Part shown: positions 1 through 54,061 of the stretch, in pieces
How the letters are laid out: each line of letters begins with the position of its first letter
How positions within the stretch are numbered: position 1 is the first letter of the stretch
Virus record (IMG/VR): IMGVR_UViG_3300041809_003422
Location: 1 to 54,061 of that record
Origin: a virus
Length of the DNA stretch: 54,061 bases
Reading direction: 5' to 3' (one strand)
Program-made: the position numbers and the translations under genes
Notes under the pieces: generated by a model
The model's input: the letters and a program-made list of their open reading frames with translations, nothing else
What the model was told of the DNA's origin: nothing
Databases searched by the model: none

Positions 1-336
1 TCATACCGACCTGCGGCCGCCGATCGCGCCAGCCATCGCGCCGACCAAGAAGACACCGAGGCCCGCGATCGCCAGCCACCAGGTGTCGTAGTTGCCTTGT
101 TTGCGAGGCATATCGACCACCAGACCGTGCTTTGCATCGTATGCGAGGCACAGGGCAGGGCGGCCGGCGTCGGGCTCGACGGACTCGACCTGCAATTCGC
201 CGGCGCGGTTAAGGGCATCGATCTGGCGCACTTGGTCGCCGGCGTGAGACCAGGCGGCCCCGCCGTACCAGAGCGTCGCCGCGGCGATGGCCGCCGCCAG
301 GGCGATGACGACGACGGCGACGATCAACTGGAACAT
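1..336 (-). CDS. Small membrane protein, unknown function
   Basis: A 111-residue protein read leftward. I chose the ATG at 336 because the reading frame upstream overlaps the preceding gene; this start overlaps that gene's stop by 13 bases, the tight packing seen throughout this operon. The first 25 or so residues are a strong hydrophobic segment (starting MFQLIVAVVVIALAAA), and a second one lies near the C terminus (around TWWLAIAGLGVFLVGAMAG), so two membrane passes with a roughly 60-residue loop are predicted. It is the last gene seen downstream of the integrase. A holin-like or superinfection-exclusion role is possible from topology alone, but no family is recognised. Confidence 0.6.
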   Translation of the reverse strand: MFQLIVAVVVIALAAAIAAATLWYGGAAWSHAGDQVRQIDALNRAGELQVESVEPDAGRPALCLAYDAKHGLVVDMPRKQGNYDTWWLAIAGLGVFLVGAMAGAIGGRRSV

Positions 337-644
337 GAGTCGGTCACAGAGTCGCCTAGCCGCCAGACGCACTCGGCGCCGCGCAGCGCGATCTTGCCGA
401 ATGATCGGTCGCTGGCCGCTTCGAGCCGCGCTCGGCGACACACCATAAAGTGCACGCCGGCCGGCATCGTAGGGCTATCGATCAGCGCCTGGTTGTAGCC
501 ACGTCGCTCTGTGATGACGACGAAAAAGTGCGACGGCGGAGGATCGTCATCAATCAGACCAGGATCGCTGCGCCAGACTTCAATGGCGTCGTAGTCGGCG
601 ATCAGGCGACGGATCGCATATTCAAGCTCTGATCGTGTCGCCAT
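324..644 (-). CDS. Hypothetical protein downstream of integrase
   Basis: A 106-residue soluble protein starting with ATG at 644, overlapping the integrase stop by 23 bases and followed by an overlapping membrane-protein gene, so probably co-transcribed with the integrase. It has an acidic, proline-containing loop (IDDDPPPSHF) and a mixed alpha/beta-looking core. No domain is recognised. Confidence 0.6.
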   Translation of the reverse strand: MATRSELEYAIRRLIADYDAIEVWRSDPGLIDDDPPPSHFFVVITERRGYNQALIDSPTMPAGVHFMVCRRARLEAASDRSFGKIALRGAECVWRLGDSVTDSCSS

Positions 645-1722
645 TGGTCTCTCCGTACCGGCTCTCCAGCTTCAACGCCGCTTGTTCGGCCAGTTCGACC
701 CTCCCGCCGAGGTAATGGGCGTCCAGGATCGCCTCGACGTCCCGCAGGCTGTGGCCGGTGATCGAGGCGATCTGCGGCACCGAGCACTCCGAGAGCGCCA
801 GTCGCGTGACGGCGGTGCCGCGCAGGTCGTGGAAATGCCGGTCGTCGATCCCGGCGCGCTCGACCGCCCTGTAGAAGGACGACTTGAAGCCGTCCCGAGT
901 CCACGGATTGCCGGTGCTGCTGACGAGAATCGTATCGCCTACCCGCTCGACGCCGTCGAGGAAACGCTTGAGAGTAGCGCCGACCGGGATGCTGACTGCC
1001 TTGCCCGTCTTGCTTTGCACCAGGCGGATTGTCTTGCCGTCGTATGCGCTCCACGGCATCGCGAGGACGTCGCCCTGGCGCTGCCCGGTCCACAGGGCCA
1101 AGAGGACGACCGCCATGACCTCCAGCGACGCCGTCGACGCCAGGGAGCGCAGGTCGGGCTCCGTCCAAATGATGGCGGCGCGCCCGCCGCCTTTGTAGAG
1201 CCTACCGCCGCGCTCGCAGGGGTTCAGAGCAATGATCGAGCGATTCTTGGCCCACGACAGAACGCGCGCCAGGGTCGTCCACGCGTAGTCGGCGGCGCGC
1301 GGATGCGCAGACATGTCGTCGCGCCACTCCAAAAAATCTCCGCGGATCGCCGGGTCGGCCAGGGCGGCGATCGGAAGCGTGCCGAACTCGCTCTTGATGC
1401 GCTTCAAGTAGATTTCGTAGTTGGCGCGCGACGCCGCGCTCAGCCCGGTGAAGTCGGAAGAGGCCTTGTAGCGTTCCAGGATGCTCACCAGTTGGCCTTC
1501 CGGAGCCGTCTTGAGCTTTGAGACGGCGGCGTCGTAGGAGGCAGCGAATTCATGGCTGCCGGGATTCCCGACGAGCTTCGCCCCGCCCTCGCGGAGGTAG
1601 TGGTGGATCGTCACGCTGCCGTCGACGTGCCGCCGCTTGACGGTCTTAATGCCCTTGAGACGAACGCGCACGGCTGGATTTCCATTCTTCTCTCGCCGAC
1701 TGCGGCGTCGGAGTCGCCCCAA
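622..1722 (-). CDS. int: Tyrosine recombinase (phage integrase)
   Basis: This protein integrates and excises the phage DNA at a bacterial attachment site. The catalytic domain shows the full set of tyrosine recombinase residues: R215 in TGQRQGD, K238 in QSKTGK, H298 and R301 in HFHDLRG, H324 in ITGHS and the nucleophile Y337 in AHYLGG. Residues about 75-165 form the SAM-like core-binding domain. The 366-residue length is typical. The N terminus (basic GRLRRRSRREKNGNP) overlaps the upstream HTH gene by 77 bases in another frame, so a shorter start inside the overlap cannot be excluded. Its likely partner site is the tRNA-Lys 3' half at 53452-53501. Confidence 0.95.
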   Translation of the reverse strand: MGRLRRRSRREKNGNPAVRVRLKGIKTVKRRHVDGSVTIHHYLREGGAKLVGNPGSHEFAASYDAAVSKLKTAPEGQLVSILERYKASSDFTGLSAASRANYEIYLKRIKSEFGTLPIAALADPAIRGDFLEWRDDMSAHPRAADYAWTTLARVLSWAKNRSIIALNPCERGGRLYKGGGRAAIIWTEPDLRSLASTASLEVMAVVLLALWTGQRQGDVLAMPWSAYDGKTIRLVQSKTGKAVSIPVGATLKRFLDGVERVGDTILVSSTGNPWTRDGFKSSFYRAVERAGIDDRHFHDLRGTAVTRLALSECSVPQIASITGHSLRDVEAILDAHYLGGRVELAEQAALKLESRYGETNGDTIRA

Positions 1723-1942
1723 TTCCGCTCAGGCGGTCAAGCTTGGCGTCAATTGCCGCCCGGTCCCACCGCCTGGTGCCAAGGATCGCTGGCGGCATCC
1801 TGCCAGATCTAACCCACTGATTCCAGCTCGGGATTCCCACGCCACAATAATAGGCGGCCTCGCGCGCCGAAAGGAGCCGCGGTGCGAACGGAGGCGGTTC
1901 CGGCGTCAGATCGATCTCGGCGACGACACACTCGAAGGTCAT
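1646..1942 (-). CDS. HTH protein, excisionase-type
   Basis: A 98-residue DNA-binding protein encoded immediately before the integrase and overlapping it. Residues about 23-65 (LLSAREAAYYCGVG...W.RSGRMPP...GTRRWDRAAID) have the winged-helix pattern of AlpA/MerR-like excisionases: helix-turn-helix, a short wing with arginines, then a helix. The start is the ATG at 1942. A copy of the repeated AGTGATTCK element lies directly before this start and covers its ribosome-binding region. From position and fold it probably acts as the recombination directionality factor or a local regulator. Confidence 0.75.
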   Translation of the reverse strand: MTFECVVAEIDLTPEPPPFAPRLLSAREAAYYCGVGIPSWNQWVRSGRMPPAILGTRRWDRAAIDAKLDRLSGIGATPTPQSAREEWKSSRARSSQGH

Positions 1943-1952
1943 AGAATCACTC
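1943..1952 (-). repeat. Near-match to AGTGATTCG element at gene start
   Basis: Read leftward this is GAGTGATTCT, one mismatch from the repeated 9-mer core, placed directly before the ATG of the excisionase-type gene and in the divergent intergenic space shared with the gene at 2095. Confidence 0.5.
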
Positions 1953-2077
1953 ACGCGAACAACGCGAGAAACTGTCGAGCTGGCCCGTGAAAACGTCAAT
2001 CGACTATGCCGGGAAACGACGACCTGGCAGGGCGCGATGGACGCGCAGGCGCAGGCTGGATAATGTTGCGGAATCGT

Positions 2078-2093
2078 AGACGCAGGAGCGTCT
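2078..2093 (+). promoter_or_regulatory. Hairpin holding the ribosome-binding site
   Basis: A perfect 6-bp stem, AGACGC / GCGTCT, encloses the four-base loop AGGA, which is the Shine-Dalgarno core of the gene that starts at 2095, one base after the stem. Presenting the whole SD in a tetraloop directly before the start suggests translation control by RNA structure or a loop-binding factor. Confidence 0.5.
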
Positions 2094-2094
2094 C

Positions 2095-2469
2095 ATGACA
2101 GAGACAAAGCCCAAGCTTTCGGACACCTCGATGGACGACGTTTGGCATGCGCTATATTTCATTGCGTTTGCGTCCGTAGTTTTGGGCACCATCGGGTTCG
2201 TCAATTGGAGCCCCGACGAGCAGCAGAAGGCTGAATTCGCAAACACAAATCTGCTTTGCAAAATGGGGAAGGTCTGCTCAAGCTATCCGGACGTAAGGGA
2301 CATGTGCGCGACCGCCGGCAGCTTCGATAAGTGCATGGAGGTCAAGTACGGCAGCCGAGAAAAATACGACGCGACGAAGCTGGCCTGCACAAACGACGGC
2401 AAAATCCAGATTGACGAGTCCAAGATTCCCGGAACGGTTTCGTGCTGGGTCGCATGGATTAAGGGGTAG
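2095..2469 (+). CDS. Membrane-anchored cysteine-rich protein
   Basis: A 124-residue protein. Residues about 17-40 (YFIAFASVVLGTIGFV) form a single N-terminal membrane anchor, followed by a domain with six cysteines (in LLCKMG, KVCSS, DMCAT, DKCME, LACTN, VSCW), which in a periplasmic location could make three disulfides. It is divergent from the integrase operon and is followed by a tiny gene after a 3-base gap. A second copy with a frameshift sits at 53716-54061. The family is unknown; a lysogenic-conversion (moron) role is a guess from position and predicted export. Confidence 0.65.
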   Translation: MTETKPKLSDTSMDDVWHALYFIAFASVVLGTIGFVNWSPDEQQKAEFANTNLLCKMGKVCSSYPDVRDMCATAGSFDKCMEVKYGSREKYDATKLACTNDGKIQIDESKIPGTVSCWVAWIKG

Positions 2470-2472
2470 GCG

Positions 2473-2643
2473 ATGACTGAAGACGAGAAGCCGCCGGTCG
2501 ACATACCGCCTGAATCGGACGGGAAGCCACCTAAGGTCGCGAAACCAAATCCGAGTACTAGAGGCGAAGGAGATCGCAACAAACGCGTGGGGCGGAAGCC
2601 GCCACGGCCAACGCGCAAACCCAGACGCGAGGGGCGGAAGTGA
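2473..2643 (+). CDS. Small proline-rich basic protein
   Basis: A 56-residue frame beginning with ATG three bases after the preceding stop and ending 15 bases before a convergent gene. The N-terminal third is acidic (MTEDEKPP) and the C-terminal half is very basic and proline-rich (KPPRPTRKPRREGRK). It looks disordered. It may be a nucleic-acid-binding tail or a decayed piece; coupling to the upstream gene is the main support. Confidence 0.4.
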   Translation: MTEDEKPPVDIPPESDGKPPKVAKPNPSTRGEGDRNKRVGRKPPRPTRKPRREGRK

Positions 2644-2658
2644 GCCGCCAAGGTGAGT

Positions 2659-3375
2659 TCACCCGCCAAACGCGCTTTCGATCGCGAACAAGTCTACCTC
2701 GCCAAGATTTGATTCCGTTAGCAGCGCTTCCTCTGCCTCTTGCCTGGTCAACTCGTCGTGACGTAACTGAGCAATCCGAATGTCCCAGGCCTCGCGCTTG
2801 GACTCGACCTTCTTGGCCCTGATCCTGGCCTTCTTGAGCGTCTCGACGACATGATCGAGCACTCCGATTCCGCTAACGCTGACGTCAGGGCGCCCGACGA
2901 CGAAGCGATCAACGCGCACCATGTGCTGCCAGTTGTACTTACCAGACACCACACAGCGGAAAATCGGGATATCGCCGACGCGGTCCTGGGTCGAGATCGA
3001 ATGGAAGATGACCGGAATCCTTGTCAGCCCATGCTGCGCGGCGATCTCGTCCACCATCGGCGTGTCAGGCGCGGAATTCGTCGCCACGATGCGAGCGTTC
3101 GGACCGTCCAGGATGACGCTCAGGCCGGCCTTCTTGAGGCGGTCGACCAGGTGTTCGGTCCAATCGCGCCGGTTCTGGACATGCCACTCAATCGCGCAGT
3201 CGTATCGGCTAACGGTCTTTCCGGCGACGATCGCAGCCTTGATGAACGGGACGTCTTCAATCGTCGAGCCGTCCCATGCCTCCAGTCCGTCGACGAGCCG
3301 CTTCTGCCAGTCGCCGCGCGTCAAGGTGCGAGCGATCTCCTGATCCGACGGGCACGGGTAGGTGGTGTACGTCAC
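2659..3375 (-). CDS. Hypothetical protein, last gene of leftward early operon
   Basis: A 238-residue soluble protein starting with ATG at 3375 and overlapping the stop of the next upstream gene by four bases. It is rich in charged residues with a helical, lysine-rich C-terminal part (ETLKKARIRAKKVESKREAW and an EAEEALL stretch). No catalytic motif or family was recognised. Confidence 0.65.
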   Translation of the reverse strand: MTYTTYPCPSDQEIARTLTRGDWQKRLVDGLEAWDGSTIEDVPFIKAAIVAGKTVSRYDCAIEWHVQNRRDWTEHLVDRLKKAGLSVILDGPNARIVATNSAPDTPMVDEIAAQHGLTRIPVIFHSISTQDRVGDIPIFRCVVSGKYNWQHMVRVDRFVVGRPDVSVSGIGVLDHVVETLKKARIRAKKVESKREAWDIRIAQLRHDELTRQEAEEALLTESNLGEVDLFAIESAFGG

Positions 3376-3593
3376 GGCTCAACCGTCCTGCCGAATTCCC
3401 TCATCTTGGCGGCCAGTTCGTAGGTGCTGAGAACGACCCTAGAGCGGCCATCCTGATCGATCGTCACGACTTGCGCGAACCGCCGCCGATCCAGGCGATC
3501 CCAGTAGGCGCCTTCGACAGCGGCCTCCAGCGTGTCGAACTCGCGCTCCTCGATGCCGGAAGGGCCAAAGCCCTCGACGAAGAACTTGGCCAT
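3372..3593 (-). CDS. Hypothetical small protein
   Basis: A 73-residue protein (MAKFFVEGFGPSG...) with a predicted beta-hairpin then helix pattern, ending with ATGA-type overlap into the next gene. It starts five bases after the upstream stop. No family recognised; support comes from operon packing and codon use. Confidence 0.55.
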   Translation of the reverse strand: MAKFFVEGFGPSGIEEREFDTLEAAVEGAYWDRLDRRRFAQVVTIDQDGRSRVVLSTYELAAKMREFGRTVEP

Positions 3594-3597
3594 GGCG

Positions 3598-3846
3598 TCA
3601 CGCCTCCTCGAACTTAAAGCTCCACTGGTCGACGTAGACCTTGCCTGACAGGTCGAGCGCGTCGGCGTCGGTGCGCCTAGACCACCCAGCCAGGCGCGCC
3701 GCCTCCCGCGCCATGATCCGATTCTGAATCGAATGGATGTCGCGGCAGTGCTCGGCCAGGTCGCAAGGATGCTCGACCGGCAGGGCGCTGAGAGCCGACC
3801 AGAGATCAGCCGTCAGCTTAAGAGCGGCGCGCTCGGCGGGGGTCAT
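3598..3846 (-). CDS. Hypothetical small protein
   Basis: An 82-residue mostly helical protein with a cluster of His and Cys (VEHPCDLAEHCRDIH) that could bind a metal. It sits between two other small genes of the leftward operon with gaps of four bases. Function unknown. Confidence 0.55.
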   Translation of the reverse strand: MTPAERAALKLTADLWSALSALPVEHPCDLAEHCRDIHSIQNRIMAREAARLAGWSRRTDADALDLSGKVYVDQWSFKFEEA

Positions 3847-3850
3847 GGCG

Positions 3851-4141
3851 TCACACCTCCTGAAACTCGACGGACCAGAAGCCGTCTTTGACTTGGAAAG
3901 CTTTGAGCCTGAAAGAGCCGTGCACCTTGTCTATGCCGAGCCTCTTGGCGGCGGCATCCATGCGGCGCCACAAGATGGTGTGCTCAAGCTCTCCCCAGTC
4001 GGCATACTGGCAGCCCTCTCCATCCGGGCGCCGGCACGCGCAGGTCGGCCGCATCACGTCGGTGAGGTCGATCTGACCGCCATGCCGGCAGTCTTCGAAG
4101 GCCATCTGGCTGCCGCACAGCTTGCGATCTTCAGTGGTCAT
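3851..4141 (-). CDS. Hypothetical Cys-rich protein
   Basis: A 96-residue protein with an N-terminal cysteine/histidine cluster (KLCGSQ, EDCRHGG, PTCACRR, EGCQY) suggestive of a small zinc-binding module, followed by a beta-rich C terminus (HGSFRLKAFQVKDGFWSVEF). Its start overlaps the stop of the upstream gene by four bases. No named family recognised. Confidence 0.55.
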   Translation of the reverse strand: MTTEDRKLCGSQMAFEDCRHGGQIDLTDVMRPTCACRRPDGEGCQYADWGELEHTILWRRMDAAAKRLGIDKVHGSFRLKAFQVKDGFWSVEFQEV

Positions 4142-4350
4142 TGGCAGATCACTCGGTAGTGTTCGTGGATGTAAATGCGCGGCCGTCCGCCTTCCTCGCG
4201 CGGGTACTCGACGTGCATGTAGGCGGGCTCAGGCGCCGGCGGACGCTCGCCGTCTTGCTGGGCGTCGTTCTGGCCGCCCTTGCGAACATATCCCTCTGGC
4301 AGAGAGGGGATCATCGTACCGGCGACGAAAACCTTAGGAGCCTTGGTCAT
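4138..4350 (-). CDS. Hypothetical small protein
   Basis: A 70-residue protein. The frame extends further upstream, but the ATG at 4350 (MTKAPKVFVAG) gives the usual four-base overlap with the preceding gene and is preferred. The end has a run of histidine and tyrosine (IYIHEHYRVICQ). Function unknown. Confidence 0.5.
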   Translation of the reverse strand: MTKAPKVFVAGTMIPSLPEGYVRKGGQNDAQQDGERPPAPEPAYMHVEYPREEGGRPRIYIHEHYRVICQ

Positions 4351-4637
4351 GCTGCTACGCCCTTTAACTGCGTCCGCACACGGACGGAGTGCTCTAGGGC
4401 GCCAACGGTTACCTCGACCAATGAGCCGCCGCACCAGACACAGAATTTCTCCCCTGGCTGGGCTTCCGGGATCATCAGGTTCTTCGCCAGGTCCTGCTGT
4501 GCGTGGCGCAAGGCATTCTGAGCGGACGTGCGCTCGCGCTCGGCGTCTCGCAGCCTCTGCTCGGCGTCCTGCCAGTCCTTGAACTTCTTGGCGGTGCCTG
4601 GCGGCCCGCCCGCTTCAAGTTGAAAGCCCATAGACAT
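4347..4637 (-). CDS. Coiled-coil protein with CxxC knuckle
   Basis: A 96-residue protein: residues 18-55 are a charged coiled coil (FKDWQDAEQRLRDAERER...), followed by a FCVWCGG zinc-knuckle-like CxxC at about residues 66-71. Only one CxxC pair is visible, so metal binding would need dimerisation or other ligands. Unknown function. Confidence 0.55.
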   Translation of the reverse strand: MSMGFQLEAGGPPGTAKKFKDWQDAEQRLRDAERERTSAQNALRHAQQDLAKNLMIPEAQPGEKFCVWCGGSLVEVTVGALEHSVRVRTQLKGVAA

Positions 4638-4651
4638 GCTCCATCACTCCC

Positions 4652-5428
4652 TCAGAACGGCGCCCTCAGGTACGCATCCTGCGTCTTCGTCCACGCGATC
4701 GTCGCCGGGTCGCCGCGCTTGACGTGATCGGCCGGCTGCTTGCCGTCGGGCGTGTCCCAAACGCAGACTGTCAGCCCGGCAACCCCGTCGCCGAAAACCC
4801 TGTAGGCGATCGTGTCGGCGAGCAGCCCTGCGCCCATGCGCTCGGCGCGGCACGTCGAGGCGTCGACGACCTGGCCGATCCTCGCGAGCGCCGTGACGGC
4901 CGCCTCGATCGCCCTCTGTCCGTACACGTCGACCTCCGCCGACATGACGGCCGGTGCCGGCGACGTCACCGACGTCTTGAACGCCAACGTCTTGCCGGTC
5001 GTCGGGTCGGCGTCGACGCCGGGGATCGCGTCGGCAGGGATGCGCTGCTCGCGCGTCAGCGCCGCCGGCCGGCGAATGGGGCGTGCAGTCATCGGCTTAC
5101 TCTCCTGGTGAACCTGGTCGCCGCGGCGCACCTCGACGGTTTCGCCGCGAAGCCATCGCAAAGCGCGCTGGCCGTCGTACTCAGACGCCGTCGACGACAC
5201 GGAGAGCGAGGTGACGCCGATCGCTTCGTAGAGGTCCTCTTTAGTGTGGCTGGTGTCGCGCAGCGTCGCGAAGATCGCCTTGCGCGTGTCTGGATCGAGT
5301 TCGATCTGCTGCTGGAGCGAGGCGATCGCATCCGATGCCTCGTCGAACGATCTCACATATGGCTCATCGCAACGCGCCTTGATCGCAAGACGCTTGATGT
5401 AGCCAAGCTGATTGAGCGTCGCCGACAT
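4652..5428 (-). CDS. Hypothetical protein with N-terminal three-helix module
   Basis: A 258-residue protein starting with ATG at 5428, two bases downstream of the previous stop. The N terminus (SATLNQLGYIKRLAIKA...FDEASDAIASLQQQ) resembles the small helical module that recurs at protein ends in phage and bacterial proteins (Q..YIK.L....t...A...I..L). The middle is proline-rich and probably a linker, and the C-terminal 90 residues (YGQRAIEAAVTALARIGQVV...) form a separate domain. No catalytic residues are apparent. Confidence 0.6.
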   Translation of the reverse strand: MSATLNQLGYIKRLAIKARCDEPYVRSFDEASDAIASLQQQIELDPDTRKAIFATLRDTSHTKEDLYEAIGVTSLSVSSTASEYDGQRALRWLRGETVEVRRGDQVHQESKPMTARPIRRPAALTREQRIPADAIPGVDADPTTGKTLAFKTSVTSPAPAVMSAEVDVYGQRAIEAAVTALARIGQVVDASTCRAERMGAGLLADTIAYRVFGDGVAGLTVCVWDTPDGKQPADHVKRGDPATIAWTKTQDAYLRAPF

Positions 5429-5430
5429 GG

Positions 5431-5928
5431 TCAGCCCTTGAGTTCGTTCGAGAGCAACCCACCGGTGCCTGCCGATGGATCGACGACCAAGTCGCCATGT
5501 TCGAAGCGCCGAATCTGTTGCACTTGGACGTCGCTCAGATGCGTCTGATTGGCGATAAGCTGCTGAACCATGGCTCGGGCGACGTCGCGCTGCCTGGTCA
5601 TGTCTTCGAGCGCGGCGGCAGCGCTCGGATACTCGCATCGGAACTTGACGCCGACCAGTTCGAACGATGGCTCATCGCGCAGCGATCGCATGAACGACGG
5701 CACAGCGCTGAACGCGTCCGTATTGCGCTTCATCGCCCACTCGACCTCGTTAAAGAGGCGAGGACGCAGCGTAATCGCCACCGGCAGCCGGTCGCCGATG
5801 TCGGTCGTTAAGCGGCGCTCTTCCGCCGTGAACGATTGGAAATACATGAGGGCGACGACCATGCCATCAACGGTGCTCTGGAGCCTGCTGAAGGCCTCGT
5901 CTTCGATGGTTTTATGCTTGTCCATCAC
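5431..5928 (-). CDS. Hypothetical protein
   Basis: A 165-residue acidic, helix-rich soluble protein in the leftward early operon, starting at ATG 5928, with a C-terminal helical region (TRQRDVARAMVQQLIANQT). No family or motif recognised. Confidence 0.55.
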   Translation of the reverse strand: MMDKHKTIEDEAFSRLQSTVDGMVVALMYFQSFTAEERRLTTDIGDRLPVAITLRPRLFNEVEWAMKRNTDAFSAVPSFMRSLRDEPSFELVGVKFRCEYPSAAAALEDMTRQRDVARAMVQQLIANQTHLSDVQVQQIRRFEHGDLVVDPSAGTGGLLSNELKG

Positions 5929-5933
5929 GCATG

Positions 5934-6155
5934 CTACTTGAGGTCCACAAACCCGACAGGGCGCCGCTCGGGCGTCCGGAAAATCTTAACGCCGTTTGCG
6001 TCGACCAGGCCGGTGTCGACGTTGCCCGCGGCCTCATCGATGGCGACGATCGTCGCGTGGCGGCTGGACGGCTGACCGCTCGTCCACGACCAGCCAAAGG
6101 CGCAATCGTCTGCGATGTAGGCCTTCGGCTGGCGGGTGACGTAGCGGTCAGTCAT
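5934..6155 (-). CDS. Hypothetical small protein
   Basis: A 73-residue protein starting MTDRYVTRQPKAY. An alternative GTG at 6167 would add four residues and would directly abut the upstream stop; neither start has a strong ribosome site. A perfect GAGTGATTCGT element covers this start region. Function unknown. Confidence 0.5.
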   Translation of the reverse strand: MTDRYVTRQPKAYIADDCAFGWSWTSGQPSSRHATIVAIDEAAGNVDTGLVDANGVKIFRTPERRPVGFVDLK

Positions 6156-6158
6156 GCG

Positions 6159-6169
6159 ACGAATCACTC
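6159..6169 (-). repeat. AGTGATTCG element (perfect 11-mer)
   Basis: GAGTGATTCGT on the minus strand, overlapping the stop codon of one early gene and the start region of the next. One of 13 copies of the 9-mer core in the window. Confidence 0.8.
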
Positions 6170-6677
6170 ACTTCTTGGCGGCGGCAGCGGCAACCTGGGC
6201 GGCGGCGAGCGCGCCGGCGGAACCCGGCTTCGGCGTCGGCTGGGTCGGCGTGGCTGCGGGCGCCGGCTTGGCGGCAGGGACGGTCTTGGCTGCCGCGATC
6301 TGCGCAGCGGTGGCCGCGATGACTTCCTTGGCGACGATCACGGCCTCCTGCGTCGCGTCGAGATTCGGAACGGCTAGCAAAGCAGCCGCAACGGCGTCGA
6401 CCGACAGCAGATCGCCTTCGGCGTCGGCGACCTTGACGCCGACTGTGGCGAAATAGGACGCCGGATGCGTGACGTCGACGGTCAACCCCAACCGCGCGTT
6501 GAAGACGTAGTTTTTCTTGTCGACGGCGGCGCGCATCAGCGCCTTGAATTTCTGCGCCGGCGTCAAGGCGATCGCCGGGTGCGGCGGCTGCGCCGACGGC
6601 GTCATGTGCGGGTTCGGCATCCCTGCCGGGTGAGCCGGCGTCTGCGACGGGGTAGATTTGACTGCTGTGGTGGCCAT
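6168..6677 (-). CDS. Hypothetical Ala/Pro-rich protein
   Basis: A 169-residue protein. Residues 1-40 are low-complexity Pro/His/Ser, residues 40-125 look globular (TPAQKFKALMRAAVDKKNYVF...), and the tail is an Ala/Pro/Lys repeat region ending AAAAAKK. Abundant unknown phage proteins with this composition may be DNA-associated or structural, but nothing specific is visible. It is separated from the upstream gene by a 63-base gap that holds an AGTGATTCG element. Confidence 0.6.
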   Translation of the reverse strand: MATTAVKSTPSQTPAHPAGMPNPHMTPSAQPPHPAIALTPAQKFKALMRAAVDKKNYVFNARLGLTVDVTHPASYFATVGVKVADAEGDLLSVDAVAAALLAVPNLDATQEAVIVAKEVIAATAAQIAAAKTVPAAKPAPAATPTQPTPKPGSAGALAAAQVAAAAAKK

Positions 6678-6728
6678 CTGGTCTCTCCTAGACGGGTCGT
6701 GAATGCGTCCAAATCGGACTGAGTCGTT

Positions 6729-6739
6729 AGTGATTCGTC
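6729..6739 (+). repeat. AGTGATTCG element in gene junction
   Basis: TAGTGATTCGT on the plus strand, in the gap between the HTH gene ending at 6741 and the gene starting at 6677. It is the only intergenic copy that reads opposite to the local leftward transcription. Confidence 0.8.
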
Positions 6740-6740
6740 G

Positions 6741-6983
6741 TCAAGCGGCGATTGGCATCCGCTTGCGAAAAACGCCGTACGTGTTCCCCGGTTCGTAGCC
6801 GTAGATCGCGGCGATGGCGGCGAAGGTCGCGTCGTAGCCCTCGCGCAGCGTCAGCGCCCGCGTCACGTTCGTATTGCTGACGCCGATCAGCAGGGCGATC
6901 TTGGTCCGATCGCCAAGCTCAAGGCCGTTGGACAGCTTTGACGCCAGCCGGGCGCGCGTGATGATTTTGTCGTCGAGTCTCAT
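6741..6983 (-). CDS. Small HTH regulator
   Basis: An 80-residue protein starting MRLDDKIITRARLASK at 6983, with the four-base overlap to the upstream gene. Residues 12-55 (LASKLSNGLELGDRTKIALLIGVSNTNVTRAL) read as a helix-turn-helix, with the recognition helix around SNTNVTRAL, followed by a short helix and a basic tail. It resembles a minimal phage repressor or accessory DNA-binding protein. It sits directly downstream of the GcrA-like gene. Confidence 0.6.
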   Translation of the reverse strand: MRLDDKIITRARLASKLSNGLELGDRTKIALLIGVSNTNVTRALTLREGYDATFAAIAAIYGYEPGNTYGVFRKRMPIAA

Positions 6984-7546
6984 GCCGCCCTCCGGACGTA
7001 GACGACGCCGTGGTGATATTGGCAGTAGCTGGAGCGGCCCATCGTCGGCGCGCCGCAGCACGATCCGCCGTCGTCGATCCAGCGGCACTCGGCCGTCCGC
7101 GTCGCCAGGAATTCCACCCGCTTACTAGGCGGCTCGCCGGTGTGGTCGACGACCGGCGTCGGGAACCAATCGAATAGCGGCAGTCCGGTAGCGCGCACCG
7201 GAAGCGTGAAGGACCGCCCGAAGGTTCGCCGGCCGCCGACGGCAGCCCTGCCGACCGGCTTGAACGGCGTCGTCTTGGAAGAGCCCGCCAGCGAGATCGT
7301 CTCCACATGGGCGACCTTCTGTCGACCAGGGCGACGACCGTGGCCGGCGCCGAAGCGTTCGTCGCGAATGCGGCAGGCCTCGATGACCTCGGCGTTCAAA
7401 CGGCGACGCTGGCGGAGGATCACAGACAGGACGGCCGAGCGGCTGACGCCGAGCGGAGCGGCGATTTGCGAGGCGCTGGCGCCCGTCTTGAGAGCGGCGA
7501 CGACGGCGTCGACACGACCGCCAACGAGCCATTTCATCCGCATCAC
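6980..7546 (-). CDS. GcrA-like transcription regulator
   Basis: A 188-residue protein with the two-part layout of GcrA, the alphaproteobacterial cell-cycle regulator that binds RNA polymerase sigma-70 and prefers methylated GANTC sites. The N terminus (WLVGGRVDAVVAALKTGASASQIAAPLGVSRSAVLS, about residues 6-42) matches the GcrA helix-turn-helix pattern. The C terminus (ECRWIDDG...CCGAPT...SYCQYHH) matches the Cys/His sigma-binding domain, which in GcrA reads C.WP....FCG......YC..H. The start is GTG at 7546 or ATG at 7543. The linker is basic. This is the best candidate in the window for recognising the repeated GATTC-containing element. Confidence 0.75.
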   Translation of the reverse strand: MMRMKWLVGGRVDAVVAALKTGASASQIAAPLGVSRSAVLSVILRQRRRLNAEVIEACRIRDERFGAGHGRRPGRQKVAHVETISLAGSSKTTPFKPVGRAAVGGRRTFGRSFTLPVRATGLPLFDWFPTPVVDHTGEPPSKRVEFLATRTAECRWIDDGGSCCGAPTMGRSSYCQYHHGVVYVRRAA

Positions 7547-7965
7547 GGCAATTCTCCATTGGCGATGTGTTCGGCGCGGCGATGGCTGGCCTCGACTGCC
7601 AATTCAGCGATCCAGCCGTCGACGGTGTTCTCATCGAGAGGACACCACTTGGCGTAATCGAGCGCTTCTTTGACGATGCAGAACGGTACAAAGGGAAATG
7701 GGCGATTTCCGCAATCAAGGAGCATCGTTGCGGCGGCGTCGACGATGCAGCGATCAATGATCTCGTTGACGGACTCGTCGCGAGAGCGAAGCATCGCGAC
7801 GCGGTCATCGAAGGTGAAGACACATCGCTCGATCTCGGTCAAGATCGGGCTGACGCCAGCGTCGGCGAGGCGCATCATGACGAGCTTGAGGGCGCGATTT
7901 TGAAACTCCATGCGCTCCGTAACGACATGCTCGACCCGGCGCATGATCTCTCCCATTTCCATCAT
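7543..7965 (-). CDS. Hypothetical protein
   Basis: A 140-residue protein in the early leftward operon, overlapping both neighbours by four bases. It has a helical, methionine-rich N terminus and several cysteines (ERCVFTF, DRCIVDAA, LLDCGNR, PFCIVK, AKWCPL) without a clear zinc-binding spacing. No family recognised. Confidence 0.55.
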   Translation of the reverse strand: MMEMGEIMRRVEHVVTERMEFQNRALKLVMMRLADAGVSPILTEIERCVFTFDDRVAMLRSRDESVNEIIDRCIVDAAATMLLDCGNRPFPFVPFCIVKEALDYAKWCPLDENTVDGWIAELAVEASHRRAEHIANGELP

Positions 7966-8330
7966 GTCGTAGCCCTCCGGCTGTTCACGGCGTCGCCGTG
8001 GGTGTCGAGCGCCGCGGCGGCGCGGGCGAGTTCGGGCTCGACGTCGACGAGCGGAAGGTCGTCGTTAAGCATCTGCCGGCCGGCGTCGATCCAGCGAAGC
8101 AGGATTCCCTTGGCGACGAGGTTAGGCGCCGTAGCGGCCATCTGAGCCATCCAGGATTGGCGATCGGCGGTGTGGCGATCTCGCACGACGACAATGCCGT
8201 CCTGGCCGTCAGGTTTGAAAGCCAGCATGGTCCCGTCATGGTCGACGCGGATCGATCCAGTCGGCCGGACGCCGAAATACAGCGCGTCGTCGCGGCTCAA
8301 AGCGAAGCGGAACTCGCTCATCGTCCTCAT
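7962..8330 (-). CDS. Hypothetical protein
   Basis: A 122-residue protein starting at ATG 8330 (MRTMSEFRFALSRDDALYFG), with the usual four-base overlap to the upstream exonuclease gene. It has a beta-rich N-terminal half and helical C-terminal half. Function unknown; the gene position suggests a role in replication or recombination, but this is only context. Confidence 0.55.
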   Translation of the reverse strand: MRTMSEFRFALSRDDALYFGVRPTGSIRVDHDGTMLAFKPDGQDGIVVVRDRHTADRQSWMAQMAATAPNLVAKGILLRWIDAGRQMLNDDLPLVDVEPELARAAAALDTHGDAVNSRRATT

Positions 8331-9061
8331 GCCGCCCTCCGGTCGGGCAGCGACGCCCACATCTTCTGGGCGACCGCACGCACCTTGCGGACATCGTCGC
8401 GGCAGTAGTGTCGAACCTTGGCGATCTCACCCTTGGCCCACAGATCAGCGACCATGGAGCCGTCGATCTCGCCCTTACCGTCGAGGCCGAGAGCCATGCA
8501 CAGTTTGTCGAGGCTAACGTAATCGCGTACGCCAGCCCAGGCCGTCATCGTGTCGAAAACGCAGGCATCCCACGGCTTGGGATTGATCGGCCACCACCAC
8601 GGCATCTTGACGCCAAGAATGATGGCGCGCTGCGTGATGACGCGAATGTCGAAACTGACGACGTTATGGCCGACGATGCGGATCGGATCGCTGAACTTCT
8701 TGAGGTCGTGAAGCCGGTCGGCTTGCGGACTCAGTTCCACATCACGGAAGAAATCGGCGATCAGCGTCTTCTCGTCGAAATCGTTCGACAGTCCGTCCCC
8801 CTCATCGGAGTCGACGGCCGTATAGCCGACCGGGTCGAAATCATTGATCGCAAACCCAATGACGCCGATGCGGCCGTAGGCGCCGTCGAGGGAGGTTTTG
8901 GCGATCGCCTCAGCGAGAGCGGCATGGCGCTCGTTGGCTTCCCATGCCGCGATCGTCTCGGCTTTCTTCATCGAAGCCGGCGGCTTGATGCCGGCGGCGA
9001 TCTTGGCGATCACGCGTTCATCGGCGGTCGGCAGCGTCTCGGTGTCAAGGTAGAGGTCCAT
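8327..9061 (-). CDS. DnaQ-like 3'-5' exonuclease
   Basis: A 244-residue protein of the DEDD superfamily that hydrolyses DNA or RNA from 3' ends with two metal ions. The three exonuclease motifs are visible: ExoI YLDTETLP (D6, E8), ExoII IVGHNVVSFDIR with its aspartate, and ExoIII YCRDDVRKV near the C terminus; the tyrosine before the last aspartates fits the DEDDy type, as in the proofreading domain of family B polymerases. The start is the ATG at 9061. It probably takes part in phage DNA replication, repair or nucleotide recycling. Confidence 0.8.
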   Translation of the reverse strand: MDLYLDTETLPTADERVIAKIAAGIKPPASMKKAETIAAWEANERHAALAEAIAKTSLDGAYGRIGVIGFAINDFDPVGYTAVDSDEGDGLSNDFDEKTLIADFFRDVELSPQADRLHDLKKFSDPIRIVGHNVVSFDIRVITQRAIILGVKMPWWWPINPKPWDACVFDTMTAWAGVRDYVSLDKLCMALGLDGKGEIDGSMVADLWAKGEIAKVRHYCRDDVRKVRAVAQKMWASLPDRRAA

Positions 9062-9389
9062 CGTCCTTGTCTCTCTTAATGTTGTCGGGGCGGAATCCGC
9101 GCTCCGCCGTGTCGCGCCAGTACTTTTCCATCGTCTCGACGGACTCGCGGAGCGCGACCAGGCCATTGAGCCAACCGCTGCACAGCTCGGCCAACTTGAG
9201 CCGCTGTTCGACTGTCAATGCGCGCTGCGCCGCGGCGACTTGGCTGACGAGCTGCTGCGATTTCCCGAATTCCTTCGCAAGCGGCGTGATCCAGCGCTCT
9301 CCGTAAAGCAGGCGGCCTGTGTCAGCGAGAATCTCTTGATCCGTCTTTGTCACTTTGCGGCTCGGGAATCCGATGCGTCTGATGACCAT
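9045..9389 (-). CDS. HTH protein, first gene of leftward early operon
   Basis: A 114-residue protein starting MVIRRIGFPSRKV at 9389. Residues about 19-60 (DQEILADTGRLLYGERWITPLAKEFGKSQQLVSQVAA) contain a helix-turn-helix (PLAKEFGKSQQLVSQV). It is the promoter-proximal gene of the leftward operon, a common place for a regulator that controls its own operon. Confidence 0.6.
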   Translation of the reverse strand: MVIRRIGFPSRKVTKTDQEILADTGRLLYGERWITPLAKEFGKSQQLVSQVAAAQRALTVEQRLKLAELCSGWLNGLVALRESVETMEKYWRDTAERGFRPDNIKRDKDDGPLP

Positions 9390-9640
9390 GAGTCTCTCTC
9401 CAATCCTTGCGGTTGTCCACACACTGCCAAGCTAGCTCCGATTCGCAGCAAACGCAATAAACAAAGGCCTTACAGCCCAATGGTGTCCCCAAGTATGAAA
9501 AAAAACGTAAAAATGGCTTGACAGCTTCTGGCGGTGGTGACACAACCATATTGTCGACGCTCTGGAACACGTCGACCAACTCCCCGCGGTGAGCCTGACA
9601 ATGTGCTCCCGCGGGGCTCTCTCAAGCCCAGGAGCCCACC
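9390..9640. promoter_or_regulatory. Divergent early control region
   Basis: Non-coding space between the leftward operon (start 9389) and the rightward operon (start 9641). It contains an A-rich stretch around 9497-9525, a TTGACA at 9528-9533 without a convincing -10 at the usual distance, and the hairpin at 9582-9616. Promoters in both directions are expected here from gene layout; I cannot place them with confidence. Confidence 0.45.
9582..9616 (+). promoter_or_regulatory. Leader hairpin before first rightward early gene
   Basis: CCCCGCGG pairs perfectly with CCGCGGGG across a 19-base loop, 25 bases before the ATG at 9641. No U-tract follows, so it is more likely a leader structure than a terminator. 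It occupies the same place as the AGTGCGA-loop hairpins before the next two genes but does not share their loop. Confidence 0.4.
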
Positions 9641-10072
9641 ATGAAGATCAAGATCACCGAGAACAACTCGCAGGCCATCCAGGCCGCGCTCGACGCTGTG
9701 AACGGCAAGGCCACCGCCTTCACCGTCCACACGTTCAACACCGTCGACAGCGTTTCCCGCCTGATCAAGAAGCAGTTCTACCGCGTCGAGGTGCCGTTCG
9801 TCGACCGCGCCGGCGGCATGGCGACCTTCCAGCCGGCCCGGCCTCAGGCGCAGTCCTACAAGTATTCGATGTGGTCGACGGTCATCACCGTCCAGATCGG
9901 AGCCGACGGCAAGACCTGCTACCTGACCGACGTCGAGAGCGCCAAGGTTTACCCCGGCCAGGGCGAGCGCTTCGACCTCCGCATGACCTCCAAGGCGCAC
10001 GCCGCGTACGTCGCCCGCTGCGCCAAGCGCTTCGGCATCATCGAGCCCGAGAAGACCTTGATCGCCGCCTAA
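9641..10072 (+). CDS. Hypothetical early protein
   Basis: A 143-residue protein, first gene of the rightward early operon, with an AGGAG-type ribosome site. It looks like an alpha/beta fold (MKIKITENNSQAIQAALDAVNGKATAFTV...) with a conserved-looking aromatic patch in the middle (YKYSMWSTVITV). No family recognised. Confidence 0.6.
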   Translation: MKIKITENNSQAIQAALDAVNGKATAFTVHTFNTVDSVSRLIKKQFYRVEVPFVDRAGGMATFQPARPQAQSYKYSMWSTVITVQIGADGKTCYLTDVESAKVYPGQGERFDLRMTSKAHAAYVARCAKRFGIIEPEKTLIAA

Positions 10073-10143
10073 GCAGACCGTTCACCCTTGCCGGCCAGTG
10101 CGAGGCCGGCTTTGGCGAGCGATCCCGCTCTCGGAGTCCCACC
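10073..10143 (+). promoter_or_regulatory. Structured leader, copy 1
   Basis: A 71-base gap with two hairpins. The first (10090-10110) is GCCGGCC / GGCCGGC around the loop AGTGCGA. The second (10117-10130) is GAGCG / CGCTC around ATCC. A GGAG ribosome site follows. Both hairpins recur, with changed stem bases but the same loop, before the next gene. Confidence 0.6.
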
Positions 10144-10344
10144 ATGAAGCGCATCACCGAGAATCCCCTCGCCGGCCGCGCGATCTGCGCGATCAGCAAT
10201 TGGGGAATCAACCACGGCCATTACCGTGTCTGCGCCGCGATGGCGTGGATCGTCAATCGCTTCGGCGAGCAGCCGCTCATCGGCGACGACTGGAACGACG
10301 AAGAGCGCGCCGAGGCCGATCTGCGCGCGATCCTGAGCCGCTAG
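10144..10344 (+). CDS. Hypothetical small early protein
   Basis: A 66-residue protein (MKRITENPLAGRAICA...) starting at the ATG that follows a GGAG site. The frame is open further upstream but that part overlaps the previous gene. Acidic C-terminal half (DDWNDEERAEADL). Unknown function; bracketed by the two related leader elements. Confidence 0.5.
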   Translation: MKRITENPLAGRAICAISNWGINHGHYRVCAAMAWIVNRFGEQPLIGDDWNDEERAEADLRAILSR

Positions 10345-10414
10345 TAGACCGCTGCCTGCCGCCGACGAGTGCGACGCCGGTGACAGAGAGCGATCCCCGC
10401 TCAAGGAGACCACA
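10345..10414 (+). promoter_or_regulatory. Structured leader, copy 2
   Basis: This leader repeats copy 1. The stem CCGACG / CGCCGG (10362-10380; one A-C mismatch) closes the identical loop AGTGCGA, and GAGCG / CGCTC (10388-10402) closes an ATCCC loop, followed by AAGGAGACC and the ATG at 10415. Stem bases differ from copy 1 while pairing is largely kept, so selection on RNA structure is likely. Confidence 0.6.
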
Positions 10415-10762
10415 ATGGAACGCTGCAAGGCCGAGAAGGCCGCCGACCACTTGCGAGAGGCGCAGGCGAGCATCGGCAAGACGATCGTCACGCTGACCAG
10501 CCGCGACGCCGAAATGACGACTGACGACAGCCTGCGTCACATGTTTCTCCAGGATCGCATGGCGCAGCTTCGCAATCGGGCGGACGACTTGCTGGCGATC
10601 GCGGGGGCGCAGTCACCCCCTGCGAGCAAGCGCCACATCCTGGAATCGCTTCTTGCCATCAGCGAGTGGCTGAGCGGATTCGAGGTCGGAGCCGGTTGCA
10701 ACCTCCGGATGACGGAGGCGCAAGAGGCGATCCGCGACGCAGTCCACGTCATCTGCGAGTGA
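10415..10762 (+). CDS. Hypothetical early protein
   Basis: A 115-residue, strongly helical protein (ADHLREAQASIGKTIVTL..., LRNRADDLLAIAG, ILESLLAISEWLSG). It has no recognised domain. It lies between leader copies 2 and 3. Confidence 0.5.
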   Translation: MERCKAEKAADHLREAQASIGKTIVTLTSRDAEMTTDDSLRHMFLQDRMAQLRNRADDLLAIAGAQSPPASKRHILESLLAISEWLSGFEVGAGCNLRMTEAQEAIRDAVHVICE

Positions 10763-10799
10763 CGCTGCCGGCTTTGCAGACCGATCAAGGAGACCTGTA
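10763..10799 (+). promoter_or_regulatory. Shortened leader, copy 3
   Basis: This leader keeps the downstream part of the element: GCCGGCTTTG, then GACCGATC and AAGGAGACC before the ATG at 10800. It lacks the GAGCG/CGCTC hairpin, and the AGTGCGA loop is only suggested by GAGTGACG overlapping the stop of the previous gene. Confidence 0.4.
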
Positions 10800-11051
10800 A
10801 TGTATCTTATCACCCGAATGCACCACGAAGATCAGCATGGCCAGCCGATCCCGTGCCTTCGCACGCTGATCGAGGTCAGGGCCGCCGAAGGGCGCTCTCT
10901 TCTGGCGGATGACCCCAAGCAGACCGGCCACCACTACGAACGCGCCAGCGCCTCGACGGCTCACCAGTGGGTCAAGAAAGGCTGGCTGCATGAGACGGCG
11001 CTGTGGGTCGACGACTTCGGCCGCATCCGTCGTGCGGGAGGGAAACTGTAA
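10800..11051 (+). CDS. Hypothetical early protein
   Basis: An 83-residue protein (MYLITRMHHEDQHG...) that overlaps the next ATG by one base (TAATG). The middle contains a histidine-rich stretch. Unknown function. Confidence 0.5.
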   Translation: MYLITRMHHEDQHGQPIPCLRTLIEVRAAEGRSLLADDPKQTGHHYERASASTAHQWVKKGWLHETALWVDDFGRIRRAGGKL

Positions 11052-11488
11052 TGCATGACATCGTCAAATTCGGCTCGACCTTCTCTGTCTCCGGCAAGAC
11101 GTACTCGCTTGATGATGGCGAGGTTCGCGACGCCGGTTTCGGCTCCGACTGGAATGACTGCCGCGTCCGCAGCTTCGTGACTTCCGAGACCCACATCGAG
11201 GTTCGCGACGCCGGCCAATTGCTGCTGGCATGGCCGGTCGCCGAGATCATCTGGGCCGATCCCGATCCGCAGCGCCAGTGGCGCAAGGAGCGCCCGTTGG
11301 GCGTCACGCTGGACGCGTTCAAGCGCGCCTTGAAGGAAGCGATCGCCGACGAGCGTCAGCCGGTAGTCAAGAAATCCAGGACTGCCAATCCGGTTAAAGT
11401 GCCGAAGATCACCAAGAATAAGATGGCAAAGCCGCAGAAACGCAAGCTGATCCTGGCCGCCGGAGTGAAGTATCCCATCTACAATTAG
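11051..11488 (+). CDS. Hypothetical protein with basic tail
   Basis: A 145-residue protein. Residues 1-75 look beta-rich (FSVSGKTYSLDDGEV...), and the last 40 are lysine/arginine-rich (VKKSRTANPVKVPKITK), suggesting nucleic-acid contact. The start overlaps the preceding stop (TAATG). No family recognised. Confidence 0.55.
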   Translation: MHDIVKFGSTFSVSGKTYSLDDGEVRDAGFGSDWNDCRVRSFVTSETHIEVRDAGQLLLAWPVAEIIWADPDPQRQWRKERPLGVTLDAFKRALKEAIADERQPVVKKSRTANPVKVPKITKNKMAKPQKRKLILAAGVKYPIYN

Positions 11489-11499
11489 GAGATCACACA

Positions 11500-11724
11500 G
11501 TGGAACACGCTCTCGAAGAAATCGCCCTCAGCCCCGACGAGATCGTCGCCGCGCTGCGCCGCGAATGCGACGACGCCGGAAGCGTCTCCGCATGGGCGCG
11601 CAGCCACGCCATGGCGCCCGCCAGCGTCCACGACGTCTTGAAGCGCCGCATCGGCGTCAGTGCGCCGCTGGCCCGCCGCCTGGGGTTCAAACGCGTCATC
11701 CGCTATGTGCCACTGGAGGGCTGA
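11500..11724 (+). CDS. Small HTH protein
   Basis: A 74-residue protein beginning with GTG after an AGGAG site. Residues about 12-60 (DEIVAALRRECDDAGSVSAWARSHAMAPASVHDVLKRR) have a Cro/C1-type helix-turn-helix pattern. It is a possible Cro-like or replication regulator in the rightward early operon. Confidence 0.55.
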   Translation: MEHALEEIALSPDEIVAALRRECDDAGSVSAWARSHAMAPASVHDVLKRRIGVSAPLARRLGFKRVIRYVPLEG

Positions 11725-11726
11725 CG

Positions 11727-12053
11727 ATGCGTAAGAAGCTGCATTTCGCGGCGGACGGCCAACCGCTGTCTGACGCCAAATTCGTCGAGGTGTTGCGCGT
11801 CTACAAGCAGATGCAAGGGCGACCGGCGATCTACAAGCGCGCCAGTGATCGTGGGAGGATTTGGGCGCGCGCCATGGCTGGCGTCGACGCCATGGGTGAG
11901 CTGCGGTGGGTCGTCCGTATCGTCCAGGTCGACGACAAGGTGACCGAGCACGTCTGCGACGACCGGTGCCGCATGGCCCACAGCCGCATCTGCACGTGCT
12001 CCTGCGGCGGCGTCAATCACGGCGTTGGTCTGATCCAATGCCAAGCAGCGTGA
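11727..12053 (+). CDS. Hypothetical protein with Cys-rich C-terminal motif
   Basis: A 108-residue protein whose C terminus carries VCDDRCRMAHSRICTCSCGG followed by NHG, a compact Cys/His cluster that I associate with uncharacterised phage proteins and that probably binds zinc. The N-terminal half is basic and helical. Starts three bases after the HTH gene. Confidence 0.55.
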   Translation: MRKKLHFAADGQPLSDAKFVEVLRVYKQMQGRPAIYKRASDRGRIWARAMAGVDAMGELRWVVRIVQVDDKVTEHVCDDRCRMAHSRICTCSCGGVNHGVGLIQCQAA

Positions 12054-12061
12054 GGCAATCA

Positions 12062-12409
12062 ATGCAGCGCACCTTCACCAGTCGCCAGCTTCGCCAGCAC
12101 GGCCAGGACCTCGCCGAGAAATTCGGCGGCATCGCAGCCCTGGCGCATACGCTCGGCTGCGACCAATCGCACCTGTCGAGATTCCTGCTTGGTCACGCCG
12201 CCACCAGCGGCGCGCTGCTCGCGGCGCTCGGTGTCCATTTCGACGTTCGGCAGGGACTATACGTCCAGGACGACGAAGCGGCAGGGCAGGGCGCGACGAA
12301 GATCAACGCGTCACTGGTCGACGAGAACCGCCGGCTGCGCGAGCAGATCAAGAGCCTGCACATCAAACTGAGCAAGGCCGAGGCCAAAATTGAATCCGAA
12401 GCCGCATAA
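12062..12409 (+). CDS. HTH DNA-binding protein with coiled-coil tail
   Basis: A 115-residue protein. Residues about 16-58 (DLAEKFGGIAALAHTLGCDQSHLSRFLLGHAATSG) form a Cro/C1-like helix-turn-helix, with CDQSHLSRFL as the likely recognition helix. Residues 80-115 are a coiled coil (NRRLREQIKSLHIKLSKAEAKIE) that could dimerise it. It is one of several candidates for the lysogeny regulator. Confidence 0.6.
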   Translation: MQRTFTSRQLRQHGQDLAEKFGGIAALAHTLGCDQSHLSRFLLGHAATSGALLAALGVHFDVRQGLYVQDDEAAGQGATKINASLVDENRRLREQIKSLHIKLSKAEAKIESEAA

Positions 12410-12465
12410 TCCTTGTTCCTTGCAATCGGTGGTCGGAGAATAGCGAAAACCAAGGAGTTGCCGCC

Positions 12466-12972
12466 ATGCTTCGCAAGCTTTTCGCCCTTCTCGGACTGCC
12501 GTTCATCCTTATCGGCGCGCTGATCCAGTGGCTTCACGGCGTCCATACTCCGGCGCCGGTGCGTCAGGCTGCGGCCCGCAAGGCGTCAGCTCAGGCCGTC
12601 GCTGCGCTGCTCGACAAGGAAGAGGCCAAAGAGGTCGCCAAGCCGACGTTGCCGCGGCCGGCGCCGGTGATGCTGCCGCCCCAGGCCGCGATGGCCTGGT
12701 CGTGGTCGGTGATGACGGGCATAACCAAGCGTCCAGACCTGTCGTCTGTTCCGCCATCGGTCGCCGCGTGGATTAAGGCGATGACCTTCGACGAGGCTGT
12801 GGCGATGCGTAAACTGTCGCCAAAGGAGCTTGCCGATCACCTCTACTGCCGCCGTAGCGCGCCAGGGCTACGGCCGATGATCTACAGCCCGGTCGAGATC
12901 GCCGCAGCGGCGCGCCTCGACGACCTGAACAGCACGGACTACTTGGACGACCTGCTGTTCTCGATGCGCTGA
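12466..12972 (+). CDS. Membrane-anchored hypothetical protein
   Basis: A 168-residue protein with an N-terminal membrane helix (LRKLFALLGLPFILIGALIQW), an Ala/Pro-rich linker (residues 30-75) and a C-terminal globular part with MTFDEAVAMRKLSPKELADHLY. Last gene of the rightward early run; its 3' end overlaps a convergent gene by 34 bases. Confidence 0.55.
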   Translation: MLRKLFALLGLPFILIGALIQWLHGVHTPAPVRQAAARKASAQAVAALLDKEEAKEVAKPTLPRPAPVMLPPQAAMAWSWSVMTGITKRPDLSSVPPSVAAWIKAMTFDEAVAMRKLSPKELADHLYCRRSAPGLRPMIYSPVEIAAAARLDDLNSTDYLDDLLFSMR

Positions 12973-13145
12973 CGGCGCAGCCGGATCAGATTGGCGAGGC
13001 GCTCGGCGTTCTGCTGTTCGAGCGCCTCGGCTTCATCGGCGATCTCCCAGGCGCGCTCGATCGCCTCGTCCTGACGCAGACGGCCCAACGCCTGCGCAGT
13101 GACCATCAGACCAAACAAGCCCGAAAAGCTCGGCAACTCGTCCAT
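12939..13145 (-). CDS. Hypothetical small helical protein
   Basis: A 68-residue protein, helical and charged (RLRQDEAIERAWEIADEAEALEQQNAERLANL), convergent with and overlapping the gene that ends at 12972. A GGAG-like site precedes its ATG at 13145. Unknown function. Confidence 0.45.
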   Translation of the reverse strand: MDELPSFSGLFGLMVTAQALGRLRQDEAIERAWEIADEAEALEQQNAERLANLIRLRRQRIENSRSSK

Positions 13146-13194
13146 GACGTCTCTCCTATGGACGTCACTCTAGCACGTGGGATCTAAAACACCG

Positions 13195-13536
13195 TTACAG
13201 TGTTGTGTTGATCTCGCTGCGATCGAGCAAGCGCAGACGATACCAAAGACGGTCGCGCGCGATCTTATTGTCGGTGTCAACATTGGCGCGCGCCAGCTCT
13301 TGCACAATGAGGCGCACCAAGGCGGCCGCGTGGACGTCGACGATTGCGTCAGGCCGCATGATATCGCTCGGCGCCTGAATGTCGCGATCACGCAGATAGC
13401 GCACGACGGCCGATGTGACGGCGCGATCAATGTCACGCGTCGCTGGCAGACGATGCATGCGATTGAGCCATCGATATTGGCGTTCGCGCGATCGGCCAGC
13501 AGCCAGGCGCTCGTTGATGCGTTGATCCCTATTCAT
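13195..13536 (-). CDS. Hypothetical protein
   Basis: A 113-residue very arginine-rich protein (NRDQRINERLAAGRSRERQYRWL...), probably helical and DNA- or RNA-associated. It lies alone between two non-coding stretches; codon composition is ordinary for the phage. Unknown function. Confidence 0.45.
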   Translation of the reverse strand: MNRDQRINERLAAGRSRERQYRWLNRMHRLPATRDIDRAVTSAVVRYLRDRDIQAPSDIMRPDAIVDVHAAALVRLIVQELARANVDTDNKIARDRLWYRLRLLDRSEINTTL

Positions 13537-13928
13537 GTCGTTGAGGCTGAATCAAATCGTGGCAACGCACAACATGGCCTAACGCTCATGGCACGCTAAG
13601 CCACCCCATTACCTGCTCACATGGCGTAACGCAGGGAGCGTATTGAATCACGGATATCGCATTGGCCTTCCATGCGCCCATTCGCTATCACATCAATTGT
13701 CTGGAATACTACTAATAGATACCACATTAAAGAACAAGGAATATAAACTTATCAACGTTTGCTGTTAAGTTGACAAGATTGATAGACTGATACAAGAAGG
13801 CCAAGGACGCTGCGTGGAAAGCTGAAACGACAGGGGTATCAATGGTTTACGAATGACGGGGCCCCTGGGGTATTAAAAGCGTGCGGGGGATTTGCCGCCC
13901 CACAGCTACTCGCTACTTGCAAAACGTT
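13537..13928. other. AT-rich non-coding region
   Basis: This 390-base stretch between two leftward genes is clearly AT-richer than its surroundings. It has no credible gene. It holds a GAATCACGG (13635) resembling the repeated element, an AT-rich block at 13705-13770, a TTGACA at 13770-13775 with poor -10 matches, and G/C runs at 13859-13905 that could form a weak terminator for the gene ending at 13929. A regulatory region or replication origin is plausible because the adjacent gene looks replication-initiator-like. Confidence 0.35.
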
Positions 13929-14834
13929 TTAGGGCGACTCAACGCCACCAACCATCAGCGTTGGCACGTCATCCAGCAAATCACGGTACGGCGCTCCGGT
14001 TTCCATTGGCGGTAAGGCTTCCAGCCGGCCAACGTCCATCACCACTGCGTCGATCCTGCCGCGCGCAATGCGACTAGTCACCGGGCGGAAGGCGATCGAG
14101 AGTTCAGTCGACTGAAAGTCGCGTTCGATCGCCCGCAGAATCCGCATGACGTCACCGTTAGATTTCTTCGCCAGGTCAGGCGCGCCGAGCACATCGGGCA
14201 GCTTGCACATCGGGATGCGGACGCGCCGGCCGGCGCCGTGATGGGTCGGCAGCATGTCGCAGCCGTGCAGCCCATCGCGCACGCGGGTGTCGACCCACGC
14301 ACGGCACCGCAGATAGACGGGCGGCGAGAACCGGCATTTCATGTCGGCGATGACGCGCGGGTCAATGCGCGGCTCAGGCTCGTCCTCATCGGTGCACCAG
14401 TAGGCGCCGTACGCGCTGCGGCGCAGGTAAGGGCCGACCATCCAGAACACCAGATTTCCGTCGTCATAGTCGCTCAGATCGGCGATCGCATCGTTGCCCT
14501 GGATCCCGAGGTCATGAGACTGGACTCGCTCATATGCCGACATGACGTGACGCATCTGCCGGACGCGCAGGTGCCGCATCAGGTCGTACTTCGAGATCGG
14601 CACCTTGAGCCGATAGTCCTCATCCTCAGCGTCGACCCATTGATCGAGAATCGCCGGGTAGGAGACAGCGCGGTAAAAATACTCATTCGTCGTTCCGAGG
14701 ATGGTAATTAACAGGGCGACGTCGGTCGGCGTCTCCAGCTTGCCGCGAGTGTTTTTCAGGACGAAAGTCGCCATCCAGATCGGCGAAAAAATGAACCGGT
14801 CGGAGACCGTCCGAACGACCTTCCTGCCACGCAT
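13929..14834 (-). CDS. Possible replication-initiator-like protein
   Basis: A 301-residue protein. I take the ATG at 14834 (MRGRKVVRTV), which follows a GGAG site, rather than the in-frame ATG at 14900. The N-terminal part (DRFIFSPIWMATFVLKNTRGKL...PISKYDLMRHLRVRQMRHV) looks like winged-helix DNA-binding segments, and the second half is beta-rich with several cysteines. It lies beside AT-rich non-coding DNA. The overall impression is of a Rep-type initiator, but no diagnostic motif is visible, so the role is inference. Confidence 0.4.
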   Translation of the reverse strand: MRGRKVVRTVSDRFIFSPIWMATFVLKNTRGKLETPTDVALLITILGTTNEYFYRAVSYPAILDQWVDAEDEDYRLKVPISKYDLMRHLRVRQMRHVMSAYERVQSHDLGIQGNDAIADLSDYDDGNLVFWMVGPYLRRSAYGAYWCTDEDEPEPRIDPRVIADMKCRFSPPVYLRCRAWVDTRVRDGLHGCDMLPTHHGAGRRVRIPMCKLPDVLGAPDLAKKSNGDVMRILRAIERDFQSTELSIAFRPVTSRIARGRIDAVVMDVGRLEALPPMETGAPYRDLLDDVPTLMVGGVESP

Positions 14835-15231
14835 CGTGTCTCTCCAATTATGAAGAAAGTTAACATGGTTCGTGGATAGCCACAATGGGTCATACAGCAT
14901 TGAAACTAAACAATATTCCTAAAACACCGATGTAGGTTTGATCCGCTTAGTAGATCTTATGCCCTTCAAGATGCCTTGAACGCTGTCTAGGATTCCCTCG
15001 CTCCGCACGTCGAGATTCCTCACCCGCGCCTTTGTCTCGCCGCAAGGGCTCGACCGGGCGCGGGCAGCGCTCAAGGATGCCGCAATAAGATCATGGATTG
15101 AACGTGAAACAGATGCGGCTCAATCGCCGTTGGGCCGGGTCCGCGCCGAGCGGGTTGACATTTGCGTCGCGGCGATTCAGTCGCTGGTTTGCCGAGAGTC
15201 CATCCGACGCTCTGCGCTGCAACTCCCACCT
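14835..15231 (+). promoter_or_regulatory. Upstream region of late operon
   Basis: About 400 bases without a convincing gene. The first 100 bases are AT-rich (promoter-like, for one or both directions); the rest is GC-rich and ends in the terminator at 15232. An open frame runs rightward from about 14980, but it has no start codon with a ribosome site before about 15129 and would read through the terminator, so I treat the region as an untranslated late leader. Confidence 0.4.
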
Positions 15232-15261
15232 GGCCGGGCGCTCATCCCGCCCGGCCTTTTT
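15232..15261 (+). terminator. Rho-independent terminator just before the late operon
   Basis: GGCCGGGCG pairs with CGCCCGGCC around a 7-base loop and is followed by TTTTT, a textbook intrinsic terminator pointing rightward, only 10 bases before the first late gene (ATG 15272). The 3' arm can instead pair with GGCCGGGC at 15274-15281, so two mutually exclusive hairpins exist. This placement fits late-gene control by antitermination or attenuation. Confidence 0.75.
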
Positions 15262-15271
15262 CTGGTCGCCA

Positions 15272-16432
15272 ATGGCCGGGCTGAGACTGGACCTCAAGAT
15301 CGACTGGAAGGACGCCAAGGCGCGCTTCGACGCGATCGGCTCGAACGAGTTCCCGCGCGCCATCGCCTACGTCGTTCACAGCACGGCGAAATGGGCGGCA
15401 GAGAATTTCCGTAATGACGTGATGCCGCGCGTGCTCGGCCACAACATCGGCCGGTCCGGCCTGGTGCAGAGCCTGTCGTCCTACACCCGCAGCGCGATCC
15501 GCTACGATCGCGACAGCGGCACGCGCTATGACGACGTCAAGTCGGTCAGGGACATTCACGCCTCGATCTACGTGGCGGCGACGCAGGGCAAGCGCGGCTC
15601 CGATCAGAGCGCCTTCCTGAAGTACCTGTTTGGCTCCGGTCCTCAGACGCGCGAGCCGGGCGACGTCGGCCTCGACCAGCGGAAGATTCTTATCCCGAAC
15701 GCGTTGGCCTTGGCGCTGACGCAGCACGTCAATATCGATCCGTCATGGGCCGGTGGGCGCCTGCCGAAGGGCATGATGGCGACGGTTATGTCGCATCGCG
15801 CCAGCGACAACGGCTCGATCCCGGACAATGTCCTCGCCGGCGAATCATCCAACGCCGCGGCGATGCGAGCGATGGCGCGGGCGAGGGGCGGCCGCCGGCC
15901 GGCAGCCAGGCAGTCGGGTCGCTGGTCTAGCATAGGGATGCGGACGTTAGGATCGAGACTAGCCATTGATCTGATCCATCAGAACCAGCGCGCAGGCGAA
16001 TACGACCAGGCGCGCATGACGGCGAATCGCCTGACCCACAAGACGACCAAAGAGGGTAAGTGGTCGAAGCGATCGTGGGTCGGAACGCCGTGGCGGGTCT
16101 TCATGCGGCCGGACGATAGCGGCATCAACACGCCCTATGCGGCGCCGTTCCGTATTCGCGATCCCGCCGGCGGCTTCCATCCTATCCGCCGCAGCGACGG
16201 CTCGATCGGCAAGATGCCGAATATGCTCAATGTACAACCAGAGTTCGGTAAATCAGGACCACGGGTCGGCCCCAAGAAGCTGTTCACCGCGCTTCACTCG
16301 GCTAATTACGCGCCAAAGCTCCAGGCGCCATGGGACGCCAACATCAAGCTGGCGACGGAATACCTGGCGCGCCAGATCGACGCCGAAATGGCGCATCGCA
16401 TGGAGCGCAAGGCGCAGGGGAGAAAGTATTGA
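15272..16432 (+). CDS. Minor tail-like protein (gpZ-type, tentative)
   Basis: A 386-residue protein. The frame is open from 15098, but that part contains the terminator, so the ATG at 15272 (MAGLRLDLKIDWKDAKARF) is preferred. The N terminus (FDAIGSNEFPRAIAYVVHSTAKWAAENFR) resembles the start of prophage minor tail protein Z: a short helix then repeated small-residue helices. The C terminus is basic. Its place ahead of the terminase genes is unusual for a tail gene. Function assignment is weak; being a late structural protein is more secure. Confidence 0.5.
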   Translation: MAGLRLDLKIDWKDAKARFDAIGSNEFPRAIAYVVHSTAKWAAENFRNDVMPRVLGHNIGRSGLVQSLSSYTRSAIRYDRDSGTRYDDVKSVRDIHASIYVAATQGKRGSDQSAFLKYLFGSGPQTREPGDVGLDQRKILIPNALALALTQHVNIDPSWAGGRLPKGMMATVMSHRASDNGSIPDNVLAGESSNAAAMRAMARARGGRRPAARQSGRWSSIGMRTLGSRLAIDLIHQNQRAGEYDQARMTANRLTHKTTKEGKWSKRSWVGTPWRVFMRPDDSGINTPYAAPFRIRDPAGGFHPIRRSDGSIGKMPNMLNVQPEFGKSGPRVGPKKLFTALHSANYAPKLQAPWDANIKLATEYLARQIDAEMAHRMERKAQGRKY

Positions 16433-17028
16433 CCAGGAAGCCCGCCAGTAAGCGAAAGGCGACCCGGACGACCAAACAGCCGCCGAGCGCGACAATCGTC
16501 ACGGAGAGCCGCTTATTTTCAATCCTCGGCCTCTCGCGGCTGCTCGACGTCGATCGGTCGGTGATCGAGCGATGGGTTAAGCAGCACGGCTGCCCGGTCG
16601 CCCGCACCGGCGGCAAGGGCGCCGGCAATGAGTGGAAGCTCGACGTGTCGGCCGTCTTCAAGTGGCGCGAAAAATACTTGGCCGAAAAGGCAATTGAAGA
16701 ATCCGGCAAAGCGGACGATGTCGACGAGATCGACCGCAAAACGAAGCTGCTGAAATTCGCCGCGGCGGCCGGCCTGGTCGCGCCGGTCGATATGATCGAG
16801 CAGGCGCTTGAGCGGGTGATGGCCGAGCTGCGGCAGTCGCAAATGTCGATCTCGGCGCGCGTGTCGCGCTCAATGGCCGGATTTCCGAAGGACCGCGTCG
16901 ACGCCTGGTGCGCGCTCGTCGACACGATCGTCCGTGAGTCGCTGCAAGCAGCCGAGGAATCGATCGCCAAGATCGTGATCGAGCCGCCGGCGTTCGTCAG
17001 GCTTCCCGATGCAGATCACCAGGACTGA
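16429..17028 (+). CDS. Terminase small subunit (Nu1-like)
   Basis: A 199-residue protein that recognises the packaging site on phage DNA and recruits the large subunit. It starts with TTG at 16429, overlapping the previous stop and preceded by GGGGAG. Residues about 28-75 (RLFSILGLSRLLDVDRSVIERWVKQ...GNEWKLDVSAVFKW) are the winged helix-turn-helix of the Nu1 family. A helical oligomerisation part follows. It overlaps the large subunit gene by 20 bases, as in lambda-type phages. Confidence 0.8.
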   Translation: MTRKPASKRKATRTTKQPPSATIVTESRLFSILGLSRLLDVDRSVIERWVKQHGCPVARTGGKGAGNEWKLDVSAVFKWREKYLAEKAIEESGKADDVDEIDRKTKLLKFAAAAGLVAPVDMIEQALERVMAELRQSQMSISARVSRSMAGFPKDRVDAWCALVDTIVRESLQAAEESIAKIVIEPPAFVRLPDADHQD

Positions 17029-19186
17029 CCTTGCGGCCGTCCGGGAGATTACCGGGCCGGGGATCGAATCACTCTTTGGCGCGATCAAGCGCGCGGCCAA
17101 GACGTCGCTGATCTCGGCGCCGCCGGAGCCGATCGTCGACTGGATGGAGAGTCACGTCTATTTGCCGCCGGAAATGACCGACCGGCCTGGCAAGTTGCGG
17201 CTCAACAAGCTGCAAAAAGGCGTGTTCGCCGCGCTCCAGGAGCCGGGCGCGCGCTGGGTGTCGTTCCAGAAGCCGCCGCGATTCGGCGCCACGCTGGGGA
17301 CGGCGGCTGCGCTGCTCTATTTCGCGGCGCATGAGGGGCAGGACGTCTTCTATTCGGAGCGGTCCGAGGACTACGCCCAGGTCTTCTACAAGAAATACGT
17401 CTACCCAATGGTGACCGAGTCGAAGGACCTGGCGCCTTTGAAGCGTCCGGACACCCGCAGCGGCCGCCAGGACACCTGGCAGAACACGATCTTGACGACC
17501 GGCGCCGCGATCCAGCTTCGGTCGGCGGCGACCGACGGCGCCTTTCGACAGATCAAGGCCTATTTTTTGGTCATGGACGAATGCTCGGCCGCTGCCTACC
17601 AGGCCGGCAAGGCCGACAGCGAGGGCGACAAGACGAGCCTGGCGTGGAAGCGGGCGCAGCAGTTCAGAAATCCAGTCATGTTCCTTCCGTCGACGCCGAC
17701 CGAGGACGGCGTCTGCATCGTCTCGCGCGAGTACCGGCGCTCCGATCAGCGCGTGTTTGAGGTGCCGTGTCCGCATTGCGGCGTCATCCAGCCGCTGCAA
17801 CCCAACGTCGGACCCGACAAGGCGGGGCCAGGTCTCAAATACCGCGTCGATCCGGTCAGCGGAGAGATCGAGACTCGCAAGGACGAGCGCGGTGATGTGG
17901 TTCCGGATATCTGGTACCAGTGCCTGGATTGTGACAAGCCGATCCGTGAAGAATCCAAGGACTGGATGATTGAGCACGGCGACTGGCGCGCCACGGCGAC
18001 GCCGGCGGAGCCTGGCCTGATCGGATTTTACTGCTGGGGTATCTACTCAACCGATCCGCAGTCGACGTGGGTCGACATTGCCCGCCAGCATCGAGCGTCG
18101 CTCGCCGACCCGGCGATGCGCCAGCCGTTCAAAAATCTGGTGCTCGCGTTGCCGTGGGAGCGCCAGGAGCGGCGCGTCGTCCCGATCAACGAGTTGCAAG
18201 CTCGGGCCAAGCCGTGGCCGACGACCTGTCCGGAGTGGGTGCAATTCATCACCGCCGGCGTCGATAACCAGCAGGGCCGCGACGACGGCTCTCAGGTCGC
18301 ACGATCTGAGATAACTGTCGTCGGCTGGGGATTTGGCGAGGAATGCGCCGTCCTGGCTCACTATGTCGTCGAGGCGCGCCCGTTTACCGATCGATCAGCG
18401 CAGTTGGTCTATGAGGCGCTTGATCGTGTCTATTACACGCCCTCCGGACGCGCGCTCAAGGTCTACGCTACCGGCGTCGATATCGGCTACGATTTCGATC
18501 ATGGACTCGAATTTTGCTACAAACAGGCGAGCCGACAGCGCCGCATAATGGCGGTCCGTGGTCAGCCGACGATTGAGAACAAGCCGGCGTTCGCCTCGAC
18601 GCTGGGTCACTCGAAGAAAGACCCGAAACTGAAATTCCTGCGCATCTGGAAGCAGCAGCCAACCGGTCTGCTGATGGAGCGCTTGCAGCAGACGGTCGCC
18701 GGGCCGGGCGCGATCCATTTCCCGTCGTCGCTGTCGGTCGAGTATTACGAATCACTCGTCGCGGTGCATCGCGTCAACGACAAGGCCAAGAATCGCTCCT
18801 ACTGGGTCGACGATCCAGACAATGAGGCGATGGACTGCTGGGTCTACGCCTATGCCCGCATGCGGCACCTGATCGCCCTGCGGCCCGACATGCGCAAGCT
18901 GCTGATGGACCGTGGCATGTCCGGTCGGGATGAGGCTGCTAGCGAGTATGAAGGGCCGGACCGCTCAGCGCAGTCCGACCTCGCCAAGTCTGAGGCGCCG
19001 CCGAGCGAGTCTGTGGCTCCAAGCGCGGTGCCGACGAGGGCCGCGCAGGTCGCCGAGCCGGACTTTCCGCGCGTGTCGCAGCCGGCGTGGCGTCGAGAGG
19101 GTGTCAATGGCAACGGCCAAGCGCCTCGCGTTCCGTCGCCGCACCGGCGGTTTGGGTCGAACCAGGCGGGGCGCTCGCCCCTTTGA
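17009..19186 (+). CDS. Terminase large subunit (GpA family)
   Basis: A 725-residue packaging motor and nuclease that cuts concatemeric DNA and drives it into proheads. The N-terminal ATPase shows an arginine-containing P-loop-like segment (FQKPPRFGATLG, near 87-97) and Walker B FLVMDE ending at D190-E191. A zinc-finger-like pair follows (C254/C257 in CPHC, C305/C308 in CLDC). The nuclease domain has acidic motifs TAGVDNQQ, ATGVDIGYD and NEAMDCW. Length is typical of GpA. The last 80 residues are a Pro/Ser-rich tail. Two copies of the AGTGATTCG element lie within the gene. Confidence 0.92.
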   Translation: MQITRTDLAAVREITGPGIESLFGAIKRAAKTSLISAPPEPIVDWMESHVYLPPEMTDRPGKLRLNKLQKGVFAALQEPGARWVSFQKPPRFGATLGTAAALLYFAAHEGQDVFYSERSEDYAQVFYKKYVYPMVTESKDLAPLKRPDTRSGRQDTWQNTILTTGAAIQLRSAATDGAFRQIKAYFLVMDECSAAAYQAGKADSEGDKTSLAWKRAQQFRNPVMFLPSTPTEDGVCIVSREYRRSDQRVFEVPCPHCGVIQPLQPNVGPDKAGPGLKYRVDPVSGEIETRKDERGDVVPDIWYQCLDCDKPIREESKDWMIEHGDWRATATPAEPGLIGFYCWGIYSTDPQSTWVDIARQHRASLADPAMRQPFKNLVLALPWERQERRVVPINELQARAKPWPTTCPEWVQFITAGVDNQQGRDDGSQVARSEITVVGWGFGEECAVLAHYVVEARPFTDRSAQLVYEALDRVYYTPSGRALKVYATGVDIGYDFDHGLEFCYKQASRQRRIMAVRGQPTIENKPAFASTLGHSKKDPKLKFLRIWKQQPTGLLMERLQQTVAGPGAIHFPSSLSVEYYESLVAVHRVNDKAKNRSYWVDDPDNEAMDCWVYAYARMRHLIALRPDMRKLLMDRGMSGRDEAASEYEGPDRSAQSDLAKSEAPPSESVAPSAVPTRAAQVAEPDFPRVSQPAWRREGVNGNGQAPRVPSPHRRFGSNQAGRSPL
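17065..17075 (-). repeat. AGTGATTCG element in terminase gene
   Basis: GAGTGATTCGA on the minus strand near the start of the large terminase gene; in the sense strand it encodes E-S-L using the TCA serine codon. Confidence 0.8.
18747..18759 (-). repeat. AGTGATTCG element (13-bp near-palindrome)
   Basis: ACGAATCACTCGT on the plus strand; the full 13 bases form an inverted repeat with one mismatched pair. It lies inside the large terminase gene, coding E-S-L. Confidence 0.8.
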
Positions 19187-19198
19187 GGGACGCGCCGC

Positions 19199-19492
19199 GT
19201 GAAGAATTTTCTGTTCTTTTCTCGCGAAGAGTTGGTCGAAGCTCTCAAGGCGCTCGAACGTGCCGAGCTGACTGGCGCGACGTCGTTTTCGTATCAGGGC
19301 GGCATGGCCGTTGCGATGAATTCGCCGTCGCAGATCGCAAACCTCAAGCGCAAGATTCTCAAGCGACTCGAAGAAATCGACGGCAAGAGCTACGGCTCCG
19401 GCCAGAGCATCCGCACCGTCGACCCCATCATCGATAGCGGCTACGGCGTGCAATACAGCCGTCGCGTGCCGCTCGGATTCAGGTTCCGCTGA
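19199..19492 (+). CDS. Head-tail joining protein (gpW family)
   Basis: A 97-residue protein starting with GTG. gpW-type proteins bind the portal after packaging and form the connector interface for the tail. The order terminase, gpW, portal and the alpha/beta content (SREELVEALKALERAELTGATSFSYQGG...IANLKRKILKRLEEID) support the call. Its stop overlaps the portal ATG. Confidence 0.8.
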   Translation: MKNFLFFSREELVEALKALERAELTGATSFSYQGGMAVAMNSPSQIANLKRKILKRLEEIDGKSYGSGQSIRTVDPIIDSGYGVQYSRRVPLGFRFR

Positions 19493-21243
19493 TGAGCCGT
19501 CGTCAAAGCCGCGCCGCCCGCCGGATTCGCGCCATCGCCGAGAAGACCGGGATCGCCGAATCGACGCTGGTCGCCAACAACGTCGTAGCCAAGAAATCGC
19601 CGTCTAATCGGACGGTGTCGAGCGACGCCGTGCGCTCGCAGCTTTTCGGATTCGGCATTTCGACGCAGTTCAAGGCGGCGAGCGGAAATCCGCATATCCC
19701 GATCGTGCCGCAGGCGACGCCGACCGGCCTGGTCTACGCCAATCCGAAGCTGCGCTCTCTGTCGCGCTACCTGGTCGACAACAACACTTGGACGTCGGCG
19801 CTGGTCGACCGGCTCGGCGAGCGCGTCGTCGGCACGGGCCCGGTGCCGAAACATGAGGACCGGCGCCTCAACGATCTGTGGAACAAGTTCTGCGACCGCT
19901 TCGACGACCGCGAGATTTATCCGTTCGGCGATTGGCTGCGGAACGATATCTACCGCACCTACAACGTCGACGGGGAGTCGTTTGCCCGCGCCAAGTTCCT
20001 GTCGGTGATCGGCTTCGACCCGGTGCGGTCGGCGCCGGTGTTCCAGGACGGCGAGGAGTTCCCTTTGAAATTCCAGTCCATGACGGCGGAATTCGTGCCG
20101 GAATGGTATGCGCTGATCGGCCTCGACTACAACGGCCAGCCGGCGCGCAGCGTCACTGGCATCATTTACAGCAACGTGCGGCCAGGCAAGCGCCTGGCTT
20201 ACTGGTGCTATGACCAATTTCCGTACGACGAGCACTCGATCATCCCGCAGAATTTCATGGCGGAACAGGTCGACGCGTCGCTCATCACTCACTATTTCGA
20301 CCCGCCGATGGTCGGCTCGCCGCGCGGTCGCATCAAGCTCGGCACGATCCTGATCCGGGCGCTGAATCTTGACGACTACGAAGACGCCGAGCAGAAGCGC
20401 AAGAAGCTGAATCTCGCGCTGTCGGCCTTCATTAAGGAGACCACGGACACCAGCGGAGAAGGTCGTCTGCCTGGCGAAGAGGACTACGACGTCAACGAGC
20501 TGATTTCGCAGGTTAGCCTGGCGCCGTGCGGCGTCACCAAGCTGCCGGCCGGCATGGATATAGAAATCCACGATCCCAAGCCGACGCCGTCGACCGACGA
20601 TTGGTACACCAAATTCCAGATCATGGCCTTCGCGGCGTGCTTTGGGATCCCGGTCTATGAGGTGACCCAGGACTACACCTCCGTCCAGTCGGACCGCACC
20701 GCCAAGTTCGCCACGGTCAATTTCAAAGCCAAAATTGATATGGAGCGCAACTCGCTTGAGAGGCGCGTTCTCGACTTCCTGTGGAAGCACTTCGTCACCA
20801 CCGTCTACATGCTTGGCCTGTGGCGGCCGGCGGACGGTCGCGAGGTCAGCGACTATTTCCGCTCGTCATGGACCTGGCCGCAGATTCAGACGGCGACGCT
20901 CAAGTCGGACGTCGACGCCTATGTCGACATGATCAACAACAACATCGTCGACCGCGACACGGCGTCTCGCGCCCTGGTGTCCATGGAAGGCGAGGATGTG
21001 TCGCGCCGCGTCGCCCGCGTCGAGGCGCGCGACCGCGTGCTCGGCCTAAAGACCGATCCGGTCAAGCCGGTGCCGAACGGCGACGGCACGCCAGGCACGC
21101 CCGATCCGCTTCCGGACTGGAACGCGGAGTCCTCCGATGTCACGCGCGGCATCATGGCCGACGCGGAGGCCCGCGAGGCGGCCGCTTATGCCGCAGATTC
21201 CGAGGGCTCAGCCGAGCCAAAGGAAGCCATCGTCGAAGCTTGA
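19492..21243 (+). CDS. Portal protein (lambda gpB family)
   Basis: A 583-residue protein that forms the dodecameric channel at the phage vertex through which DNA is pumped. The sequence follows the lambda gpB type, including an early LSRYLVDNNTWTSALVDRL segment, the EFPLKFQ / MTAEFVPEWYA core and the late AAREAY-like clip/wing region. The last 40 residues are acidic and low-complexity. ATGA overlap with the upstream gene. Confidence 0.9.
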   Translation: MSRRQSRAARRIRAIAEKTGIAESTLVANNVVAKKSPSNRTVSSDAVRSQLFGFGISTQFKAASGNPHIPIVPQATPTGLVYANPKLRSLSRYLVDNNTWTSALVDRLGERVVGTGPVPKHEDRRLNDLWNKFCDRFDDREIYPFGDWLRNDIYRTYNVDGESFARAKFLSVIGFDPVRSAPVFQDGEEFPLKFQSMTAEFVPEWYALIGLDYNGQPARSVTGIIYSNVRPGKRLAYWCYDQFPYDEHSIIPQNFMAEQVDASLITHYFDPPMVGSPRGRIKLGTILIRALNLDDYEDAEQKRKKLNLALSAFIKETTDTSGEGRLPGEEDYDVNELISQVSLAPCGVTKLPAGMDIEIHDPKPTPSTDDWYTKFQIMAFAACFGIPVYEVTQDYTSVQSDRTAKFATVNFKAKIDMERNSLERRVLDFLWKHFVTTVYMLGLWRPADGREVSDYFRSSWTWPQIQTATLKSDVDAYVDMINNNIVDRDTASRALVSMEGEDVSRRVARVEARDRVLGLKTDPVKPVPNGDGTPGTPDPLPDWNAESSDVTRGIMADAEAREAAAYAADSEGSAEPKEAIVEA

Positions 21244-21281
21244 GCATGCGTGGCATGCTCTGTCGGGTCTCCTGAGCTAGC
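21242..21281 (+). repeat. Intergenic repeat, copy 1, with hairpin
   Basis: GAGCATGC / GCATGCTC form an 8-bp hairpin with loop GTG directly after the portal stop. Positions 21248-21267 (GCGTGGCATGCTCTGTCGGG) are identical to 27717-27736, and both are followed 14 bases later by GCTAGC. The pair marks two late-operon junctions. Confidence 0.65.
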
Positions 21282-21312
21282 CCTACGGCTGTAAAGTCAA
21301 AGGGCTGTCTCT

Positions 21313-22425
21313 GTGGCTCAATCGAGCGACGGCAAATTTGTCAAAGAGTTTCGCCAGGGCGTGATCCCGGCGGGCTCCTATGATCCGTCGACCCGGCGAT
21401 TTTCGTTCGTCGGCGCGACGGAGCGTCCGTGCCCGGCGGAGCGCAAAGACAAGGACGGCAACAAGTTCCTTGTTCGCGAGATTCTCTCGTCGACCGGCTG
21501 CGTCAATCTGGCCGACGTCGGGAAGATCAAGATTCTCAACGCCCATCGTCGCGACGACATTCACTCAGTTCTAGGGTCGACGATCAAGCTGGAATCGCAG
21601 GACGGCCAGATCGTCGGCGCCGCGGAGTTCTCCGAGCGCTCCGATGTGCTGGAGATCGCCAAGGACGTCGGCGCCGGACACATCTCGTCGCTGAGCGTTG
21701 GCTACACGCCGAAACGCGAGATTCTGATTGATGCGGTCGACGGCGGACTTCCGATTTCGTTCGTGACGGAATGGGAAGCCAACGAGTTTTCCTTCGTCCC
21801 GGTGCCCGCCGACATATCCGCCCAGGTCAGGGCAATCAAGGAGTCCGACGACATGAATCCCGAAGCTCTCTCCAAGCTGATCGCCGACGCCGTCGCCAAG
21901 AGCGTCGCCGCTGCGATTCCGAGCATTGTCGACGGTCTGCGCGGCAAGCGCGACGACGATCCGACTCCCGCCGCCAAGAAAGACGACGACGCTGACGACA
22001 AGAAATACGTCAACGCCGACGGTTCGCGCGGCAAGCGCGCCGGCAAGCGCTACAAGAAGCGCTCCGACGATTCCGACGAATACGTCGAGGACACCGATTC
22101 CGCCGCTCCGGCGGCAGACGACGAGCGCTCGATCAAGGATGCGATCGCGACGCGCAGCGCCGCCGAACAGACCGAGATCACCGAACTCGCCAAGGTCGTC
22201 GACCTCAAGCGCGTGCCGAACTTCTCGATCCTGGTTCGCCAGGGCGCGCCGCTCTCCGCGATCCGCAACGCCGCATGGGCGGCCTGGGCTGCTCCGACTG
22301 CGGTGCGCCAGGAGCTTCGGCCGCCGGCCGAGGTCACCAACAAGCCGTCGCAGAAGCAGGACGAGGACCGCGTGGTCCCGTTCGCCGAGCGCGGCAAGCC
22401 GATCACTTCGACGCGGTCGGCCTAA
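21313..22425 (+). CDS. Prohead protease with fused scaffold-like tail
   Basis: A 370-residue protein starting with GTG. Residues 1-170 are an S78/HK97-type prohead protease: H78 in NAHRRDD and the serine in SSLSVGY (S128) are the probable catalytic residues, and the domain ends with EFSFVPVPAD. The remaining part is charged, repetitive and disordered (Lys/Asp-rich), as expected for a scaffold that is digested during maturation. The protease and scaffold thus appear as a single translation product. Confidence 0.85.
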   Translation: MAQSSDGKFVKEFRQGVIPAGSYDPSTRRFSFVGATERPCPAERKDKDGNKFLVREILSSTGCVNLADVGKIKILNAHRRDDIHSVLGSTIKLESQDGQIVGAAEFSERSDVLEIAKDVGAGHISSLSVGYTPKREILIDAVDGGLPISFVTEWEANEFSFVPVPADISAQVRAIKESDDMNPEALSKLIADAVAKSVAAAIPSIVDGLRGKRDDDPTPAAKKDDDADDKKYVNADGSRGKRAGKRYKKRSDDSDEYVEDTDSAAPAADDERSIKDAIATRSAAEQTEITELAKVVDLKRVPNFSILVRQGAPLSAIRNAAWAAWAAPTAVRQELRPPAEVTNKPSQKQDEDRVVPFAERGKPITSTRSA

Positions 22426-22461
22426 CGGCCGGCCCGATCGCTCTCAAGCTGGAGTGTCCCG

Positions 22462-22869
22462 ATGACTTCCGTTCTCCATGAAGGTCGCCGCAACGTCGAG
22501 TGGATTCTGTCGGCGTACGACCTCGTCTATTCTACCGACGAAATGCAGGTCGACGCAGTCGCCACGCATCAGTCTGGCACGCTGCTCGGCGTCACCACCG
22601 CGACCGGCGTCGCCGTGCCGTGGAATCCGGCGCTTGCCGGCGATGCGCAGGACGGCTCGCAGGTCCTCGCCGGCATCCTCTATCGCCAGATCGACGGCGA
22701 TTCGACGCTGGCGGCCGGCTCTTCGGTCAAGGCCGCCGTCGTGACGCGCGGCCCGGTCGAGGCCTCGTCTTCGAACGGCCGGATTCCTTATCCCGCCGGC
22801 TACACCTTCGCGCAGGTCAAGGCGGCGCTCGCCGCGTTGGGCGGCGGGGGCATCGTTCTGCGCGACTGA
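22462..22869 (+). CDS. Head decoration protein (lambda gpD type)
   Basis: A 135-residue protein placed between protease and capsid genes as in lambda. gpD trimers stabilise the expanded capsid. The sequence is beta-rich with Gly/Ala (LGVTTATGVAVPWNPALAGD, AGILYRQIDGD) and matches the HLHG-type N terminus loosely (VLHEGRR). Confidence 0.8.
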   Translation: MTSVLHEGRRNVEWILSAYDLVYSTDEMQVDAVATHQSGTLLGVTTATGVAVPWNPALAGDAQDGSQVLAGILYRQIDGDSTLAAGSSVKAAVVTRGPVEASSSNGRIPYPAGYTFAQVKAALAALGGGGIVLRD

Positions 22870-22913
22870 TCGCGCAAGGCACAACACGGACGCGCCGAAC
22901 TGAGGAAAGCACC

Positions 22914-24002
22914 ATGAATCTCGTCCTTGACGTCTTCAACAGCAAGCCGTTCGGCGCTGTCTCCCTGACCAACGCCATCATCAAGATGCCGTTCGTCAGC
23001 ACGCAGTTCGGCAACAAGGGTTACGTCGGGCTGCAATGGTCCGAAGACACCTCGCTGACGACCAGCGTCGCCGTCGATATCGAGTCGCATCAGGTCTACC
23101 TGCTCGACTCGGTGGAGCGCGGATCGCCGCTGCCGAACGCCGCGCCGATCGACCGCAGCATGATCTCGGTCGGCATCCCTCGCTTCGGCGAGCGCTTCAA
23201 CGTGCGGCTCGACGAGTTGCTCGGCGTGCGCGACACCGGCGGCGTCAATTTGATGGCGATCGAAACCCTGCGCGATAAGAAGGCGCAGGCGGTCAAGAAT
23301 CGCCTGGTCCACACCGACAACTACCAGAAGGTGAGGGCGTTGGACGGTCTCGTCGTGTCGCCCGTGTCCGGCACGGTGCTGACCAACTTCCACACGCTGT
23401 TCGCCACTGGCGGCCAGACGGTCATTCAGGTCGACATGACCTCCAATCCGAACTTCAATGCGCTGCTTGGCGTGTGGAAGCGCAAGATTGAGGACAAGTT
23501 CGGCGCCTACCAGACCACGATCACTGGCTACATTCTCGCCTGCGGTCGCTGGTTCTATCGCTGCCTGATGCAGCAAGCGCAGGTGATCGCGGCCTGGACC
23601 GACTACAGCGCCAAGACCGCGCAGCTTCGCTTCTTGCAAGCCGACCGTGACATTCCTGGCGGCTTCACGCTGGCGGACAACGTGCGCGTGGTCGACGCCG
23701 GCCAGTCGCGGCTGCCCGACGGCTCGAACGGCTTCATCGATGACTGGACGGCCTACCTGCTGCTCGACGCGCCGGGCTTCCTGCGCACCGTGTACGGCCC
23801 GTCGTCCTGGCTGCGGTTCCTCGGCCAGCCCGGCTCGGTCTACGCGCTTCCGTCGGTCCTGCCGGACGAGAGCGGCATCGCCCTCGACGTCGAGAGCTTC
23901 CCGATCAACTTCGCCGAGCGGCCCGACCTGATCCTCAAGATTCAGATGATCAAGGCGCAGGCCTACGGCCAGGCGGCGGGATACTTCGGCGCCGGCACCT
24001 GA
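22914..24002 (+). CDS. Major capsid protein (lambda gpE family)
   Basis: A 362-residue protein that builds the icosahedral shell. I use the ATG at 22914, which follows GAGGAAAGC; the longer open frame upstream overlaps the decoration gene. The gpE pattern is visible: an N-terminal LTNAIIKMPFVSTQFGN, the VRLDELLGVRDTGG segment, and a C-terminal FAERPDLILKIQMIKAQAYG. A terminator follows the gene. Confidence 0.92.
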   Translation: MNLVLDVFNSKPFGAVSLTNAIIKMPFVSTQFGNKGYVGLQWSEDTSLTTSVAVDIESHQVYLLDSVERGSPLPNAAPIDRSMISVGIPRFGERFNVRLDELLGVRDTGGVNLMAIETLRDKKAQAVKNRLVHTDNYQKVRALDGLVVSPVSGTVLTNFHTLFATGGQTVIQVDMTSNPNFNALLGVWKRKIEDKFGAYQTTITGYILACGRWFYRCLMQQAQVIAAWTDYSAKTAQLRFLQADRDIPGGFTLADNVRVVDAGQSRLPDGSNGFIDDWTAYLLLDAPGFLRTVYGPSSWLRFLGQPGSVYALPSVLPDESGIALDVESFPINFAERPDLILKIQMIKAQAYGQAAGYFGAGT

Positions 24003-24030
24003 TCGACGCCAGAAGCGTGATTGAGATAAC

Positions 24031-24074
24031 GCCGGGGGCGCGGGGCTTTGGCCTCCTGCCTCCGGCTTTTCTTT
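24031..24074 (+). terminator. Terminator after major capsid gene
   Basis: GCCGGGGGC pairs with GCCTCCGGC (9 bp with one G-T pair) across an 18-base loop and is followed by TTTTCTTT. A terminator here would let the capsid and decoration mRNA be more abundant than downstream tail messages. Confidence 0.6.
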
Positions 24075-24085
24075 GAGGGACGGTC

Positions 24086-24436
24086 ATGGCGCGCAAGGGA
24101 CGTCTCACCAAGGGCGAGAGCCCGACCTGGTCGGCGATCGTCACGCTGCCGACGGCGCCCTATGCGGTGAGCGTCAAGCTGATCGATCTGCGGAGCGGCG
24201 TCGCGATCTCGTCGGGCGGCGTCGCGATCTCGATCGTCGCCAACAACGTCAACGCCACAGACGCCACCAAGACCGACTACGGACTGTTTCTCGCCATGAC
24301 GGCGGCGGCGACAGCCGCGCTGCCGACGCGCGGCCAGACCGACGTCCTGTCGCTCGAAGGAACGATCTTTCTTTCCTATGGCGCGCCGGCGCAGGTCGTC
24401 GCCACGCGGCGTTTTCAAATCGAGGTGGTCGAGTGA
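24086..24436 (+). CDS. Hypothetical structural protein
   Basis: A 116-residue beta-rich protein (SAIVTLPTAPYAVSVKLIDLRSG...) in the late operon. Its GTGA stop/start overlap couples it to the fibre gene that follows. It could be a fibre-anchoring or head-decoration protein. No family recognised. Confidence 0.6.
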   Translation: MARKGRLTKGESPTWSAIVTLPTAPYAVSVKLIDLRSGVAISSGGVAISIVANNVNATDATKTDYGLFLAMTAAATAALPTRGQTDVLSLEGTIFLSYGAPAQVVATRRFQIEVVE

Positions 24437-25932
24437 TCGAGATCGCCTTCACGCGCGTCGCGCCGCAGCCGGAGATCGTGTTTGGCGACGTCGCCGCCGA
24501 GCAGATCACGCTGACGCGCGTCGACGCCCAGCCAGGCATCGAGTTCGCGGATGGGAGTGATTCGTTCGTCGTCGAGTTGGCTGAGTATCTGGTCGGGCCT
24601 CCTGGCCGTGACGGCAATCCCGGCGCGCCCGGTACGACGACTTGGGAAGGCATCACCGACAAGCCAGCGATCCCCAGCAAGGTCTCGGAACTCGAAAACG
24701 ATTCAGGATTCCTGACGCCGGCGTCGATTCCTCCCGATATAGCTACGACCGACGACGTCGCCGCCGAGGCGGCCGCGCGCGCCGCCGCCGACGCAGACAC
24801 TTTCGCCAGCGCCAAGACTTACGCCGACGGCAAAGTCTCCGGGCTGGGAACGGCGTCGACCCATGCGGCAGAAGATTTCGATCCTGCCGGCGCCGCCGCG
24901 GCGGCTCGGGCGGCCGCCGAGGTCTACGCCGATGGCAAGGCTGCTGCGATCACGCCAGACAGCCTGTCCGTCTACACGCGCGACGAGGTCGACACCAAGG
25001 ATGGCGTGATCGCCGCCGCGGCGTCGGCGGCGGCCGCGGCCGCCCAGTCCGCCGCCGAGACCTACGCCGACGGCAAGGACGCGACGAATCTCGCGGCGGC
25101 CAAGGCCTATACGGACGCCGCGGCGGGCGCGATCCCGAAGAATGTGACCGACGGCGGCGGCTACACGCGGGCGCTGGTCGACTCCAAGGATGCTGACACG
25201 CTCGGCTATGCCGAGGCCTACACCGACACCAAGATCGCCGCGCTGATCGGCTCCGCGCCGGGGACGCTCGACACGCTGGGCGAGATCGCCGCGGCGATCG
25301 CCGCTGACGAAACCGGCGCGTCGGCCATGGCGGCGCAAATCGCGCTCAAGGCCTCTGAGGCCGATTTGCTGACGCATGAGGCCGATCACAGCAATCCGCA
25401 CGCGGTGACGGCCGACCAGGTCGGGGCTTACACCGAGGCGCAGACCGACGCCAAAGACGCGGCGACGCTCGCGGCGGCCAACGCCCATGCCGACGCCGAG
25501 GTCGGCGCGCTGGTCATCCCGCACGTCGCGGGCGACGTCGGCGCCTACACGCAGGCGCAGACCGACGCCAAAGACGCTGCGGCTCTGGCCTCCGCTGAGG
25601 CCTATGCGGCCGCCCAGGACGCCATCGAGCTTGCCGCCGCCAAGGCCTATGCGGCCGCCCAGGACGCGATCCAGCTTGCCGCTGCGAAGGCCTACGCCGA
25701 TGCCCAGGACGTCATCCAGCTTGCCGCCGCCAAGGCTTTCGCCACGGCCGCTGACGCCGCCGTGCTGACGTCCGCCGAGGCCTACACGTATTCGCAGATT
25801 CAGATCGACGACAAGGTCACCGGCGTTCTGCCGCCGGCGGCGCCGGACGGCGCTGCGCTGACGGCGCACGGCGGCGCGTGGATCGCCAATGCTTTTTTTG
25901 GCCCGATTCAATCGTGGCCGGCGCTGGTTTGA
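24433..25932 (+). CDS. Fibre protein with collagen-like and coiled-coil repeats
   Basis: A 499-residue protein beginning with GTG at 24433. Residues 55-68 carry collagen-type Gly-X-Y triplets (GPPGRDGNPGAPG), a common trimerisation element in phage fibres. After that come long alanine-rich repeats of the type AAKAYADA / DAATLAAANAHADA that form a trimeric shaft. Its place between capsid and head-tail connector genes is unusual for a tail fibre and may mean a head fibre or neck whisker. One AGTGATTCG element lies near the start. Confidence 0.7.
   Translation: MIEIAFTRVAPQPEIVFGDVAAEQITLTRVDAQPGIEFADGSDSFVVELAEYLVGPPGRDGNPGAPGTTTWEGITDKPAIPSKVSELENDSGFLTPASIPPDIATTDDVAAEAAARAAADADTFASAKTYADGKVSGLGTASTHAAEDFDPAGAAAAARAAAEVYADGKAAAITPDSLSVYTRDEVDTKDGVIAAAASAAAAAAQSAAETYADGKDATNLAAAKAYTDAAAGAIPKNVTDGGGYTRALVDSKDADTLGYAEAYTDTKIAALIGSAPGTLDTLGEIAAAIAADETGASAMAAQIALKASEADLLTHEADHSNPHAVTADQVGAYTEAQTDAKDAATLAAANAHADAEVGALVIPHVAGDVGAYTQAQTDAKDAAALASAEAYAAAQDAIELAAAKAYAAAQDAIQLAAAKAYADAQDVIQLAAAKAFATAADAAVLTSAEAYTYSQIQIDDKVTGVLPPAAPDGAALTAHGGAWIANAFFGPIQSWPALV
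24555..24565 (+). repeat. AGTGATTCG element (perfect 11-mer)
   Basis: GAGTGATTCGT inside the fibre gene, in the frame that codes S-D-S. Confidence 0.8.
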
Positions 25933-25934
25933 TG

Positions 25935-25945
25935 GAGTGATTCGA
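25935..25945 (+). repeat. AGTGATTCG element at gene start
   Basis: GAGTGATTCGA in the 12-base gap between two fibre genes; its last base is the A of the downstream ATG, and its GGAG-like 5' edge serves as the ribosome-binding site. Confidence 0.8.
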
Positions 25946-27387
25946 TGGGCAATCCTTTGATCGCCGGCGATCTTGGAGCCGACTGGTTCAGAAAGTTTAA
26001 CCTCAACGACGCGGCGCTGACGGCGGAGATCGCGCGCGCTGAGGCCGAGGAAAACTCGCTGCAAACGCAAATCGCCAATCTGCTGTCGGCCGTCTATCAG
26101 CCGCCGGTCGGCGCCTATTCTGCTCCGACCTCGAACACCCAGTTCACCTACAGCGCCAAGGCGAATCCGTGGACGACGGCGACGTTGCAGGGAAGGGCGC
26201 AGACGGCCAATCTTGCGAACGCCAATCTTGTCAACGGCTGCGCTGGGGCGTGGGGCGCTGGCGCAGCGTTTTCTGCGGTCGCCACTATCAGTGCTGGTAA
26301 CAGCGGAGCGATTCAGTTTTCTCGCTGGACATTCGACGGATCAAACAATCCTTCGCTGGTCTCAACGATCTCTATTGTTTCCGGCCTGTCTTCGTACGCT
26401 GCTTACGCGATGATCTCTGGTATTACGTCAGCAGTAGTTGTTTCAGCGACGCAGGTGAGACTCGTATATAACAGCCCTACTGCATTTGCTGCCGTAATTG
26501 GAACCGTTACGTGGGACCCGATCGGTCTGACTCTGACCTGGACGGCAGCAGGCGCAATGGCAGAGCTTTACGTTGACACCAATGGCGGCGGCGGGTGGAC
26601 GTACAGTGGGGGAAACATCGTCGGACAATTGGTCGGCACTGTCTCGACACTTGCGCTACTCGCGTGTATCGACAACGGAAGCGTAGCCAAGTTTTATCGG
26701 ATGGCGGGACTTGCTGTTTTCGACCGAAATAATACGCTTCTGCGTAACACCGGCGGGATGGTGCAGGTCGGATCAACGCTATTCGCTGGAGACTTCCTCG
26801 GCGGCGGTTATGCGGTCACGGCGGAGGTAGACACTTGTCCGGCTGACACCACCGCTCGCATCACCGTCAGCCTGAATTTCGCCGACGACTACGGTTTCAA
26901 AACGCTGACTTATCTCCGCATCAACGCGAAGACCGTGGCGTCGAATCTGGCGTGCTGGGCGTTCTCGAACACACTGGCGTTTGTCACTTGGACCGATGCG
27001 TCCTCGCAGCGCTGGGCGGCGGCGATCACGATCAACACGGCAGCCGGAACGCTCGGTCTGGTCAACACCTACGACGTCGGCAATTTCAACAATCACGCGT
27101 TCACGCTTTCGCCAGTCCTCTACAACGCGCTCAACGCCTACGTTCCGCGGCGCGACACCGGCAATCAGGCGTCGAAATTCATGCGGGTCAACTACAATCC
27201 CGACGCCGCCGCGGGCTCGGAATTGACTAGCGTGACCGGCAACGACATCGCCTTCAACACGGGACCTGGCAGCACGACGGCGAACACGATTCTGTCGTGC
27301 TGGCAGCAGTCGCCGGACGTCGTTTGCGTGTTCGGATTCTACGCGACTGGCCCAGTTGCCTACCTCGAAACGTGGAACATGGCGTGA
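25945..27387 (+). CDS. Probable receptor-binding / fibre protein
   Basis: A 480-residue protein. Residues about 18-50 are a short coiled coil (LTAEIARAEAEENSLQTQIANLLS) that would trimerise it; the rest is a beta-rich, Gly/Ser/Thr/Asn-rich domain with alternating hydrophobics typical of fibre tips. The middle (about 26200-26800) is visibly poorer in GC than the neighbouring genes, which suggests recent exchange of the receptor-binding part. It immediately follows the collagen-like fibre gene. Confidence 0.6.
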   Translation: MGNPLIAGDLGADWFRKFNLNDAALTAEIARAEAEENSLQTQIANLLSAVYQPPVGAYSAPTSNTQFTYSAKANPWTTATLQGRAQTANLANANLVNGCAGAWGAGAAFSAVATISAGNSGAIQFSRWTFDGSNNPSLVSTISIVSGLSSYAAYAMISGITSAVVVSATQVRLVYNSPTAFAAVIGTVTWDPIGLTLTWTAAGAMAELYVDTNGGGGWTYSGGNIVGQLVGTVSTLALLACIDNGSVAKFYRMAGLAVFDRNNTLLRNTGGMVQVGSTLFAGDFLGGGYAVTAEVDTCPADTTARITVSLNFADDYGFKTLTYLRINAKTVASNLACWAFSNTLAFVTWTDASSQRWAAAITINTAAGTLGLVNTYDVGNFNNHAFTLSPVLYNALNAYVPRRDTGNQASKFMRVNYNPDAAAGSELTSVTGNDIAFNTGPGSTTANTILSCWQQSPDVVCVFGFYATGPVAYLETWNMA

Positions 27388-27397
27388 GGATTGATCA

Positions 27398-27712
27398 ATG
27401 ACCGCCCCCATTGCTCACGCCTTCGCCGCGCTGCTCGCCAATGCGCCGTCCTCGGAAGAGGTCACGATTCAGTATGGCGACGAGGACTCACGCAAGATTC
27501 GCATCAACGATTTTCGTCGCGAGAAGATCGTCGACGACGTTGGCCCGAATGCCTATGCGACAGACCACTTTATGGTCGTGTCGTCAGAGGTGTGGCAGAC
27601 GATCAACCCAAAGTCGATTCTGACCAGCGGCGATGGGGCTCGTTGGGAGATGTACAACGCATGCGACGACGGCGGCGGAAATGTCAGAGTTCTCCTTCGC
27701 AAGGCCCCGTAA
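27398..27712 (+). CDS. Head-tail connector-type protein (tentative)
   Basis: A 104-residue protein (MTAPIAHAFAALLANAPSSEEVTIQYG...) placed where lambda-like phages encode the FII-type head completion protein. Size, beta-rich content and position fit, but similarity is not evident by eye. Confidence 0.5.
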   Translation: MTAPIAHAFAALLANAPSSEEVTIQYGDEDSRKIRINDFRREKIVDDVGPNAYATDHFMVVSSEVWQTINPKSILTSGDGARWEMYNACDDGGGNVRVLLRKAP

Positions 27713-27716
27713 CGAC

Positions 27717-27750
27717 GCGTGGCATGCTCTGTCGGGGCAACTGCGCTAGC
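27717..27750 (+). repeat. Intergenic repeat, copy 2
   Basis: Positions 27717-27736 repeat GCGTGGCATGCTCTGTCGGG exactly from 21248-21267 and end with GCTAGC just before the TTG start at 27753. This copy lacks the left arm of the hairpin seen in copy 1. Confidence 0.65.
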
Positions 27751-27752
27751 GC

Positions 27753-28271
27753 TTGAGCCTCAAGATTGAGGACGTGCGCGCTTTGTCGACTCCGACGTTT
27801 CACGATCGGTTGAACTTGGCCTTGAAAGCCGAGATCGAGCCTGTCGTGCCGCAGGCCAAGACGGTCGCCTACATCCTCGATCACGGCTTGAGGATTGAGG
27901 ACTGTCCAGCCGTCATCATTTCGGTCGGCAATTTCACGCAGGCCGTCGCCGGCGGCGGGAATGTGCCGGGTCAGCGCGTGTTCCTTCGCACCTACGATCT
28001 CTCGATCGCGTGCGTCGACAACACCAAGACCGCGGGGTTCATCGCATCGGTCAATGCGCTTGCCGACGCCATCACGACGGCGCTGGCGAATTTCACCGCC
28101 ATGACCGATCCCGACGTCGAGGACCTGCAACTGTATGGCGGACAATACGAAGACATTCCCTCCGAGGAGGGCGTCCTCGGTTCTTTGATCCTCGATTTCT
28201 CGGTGTCGATCCTCGTCTATGAGCAGGCGCCCAACGTCGAAATCCAGCCGCCGGAAGGCGGGCTTTTCTAG
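27753..28271 (+). CDS. Tail terminator / completion-type protein (tentative)
   Basis: A 172-residue protein starting with TTG at 27753 (MSLKIEDVRALSTPTF...). It has the size and position of a gpU-like tail terminator, which caps the tail tube at the head side, and it directly precedes the tube protein. No diagnostic motif. Confidence 0.5.
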   Translation: MSLKIEDVRALSTPTFHDRLNLALKAEIEPVVPQAKTVAYILDHGLRIEDCPAVIISVGNFTQAVAGGGNVPGQRVFLRTYDLSIACVDNTKTAGFIASVNALADAITTALANFTAMTDPDVEDLQLYGGQYEDIPSEEGVLGSLILDFSVSILVYEQAPNVEIQPPEGGLF

Positions 28272-28280
28272 GAGCATCCG

Positions 28281-29114
28281 ATGAGCACGATCTTCCAGGG
28301 CGTCAACCCCAGCAATTTTCGCCTGACTCGCGGCAGCGTCTTCGTTATGCCGCTCGATCCGGTGACGCTGGAGCCGGTCGCCAACTTTTCGTCCCTCGGC
28401 TCGGTGACCTGCGAGTTGGATCAAAAGGTCGAATACGTCGAGCTTCGCGACAACCAGGACGATCGTCGTCCGGTGGTCGACAAGCCCGCCGTCCAGGTCG
28501 ATCTAAGCCTCAAGATCGGCGCCGGCCAGTTCACCCCGGCCCTGATTTCGCTCGCCCACATGTCGACGCCGAATGTCTTCCAGACGCAAACGGCGCAGGC
28601 CGCCGAGACGACGACTTTCAACGGCGTGACGGCCGGCGACGTGGTCTGCCTCAAGACTTCGGACACCAACGATTTCGCCTATGACGTCGTGATCACCGGC
28701 ATCGTCGACAACGCTGTGGCGCCGAATACGTTGGTCAACGGAACGCACTACCGATACGACTCGCTGAGCGGCGTAATCCAGTTTCTCGGCCTGGTCGACC
28801 CGACCAAGAACAACCTCACCGTTTCTTGGAACGCCCCGGTGCTGGCGGCGGCCGACGGCAAGCAGAGCTTCGGCCTGTTCCAGAATTTGGAGCAGAAGGC
28901 GGCGATTCTGATTCGTCAGAACAACCGCATCGGCGCCAACCTCTTCTACACCTTCCCCAAGTGCCAGCTTCTCGCGCCGCCGAGCATGAAGCTGATCGAC
29001 GATTCGAACAACGTCTCGATTGCCGAGATCGAGGCGACAGTGATGTGCGATTCGCGCCAGGCGCCGGGGATGGAATACGGCTGGGGCAACATCCTGCTGC
29101 CCAAGCACGTCTGA
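28281..29114 (+). CDS. Major tail (tube) protein
   Basis: A 277-residue protein placed between the tail terminator and the chaperone genes, where siphophages encode the tube subunit. It is beta-rich (TRGSVFVMPLDPVTLEPVANFSSLGSVTCEL...) with an insertion of about 60 residues in the middle. A strong G/C hairpin follows the stop codon. Confidence 0.75.
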   Translation: MSTIFQGVNPSNFRLTRGSVFVMPLDPVTLEPVANFSSLGSVTCELDQKVEYVELRDNQDDRRPVVDKPAVQVDLSLKIGAGQFTPALISLAHMSTPNVFQTQTAQAAETTTFNGVTAGDVVCLKTSDTNDFAYDVVITGIVDNAVAPNTLVNGTHYRYDSLSGVIQFLGLVDPTKNNLTVSWNAPVLAAADGKQSFGLFQNLEQKAAILIRQNNRIGANLFYTFPKCQLLAPPSMKLIDDSNNVSIAEIEATVMCDSRQAPGMEYGWGNILLPKHV

Positions 29115-29118
29115 AAGG

Positions 29119-29137
29119 GCGGGGCCTAGCGCCCCGC
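29119..29137 (+). terminator. Hairpin after tail tube gene
   Basis: GCGGGGC pairs with GCCCCGC across a 5-base loop CTAGC, just after the tube protein stop. There is no U-tract, so it may be an mRNA-stabilising or processing hairpin rather than a true terminator; it would help keep tube protein message more abundant than downstream messages. Confidence 0.4.
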
Positions 29138-29170
29138 TGTCACCATCTGCCACAAGCATAGGACGCAACC

Positions 29171-29671
29171 ATGCTTTCGCTACAGGAGCTTACCGCTCTC
29201 ACCACGTCTGCATTCAACGAGACCGTCGATACGCCAATCGGCGTCGACAAGGACGGCGCCCCAGTCACGGTGCCTCAGCGCGGCGTCACGGTGCGCGAAT
29301 ACGTCCGCTACATCGTCCAGCCCTTCAAGTCGGTTCGGTCGACGCTCGTCGAACCGTTCCGTGCGGTGTCGAAGGGCGGCGCCGACATGTCGGAAGCGGC
29401 GATCATGCAGTCGCTCGACATGGCCGGCCAGATCGATCTGACGATCGATGAGGGCGAGGCGGTCAACGTCCGTCTGATTGCGCTGTCGACGATGGAGCCC
29501 GGCAAATACCAGGACCTCAAGGCGCGCGAGATTTGGGCGGCTAGTCAGGGCGACGAGGCGTACAACGCGCTGCTCTCCGCCGCGTCAAAGCTGACGATGG
29601 GAGCCGATCCCTCGGTTTTTTTCGACGCCATCCTGAAATCGATTCTGCCGCAGACGGCAGTCGCGACGTAA
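29171..29671 (+). CDS. Tail assembly chaperone, short form (gpG-like)
   Basis: A 166-residue protein, mostly helical in its C-terminal half, encoded between tube and tape-measure genes. Such chaperones coat the tape measure during tail assembly. Near its end the sequence T TTT TTC (29617-29623) forms a -1 slippery heptamer in the correct frame, so a fraction of ribosomes should continue into the next frame. Confidence 0.75.
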   Translation: MLSLQELTALTTSAFNETVDTPIGVDKDGAPVTVPQRGVTVREYVRYIVQPFKSVRSTLVEPFRAVSKGGADMSEAAIMQSLDMAGQIDLTIDEGEAVNVRLIALSTMEPGKYQDLKAREIWAASQGDEAYNALLSAASKLTMGADPSVFFDAILKSILPQTAVAT

Positions 29672-29928
29672 GCGACGATCCTCTCTCGGAGTTCGTCGAG
29701 GACGAGGAATTGATCGGTCGGGACGCGCTGGTTGTGATGGTCAAACAGATAGCGCGACTGTCGGCGAAATACCCACAGGCCTACGACTGGACGATCGGCC
29801 AGGTGCGCTTCTACTCGCTGCTCGAAGATGAAAACGGCCGCATGGAGAAGCTGACGCAAGCGGAGGCAGTTCGGGCGGGCGGCGCCACGGTCGAGGACTG
29901 GAAGCGCTGGGTTAAGCAGACGGTGTGA
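29171..29928 (+). CDS. Tail assembly chaperone, frameshifted long form (gpGT-like)
   Basis: Joining 29171-29623 with 29623-29928 after a -1 slip gives a 252-residue fusion. The extension (starting R-H-P-E-I-D after the slip, then DPLSEFVEDEELIGRDALVV...) has no convincing independent start; only a TTG at 29710 could initiate it. Its stop lies four bases before the tape-measure ATG. Gene order, frame and heptamer together match the G/GT arrangement of lambda and most siphophages. Confidence 0.75.
29617..29623 (+). promoter_or_regulatory. Programmed -1 frameshift site
   Basis: The heptamer T TTT TTC (X XXY YYZ with respect to codons GTT TTT TTC at 29615-29623) matches the canonical rule for tandem -1 slippage. 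The -1 frame is open from here to 29928. Confidence 0.75.
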
Positions 29929-29932
29929 GGCA

Positions 29933-32900
29933 ATGGCGAATCGGCGCGAGGTCAGCGAGCAGCGCACGATCTGGACCGCCGAGGGCGTCGACACTGTCGT
30001 TGCCGGGGCCCAGCGAATCTCTGCGGCCTCAGCGGTGGCGTTCCAAAAGACGACCGAGGCGGCCGGCAAACAATCGGCGCTTCTCGCGGCGTCTCTAGCG
30101 AAATCCAACAAAGCAGCGTTCGAAGCGGCGTCCTCAGCGTCCAAGGCCGCCGTGTCGGGCAGCGGCGACCGTCTGTCTGCGGTGGCGGCTCAACGCCGCG
30201 CCGCGGCCATGGCGGTCGCCGCGCGCGCCGCATCCAAGGCTGTCGCCGATGCCGCCAATCGCACGATCGAGGCCTCGACCTCGGCGTCCCTGGCGCGCCA
30301 GAAGGTCAAGATCGAGGCCTTTAAGGCTTCCCTACGCAAGGAACTCGCTGACAAGACGACGACTCCCGAGGGCGCCGCACAGCGGCTGCGCTATGGCATC
30401 ATTCAAGCGCGCGCCGAGGCCGCGGCCGAGATCGAGGCGGCGAAGAAAACTGTCGCTGGAAAGCTCGCCGCCGGCGCGCAGCATGACGCCTCGACGGTCG
30501 CCGCCGTCCGCAACGCCGCGGCGCAGAACGCCGCCGCCAAGGCCGCCGAAGCGGCGGCGAAGCGCCAGGCAGAGGTCCACAAGCAGGTCGCGCAATCCGC
30601 CGCCGCGATGTGGCAGGCGATGGAGAAATTTGAGCAGATCGCGGTCAAGGCCTTCAAGGCCGCTTATCGCGCGACGCGCACCTTCATTCGCGCCTTGTCG
30701 AGCATCGCGCGCGCCATCATTTCGCTGATCAAGCACCTCGACCGCATGGCGAAGGCGGCGCTGCACGCCGGCGAGAAGATGGCGTCAGCGATGCTTGGGC
30801 CGCCGTTGCACGCCGTGCATGCGCTCGATCACGCCCTTCTCGGAGTGATTCGTCGTCTGTCGCGTCTGGCGACGCATGAGGCGTGGCGCATCGCAAAATA
30901 CGGCGTCGGCGCTTACGTCGCCGGCAGCAGCGCGCTGGCCTATGCGGCCAAGGACGCCGTGACGACGACGCAGCAGCGGGCGATCGACGTGCGCGATCAG
31001 GCATGGGACGCCCGTATGTCGCCGCAGGAATTGCAGGCGATCACCGGCGCCGCCAAGGCGTATGGCGCGCCGGTCGACGAGATTCTCAAGGCCTATAACG
31101 CCTTCCGCCAGTCCGTCTTCACGGCGCAGAGCGATCCGGAATCGCCTCAGGCGCAGATGCTGGCCCAGCTTGGGATCCAGACGACCTATAACGCCGGCAT
31201 GTACAAGGTCGCCCGCAATCCGAGCGATCTGTTTACTCAGTTCGCCGGCCGCGAAAACAGCATGGGCTACTACGCCGCCATGCAGGCGAGCAACACGTTG
31301 CTTGGCGGCCCGGACGCCATGAAGAACCAGGGGTTCTTTGACTGGGTCGGCCAGCGCGGCCCGCTCGCCTATCGCGAGGGGTTGCAGCGCGAGCAGATGA
31401 TGGGGACCTATCTGTCGCCGGCCGATATTGCGCGCGCGCGTGAGTGGCGGGCGACGATCGTCGACGTCAAGGATGCCTTCCTCGGCGTCAAAGAGGCGAT
31501 TTCCAAGCAGGTCTACCCCACTTTCAAAGCGCTCGCCGACGTCGCCGTGTCGTTCCTGACGACCTATCGGACGCAGATCGCCGATTTTGTCGGCAACCGC
31601 GTCAAGGCTTTGGCCTACAATATCGCCCAGCTCGTCTGGATAATCCACAAGGAAGCTGAAGCCTATTCGAAGGTGACGGACAAGGTCGCCTCGAAGATGG
31701 GCGTCAACCTGCGGCCTGGCGCCGGCGGGACCGACGACACCGGCGCGCCACTGTCTGGCGACCAGTCGATTGAGACGTCGCAGCCGGTCATCTTGCGCGC
31801 CTACAATTGGTTCAACGCCAACATCCGCGGCAAGATGATGGCGACGCTGCATTCGATCGCGGCGGCGGCCAAGACGGCCTACGCGGCCGCCGCGCGCTTC
31901 CTGGCGGCGTTCGGCATCAATTCTCTCCAGACGGCGGTCGACAAGCTGGTCGCCGCCGGCCACGCGATGCATGTTTTCGGTCATGAGGCGATGCTGGCGC
32001 TAAAGGGCGACTACATGACGCTCGCCGCTGAGAACGCGCCGGTGTTCCAGCGCCTGGCGTCCTGGCGCAACGCGACGGTCGCCTATGTCAAACAGGCGAT
32101 TATCGACGTCCGCAAGGTGCTGTCAGGCGACGCTCTGACCGACGACTCGACCTTCGTCGGCCGCATGGCGCAGCGCATCAAGGATTTCGTCCAGGCGCTG
32201 CCTGGCTGGATCGAGAAGATTAAAGCGACGCTCAAGGGCGCATGGGATTACGTCTCGAACCTTTGGCACAATTTCGAGGACGTGCTGCACGGCAAGAAAT
32301 CGACAGACTTTCCTTGGATGAACAAGATCAAGGACTGGTTCGACCTGATCGCGAAGCGCGTCGAAACGGCCATGGGTTGGTTCGAGAAGCTGTTCGGCGC
32401 GATGGAGAAGCTGACGCAGTTCCTCGGCTTCGATCTTGGCAGCGCGCTGATGTTCATCGGCCTCTTGAATCTGACGAAGGTGTTGCAAGGCGTCGCATTG
32501 GTCGCCGGAACGGTGAAGACCACTTTGCAGGGCATTGCTGCGCTTGGCGGCGTCGGCGCGGTGTCAGGTGCTGCCGGCGCTGGTGCGGAGGCTGGGGCAG
32601 CGGGGATTGGGGCTGCTGGCGCCGCAGCCGGAGGAGCCGCCTTGTTGGGCCTCGGTGTGGCTGCGGCCGTTGGGGGAACGGCTGCCTATGTCGTCCATGC
32701 GGCTAAGCAAGACTATCAGGGTCGTGTCGACGCAGAGACCGAACGTGAGCAAGCAGCGGCCGGGAGGTCGCGTGCGTCGCAGACAGGATGGTTCGTCCAC
32801 GATGTCATGGAAGCCGTCCAGCAAGCCAAGGCGGTCGCCAACGCATCGGGCGCGCGCACCCACGACGAGTATCTGCAAAACGTCGTTTCAGCGTTCTCTC

Positions 32901-33043
32901 AAACCAAAGGCGGTCAAGAGGCGATGAAGCTCCACATCTTCCTCAACGGCTATCAGATCGAGCAACTGACGGCCGGGCAGGCCAAGGATTTGTATCTGAA
33001 TCCTGGCGGCCGGATCGTCCAGGACACCGGTTTCAGCTTCTGA
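29933..33043 (+). CDS. Tape measure protein
   Basis: A 1036-residue protein that sets tail length and enters the host envelope during DNA ejection. It is the longest rightward gene, very rich in alanine, with long helical segments in residues 1-260 (AAAKAAEAAAKRQAEVHKQ), and a glycine/alanine-rich hydrophobic stretch near residues 845-925 (GVGAVSGAAGAGAEAGAAG...GLGVAAAVGGTAAYVV) that could cross the membrane. It follows the chaperone genes with a 4-base gap, and one AGTGATTCG element lies within it and another directly after it. Confidence 0.88.
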   Translation: MANRREVSEQRTIWTAEGVDTVVAGAQRISAASAVAFQKTTEAAGKQSALLAASLAKSNKAAFEAASSASKAAVSGSGDRLSAVAAQRRAAAMAVAARAASKAVADAANRTIEASTSASLARQKVKIEAFKASLRKELADKTTTPEGAAQRLRYGIIQARAEAAAEIEAAKKTVAGKLAAGAQHDASTVAAVRNAAAQNAAAKAAEAAAKRQAEVHKQVAQSAAAMWQAMEKFEQIAVKAFKAAYRATRTFIRALSSIARAIISLIKHLDRMAKAALHAGEKMASAMLGPPLHAVHALDHALLGVIRRLSRLATHEAWRIAKYGVGAYVAGSSALAYAAKDAVTTTQQRAIDVRDQAWDARMSPQELQAITGAAKAYGAPVDEILKAYNAFRQSVFTAQSDPESPQAQMLAQLGIQTTYNAGMYKVARNPSDLFTQFAGRENSMGYYAAMQASNTLLGGPDAMKNQGFFDWVGQRGPLAYREGLQREQMMGTYLSPADIARAREWRATIVDVKDAFLGVKEAISKQVYPTFKALADVAVSFLTTYRTQIADFVGNRVKALAYNIAQLVWIIHKEAEAYSKVTDKVASKMGVNLRPGAGGTDDTGAPLSGDQSIETSQPVILRAYNWFNANIRGKMMATLHSIAAAAKTAYAAAARFLAAFGINSLQTAVDKLVAAGHAMHVFGHEAMLALKGDYMTLAAENAPVFQRLASWRNATVAYVKQAIIDVRKVLSGDALTDDSTFVGRMAQRIKDFVQALPGWIEKIKATLKGAWDYVSNLWHNFEDVLHGKKSTDFPWMNKIKDWFDLIAKRVETAMGWFEKLFGAMEKLTQFLGFDLGSALMFIGLLNLTKVLQGVALVAGTVKTTLQGIAALGGVGAVSGAAGAGAEAGAAGIGAAGAAAGGAALLGLGVAAAVGGTAAYVVHAAKQDYQGRVDAETEREQAAAGRSRASQTGWFVHDVMEAVQQAKAVANASGARTHDEYLQNVVSAFSQTKGGQEAMKLHIFLNGYQIEQLTAGQAKDLYLNPGGRIVQDTGFSF
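30843..30853 (+). repeat. AGTGATTCG element (perfect 11-mer)
   Basis: GAGTGATTCGT inside the tape-measure gene; here it is read as V-I-R, a different frame from the E-S-L copies. Confidence 0.8.
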
Positions 33044-33052
33044 GTGATTCGT
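33042..33052 (+). repeat. AGTGATTCG element at gene junction
   Basis: GAGTGATTCGT begins within the tape-measure stop codon and ends one base before the ATG of the next gene, filling the whole junction. Confidence 0.8.
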
Positions 33053-33053
33053 A

Positions 33054-33599
33054 ATGGCGAACCCCAACGACACCGGACTTGCTATGCTGACGATCCCCCT
33101 GGCGATGGGCGCTAGGCTTGGGATTCGTGAGTCGCGTTCGAACGTCAACGAGTGCGAGATTCTTCGCGATTGGAACGGCGGCCCGTTGGTCGTCGCCTCG
33201 CCATTTCCCAAGAAGGCGAAGATCAGCTTGGCGGCGTCCGGCCACGGCGTGCGGATCGAGCCGGCGTTCGATGGCGTCCAGATCGGCGACACGGTGACGC
33301 TCTACAGCCGCAAGACGAGCGTTGCCTTCATTGGCTCCGGTGGGAACACGGCAGTCTTGCACTGGCCGGTCGTACCAGGATCAAAGGTGGTGGCTACGAC
33401 CGTCGCAGGCAACAAGCCGGTGTCGATCAACGTATTTGTCTCAAACGGCCAGACCATCGCGTATCTGAATCCCAATGCGACAGAGGACGTAGTCGTCTCC
33501 TACTTCCCGGTGATCGATTGCATCATCAAGTCATGGGGCGGCTCCGCCGCGACGTCAGACGGAAATGAAGACTGGTCAGCCGAGCTTGAGGAGGTCTGA
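33054..33599 (+). CDS. Distal tail-type structural protein
   Basis: A 181-residue beta-rich protein (KAKISLAASGHGVRIEPAFDGVQIGDTVTLYSRK...) between the tape measure and the large tail-tip gene, the usual place for a distal tail or minor tail protein. No clear family. Confidence 0.55.
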   Translation: MANPNDTGLAMLTIPLAMGARLGIRESRSNVNECEILRDWNGGPLVVASPFPKKAKISLAASGHGVRIEPAFDGVQIGDTVTLYSRKTSVAFIGSGGNTAVLHWPVVPGSKVVATTVAGNKPVSINVFVSNGQTIAYLNPNATEDVVVSYFPVIDCIIKSWGGSAATSDGNEDWSAELEEV

Positions 33600-33601
33600 T
33601 C

Positions 33602-35839
33602 GTGACGACTCATGTCTATGGGATAGGAGGGGGCCGAACGTTCACGCGTATTGACGTGTGGACGCACTATTTCTCCTACCTGGAGACACTCGACGAGGTC
33701 TTGACCGACGCCCACCTTCGCAACGACGAGCAGGTCGTGTCCTGCACGATGCGCGCCGAGCGCGGCGGCGTGTGGACGGCGTCGCTGCGGATCAAGAATC
33801 CCGGACTGACGCTGTTCGCGCCTGGTCGGCAGATTTATTGCGCCATCATCGAGTCGCCCGATGGCACGATCGCCAACAGCCGAATTCTTGGCAAAGGACG
33901 AATCACTCCCGCCGTCAACGACATGACGGGGATGACGATCGATATCGAGGTCGTCTTCGCGCCGGCGAATCTGCGCGATCTGATCTGGCAGTTCTTGCTG
34001 TCGAGCAATCTGACGACCCTTCCGTGGTTCAATCCGGCCTACGACGATATCAGCTTCGACAAGCCCGAAGACGTCCTCAAGGCCTCTGGTCTGCTGCTGC
34101 ACGTCGACCCGGTGACGCACGTCATCTCGACCACCGATTCCCTGATCGGAGACGAGACCAACCTCGACAACAAATACGATTGGAAGAGCCTCAAGATCGA
34201 GACGAGCGGCGTCCCGCCAGTCCACCGTGTCAAGCTGCGTCTGGCGGTCGAGTGGACGCAGCACGCCCAGGGCGCGATCAACATCGCCCAGGCGCTGACC
34301 GATCCGACGACTGGCTGCATGGTGACGACGCTGTCGGGCGCCGTGTCGGATTTCATGCCGAATTCTATGCCGGGTCAGTATGTGACCTTCGCAAACGGCA
34401 CCGGGTGGACGCCAGACTATTCGCAGATCAGCGTTGATTACACTAAGTTTGGACCTTTCTATACGGGGAGAACTCGCCTCGTTCAGCAAACCCATTTCTA
34501 CTGGGCTTCCGACGCCAGCCATCAGGTCGTCGGCGGCGTCGACATGCCGGTGCCCGGTTATAAATCCGAACTGGTCGAGCAAGAGATCGACGAGTGCTGC
34601 TCGCTTTGGGGCTACAGCTACAAGTGCACGTTCGCCTGGTTCCGCTACGAATACACGCAGCAGCGTCGCGAGTTCGTGACGATCCTTTACGAATATCCTC
34701 TTCAGCCGGTCATCGGCACGCTCACTGAGCTTGATCTCGGCACGGTCAGTGTCACCGATCTGCTGACCAACTACCAGCCTAACCCTGCGCCTCCGCCGGC
34801 GTCGGACGCCTTCGGGAATTACGTCGCGCCGTGGGATCCCTTCATCGCGGTCCAGCCGTTCGACCCGTCGGCGATCTACATGACGGGCAATTTGGTGACG
34901 TTCGGCGACAACCTCTACCGCTGCACCGCCGACAACGTGCAGGGCAACTTCTATCAGCCGATCGGCGAGGGTCTGGCGGCCTACACCGGCCATCCGAATT
35001 GGATTCTGGTCGACCGGATTTCCGCGCTGTCGTCGCCGATCGCGCCGGCGTTTGTCGGCTCGTCTGCCGGCGGCATGTGCATAGAGCACGGCATCCTGCG
35101 GTGCCGCAACGCCGCGCGCGCCCGCTCGGAATATTTCACCGTCGCATTCGAGACGGATTGGGATCACGGCGTCCCTATCACTCTGCTCAATTCGGTGCGC
35201 ATCACGGCGCTGATCCGCACGACGGGCGTTGTCCAGCCGCTGCTCGGCAAGGTGCGCAAGATCGAGCGCGTGATCGATCCGATCAAGGGCAAACGCGTCA
35301 AGATCGAGATCGGCGTCTGTGTCGGCACCGGCTTCATGGGCTATCCGACGCCGGCGTTGATGGGCGATGCGTCGCCTGATTTTGCTGCATGGTTCAACGG
35401 CCAGACGACCGAGCTTTACGGAACCTTCAACTACTTCAACGGAGGTTGGCAGGGCTTGTTCCCAGGCCTGGCGGGCTTCACCGGCTACTATCCAGACTCG
35501 TCGATTCTTGGGTCGTTCGCGAACAATGACTACCTATGGACGGCCGCCAGCGACCCGGTGATCATTCCGGTTGACGCCTCTCAGCTTTCGAATCCAGGCT
35601 ACGCAGTGTGGAAGGTCGACCGCTACGGCACGGCGGCCGAGCAGTGCGCCGCGGCCACGTCTTACGCCATGTCCGGCATCGATCCGCGCGACGCGATCCG
35701 AGATAACCCGACGCATCTGGAGGTTTACATGCGCCCGCTGGTGAGCGAGGGCGTCATCCAGCGCAACGTCGACGTCGCCGCCGCCGCGACGGCGTCGGTG
35801 CGCGGCATTGATCTCTCGACGCCCGGAGGCGAGCCATGA
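33602..35839 (+). CDS. Tail tip / hub protein with carbohydrate-binding-like insert
   Basis: A 745-residue protein starting with GTG. The first 230 residues are a beta-rich hub-like part (SCTMRAERGGVWTASLRIKNPG...). Residues about 409-475 contain an insert of the pattern AIYMTGNLVTFGDNLYRCTADN...NWILVD, which resembles the small aromatic-rich carbohydrate-binding modules (CBM5/12-like: Y..G..V.....LY.C.......W). This could bind a surface polysaccharide. One AGTGATTCG element lies within. Confidence 0.6.
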   Translation: MTTHVYGIGGGRTFTRIDVWTHYFSYLETLDEVLTDAHLRNDEQVVSCTMRAERGGVWTASLRIKNPGLTLFAPGRQIYCAIIESPDGTIANSRILGKGRITPAVNDMTGMTIDIEVVFAPANLRDLIWQFLLSSNLTTLPWFNPAYDDISFDKPEDVLKASGLLLHVDPVTHVISTTDSLIGDETNLDNKYDWKSLKIETSGVPPVHRVKLRLAVEWTQHAQGAINIAQALTDPTTGCMVTTLSGAVSDFMPNSMPGQYVTFANGTGWTPDYSQISVDYTKFGPFYTGRTRLVQQTHFYWASDASHQVVGGVDMPVPGYKSELVEQEIDECCSLWGYSYKCTFAWFRYEYTQQRREFVTILYEYPLQPVIGTLTELDLGTVSVTDLLTNYQPNPAPPPASDAFGNYVAPWDPFIAVQPFDPSAIYMTGNLVTFGDNLYRCTADNVQGNFYQPIGEGLAAYTGHPNWILVDRISALSSPIAPAFVGSSAGGMCIEHGILRCRNAARARSEYFTVAFETDWDHGVPITLLNSVRITALIRTTGVVQPLLGKVRKIERVIDPIKGKRVKIEIGVCVGTGFMGYPTPALMGDASPDFAAWFNGQTTELYGTFNYFNGGWQGLFPGLAGFTGYYPDSSILGSFANNDYLWTAASDPVIIPVDASQLSNPGYAVWKVDRYGTAAEQCAAATSYAMSGIDPRDAIRDNPTHLEVYMRPLVSEGVIQRNVDVAAAATASVRGIDLSTPGGEP
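33898..33908 (-). repeat. AGTGATTCG element (perfect 11-mer)
   Basis: GAGTGATTCGT on the minus strand inside the tail-tip gene, read in sense as R-I-T. Confidence 0.8.
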
Positions 35840-36294
35840 GCAACCAACGCGCGCTGCTCAACACGATCATTGATGAGCGTCGGCGCGATCTGCGTCTGAC
35901 CGGTCGGCGCCCTGTGACGGCTCCGCCGCAGCAACTGATCCCCTATCAGCGCCCGCCGTTCGCGCCGGGTCCCCGCGTCGATTTCGCTGAGGTGTTTTTG
36001 GCCTATCCGGCGTGGTTTCAGCAGCCGAGGTTGTCGAATGAAGAATACTACGTCCAGGCCGACAGCAACCCTAAGGTCGGCCGCGATTGGGCCTATTCCG
36101 AGCAAGCCCATGGCAATAATTACGCCCCGTTCCTCACCGGCATCGGCGACCCGGCGCCGGAGCCGATCAGCACCGAGGCATCCCAGCCGCAGATGAATTA
36201 CGTGGCGACTGCCAACTCTGCGTTGACGATGGACCCTGCTTCCTACGGCGGCTTGAGTGACCCGACGCTCTACGCCCAGCCGACTTTGCCTTGA
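35836..36294 (+). CDS. Hypothetical tail protein
   Basis: A 152-residue Pro/Tyr-rich protein starting in an ATGA overlap with the tail-tip gene. It begins with a short basic helix (IIDERRRDLRLTGRRP) and then has little predicted regular structure. Probably a tail-tip accessory; function unknown. Confidence 0.5.
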   Translation: MSNQRALLNTIIDERRRDLRLTGRRPVTAPPQQLIPYQRPPFAPGPRVDFAEVFLAYPAWFQQPRLSNEEYYVQADSNPKVGRDWAYSEQAHGNNYAPFLTGIGDPAPEPISTEASQPQMNYVATANSALTMDPASYGGLSDPTLYAQPTLP

Positions 36295-36303
36295 GGTGAC
36301 CCC

Positions 36304-36957
36304 ATGACCGCTGATCAAGTCATTGCCCAACTGACGACCCTCCAGGCGACTGTGGAGGCGCTGCAAGCTGGCGCGGCGTCGCCGGCGCTCGGCTTCGCCA
36401 AATCGACCGACGGAAAGAGCCTGCTGGTGCAGCAGGGCGGCGTGACGGTGCAGACCATCACGCTGCCGACGTGGTTCAATTGGCGCAACACGTGGATCAC
36501 CGCGACGGCCTTCGCGCCTGGCGATGCATTCTATTCGAATGGGTCATCCTATTACACGCTGCTCCAGCACAACTCGACGACGATCGCCGCCGACCTGGCC
36601 GCCGGCAAGATCACGCCGATCGCACTCAAGGGCGCGCCGGGATTCAATTTCACCGGCACCTTCAACGTCACACGGCAATATTATATCGGCGATGCCGTGC
36701 AGTTGCTCGACGGCACGCTGAACGTCTACGTCGCCGTCTACCCGCCGCCGGTCGGCACGGCGCCGGCCGCTGGATCGGCATATTGGGGCCTCGCGATTGC
36801 CGCGCTGCCGCTGTCGTCGCACTGGATCAAGGACACCGGGCGCAACGATTATCTCGACTCGATCATCGCCGATATCTACGCGCAGCTTGCGTCAATGAAC
36901 GGCATCATCAACTCGATCAACAACAAATTGCATACGGCCGGAATCACCGGATTCTGA
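36304..36957 (+). CDS. Tail protein with two carbohydrate-binding-like modules
   Basis: A 217-residue protein. Residues 1-25 form a short coiled coil (ADQVIAQLTTLQATVEALQAG). Two successive modules follow (about 59-95, NTWITATAFAPGDAFYSNGSSYYTLL; about 113-160, GTFNVTRQYYIGDAVQLLDG...YVAV) with the aromatic W/Y.G..V/F...Y pattern also seen in the large tail-tip protein. The C terminus is another coiled coil. It probably forms a trimeric receptor- or sugar-binding appendage. Confidence 0.6.
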   Translation: MTADQVIAQLTTLQATVEALQAGAASPALGFAKSTDGKSLLVQQGGVTVQTITLPTWFNWRNTWITATAFAPGDAFYSNGSSYYTLLQHNSTTIAADLAAGKITPIALKGAPGFNFTGTFNVTRQYYIGDAVQLLDGTLNVYVAVYPPPVGTAPAAGSAYWGLAIAALPLSSHWIKDTGRNDYLDSIIADIYAQLASMNGIINSINNKLHTAGITGF

Positions 36958-37325
36958 TGGCCTTGACGTTTGCGCGACGCCGACCGAGCCCCTTTGACAT
37001 GACGTCGAAGGGGACCAACACACACAACTATTTCCAGCCTCGCTCGCTGGCCGGCGCCAGGCCGGAGTTGGTGCGTCTGATCCTCAAGGCGATCGGCGAC
37101 CTGCCCGCATGGCAGATCGAGAAGCGCATGCGCGTGCGCTTTACGCGGCGTGACCTTTACGAACTGCGCGAAGGCGCCGAAGACGGCCGATTCTCTTTTT
37201 CCAGGCTGGTCGTCATGGCGGAGAAGCTTGGCGTCAAGATCGATATCACCGCTTCTTTAGGACCCACGCCGGTCGAGAATCGTCCGCACGTCGACCGGCA
37301 CGAACTCGGTCGCAAGGTCGCCTGA
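36957..37325 (+). CDS. Hypothetical protein with HTH-like segment
   Basis: A 122-residue protein whose ATG overlaps the previous stop (TGATG). The central region (LPAWQIEKRMRVRFTRRDLYELREGAEDGRFSFSRLVVMAEKLG) resembles a Cro/C1-type helix-turn-helix. It is the last gene of the late operon, and its 3' end overlaps the convergent primase-helicase gene by 69 bases. Confidence 0.5.
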   Translation: MALTFARRRPSPFDMTSKGTNTHNYFQPRSLAGARPELVRLILKAIGDLPAWQIEKRMRVRFTRRDLYELREGAEDGRFSFSRLVVMAEKLGVKIDITASLGPTPVENRPHVDRHELGRKVA

Positions 37326-40300
37326 CGACGCCGCCTGGATGAGCCGCGACCCCTTCTTGATCTCGCCGCGCGCCACTGCGCCGACCATCGTCGTCTCGCG
37401 GGCCGCGCATTCGCGGCTGCGGCGCTGCTCCAGCGTGCCGACGACCGCCTCGAATTTCACGTCTTGCGGGAACGGCTTCGCGGCTGTTCTGGAGCCGCAG
37501 ACCTCGATAACCTTGACGCCGGCGTCTAGGTCGACGCGGCGCTTGTAGCCGTGATTGGCGTTGATGATCCATGCCGCCGGGTCGTCGACGAAGGCTGGCA
37601 CATACGATTCTTTGTGGACCGTGACGCCGAGTGATTCGTCGATCAATTCGTAGACGTATTTGGCGAATCCCTTGCCGACGCGCGACTTGAGGCCGTCCTT
37701 GGTCATCGGTGTCAGCACCCGGTCGACGATTTCGAGCGAGCCAGCGCCGAGGTCTGGCGCGACGGCGGCGGTGGTGCGCGGGTCGGCGATGCGGGCTCTC
37801 CGGATCGCTTCGAAGGCCTCGGAATCCTTGGCGATATCGTCAATGTGGACGAGGTCGTCGACGATGCAATCCTCGGGGATCGAGGTGCCGAGCATGACAG
37901 CCAGCGGCGCTTCGCCTTCGCGGAAGACGGTGCGTAGGCGGCCGAAGAACTGGTCGATCTCTTCTTCGCGGTATTGCCGCTGGACAATGCTCGCCCAATG
38001 CCCCTGGTGTTTGGGGACAAGAATCACCTCGTCGACGCCGTCGCGCTTCTTGACGACGAGCGGCGCCATCAGCGGCCGAAGTTCCTTGCCGTCGTCGTCG
38101 AGCCCGTTGCCGTTGCGATCAATAGGTTCTTCGGGCTCCAGGTCGTCGTAAGTCAGCGCGCCGACGATGCCGTCGATAAACTGGATCGGCATGTCCATGC
38201 GGCCGACGCAGAGCGCGTAGGAGTGCAGCTTGGCGTCGTCGCGGCCGCGCAGGTCGCCGAAATGCATGTCGTCGACGTTATCAGTGTGGGCGTAGATCGA
38301 GTTCATTTCCGCCCGGATCGGCTTGGCGAACGCCTCGATGCCGCGACCGAAACCGAACATCAGACCCATCTTCGACCGCACCTGATTGACCTTGTTTTGC
38401 CGTATCGCGGCATAGAGGCCGCCGCGCGAGCCTCCTTTGTGCGCCGCCGGCGACAGCGACTGATTCGAGTAGGTGGAATCGATGACGGCAATCGTCCGCT
38501 GGTGCATCGCGCCTTTGACGCGGACGGTCTCGACCTTGCGGCCTTCCCACAGCTTGGCGATGATTTCTTCATGTCCGGAGGCGTCGAGCATCAGCGTCGG
38601 CAGCTTGCCGAAATTGTTCTCTTGGCGCCACGACAGACGCAGCGACGGATCGCCGCCGGGCCCGTTGACCCATTGTAGCCGCTTGTCGCTTTTGCCCCTG
38701 GCGCGTGGCGTGTAGCTGCCAAGAAGACCGGTTTCCTCGGCCAGGCGCAGGTGCGGCCGGTCGAACTCGACGGCCAGCATGCGCTCTTGCAGGATTTTCC
38801 ATGCCCGCCACTCTGCGGCGATCTTTGATCCCTGCGGCTGTTCGACGAGCTTTTTCGCGCCCATCAGCGTCATCCCAGGCGTCACCTTGCGATGGGCGTC
38901 CATGGCGTTCGAGCAGACCTGGATCGCGTCGGCGACAAGTTGCTTGCCGGTGATCGTCTCCTTGCCGCTGCCGAGAACGGTGTCGAGCAGCGCGACGGCG
39001 GGGTCGCCTTTGACGGCGGCGGCGCGCAGGACGACTTTGCATGCGTCGTCGTGGCCTCGCAGGATGTGCTCAGGCTGGATGCCGACCGCCTTCTGATGCT
39101 TCAAAGTGCGCGGTAGCGGGCGTGGAAGCTTGAATGTGTCGATCGGAATCGTCGTCGAGGCGACGAGTCCGGTCCATGCGCGCTCGTCGATCACGACGGC
39201 CGCGACCTCTTTAAGCTGCGCCGGGATTTTGGTGTCGAGGAACGCCGTCGGGCACAGCACCAGGTCGACATGTTCGATCTGCCGCTTCTGCATCTGATAG
39301 GGGCAGGTCTCATAGTGCGAGCAGTAGGTCGTCTCGCCGTCCTGGCCCTCGGATTCGCAGAGAGTCGACGTGCTGTAGCCGGCGCCTTGGAGGGTCGTGA
39401 TGATCTCCTGGCCGAGGGCGCATTTCCGCGCCTTGCCTTCCATGGTCATCACCCGCAGACCGGCTTGGCGAATTTGAACCGCCTCGCCCTCAAGGTCGTC
39501 GTCGCCGACGCCGGCGTAGCCCTTGACGGTGGTGATGTTCTTATAGGACGGCATCATCATCAGGATTGGCTTGCCGAGCCGGCCCTTTTCGGCGATCTGG
39601 TCGCGCAGCATCCTGACGAAAGCCGAGGTCTTTCCGGCGCCGGCCGGCGCGATCATCAGGCGCACCGTGTCTAGCGCCGCCTTGGCTTCGTCGTCCTCGT
39701 CGCGCACCGCCTTCCAGAGAAGATCGAGCCACGTCTGAATGCCGTCGACGACCTCGTCGCGAACGCGCGACGTCTCCGGGGCGCGGTCCTTCAATAGGGC
39801 GCGCTCGGCGCGCTTCTGCTCCGCCCCCTCAGTGATTCGTTCGACGACTTTGATCGGCGTCCGCTGGGCGACCGGGACCAGCAGCGCGGCGATATCCTCG
39901 TCGTCCGACGCCGTCGACACGGCGCTGACCGGCGTCGAGATCGTGCCGTCGTCGCCGCGATAGACGATGCGGGTCTTGAACTCGCCGCTGGCGACGCGGG
40001 CCATGGTGCGGCGCAGCTTCTCGGCGATCTGTCCGCGCAGCCGGTTATCCCAGCCGTCGAGCGATAGGTGCTCGATCGCCTCGGCCTCAATGGCTGCGGC
40101 GAGTGATTCGTATGACGCGTTCGGGTTGAACGCCGCCCAGTCTCCTACGCGGCGATTGATCCAGCCCTCACGGCCGTCGACCACCTTGCCTCCGACGATG
40201 CGGACGCCGCTGACAGCGTTGACGCCGGCCGGCTTGATCAGGTCGCCGACGACAATTGCGCGGTCGAGCGGCTGACCGGGTCCCGACGATGCCCGTGGCG

Positions 40301-41030
40301 GGGTCGCAATGCGATAGCGGGCGTCTTCATTCAGCGCGACGACGAAGGCGTCCAGCTTCGCATCGTCGACGATCTGGGCGTCGGTGATCGGATGCGTCGC
40401 CGGCTCATGCCTCCGCAGCCATGTGAACGTGCCGCCGGTGCGGTGGTGATAGCCGTAGGCGGTAAATGACGATCCTTCACCGAGGATTTCGATGCCGCCG
40501 AGCCGCGCGTCGGCGAATTTCATCGGGCGCTTGGGCGTTGCACCGTCGAAGCGATAGAGCAACAACACTTTCGGCGCCTGGCCGACGCGGACAAATGGCG
40601 TGTCGCCAAGGACGCGGCGGGCGATCTGCTCGATATCCCAGGACGCCCGCGCGTCGACGACGTCGATATCGAGGGCGACGAAGCCGCGGCAGATGATGGC
40701 GACGTTGTGGGTCGGGCACTCGGCGCGCCAGGAGTCGACCTCGGCCTTTGTCGGCTGGCGGCGCTTGAGGTCGGACCACTTCAACATCGCCCGGTCGACG
40801 ACGCCCGGCTGGCGCGCCGAGGTCATCTGCTGCGGGTAAAAGCTCCAGCCCTGGCGCAACAGCATCGGCGCCATTTGGGAGAAATAGGGTAGGGCGGCGT
40901 CTTTGCGCGAGTCTTTCTCGGACGCGCCATGCATCAATGTAGCGGCAGCGAACGCAGCGCGCAGTGCAGCGTCGATATCCTTGGGAGGATCGACACGCGA
41001 CTCAGCGCGAAATGGCTCCGCAAGATTCAC
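37257..41030 (-). CDS. Primase-polymerase fused to Fe-S-type helicase
   Basis: A 1257-residue replication protein. Residues about 55-205 look like an archaeo-eukaryotic primase-polymerase domain: GWSFYPQQ, then W..L..R.PT..EV..W....P.HNVAI, the catalytic VALDIDV (D121, D123), and GIEILGEGSSFTAYGYHH. Residues about 455 on form a P-loop helicase: Walker A APAGAGKT (461-468), and Walker B-like VVIDERAW (615-619). Four cysteines between them (C537, C558, C570 in TTYCSHY, C576 in ETCPYQ) are spaced like the Fe-S cluster of XPD/DinG helicases. It likely primes and unwinds phage DNA. Three AGTGATTCG elements lie within it. Confidence 0.75.
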   Translation of the reverse strand: MNLAEPFRAESRVDPPKDIDAALRAAFAAATLMHGASEKDSRKDAALPYFSQMAPMLLRQGWSFYPQQMTSARQPGVVDRAMLKWSDLKRRQPTKAEVDSWRAECPTHNVAIICRGFVALDIDVVDARASWDIEQIARRVLGDTPFVRVGQAPKVLLLYRFDGATPKRPMKFADARLGGIEILGEGSSFTAYGYHHRTGGTFTWLRRHEPATHPITDAQIVDDAKLDAFVVALNEDARYRIATPPRASSGPGQPLDRAIVVGDLIKPAGVNAVSGVRIVGGKVVDGREGWINRRVGDWAAFNPNASYESLAAAIEAEAIEHLSLDGWDNRLRGQIAEKLRRTMARVASGEFKTRIVYRGDDGTISTPVSAVSTASDDEDIAALLVPVAQRTPIKVVERITEGAEQKRAERALLKDRAPETSRVRDEVVDGIQTWLDLLWKAVRDEDDEAKAALDTVRLMIAPAGAGKTSAFVRMLRDQIAEKGRLGKPILMMMPSYKNITTVKGYAGVGDDDLEGEAVQIRQAGLRVMTMEGKARKCALGQEIITTLQGAGYSTSTLCESEGQDGETTYCSHYETCPYQMQKRQIEHVDLVLCPTAFLDTKIPAQLKEVAAVVIDERAWTGLVASTTIPIDTFKLPRPLPRTLKHQKAVGIQPEHILRGHDDACKVVLRAAAVKGDPAVALLDTVLGSGKETITGKQLVADAIQVCSNAMDAHRKVTPGMTLMGAKKLVEQPQGSKIAAEWRAWKILQERMLAVEFDRPHLRLAEETGLLGSYTPRARGKSDKRLQWVNGPGGDPSLRLSWRQENNFGKLPTLMLDASGHEEIIAKLWEGRKVETVRVKGAMHQRTIAVIDSTYSNQSLSPAAHKGGSRGGLYAAIRQNKVNQVRSKMGLMFGFGRGIEAFAKPIRAEMNSIYAHTDNVDDMHFGDLRGRDDAKLHSYALCVGRMDMPIQFIDGIVGALTYDDLEPEEPIDRNGNGLDDDGKELRPLMAPLVVKKRDGVDEVILVPKHQGHWASIVQRQYREEEIDQFFGRLRTVFREGEAPLAVMLGTSIPEDCIVDDLVHIDDIAKDSEAFEAIRRARIADPRTTAAVAPDLGAGSLEIVDRVLTPMTKDGLKSRVGKGFAKYVYELIDESLGVTVHKESYVPAFVDDPAAWIINANHGYKRRVDLDAGVKVIEVCGSRTAAKPFPQDVKFEAVVGTLEQRRSRECAARETTMVGAVARGEIKKGSRLIQAASSGDLATEFVPVDVRTILDRRGS
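37629..37639 (+). repeat. AGTGATTCG element (perfect 11-mer)
   Basis: GAGTGATTCGT on the plus strand, antisense to the primase-helicase gene, which reads it as D-E-S-L. Confidence 0.8.
39830..39840 (+). repeat. AGTGATTCG element
   Basis: CAGTGATTCGT, a 10 of 11 match, within the primase-helicase gene, which reads it as R-I-T-E. Confidence 0.75.
40101..40111 (+). repeat. AGTGATTCG element (perfect 11-mer)
   Basis: GAGTGATTCGT within the primase-helicase gene, which reads it as Y-E-S-L. Confidence 0.8.
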
Positions 41031-41302
41031 GGTATGCTATCCGAGTGCCATGGTTACGACTGCGTAGATTGCGCTGCGAGCAAGATATCGTCTGCCGTTT
41101 CTTCAAGCATGATGGCATCCGATCTGGCGGTTTCCGCCTTGTGACAAGGATGGCGCCGACAATGGCACAGCGCAACGGCGCGCTGCATGCCACGCCGCAA
41201 ATACAAAAAATCGGCAACGCGCTCGTCAACGATTTTTGCATTTGTCGATTTTGACGCTCTCGCCAATTGACGTTTGCGCGAAATCGACTCAGCCCCGAAA
41301 CC
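41031..41302. promoter_or_regulatory. Divergent region beside the primase-helicase
   Basis: A 270-base non-coding stretch between the leftward primase-helicase and the rightward RuvC-like gene. Its right part is AT-rich. CAAATACAAAAAATCG (41198-41213) and CGATTTTTGCATTTG (41230-41244) form an imperfect inverted repeat with a 16-base loop, and TTTGACG / TTGACG motifs follow. It must contain two divergent promoters; it is also a reasonable place for a replication origin. Confidence 0.45.
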
Positions 41303-41800
41303 ATGACGAATTTAGCGCTCGATCTGGCGCGCGTCAGCGGGGCCGCCTGGGAAGTCGACGGCGTCTACGTGACGATGTGCTTCACGCTCGGCAAGAGAGG
41401 CGATGTCGACGGTCACGTCGTCTGCCTTTACGGGATTCTGCGCTCTTTGGTTGCCTCGGTTCGGCCGGAGAAGATCGTCTGCGAAAACGACATTGGTCGC
41501 GGCTCCGGCTCAAGGACCTTGCAGGCTTATCATACGGTCGCTCGACTGGTCGCGGCGGAGTTCGGGATTCCATTCGAGTACGGCCTAAACTCGTCAAGCG
41601 CGCGGCGTCACGCGTTCGGTACGTCCATAGCTGACAAGGAACTGGCAGCACGTCACGCGCGCTTGATCTTTCCGATTCCTCGGTCGGCTACGGCTGACGA
41701 GATCGACGCCATCATCCTTCTTGAAGCGGTCAAGGCGCTCGACAAAGAGCGAGCCTTCGCCGCCATGACCAAGAAACAACGCAAACGGAGGGCAGCGTGA
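41303..41800 (+). CDS. RuvC-like Holliday junction endonuclease
   Basis: A 165-residue protein starting at ATG 41303; an in-frame ATG at 41267 lies in the non-coding region and has no ribosome site. RuvC-type nucleases cleave four-way junctions, here to debranch phage DNA before packaging. The fold signature is present: NLALDLARVSG (first Asp), EKIVCEND (Glu), and ADEIDAIIL (last Asp), with the middle SRTLQAYHTVARLVAAEFG helix. It ends in a basic tail. Confidence 0.7.
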   Translation: MTNLALDLARVSGAAWEVDGVYVTMCFTLGKRGDVDGHVVCLYGILRSLVASVRPEKIVCENDIGRGSGSRTLQAYHTVARLVAAEFGIPFEYGLNSSSARRHAFGTSIADKELAARHARLIFPIPRSATADEIDAIILLEAVKALDKERAFAAMTKKQRKRRAA

Positions 41801-42990
41801 CCTACGCTATCGCCCCATCGATCATCGATTCCGCCAAGAAAATCGCCGTCCGCGAGGGTATGGAGACGGCTGCCATCCTCGCCGTCATCAGCACGGAGAC
41901 GGGCGGTCAGCCGTTCGAAGCCGACGGACGCACGCCGATCGTGCTGTGCGAGCCCGCCGTCTTCTACCACCAGCTTCCTGCCGCTTCGCGCGCCGAGGCG
42001 GTCAAAGAAGGTTTGGCCTATCCGACGTGGGATCCACACGGCTACCGCGACCAGGGCACCAGCGCCGGCCGCGAGGCGCGGTTCGCGCGGATGAAGGCTT
42101 TCGACGAGGCTGCCGCCTACCGCAGCGTCAGCATGGGACTCATGCAAATCATGGGTTTCAACGCAGACGAAGCCGACTGCGGCGACGCCAAATCGATGTA
42201 CGAAGCGATGGTCGGCAGCGTCGACGTGATGATCGACTGCGGCGTCCGCTTCCTCAAGCACACCGGAATCTCGAATGCGCTGGCCGCCCAGGATTGGGCT
42301 GACGCCGCGCGCCTCTACAACGGCGCCGGCTACAAGCGCAACGCCTACGACGTCAAGTTGGCCGAGGCCTACGCGCACTGGCACACCGCGCTCAATTCCG
42401 GCCAGATCGTGCCGTCGACCAATCCCAAGGTGCTGTCGCTCGGCAACCAGGGTCCGGCGGTCGCCGATCTGCAAAAGAGCCTGTCCGACAAGGGCTACGC
42501 AATCCACCAGGACGCCTATTACGGCCCGGAGACGCAGGGCGTCGTTGCCGCATTTCAAGTTCACCACGGAATCCCGGCCGACGGCATCGCCGGCGAGAAC
42601 ACGGTGGCCGCCATCGCCGCCGCGGCTCCGCAGCCGGCCGGCGCGCCCGATCCCGAGGTCGTCCAGGCTGCCGTCAAGTCGACGGCCGTCGTTCAGCACG
42701 GCTGGTACGCCAAGCGCGCCCTTGAGGCGTCCGGCGTCGGCCTCCTGTCGGGCAACGTCGACCTCAGCGGCGTCAACTCGGCGCTCGACAAGTTCGACCA
42801 GGCCAAGTCGACCTGGGAGCGCGTCAGCGACGTGTTCGGCGACGTGTCCACGGCGGCTGCCAATTGGCTGCCCCACGCGCTGTCGACGCCGCATGTCGCT
42901 ATGGGCGTCGTCGCGATCGCGGCCGGCTGGTTCTTCGTCCATTCGATGCAGGCGGCTCACAAGGCCTCCGAAGAGGGAGCAGTCGCATGA
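41797..42990 (+). CDS. Endolysin: N-acetylmuramidase with peptidoglycan-binding domain and C-terminal membrane segment
   Basis: A 397-residue protein starting with GTG. Residues 1-190 match the muramidase type with LAVISTETGG (likely catalytic E34) and the VLCEPAVFYHQL motif, ending in an IMGFNADEA/YNGAGY region. Residues about 208-275 are a peptidoglycan-binding domain (VLSLGNQGPAVADLQKSLSDKG...DGIAGENTVAAI). A predicted membrane helix (HVAMGVVAIAAGWFFVH) lies near the C terminus, unusual for an endolysin and suggesting membrane tethering. It begins the lysis cassette. Confidence 0.85.
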   Translation: MTYAIAPSIIDSAKKIAVREGMETAAILAVISTETGGQPFEADGRTPIVLCEPAVFYHQLPAASRAEAVKEGLAYPTWDPHGYRDQGTSAGREARFARMKAFDEAAAYRSVSMGLMQIMGFNADEADCGDAKSMYEAMVGSVDVMIDCGVRFLKHTGISNALAAQDWADAARLYNGAGYKRNAYDVKLAEAYAHWHTALNSGQIVPSTNPKVLSLGNQGPAVADLQKSLSDKGYAIHQDAYYGPETQGVVAAFQVHHGIPADGIAGENTVAAIAAAAPQPAGAPDPEVVQAAVKSTAVVQHGWYAKRALEASGVGLLSGNVDLSGVNSALDKFDQAKSTWERVSDVFGDVSTAAANWLPHALSTPHVAMGVVAIAAGWFFVHSMQAAHKASEEGAVA

Positions 42991-43595
42991 GCGCGTTCGA
43001 CGAGATCGTTGCAGGTTCCACGAATATGTCCGCGAAGGCTGACCATGTGGTCTCGGCCGCCGCAGCCAAAGTCGAGACGGCTGCGGCGGCGGAAGCGCCC
43101 AAGGCGGCCGGCTGGCTCAAGCGCATCGCCGGCGGAATCTGGAAGGTCGTTAAGGCGATCTTCAAGCGCTTGCCTGGCGCCGCCAAGGTCGCGTCGGTCG
43201 CCGGACTGACGCTCAACTTCATTCCCGGCGTCGGCTGGATCAAGATGGCCTGGGACTTCGTCAAGTCGCCGGCGTTCAAGCTGCTGCTCGCCGTAGGGCT
43301 CGCCATCGGCTGCGCTGGATGGGCGTCCGTCAAGACGCACCAATACGACACGGCGACCGAGCAACTGGCGATCGAGAAGGCCAACGCAAAAGCCGCCGAG
43401 GACAACCGTCTTGCCGCCGAGGCCATCGCCCAGAAGGACGAGAAAGCCCTGGCCGACTTCAAGGCTCAATCCGCTGCTGATGCGGCGAAGGCAAAGGATA
43501 TCAGCCATGCTGCTGCGAAGCTTCCTCACGCTGCCGACCATGTGTTTCCTGACGCTCTCGCTAGTCAGTTGCAGCGGTACATCAATGCTCACTGA
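42987..43595 (+). CDS. Inner-membrane spanin (Rz-like)
   Basis: A 202-residue protein. After an amphipathic N-terminal region, residues about 104-122 (AFKLLLAVGLAIGCAGW) form a membrane helix, followed by a periplasmic coiled coil (EQLAIEKANAKAAEDNRLAAEAIAQKD...). This is the topology of the inner spanin subunit, which joins an outer-membrane lipoprotein to fuse the two membranes at lysis. The long N-terminal cytoplasmic extension is unusual. The outer-spanin gene overlaps its 3' end in another frame. Confidence 0.7.
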   Translation: MSAFDEIVAGSTNMSAKADHVVSAAAAKVETAAAAEAPKAAGWLKRIAGGIWKVVKAIFKRLPGAAKVASVAGLTLNFIPGVGWIKMAWDFVKSPAFKLLLAVGLAIGCAGWASVKTHQYDTATEQLAIEKANAKAAEDNRLAAEAIAQKDEKALADFKAQSAADAAKAKDISHAAAKLPHAADHVFPDALASQLQRYINAH

Positions 43596-43806
43596 CCTTA
43601 AGCCGGCGATGGGCGTCACTGAGCAGCATGCGTTTGCCCAGCAGACGCGTGACTGTGCGGCGGAACGCCCGGCGGACTGGGAGAACAACGCTGGGTCGAC
43701 GGCGACTCGCCTTGCCGACGACAAGCACGTGATCAACGACATCAGCGACTGCGCTGACAAGGCCGCCGACCACATCGATGAAACCGTGGACGGATTCTCG
43801 AAATGA
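43507..43806 (+). CDS. Outer-membrane lipoprotein spanin (Rz1-like)
   Basis: A 99-residue protein starting MLLRSFLTLPTMCFLTLSLVSCSG, a lipoprotein signal with lipobox LVSC. It overlaps the inner spanin gene by 89 bases in a shifted frame, the classic embedded/overlapping Rz1 arrangement. The mature part is longer and more charged than lambda Rz1 and has two further cysteines. Confidence 0.7.
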   Translation: MLLRSFLTLPTMCFLTLSLVSCSGTSMLTDLKPAMGVTEQHAFAQQTRDCAAERPADWENNAGSTATRLADDKHVINDISDCADKAADHIDETVDGFSK

Positions 43807-44231
43807 CCGACCCCGCCACTGCCTTCGACAACGCCGAGCACCTGGTCACGATCGGACTCTCCGTCGGCGGCATGGTTGTGTCTACGTTCGCGATCATCGC
43901 TGGATGGATGATCTGGCGGTCGCTGGTCGACGAGCATATCGGCGCGCTCAAAAAGAAGAACAAGGAACAGGACGAGCGGATTGAGGCGGTCGCCGCCGCC
44001 GGCGCTGAGGCCGTCAAAGAGGTCAAGGTCGACGTCAAGGCGATCTCCACGGCGCAGATTGAGTTCGAGAAGACCGTCGTCAGTGAATACGTCCGGTCGT
44101 CCGTGATCGACGACTTGCGCGCGGCGATGGAGCGTGGGTTCTCGCAGATCACCGAGCAGCTCAACAACAACGCCCGCGACGTCAACGGACGCCTCGATCG
44201 TTTCATCCAGAGCAAGGTGCGCTCCACATGA
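43803..44231 (+). CDS. Single-pass membrane protein with coiled coil (holin candidate)
   Basis: A 142-residue protein with one membrane helix (IGLSVGGMVVSTFAIIAGWMIW, residues 17-38) and a long coiled coil to the C terminus (KKKNKEQDERIEAVAAAGAEAVKEV...). It lies within the lysis cassette and starts in an ATGA overlap. Resembles the DUF2730-type proteins of Mu-like phages; a holin or lysis-timing role is possible but not shown. Confidence 0.5.
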   Translation: MTDPATAFDNAEHLVTIGLSVGGMVVSTFAIIAGWMIWRSLVDEHIGALKKKNKEQDERIEAVAAAGAEAVKEVKVDVKAISTAQIEFEKTVVSEYVRSSVIDDLRAAMERGFSQITEQLNNNARDVNGRLDRFIQSKVRST

Positions 44232-44617
44232 CGGACCAAGAGACGCCGCGCAAACACGCCGACGACGGCCGCGACTTCGTGCAGATCATCGCTCAACTGG
44301 TGCTGGCGCTCGACGACCTCCGCAAGACTGGCGTCGTCAAGGACTTCGGCGTCCGACGGCTGATCCACGACAACAAAGACTGGGCGACGGCGTTCATGGG
44401 CGTCGACCTCGACAAGATGGCGTTCGAGCGCGGGAACCCGCCGCAGTTTGGCGTCCCGTTCAAGCACGAAACGCTTGGCATGATGGCGATTGTCCGGTCG
44501 GGCCCGGAGCAGATGGACGCCTACCGCATCTGCCGCGCCGCGTGGCGCTTCAACGACCAGATGCCCGAGCACCTTCGCCAGTCGGCCGAGCCGCCGAAGC
44601 GGAAGAAAGCAGCGTGA
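44228..44617 (+). CDS. Hypothetical protein
   Basis: A 129-residue soluble protein (MTDQETPRKHADDGRDFVQII...) with the ATGA overlap to the previous gene and a basic C-terminal end (PPKRKKAA). No family recognised. Confidence 0.5.
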   Translation: MTDQETPRKHADDGRDFVQIIAQLVLALDDLRKTGVVKDFGVRRLIHDNKDWATAFMGVDLDKMAFERGNPPQFGVPFKHETLGMMAIVRSGPEQMDAYRICRAAWRFNDQMPEHLRQSAEPPKRKKAA

Positions 44618-44644
44618 AAATCTCCGTCACCTAGCGAGGACAGC

Positions 44645-45055
44645 ATGCGCAAGGCCTCTATCTGTGTCCTGATTCTGATCGCCGCGCTGCTGGCCGTCCT
44701 CATCGCCGGCGCAGCCATGGCCGCCGATCAGCCGCCGGCTCCGGTCGCGACGCCGGCATGCACGGCGCTTAAGCAATTCCGCTCTGAGGCGGCCATCGTG
44801 GGCACCAAGACGATGGTCCTCGGCGGCGACCAGTCAAACCTCGCCGCCGTCATCACCGACACGCTGAGCAACGTCGGCGCGCCGGCCGTGATGATCGCGA
44901 AGGACTACCTGATCGTCGCGCATGGCGACGGGCTATTGATCTATCCGATCATCGCCGGAGCGATCTGCTCACGCCCACACGCCGAACTCGACTCGGTGGC
45001 GGCGCACGCTCTGATGGATAAGCTTCTCGCCGCCCTCCTGAGATCGCAGGCGTGA
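44645..45055 (+). CDS. Exported hypothetical protein
   Basis: A 136-residue protein with a clear Sec signal peptide (KASICVLILIAALLAVLIAGAAMAA, cleavage expected after AMA). The mature part has two cysteines (PACTAL, AICSRP) that could pair. Probably periplasmic; located between the lysis genes and the phosphoesterase gene. Confidence 0.6.
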   Translation: MRKASICVLILIAALLAVLIAGAAMAADQPPAPVATPACTALKQFRSEAAIVGTKTMVLGGDQSNLAAVITDTLSNVGAPAVMIAKDYLIVAHGDGLLIYPIIAGAICSRPHAELDSVAAHALMDKLLAALLRSQA

Positions 45056-47040
45056 AGGCGGCGATCGACTACCGAGACCCGGCGGCCATCGTCAGGGCAT
45101 ATCGAGAGCACGGTCGATCCATTAGCGCAGTCTGCAAGGCGCTCGGCCTCAGCTATCCCTATTTCGGCGAGCGGCTGCGCTGGGCTCGCTGCCGGCTCGG
45201 CTTGTCGATCGCCGATATCAAAGGCGACACGCCGCTGCCGGCGCCAAAGGTTGTGATTGAGGAATCTTCGATCCGCGAGGCGTCTCCGCCGCGGGCCGCC
45301 GGCGCGCCCAAGGCGGCCAGCGACGACGCCAAGACGACGCCGAAGCAGCATGCCTGCAAGCGTGCTGATTGGCTGCAAGAGTCGCTCTACGCGATGATCA
45401 CCCGCTCGCGCTGGCCGGTGATCAACCCCGAATGCGTCGTCATCGAGAGCCGCGTCACCGAGAAATACAACAAGCGGACGGAAACCTACGAAGAACACGA
45501 ACTCGCCCTGCGCACCTACGTCTCCGACGACATGCGCGCCGCGCCGATCCTCGACTGCAAGGGGCGGCGGTTCTTCTTCGGGCGGGCGCAGAACCAAACG
45601 CCAGTCGACCAAGGCCTGTGGACGAACCTCTTGGCCTACGCCGAATGGATGGGCGCCGACGTCGTGATCGGCCCCGACACCTATGAGACGGCCTGGTGGC
45701 ACGAAGCCAACGAGTTTTCGCGCCGCTACGCGCCGGAGGTCGAGGACTATCTGTGCTTCGGCCGGCTGGAGATCGGCGACGACTTCATTTTCCTGGGCGA
45801 CATGAACGTCATGACGACGGCCGCCCGCCCGGTGACCGATCTGACGGCGCAATCCAAGGGCAAGTGGTGCGTCGTCCCGCACTCGAAGATGCAGCTTGAA
45901 TCGGTGCCTTCGCTCGACCCCGACAAGCCGGCGCGCCAGATCATGACGACGGGCAGTGTCACGACGCCAAAGGTCATCCCGCGCAAGGCGGGCGTGAAGA
46001 GCATCTTCGACCACATCATGGGCTTCCTGGTGGTCGAAATCGACGACGAAGGCGTCGTTCACTGCCGCCAGGTCAACGCCGAGGACGACGGCTCGTTCTT
46101 CGACCTCGACCACCGGGTCGAGAACGGCGTCGTCACCACCACCAGCGACAGCGTGCGCGGAATCGTCTTCGGCGACGTCCACCGCGCCAAGCTCGACCGG
46201 TCGAACGAAGAGGACGTCATCGCGTCGTTCGGATTCGACCCCAAGAGCAACATGTGGGGCGACGAATCACTCGTCACGCACCTGCACCCCAAGGACGTCT
46301 ATTTCCACGACCTGCACGACGCCGGTCCCGACAATCACCACAACTGGGATGATATCGGCATGGCCGTCGAGCTGGCGGCGCGCCGGATGCACACGGTAGA
46401 GGACGAGATACGCGCCGACGGCGAGTTCCTGCGGACGTTCCGCGAGTTCCACCCCGAGCCGGCGATCAAGGTCGTCGAGTCGAACCACGACATAATGTTG
46501 GACAGGTGGATCAAGGAGGCCCGGTACCGCGACGGCTTCAATGTGCTGTTCGGCCTGCACCTGGAGAAAGCGCAGTTGACCTGGCGGACACAGGTCGCCA
46601 AGGCGCTCGACGCCCGCGAGACGCCGCCCAAGTTCTCGCTGCTCGAATACGCGATCCGCGAATTCCAGCCCGATCTTGCCGACATCGAGTGGCTCTACGA
46701 CGGCGACTCGCATGTCGTCCTGGACGTCGAACTCGGCCACCACGGCTTCCGCGGCGCAAACGGCGCCCGATCGTCGACCGTCGGCTATTCACGCATGGGT
46801 CGCAAGATCATGACCGGAGACCCGCATTCGCCGGCGATTCTCGGGGGCACCTATCGCGTCGGCTGTATGGGCCGCAAGCACGGCTACAATAAGGGCCCGT
46901 CCGGATGGTCGGTAACCCACGGCATCCTCTACGAAAACGGCAAGCGGGCGCTGGTGACGATCCAGCACGGCCGCTATTGCCTGAAAGGCTACGGCCGACC
47001 GATCTACGGCGTCGGCGAACGGCTCAAGGAAGCCGCTTGA
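45052..47040 (+). CDS. Phosphoesterase resembling phage T5 A1, with N-terminal HTH
   Basis: A 662-residue protein starting with GTG. Residues 10-45 (DPAAIVRAYREHGRSISAVCKALGLS) form a transposase-type helix-turn-helix. The C-terminal half has metallophosphoesterase-like metal sites: IVFGDVHRAKLD (D and H), VYFHDLHDAGPDNHHN, VVESNHDIMLDRW (the N-H-D motif), and ELGHHGFRGANG. The architecture recalls T5 A1, which is needed for the second step of DNA entry and host DNA degradation. Its timing and role here are unknown. An AGTGATTCG element lies inside. Confidence 0.6.
   Translation: MKAAIDYRDPAAIVRAYREHGRSISAVCKALGLSYPYFGERLRWARCRLGLSIADIKGDTPLPAPKVVIEESSIREASPPRAAGAPKAASDDAKTTPKQHACKRADWLQESLYAMITRSRWPVINPECVVIESRVTEKYNKRTETYEEHELALRTYVSDDMRAAPILDCKGRRFFFGRAQNQTPVDQGLWTNLLAYAEWMGADVVIGPDTYETAWWHEANEFSRRYAPEVEDYLCFGRLEIGDDFIFLGDMNVMTTAARPVTDLTAQSKGKWCVVPHSKMQLESVPSLDPDKPARQIMTTGSVTTPKVIPRKAGVKSIFDHIMGFLVVEIDDEGVVHCRQVNAEDDGSFFDLDHRVENGVVTTTSDSVRGIVFGDVHRAKLDRSNEEDVIASFGFDPKSNMWGDESLVTHLHPKDVYFHDLHDAGPDNHHNWDDIGMAVELAARRMHTVEDEIRADGEFLRTFREFHPEPAIKVVESNHDIMLDRWIKEARYRDGFNVLFGLHLEKAQLTWRTQVAKALDARETPPKFSLLEYAIREFQPDLADIEWLYDGDSHVVLDVELGHHGFRGANGARSSTVGYSRMGRKIMTGDPHSPAILGGTYRVGCMGRKHGYNKGPSGWSVTHGILYENGKRALVTIQHGRYCLKGYGRPIYGVGERLKEAA
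46262..46274 (-). repeat. AGTGATTCG element (13-bp near-palindrome)
   Basis: ACGAATCACTCGT on the plus strand, identical over all 13 bases to the copy at 18747-18759, inside the phosphoesterase gene (read as E-S-L). Confidence 0.8.
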
Positions 47041-47042
47041 CA

Positions 47043-47053
47043 AGAATCACTGA
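47043..47053 (-). repeat. Near-match to AGTGATTCG element
   Basis: AGAATCACTGA on the plus strand: one mismatch in the 9-mer core. It lies in the 34-base gap after the phosphoesterase stop, where another GATTC follows at 47057. Confidence 0.45.
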
Positions 47054-47074
47054 TTTGATTCAGCGCTCGATTCG

Positions 47075-47182
47075 ATGGTCGCAGAACTCGCCCTCGACGC
47101 CTATTGGCTGCTGCTCTCCGCGTTGCTGGTGTGCACGCTGGTCAGCATGGGGCGTCGCGGCGGCGGCAAGAAGATGCGCTGA
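47075..47182 (+). CDS. Small single-pass membrane protein
   Basis: A 35-residue frame with ATG at 47075: one membrane helix (DAYWLLLSALLVCTLVSM) and a basic end (GRRGGGKKMR). It fills the gap between the phosphoesterase gene and the next gene, whose ATG follows 3 bases later. There is no clear ribosome site, so translation is uncertain. Confidence 0.35.
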   Translation: MVAELALDAYWLLLSALLVCTLVSMGRRGGGKKMR

Positions 47183-47185
47183 TTC

Positions 47186-47983
47186 ATGGCCGGCAAAGAG
47201 TTCTTTTTCCCCTTCAAGTGGAACGGTCAGCCCGTCAGGGCTGAACTCGATCGCGATTGGACCGACGAGGAACTCGCCGTCATCAACGATCCTCGCTGGT
47301 TCTCGTCTCTCATCCACTACCTGACACTGGGCGGCAACCAAGAGGCGTTCGCTGAGCGCATCCAGGAGATCATCCAATTCTCCAAGCTCAAGCGTGAAGA
47401 GGAAGATCGTCGCCGACGGCGGGCGATCGAAGACGAAGCCAATCGCCAGAATCTGTCGCATGAGCGCATGGTCGAGAACCAGCGGCGTCAAAAGGCTGCG
47501 CGCAACGCCAAGTGGGCGGAGAAGCTCGGCATTCCCGACGTCGATCAGGCCACGATCAGGTCCTTCTACGGCAAGACCATTCGCGGCGTGACGCTGGGGC
47601 ACATCCGGGAGATCGGACACACCGCTGGCAGCTACATGCTGATCAGGTTCGACGACTGTCCGTCGCTCAAGCTGATGGACCACAACCAGTGCTGCGAAAG
47701 CCGGCACATCACCACCGACGACGACCTGCGCGACCTGGTCGGCTGCAAGCTGCTCAAAATCTCCTTCCGTTCCGGTCGTGGCAGTTCGGAGAACAGTGAC
47801 GGAGACCCCACCGAGTCGAACGAGACCATGTTCATTGAGATCGCCACGGACAAAGGCTTCGTCACGCTGTGCGCCCATAACGACCACAACGGCTACTACA
47901 CGGGGTTCGATTTCGAGGCCCATTTCTGCGGAATGACCCGCAGTGATGGATCGTTCTTCGATGACACGGAGGACGAGGACTGA
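47186..47983 (+). CDS. Hypothetical protein with CCES-type C-terminal domain
   Basis: A 265-residue protein. Residues about 65-110 are a strongly charged helix (KLKREEEDRRRRRAIEDEA...). The C-terminal domain has the pattern HNQCCESRHITTDDDLRDLVG...IATDKGFVTLCAHNDHNGYYTGF, which I recognise as a widespread domain of unknown function in phages and plasmids (DUF7448-like, from memory). Stop overlaps the next ATG. Confidence 0.6.
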   Translation: MAGKEFFFPFKWNGQPVRAELDRDWTDEELAVINDPRWFSSLIHYLTLGGNQEAFAERIQEIIQFSKLKREEEDRRRRRAIEDEANRQNLSHERMVENQRRQKAARNAKWAEKLGIPDVDQATIRSFYGKTIRGVTLGHIREIGHTAGSYMLIRFDDCPSLKLMDHNQCCESRHITTDDDLRDLVGCKLLKISFRSGRGSSENSDGDPTESNETMFIEIATDKGFVTLCAHNDHNGYYTGFDFEAHFCGMTRSDGSFFDDTEDED

Positions 47984-48483
47984 TGTTCACCCTTCTCTTC
48001 ATCGCCCTGGTCATCATCGGGCTGTTCGTCCTGTCCGGCTGCGCAGTCGTCGAGCCGACGCCGGCGGCGACGCCTCAGCCGTCGATCCTGCGTGACGGAG
48101 CCGGCGGCGATTCGATCGCTTGGGGGACCGGCCAGGCGCTGCACGTCGCGACGTTCGCCCGCGTCGGTGAGCCGTCCTGCCCGAATCGCAAGCGGCCGGG
48201 CATCCTCAGTCTGCTGCCGGCTGAGCATTTCAACCGCTTCGTCATGTCCGCCGGCGTCAACGATGCGCCGGGTCTCTGCGTCCCGAAGATCGCCGCATGG
48301 ATGAGCGGCCACACCGCGCGCGGCTACTGGCTCGTCGGCTATGGCGCGCCGGAGTCGGCGATGGTCGTCAACAGCGCAGCCGCCTACGGCCAGCGCGTCC
48401 TATTTTTCACGCCTGGCCCCGATCGAGTGCACCCGCGATCGTATCCCGAGGTCGCCGGCGCGGTGCGGAGGGCGTGGCAGTGA
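47983..48483 (+). CDS. Lipoprotein with SGNH-hydrolase motifs
   Basis: A 166-residue predicted lipoprotein: signal LLFIALVIIGLFVLSGC with lipidated C20. The mature part shows the SGNH blocks in order: GGDSIAWG (S44 as nucleophile), SAGVND (N93 of block III) and DRVHP (D147 and H150 of block V). This makes it a minimal GDSL/SGNH esterase, probably anchored in the outer membrane or periplasm. A role in deacetylating cell-wall or surface polysaccharide in the lysogen or at lysis is inferred. Confidence 0.65.
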   Translation: MFTLLFIALVIIGLFVLSGCAVVEPTPAATPQPSILRDGAGGDSIAWGTGQALHVATFARVGEPSCPNRKRPGILSLLPAEHFNRFVMSAGVNDAPGLCVPKIAAWMSGHTARGYWLVGYGAPESAMVVNSAAAYGQRVLFFTPGPDRVHPRSYPEVAGAVRRAWQ

Positions 48484-48998
48484 TGCAGCGATTCGAGACC
48501 GGCAGCCGACAATACGTCGCGACGCCATACACCGACTATCCCGATCACGACTGGGCGTGGCGCGACGCATGCCGAGCCTGCGCGGCGCTCCGTCGCCAAT
48601 TCCCCGGCGTAACCTTCTATAGCCCCATCGCCGAGACGCACGGCATCATCGCCATCGGCGCTCTCAACCTCAAGCACGCCGAGTGGCTGGCGGCCGACAA
48701 GGCGCACGCCGACGTCTCGGACGGCCTGGTCGTCGTCAAGCTGCCGGGCTGGCACAAGAGCAATGGTGTCGACCAGGAGATCACGTGGTTCTTGGAGACC
48801 GGGAAGCCGGTCGTCTACGCGGTGCCGGTGATCTCTGACGATCAGGCGGCGGCCGACGACCACACCGACCCGACGCATTTCGCGCTCAAGCACGCCGGAT
48901 TCGTCGAAGAACTCCTCTACCACCGCCCGTCGTTCTGCCTGGACGCGATGACGGAGGCGGTGTGTGCGCCGCCGCGCACGGCGCAGGAGGCCGCATGA
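48483..48998 (+). CDS. Nucleoside 2-deoxyribosyltransferase-like protein (DUF1937 type)
   Basis: A 171-residue protein, ATG overlapping the previous stop. The pattern YVATPYT ... ACRACAALRRQFPGVTFYSPIAETHGI ... LPGWHKSNGVDQEITWFLETGKPVVY is the DUF1937 / nucleoside 2-deoxyribosyltransferase-like fold, with the GW..S.GV..E segment holding the likely active-site glutamate. Relatives exchange bases between deoxynucleosides or cleave nucleotide glycosidic bonds. It opens a nucleotide-metabolism cluster. Confidence 0.65.
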   Translation: MQRFETGSRQYVATPYTDYPDHDWAWRDACRACAALRRQFPGVTFYSPIAETHGIIAIGALNLKHAEWLAADKAHADVSDGLVVVKLPGWHKSNGVDQEITWFLETGKPVVYAVPVISDDQAAADDHTDPTHFALKHAGFVEELLYHRPSFCLDAMTEAVCAPPRTAQEAA

Positions 48999-49312
48999 GC
49001 GGAATCCGCCCCTTCACCGTCGACGACTGCCTGAGGGCTGTCGACGCCGTCGCATCGTGGTCGCCGAACCCATCGAGGAAGACCGGCTGCGTCGTCATGC
49101 TCAAAGACGGCATCAGCCTGTGGGGTTCCGTCTGGGTGATGCGCTGGTTTCCTTGCGTCGAGTGCGCTCGGGCGATCGCCGGCGTCCACGCCCTCAGTCT
49201 CATCTGCTCGGAGCCTGATTGGAGTGAGGCGCGCTACCACTTCCGCGAGGCGCGCACGATCCTCGAAGAGGCGGGCGTCAAGATCAAGTTCCTGGAGAAG
49301 CAAGCGTCATAG
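48995..49312 (+). CDS. Deaminase-like protein lacking the H-A-E motif
   Basis: A 105-residue relative of zinc-dependent dCMP/cytidine deaminases: WSPNPSRKTGCVVML leads directly into WVMRWFPCVECARAIAG, which holds the PCxxC zinc ligands (C54, C57). The intervening segment of some 40 residues with the essential His-Ala-Glu of active enzymes is missing, and family members are normally about 140-160 residues. It is therefore probably inactive as a deaminase and may be a decayed gene or a binding/regulatory protein. ATGA overlap with the upstream gene. Confidence 0.6.
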   Translation: MSGIRPFTVDDCLRAVDAVASWSPNPSRKTGCVVMLKDGISLWGSVWVMRWFPCVECARAIAGVHALSLICSEPDWSEARYHFREARTILEEAGVKIKFLEKQAS

Positions 49313-49323
49313 GAGGGCGTGTC

Positions 49324-49491
49324 ATGCATTGGTTCATCGCTGCATTGCTACTGATCGCCGCCATTCTGGCGTTCGGATTCGCCGCTTTGGCTGGGGCCGA
49401 TCCGGAAGGGCGCGGCGGCATGTACATGCTCTGCGGGTTCGGAGGAATGGTCGTGTTCTTCATCGGCGCCATCGTGGCCGCATGCTGGTGA
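49324..49491 (+). CDS. Small two-pass membrane protein
   Basis: A 55-residue frame, ATG at 49324 after a GGAGG-like site (taGGAGGgcg). Two hydrophobic segments (WFIAALLLIAAILAFGFAAL and CGFGGMVVFFIGAIVAAC) are joined by a short loop. Its stop overlaps the next ATG (TGATG). Function unknown; holin-like topology. Confidence 0.55.
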   Translation: MHWFIAALLLIAAILAFGFAALAGADPEGRGGMYMLCGFGGMVVFFIGAIVAACW

Positions 49492-50111
49492 TGGCCATGA
49501 GCAAGTTCAATCCGAACGACTCGATCGGCGCGAAATCGAACGCCGAAATCGCCGCATATCTGCGAGAGATCGGTGATCCGGACGCGACTGATTTCGAGCC
49601 TACTGACCTCGCCCGCTACGGATTCGCGCCCGGCATGTACATCCACACGCACTGCCGGGACTGCGGTGACGAGTTTTGGGCCGACAAGCGCGCATGGCGC
49701 TGCCAGCGCTGCGCCCAATCAATCTCCGATAAGCTCGCGCGACTCCCACACTACATCGCGATCTGCGGCCATCCCGGCTCCGGCAAGAGCACCGTGCAGG
49801 CGATGCTGGCGTCGCACTGGCACATCCAGGCCGTCGACGACGGCGCTGCCTGCCGGGCGATCGGCAGGGCGCACTTCGGCCTCACCATGCACCAGGTCGA
49901 GACGCAGGACGGCAAGGCCGAGGTCGTCGAGGTCAACGGGGATTCCCTGATCGTGCGCGACGTCCTTGGGCGGATCGCGCGCGGCCTGGAGAGCGAGTTC
50001 GGACCCTGGACGATGCCCTGGCTGGCGACGCGCGGGCTCGACCCGCAAGGGCACTATTCGTTCGCCAGCGTCCGCCGCGACCAGGGCGAATTCTACCACG
50101 GGATCGCATGA
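49491..50111 (+). CDS. Zinc-ribbon plus P-loop nucleotide kinase-like protein
   Basis: A 206-residue two-domain protein. Residues about 53-78 (HCRDCGDEFWADKRAWRCQRC) form a four-cysteine zinc ribbon. The rest begins with Walker A ICGHPGSGKSTVQ and resembles deoxynucleoside monophosphate kinases of large phages (short P-loop domain with VDDGAACRAIG). It would phosphorylate dNMPs for phage DNA synthesis, with the ribbon as an added module. Its neighbours are also nucleotide-related, supporting the role. Confidence 0.6.
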   Translation: MAMSKFNPNDSIGAKSNAEIAAYLREIGDPDATDFEPTDLARYGFAPGMYIHTHCRDCGDEFWADKRAWRCQRCAQSISDKLARLPHYIAICGHPGSGKSTVQAMLASHWHIQAVDDGAACRAIGRAHFGLTMHQVETQDGKAEVVEVNGDSLIVRDVLGRIARGLESEFGPWTMPWLATRGLDPQGHYSFASVRRDQGEFYHGIA

Positions 50112-50305
50112 AGCACCAGCGCTCCTCTTCCCCCAAGCCCCCTCCGAACACGCCGTCGGTCAACGATCGCGTGCGCCTGCGGGGGCGCGGCGGTAGGGGA
50201 ACGCTGACGTACGTGAGCAATCGGCTGTGGGCGTTCGTTGACTGGGACGCCGCGACGCCAGGCCCGAATATCGTGCACCTGTTCGAACTGGAGGCGGAAC
50301 GATGA
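50108..50305 (+). CDS. Hypothetical small basic protein
   Basis: A 65-residue protein: a proline-rich N terminus (SSSPKPPPNTPSV) followed by a small beta-barrel-like segment (DRVRLRGRGGRGTLTYVSNRLWAFVDWD), reminiscent of KOW/SH3-like folds. ATGA overlap with both neighbours. Function unknown. Confidence 0.5.
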   Translation: MKHQRSSSPKPPPNTPSVNDRVRLRGRGGRGTLTYVSNRLWAFVDWDAATPGPNIVHLFELEAER

Positions 50306-50670
50306 CCAACGAAGTCTTAAAGACAGGGCGCGTGTGGCACTACACGGATGAGAAGACTGGAGACGTGAAGGAGATGAAGGAGACCTGCACGCTTCTGCTC
50401 AGCCAGGCGATGCACGACGTTATCGAGGCGCGCATCAACCAGATATTCAAGCACGGCTACACGCCTCAGCACGACGCCAAACTCAAAGACGGCGAACTGG
50501 CGCGCGCCGGCGCCTGCTATGCGCTCAAGGGCGCCGACGCCGAAATCCAGTTCGGACAATGGCCGTGGGCTGACGACGTGTGGGAGCCGAAGGACCGCCG
50601 CACCAACTTGGTCAATGCGGCGGCGCTGATCGTTGCCGAGATCGAGAAGATGGACCACAAGGCGGCCTGA
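50302..50670 (+). CDS. Conserved phage protein of unknown function
   Basis: A 122-residue protein with the recognisable pattern YTPQHDAKLKDGELARAGACYALKG and PWADDVWEPKDRRTNLVNAAALIVAEIEKMD, found in many phage and prophage proteins of unknown role. Its stop is directly adjacent to the end of the convergent AAA+ protease gene. Confidence 0.6.
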   Translation: MTNEVLKTGRVWHYTDEKTGDVKEMKETCTLLLSQAMHDVIEARINQIFKHGYTPQHDAKLKDGELARAGACYALKGADAEIQFGQWPWADDVWEPKDRRTNLVNAAALIVAEIEKMDHKAA

Positions 50671-52647
50671 TCACGACACCCGCCGCATCTCTGACTGATA
50701 CGGGCTATCGTAGTCTTCCTCGTCGTCGTATTCCGTCGTCGGGAACGGCGGTCGCGCCGGCCGATTGATCAGCGCGTCGACCTCGCCGCCGTCCAGGTAT
50801 CGCTGCTCGATCAGCGCCTCAGCGACGCGCTCGATCTCGTCGCGATGGCGCTTGACCAGGCGCGCCGCCCGCTCGGCACACGCGTCCAACATCGCCTCGA
50901 CCTCAGCCACGACCGTCGGCGTCCGGATTGCGATCTCCGGCGACAGATGGACGAGGCTGGCGCCGACGCCGCCGCGTGAGATCGCCGCCACGGCCATCGT
51001 CGTCGCAGTCTCCAGGTCGCCATGTGCGCCGACCGACGGCTCGCCCCTAAACTCGATCTCCGCCGCACGGCCGGCCAGCAGCCCGACGATGCGCGTCTCG
51101 ACGTCGGCGCGCGTCGCGATCAGCGATCCAACGTCGATACATGCGTGCAGCCGGTCTAGGTCAACGTAATCCAGCTTGATCCGCAGCCGACGCGCGATGA
51201 CGGCGTGAGCCGCCTCATGGAGCGATATCCACTGCTCGTCGCCAGCCGGCTGTCGCTGGACCGCCGCGCGCGCCACGGCGGCGACATCGCCAGGCGTGAC
51301 AGGTCGACCGGCCCGGCGCGCCGCCCGGCGGGCGTCCCTGGCCGCCTGAGCGATCTCCGCCGGAGACTTGCCACGGCAGGCGCGCGCCGCCGCAACTAGG
51401 TCGTCGTTGGCCGCCGGCGCGCCCAGGTGGTGGCGGATCACGCCAGCCAGATCGGGGATCGTCGGCGTCGGGATGACGATATGGCGGTCGAGGCGGCCGG
51501 GGCGCAGCAGCGCAGGGTCGACGTGCTCGGGGCGGTTAGTCGCCGCGACTACGACGACGCCCTGGCGCGGCTCCGCGCCGTCGAGGAAGGCGAGCCACGC
51601 ATTTATGATCGCGCCGAACCATGAATCGTTGTGCGCGTTGGCTCCGCGCGCGCCGATGCTGTCGATCTCATCAACGAAGACGATGAGCGGGCCGTGCGTC
51701 GCCTGCTGACGCCAGGTCGCGAAATGATTCCGCAGTCCGCGCATCATCGCGTCCCCGTTGCTGCCGCCGTCTTGCCAATCGGTGTAGGTCGTGACGACGA
51801 TCGGCACGCGGCACTCGGCGGCCAACGCGCGAGCAAAGAACGTCTTGCCGCAGCCCGGCGGGCCGCTCAGCAGCACGCCACAGTCGACGTCGGCCCATGC
51901 GATCTCGCCCTGTCGATATGCGTGAAGGTCCTCGGCCAGGCGCAAGCCCCAGTCCCTTGCGGCGCCGTAGCCCGACAGATCGCGCAGGCGGGGGTGAAGC
52001 AGCTTAGGCTTGCCGTCCTTCTGGTCGACTGGCTCGGCAGCCGGCGGCGGCGCGGCCGCCTTGTCGCGATCGGCGACCCGCTGGTCGGCCAGGCGGCGAA
52101 GCTTCGCCAGCGTGTCGCCGATCGGCGCCCGCACGTTGACGAGGTTGATGACGTCGCGCACGACCAGGACGTCGCCGTAGCTGCCGGCGGCGTCTGCATC
52201 GTAGGTCAGTCGCATCAGGTCGGCGATCTGCGCGTCGGTGAGGACCTCCGGCAGGACGATCAGGGACACCGCCGAGCGCGGATAGGACTTGGGGATGCCC
52301 TGGTCGGGGTCGCCGACGTGCACGACGGCAGCGCCGGCGCCCATGGCCTGGACGATCGCCTTCTCGACTTCGGCAGGTTTGGCCCAGTCGTCGACGAAGA
52401 CGATCTCGTCCTCGCCGGCCGGCGCGCCGACGCCGCGCGTCTCCAGCGGCTCGATCGTCTCGGCCACCAGGTCCTTGACGTCCTCATTGATATGAATCGA
52501 CGGCGTGATCAGGTCGAAAACGCTATGCTTGAACGTCGTCTCGGTCACGCCGGCGGCGTCGAGCAGAACGGCGGCGACGGCGCGCGTCGTCGGGCACCAG
52601 CCGCGCTGCGCTGTCGTGCGCGCGGCGAAATCGAAGAATTGGGGCAA
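50671..52647 (-). CDS. Soluble FtsH-like AAA+ metalloprotease
   Basis: A 658-residue ATP-driven protease-type protein starting with TTG at 52647 after a strong GAGGAGG site. The ATPase core has Walker A GPPGCGKT (262-269), Walker B LIVFVDEID (321-329), and second-region PALLRPGRLDR (378-388). Behind it is an FtsH/M41 peptidase domain with HEAAH (H477, H481) and a matching third ligand in GDLETATTMA (D544). There is no membrane helix; instead a 240-residue N-terminal region, possibly for substrate recognition. FtsH controls CII in lambda, so a lysogeny or host-takeover role is possible. Confidence 0.75.
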   Translation of the reverse strand: MPQFFDFAARTTAQRGWCPTTRAVAAVLLDAAGVTETTFKHSVFDLITPSIHINEDVKDLVAETIEPLETRGVGAPAGEDEIVFVDDWAKPAEVEKAIVQAMGAGAAVVHVGDPDQGIPKSYPRSAVSLIVLPEVLTDAQIADLMRLTYDADAAGSYGDVLVVRDVINLVNVRAPIGDTLAKLRRLADQRVADRDKAAAPPPAAEPVDQKDGKPKLLHPRLRDLSGYGAARDWGLRLAEDLHAYRQGEIAWADVDCGVLLSGPPGCGKTFFARALAAECRVPIVVTTYTDWQDGGSNGDAMMRGLRNHFATWRQQATHGPLIVFVDEIDSIGARGANAHNDSWFGAIINAWLAFLDGAEPRQGVVVVAATNRPEHVDPALLRPGRLDRHIVIPTPTIPDLAGVIRHHLGAPAANDDLVAAARACRGKSPAEIAQAARDARRAARRAGRPVTPGDVAAVARAAVQRQPAGDEQWISLHEAAHAVIARRLRIKLDYVDLDRLHACIDVGSLIATRADVETRIVGLLAGRAAEIEFRGEPSVGAHGDLETATTMAVAAISRGGVGASLVHLSPEIAIRTPTVVAEVEAMLDACAERAARLVKRHRDEIERVAEALIEQRYLDGGEVDALINRPARPPFPTTEYDDEEDYDSPYQSEMRRVS

Positions 52648-52774
52648 GGGAGCCTCCTCGGGCTGGAGGCGTTGATAGCAGGCGCGAGTTGCTCGGGATC
52701 TAATTTGAACGAAGAAATCAGGGGTATTGCAAGGATTCTCTGATAGACGCAGCGTCCCAAACCAGGAGAAGCCT

Positions 52775-53086
52775 GTGTCTGCTGCCTGCTATTCCGTCCG
52801 CATCCCCGCCGGCTATGTCGACGACGTCTGCCTCGGCGACGATGCGCCGTCGCTCGCGGTGATCAAGCGCCGCCCCGAGAAGAGTCACGCCAGATGGACG
52901 CGCGACGAGGCCGAGGCGATGCGCGACTTGCTGTGCGGCCTGCGGCTCGGAGACGCCGAGATCGTGATCCGCGTCAGGCCGGAGTCCAGCTACGCCGACG
53001 AGGGCGACGAGCCGCCGTTCAGCGTCAGCAGCGGCCACCGTCCGAAGAATTGTCGATTTTTCGGACAACCCGTTCATGCAATGTAA
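52775..53086 (+). CDS. Hypothetical protein next to attachment region
   Basis: A 103-residue protein starting with GTG at 52775 after AGGAG. It is compact and mixed alpha/beta (VSAACYSVRIPAGYVDDVC...). It is divergent from the AAA+ protease gene across a 127-base region that must hold promoters for both. Function unknown. Confidence 0.5.
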   Translation: MSAACYSVRIPAGYVDDVCLGDDAPSLAVIKRRPEKSHARWTRDEAEAMRDLLCGLRLGDAEIVIRVRPESSYADEGDEPPFSVSSGHRPKNCRFFGQPVHAM

Positions 53087-53093
53087 ATGTGGA

Positions 53094-53120
53094 CGAATCG
53101 GTCATCTTCTGACCGATTCG
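53094..53120 (+). terminator. Perfect 11-bp hairpin after the last rightward gene
   Basis: CGAATCGGTCA pairs perfectly with TGACCGATTCG around loop TCTTC. It follows the gene ending at 53086, so it could end its transcript, but no T-run follows; its arms also begin with (A)CGAATC, like the repeated phage element, so an operator role is possible. Confidence 0.5.
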
Positions 53121-53252
53121 CGAATAATTTACAGCCGGTAAGAATTTGGGACATGGTGCTTCGGCTCTCTGAAATCCAAGCGATCGGCGTCATCGCTTGG
53201 ATTGAACGCCAAAAGCGACGCCGAAATTTCAGGTTCTTTGCCGCCGGCGTCT

Positions 53253-53290
53253 CAGCTCCAAATTTTGCACGACAGCTCCAAAATCTTCAC
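53253..53290 (+). repeat. Tandem 18-bp repeats, 20-bp spacing
   Basis: CAGCTCCAAATTTTGCAC (53253) and CAGCTCCAAAATCTTCAC (53273) match at 15 of 18 positions and are offset by 20 bases, close to two helical turns. A partial third copy GCCAAAATCTCC lies near 53307. Candidate integrase or excisionase arm sites, 160-200 bases from the tRNA-derived core. Confidence 0.4.
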
Positions 53291-53451
53291 AGATCGGCTC
53301 TTCGGTGCCAAAATCTCCTCGGACGTATCACAATTGGTAGCGCATTTTGTGAAACGGTTTCCCGTTGTCATTCCGCCTTTAACGTATTGATAACCAATCC
53401 TCCTGAATCGTCGCGGTTGTCACCCAAGGTCTTGACGGTATTAGCAGCCAA

Positions 53452-53501
53452 TCTGACTTTTAATCAGGGGGTCGTGGGTTCGAGTCCCACCGCGCTCACC
53501 A
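53452..53501 (+). tRNA. tRNA-Lys(TTT) 3' half: phage attachment site
   Basis: The 3' half of a tRNA-Lys gene: anticodon arm TCTGA-CTTTTAA-TCAGG (anticodon TTT), T arm GTGGG-TTCGAGT-CCCAC, acceptor strand CGCGCTC, discriminator A and an encoded CCA. The matching 5' half (which should begin GAGCGCG) is absent, so it is not a functional gene. Phages that integrate into tRNA genes carry such a 3' half. It is either the right end of an integrated prophage or the attP of a circular form. Confidence 0.75.
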
Positions 53502-53715
53502 AAGACAATAGAAATTTCAATAAGTTGCGTTAATTACGCTTGCAATGTGTTTGAAATTTCCTTGCGATTTTCGAAATGGTTGTCAAAATTGACTATTTGG
53601 AGCCGGTTTCGCTCCATCCCGCGCGTTTGAATTGACCTCCAGCCAGGTCGTCGCATGGTTGCGCCGCGGGTGCAGGCTAGCTAGTGCGGGGTGAATGAGG
53701 GCGCGGGGGCGTCTG

Positions 53716-54061
53716 ATGACCAATTCAGAAGGACTCGCGGCGAGTTCGAAGGTTATGTACGCGCTTACAATGCTGGTGGCTCTCGCGTTCATCGGTTGGC
53801 GCCCCGACGAGCAGCAGAAGGCTGAATTCGAAAAACACTAATCTGCTTTGCAAAATGGAGAAGGTCTGCTCAAGCTATCCGGACGTAAGGGACGTGTGCG
53901 CGACTGCCGGCAGCTTCGATAAGTGCATGGAGGTCAAATACGGAACGCGGGAAAAATACGACGCGACGAAGCTGGCCTGCACAAACGACGGCAAAATCCA
54001 GATCGACGAGTCAAAGATTCCCGGCACGTTTTCGTGTTGGGTCGCATGGATCAAGGGGTAG
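53716..54061 (+). pseudogene. Frameshifted copy of the cysteine-rich membrane protein gene
   Basis: A second copy of the gene at 2095. The N-terminal anchor region (MTNSEGLAASSKVMYALTM...) differs, but from about 53810 to 54061 the DNA is nearly identical to 2223-2469, ending in the same AWIKG. One extra base around 53830 (GAATTCGAAAAACACTAA, versus GAATTCGCAAACACAAAT) produces a stop after 42 residues. The remaining cysteine domain is intact but would need reinitiation at ATG 53855. All six cysteine codons are kept. Confidence 0.65.

Follow-up and report, generated by a model that had tools for sequence, protein, structure and literature searches.

The window, the whole 54,061-nt stretch of viral DNA analyzed here, carries a sharply defined, asymmetric and phage-specific word that is under selection at the DNA level. 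Thirteen exact copies of the 9-mer AGTGATTCG (eight on the plus strand, five on the minus strand) were found, all at the coordinates given in the initial annotation, and a recount agreed that nine of them are the full 11-mer GAGTGATTCGT. The claim that this lies far above chance was upheld, as only 0.3–0.6 copies of the 9-mer are expected (0.60 from dinucleotide shuffles, 0.34 from an order-3 Markov model) and 0.02 of the 11-mer under the same Markov model. By a wide margin, no other word of 9, 10, or 11 nt is as over-represented in the window; its log-likelihood scores are 34–46, whereas 20 simulated genomes never exceeded 13.1. Its edges are sharp: the one-mismatch neighbors of GAGTGATTCG are nearly missing from the window (0–1 copies each), and the bases flanking the 11-mer are not conserved. 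Together with two variants, the 13 exact sites bring the number of AGTGATTC copies to 15.

The source is a temperate phage from peat, marked as such by a tyrosine integrase gene (622–1671, minus strand), and its candidate host group is the bog Hyphomicrobiales. Over its 51 bp, the attachment core (53451–53501, plus strand) matches the 3' portion of a Hyphomicrobiales tRNA-Lys(TTT) without a mismatch.

Location and coding context of the sites

Nine of the 13 exact sites are intragenic. Two lie within TerL, GAGTGATTCGA at 17064–17074 (minus strand, read as IESL) and a full 11-mer at 18747–18757 (minus, YESL), and three lie within the primase-like g53, at 37629–37639 (plus, full 11-mer, DESL), 39830–39840 (plus, CAGTGATTCGT, RIT), and 40101–40111 (plus, full 11-mer, YESL). 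The remaining four are full 11-mers in the tail/fiber-like g41 (24555–24565, plus, SDS), g48 (30843–30853, plus, GVIR), g50 (33898–33908, minus, RIT), and the A1-like g61 (46262–46272, minus, DESL). The peptide contexts ESL, RIT, VIR, and SDS are thus as varied as had been claimed.

The other four sites are found at gene junctions, as previously noted. The full 11-mer at 6159–6169 (minus) starts at the g13 stop codon, 3–4 nt before the g12 start, and TAGTGATTCGT at 6728–6738 (plus) is at the g14/g13 junction. A further GAGTGATTCGA copy (25935–25945, plus) falls within the 12 nt that separate g41 from g42 and abuts the g42 ATG, while the full 11-mer at 33042–33052 (plus) overlaps the g48 stop codon and ends 1 nt before the g49 ATG. 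Both near-matches reported earlier were also confirmed as intergenic variants, GAGTGATTCTA at 1942–1952 (minus) between the integrase gene and g3, and CAGTGATTCTT at 47042–47052 (minus) directly behind the A1-like gene. With these included, six of the 15 cores are at junctions, which is above chance (P=0.0016), and this enrichment, together with the exact stop-site-start placements, suggests a coupling to transcription or translation. Relative to transcription, five of the 13 exact sites are oriented with it and eight against it.

In the codon-aware shuffled null that the initial annotation had proposed as a check, synonymous-codon shuffles yielded 0.11 genic copies on average and never more than three, compared to the nine observed. 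The copies are built from rare codons, namely TCA (7% of Ser), AGT (3%), CGA (6%), ACT (8%), and CGT (9%). Although five of the nine coding copies are read as E-S-L, a conserved peptide was rejected as the cause, given four distinct contexts in unrelated proteins and the null expectation of 0.11.

The proposal that extended copies are near-palindromes, as for a dimer-binding site, was overstated. The extra AC that produces ACGAATCACTCGT is present only at 18748 and 46263, so the description holds for two of the 13 copies and fails for the rest; a dimer palindrome was rejected on this count and because neither symmetric form, GAATNATTC or GAGTNACTC, occurs. No promoter-like signal was detected at the sites (score of 11.0 compared to 10.7 ± 1.2 in controls) and no −10 element was seen at a fixed offset from them, and the word was accordingly rejected as a promoter element or a mark of sigma70 promoters.

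Distribution in the host group and in related phages

An equal density of the word in the host chromosome had been named as a finding that would undo the proposal, and this does not apply: the 9-mer occurs six times in 3.8 Mb of a likely host relative. The 11-mer occurs once in about 35 Mb from seven related genomes. A host-wide word, either uptake or Chi-like, was rejected because the word is too rare in these sequences. Contigs of other metagenomes carry the same sites at 99.99–100% identity to the window, which argues against an assembly artefact. Chance, a repeated peptide, a host-wide word, or an assembly artefact, all refuted at the level tested, retain a negligible probability.

TerL, A1-like, and primase sequences were used to look for relatives among viral and bacterial genomes. 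Those found were either near-identical copies of this phage or far more distant, with identity not exceeding about 50%, and the distant group lacks the word. Conservation in related phages, also raised in the initial annotation, was not seen in the related prophages, from which the word is missing; their TerL proteins are, however, just 30–42% identical, and another dispersed word is present in at least one of them. This prophage, in genome G374, has structural genes in common with the window phage and carries the different dispersed word TGCAAGATT, often ending in GATTC, as expected of heteroimmune relatives. A search of the G374 prophage region found no GcrA gene. The relative G568, in which the order of the A1-like, primase, and RuvC-like genes is the same, is without a comparable word.

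The word contains an extended GcrA/CcrM motif

TGATTC[G/T] forms the end of every one of the 15 AGTGATTC copies, with G as the last base in 13 and T in two. All 15 instances of AGTGANTC read GATTC, and none reads GAGTC, GACTC, or GAATC. The extended CcrM/GcrA motif has been described as TGATTCG or YGAKTCK, around the CcrM methylation site GANTC (PMC7987155). A random 11-mer of the same composition would contain YGAKTCK with a chance of about 0.004. The naming of a GcrA-like protein as a binding candidate in the initial annotation therefore proved fruitful, as the word holds the published extended motif. GANTC as a whole is neither enriched nor strongly depleted in the window (229 compared to 258), by which general GANTC enrichment or avoidance was rejected.

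The phage encodes a GcrA-family protein, g15 (6980–7543, minus strand; 187 amino acids; PF07750 at 28.0 bits against a cut-off of 26.9), whose operon contains two of the sites. It has an N-terminal HTH and a C-terminal CRW...CC...YCxxH region, and alignment with GcrA proteins of the host group showed that it retains the HTH and the C-terminal Cys/His pattern, whereas its recognition-helix region is unlike that of cellular GcrA. A PDB search with g15 gave no match. The inferred host relative G004 possesses GcrA (E=1.4e-51) and a RAMA-domain ORF, a putative CcrM-type methylase.

Known GcrA sites act in promoters. The window sites share with them the TGATTCG/YGAKTCK motif, a phage GcrA-family protein, and the presence of GcrA and CcrM-type genes in a likely host relative, but the window motif carries an additional (G)AG on its 5' side, and its copies are mostly genic and lack promoter signals. 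Phage phiCbK, which encodes GcrA (PMC3556154), likewise combines a GcrA homolog and an A1-like protein with a dispersed GANTC-containing word, TGAATCTTGAC; that word, however, lies in promoters, directly next to a TTGAC −35 box and facing the genes downstream; the window word has neither such a box beside it nor this orientation. No GANTC word was found in Caulobacter phage GB2A, which has a GcrA-like C-terminus, nor around four divergent GcrA paralogs in G665 and G200 or another three GcrA-like loci; no prophage was demonstrated among the chromosomal loci compared. GcrA as a general cause of GANTC words was rejected on these grounds, with phiCbK positive and GB2A and the chromosomal loci negative.

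Candidate readers and possible functions

We tentatively favor the reading that GAGTGATTCGT (core AGTGATTC[G/T]) constitutes about 15 predicted binding sites for one phage transcription regulator, with g15 as the most likely reader and silencing or operator action as the most likely effect. A single phage-encoded regulator would bind all sites, and g15 is the leading but unproven candidate because TGATTC[G/T] is present in every copy and two sites are in its operon. Given that most sites are intragenic, that both strands carry them, and that they are uncoupled from −10/−35 elements, the bound protein would hold or block RNA polymerase across the phage operons. This would amount to genome-wide silencing or operator action, maybe dependent on CcrM methylation, rather than activation of ordinary promoters. 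Counted against g15 were the missing promoter signal, the different recognition helix, and four other HTH-like proteins that may read the sites; also counted were the near-expected frequency of GANTC as a whole, the missing GANTC word in GB2A and around the other divergent GcrA paralogs, and the G374 word, which often ends in GATTC, yet no GcrA gene was found there. More speculative, and rather doubtful, is the proposal that g15 and host CcrM methylation read the array jointly, so that prophage silencing or induction would follow the host cell cycle through its replication and methylation state.

C1 in P1 and the L5 repressor are the models of operator and road-block binding. A classical immunity array of this kind, in which a phage repressor (g14, g19, g25, g27, or another small HTH protein) uses the sites as operators and road-blocks and the GANTC is coincidental, is a distinct possibility to which we give less credence. 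It is consistent with a temperate phage with an integrase, with asymmetric sites that are dispersed, for the most part over long runs of lytic genes, with the different word of G374, which fits heteroimmunity, and with several HTH-like candidates. These include g14 (6741–6983, minus; 80 amino acids, HTH recognized by eye, no family match), g19 (9045–9389, minus; recognized by eye, divergent from g20), and g27 (12062–12409, plus), weakly CII/HTH_3-like with a match below the cut-off. AlphaFold single-sequence models were uninformative for g19 (all-helical, low confidence, pLDDT of 65) and g31 (pLDDT of 34). However, a family search recognized no phage repressor, most sites are genic, orientation is not tied to transcription in the manner of L5, and the YGAKTCK within the word would have to be a 0.4% coincidence.

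A DNA-level function (partition or condensation, replication or primase entry, packaging, or self-recognition against a nuclease) is improbable. A strand-neutral mark would be in keeping with the two orientations, the genic placement, and the missing promoter signals, and the primase gene holds three sites; but no ParA/ParB-like gene was recognized among the proteins scanned, a set that leaves out some small genes, and the junction placements suggest coupling with transcription or translation. Least likely among the candidate readers is the T5 A1-like g61 (45052–47040, plus; phrog_1745, E=3e-137; 47% to Rhizobium phage A1 proteins). Its relatives bind RNA polymerase, and their N-terminus may hold a DNA-binding domain. 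T5 A1 is described as co-precipitating with RNA polymerase and altering its transcription (PMC3556154), g61 has a weak N-terminal HTH-like match (HTH_23, E=0.025), a variant site lies directly behind it, and strong dispersed words occur in 15 of 52 A1-bearing viral contigs compared to none of 25 TerL-only contigs. Those contigs, however, mostly represent one T5-like lineage in which the words are intergenic dyads, and G568 lacks a comparable word despite its gene order. An A1-like protein was rejected as a general reader because the correlation in viral contigs does not extend to G568.

Comparison with known site arrays

The initial description as a stoperator-like operator set holds in that the sites are dispersed, asymmetric, phage-specific, and selected; it fails for orientation and for location in short gaps (four of 13). 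L5 stoperators are 13–14 bp long and number 20–30; most lie in short gaps between genes, and their orientation follows transcription (PMC9283540; PMC6550527). Like those of L5 and other cluster A phages, the window sites are short, near-identical, asymmetric, and dispersed in a temperate phage, and related cluster A phages have different words (PMC9283540; PMC6550527), as do the window phage and G374. Unlike them, they are 10–11 bp long, number 13–15, and are mainly intragenic and without fixed orientation, and no L5-type repressor was recognized. The C1 operators of P1, 22 in number, are asymmetric and scattered widely across its genome (PMC8546580), and the window sites share this asymmetry and dispersal; the P1 operators are 17 bp and AT-rich, compared to the 10–11 bp of the window word, and no C1 homolog was recognized.

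Implications

Detailed descriptions of dispersed repressor-site arrays come from cluster A mycobacteriophages and P1. New compared to those is an intragenic, orientation-free array built on a CcrM/GcrA epigenetic motif in an uncultured alphaproteobacterial phage. Phage-encoded GcrA proteins have been known since phiCbK, with an unproven role. If g15 reads the array, phage GcrA proteins would gain a concrete set of targets and a link to the cell-cycle methylation of the host.

A dispersed and selected DNA word

The 9-mer AGTGATTCG occurs 13 times in the window, as the initial annotation had counted, against an expectation of 0.3-0.6 copies, and together with its extensions it heads the over-represented words at k = 9, 10, and 11. 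Its word score (34-46) compares with values of at most 13.1 in 20 of 20 simulated genomes. When the codon-aware null proposed in that annotation was run, the nine copies lying wholly within genes stood against a mean of 0.11 under synonymous-codon shuffling; these copies fall in four peptide contexts and use rare codons. Each single-base neighbor of GAGTGATTCG is present in 0 or 1 copies, and recognition is therefore sharp. The 8-mer AGTGATTC is followed by G or T in all 15 of its copies, across which no consistent signal was found further out. Taken together, the counts, the nulls, the sharpness, and the flank limits define a selected, asymmetric DNA element of 10-11 bp. That the word is real and selected is nearly certain, and we consider it a good bet that it forms an array of predicted binding sites for one phage regulator.

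Phage genome and likely host

The window, an IMG/VR virus record of 54,061 bases (GC = 63%), encodes a tyrosine integrase, an endolysin, a spanin, a Prim-Pol/helicase-like protein of 1,225 aa, and lambda-like head proteins (terminase, portal, protease, decoration, and major head protein). The T5 A1-like protein of this integrase-bearing phage (45052-47040) shares 47% identity with the A1 proteins of lytic Rhizobium phages, and its N-terminal HTH match is weak. An FtsH-like protein of 658 aa with AAA and peptidase M41 domains is encoded at 50671-52647, and the tail-fiber-like gene g41 contains internal repeats (25067-25743).

The host is probably a bog Hyphomicrobiales, because the 3' portion of a tRNA-Lys(TTT) gene in one Hyphomicrobiales bog MAG matches the 51-bp attachment core (53451-53501) base for base; this was the only match in the genome collection to a 45-base stretch of the core. 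Beyond the core, a frameshifted duplicate of gene g3 (53783-54061) forms a direct repeat, 92% identical, with 2192-2469. A perfect inverted repeat, CGAATCGGTCA-TCTTC-TGACCGATTCG, lies near the right end (53093-53120), with one GANTC per arm.

The same sites are present in three near-identical contigs from other metagenomes. A host-wide word, which the initial annotation had named as what would undo its proposal, was ruled out: the 9-mer occurs six times in 3.8 Mb of G004, an inferred relative of the likely host that lacks the 11-mer, and the 11-mer occurs once in seven related genomes (about 35 Mb).

Private words in related prophages

No intermediate relative was found, and relatives with 30-42% TerL identity, from bacteria of the same order or family, lack the word. 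One of these, the prophage region of genome G374 (C11:148400-195240; loci L189, L190, L222, and L223), has its own dispersed word, TGCAAGATT, in nine copies; most copies of TGCAAGATT(C) have a gene start no more than about 60 bp away, and all five copies of the 10-mer TGCAAGATTC in the 5.9-Mb genome fall within the region. Smaller families occur in two others of these relatives, G665 (C23:403257-427660; CGTGGCC-TTGCACG-GGCCACG, six copies) and G529 (contig C2; CGTGGCCnGTTCTAGGTCACG, four copies). With three genomes each carrying a family of their own, private words of this scattered kind are no rarity in this neighborhood. The dyads of G665 and G529 have identical arms and different conserved 7-bp centers. 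G568, with primase, RuvC-like, and A1-like genes in shared order, has no word of comparable strength. The window's word is the strongest among 96 compared sequences of at least 14 kb, most of the others being 14-22 kb pieces, which somewhat favors the longer window. In T5-like contigs with an A1 gene (L110, L139, L142, L153, and others), dyads such as TAAGTCAGTTCTGACTTA are scattered over the intergenic spaces, and one of these dyads comes immediately after the A1 gene.

Stoperator and GcrA/CcrM readings

The word could function like the stoperator set proposed in the initial annotation by parallel with mycobacteriophage L5, but the two defining features tested are not shared. Most L5-type sites occupy short gaps between genes, and the sites are oriented along transcription and lose repression when reversed (PMC9283540, PMC6550527), whereas the window's sites run five with and eight against transcription and are intragenic in 9 of 13 cases. 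Even so, more cores fall at gene junctions than chance predicts (6 of 15, P=0.0016), and three sites sit precisely where the stop codon of one gene is followed by the start of another.

Caulobacter GcrA has been proposed to activate only methylated GANTC within the extended motif TGATTCG or, in its broader form, YGAKTCK (as quoted in PMC7987155, a paper that itself found no preference of this kind in Brevundimonas). The window's word reads AG + TGATTC[G/T]. The chance of finding YGAKTCK in a random 11-mer is 0.004, and since the comparison was made after the word was seen, the match is suggestive only. Gene g15 encodes a GcrA-family protein above the Pfam cut-off, whose N-terminal HTH and C-terminal Cys/His region align with host GcrA proteins; its leftward operon runs g15-g14-[site]-g13-[site]-g12. 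Genes for GcrA and for a CcrM-type methylase are also present in the likely host group.

Phage phiCbK (JX100813, loci L225-L227) likewise combines a GcrA homologue (PMC3556154) with a dispersed GANTC-containing word, TGAATCTTGAC (16 copies in 150 kb, often preceded by TGTCG), a pairing that speaks for an association of phage GcrA proteins with such words. Over the two 50-kb stretches of phiCbK measured, GANTC as a whole is two- to threefold rarer than expected. No such word was found in Caulobacter phage GB2A, which has a GcrA-like C-terminus, or in the regions around other divergent GcrA paralogues, which may lie outside prophages. The phiCbK copies, a CcrM GANTC abutting a TTGAC -35 box directed into downstream genes, look like promoters (its genome paper uses "promoter" once and TTGAC never), whereas the window's sites have no promoter-like look. 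Because the latter are mostly intragenic and lack promoter signals, the word would act via silencing or a road-block rather than activation, and g15, together with CcrM methylation, is the leading but unproven candidate for its reader.
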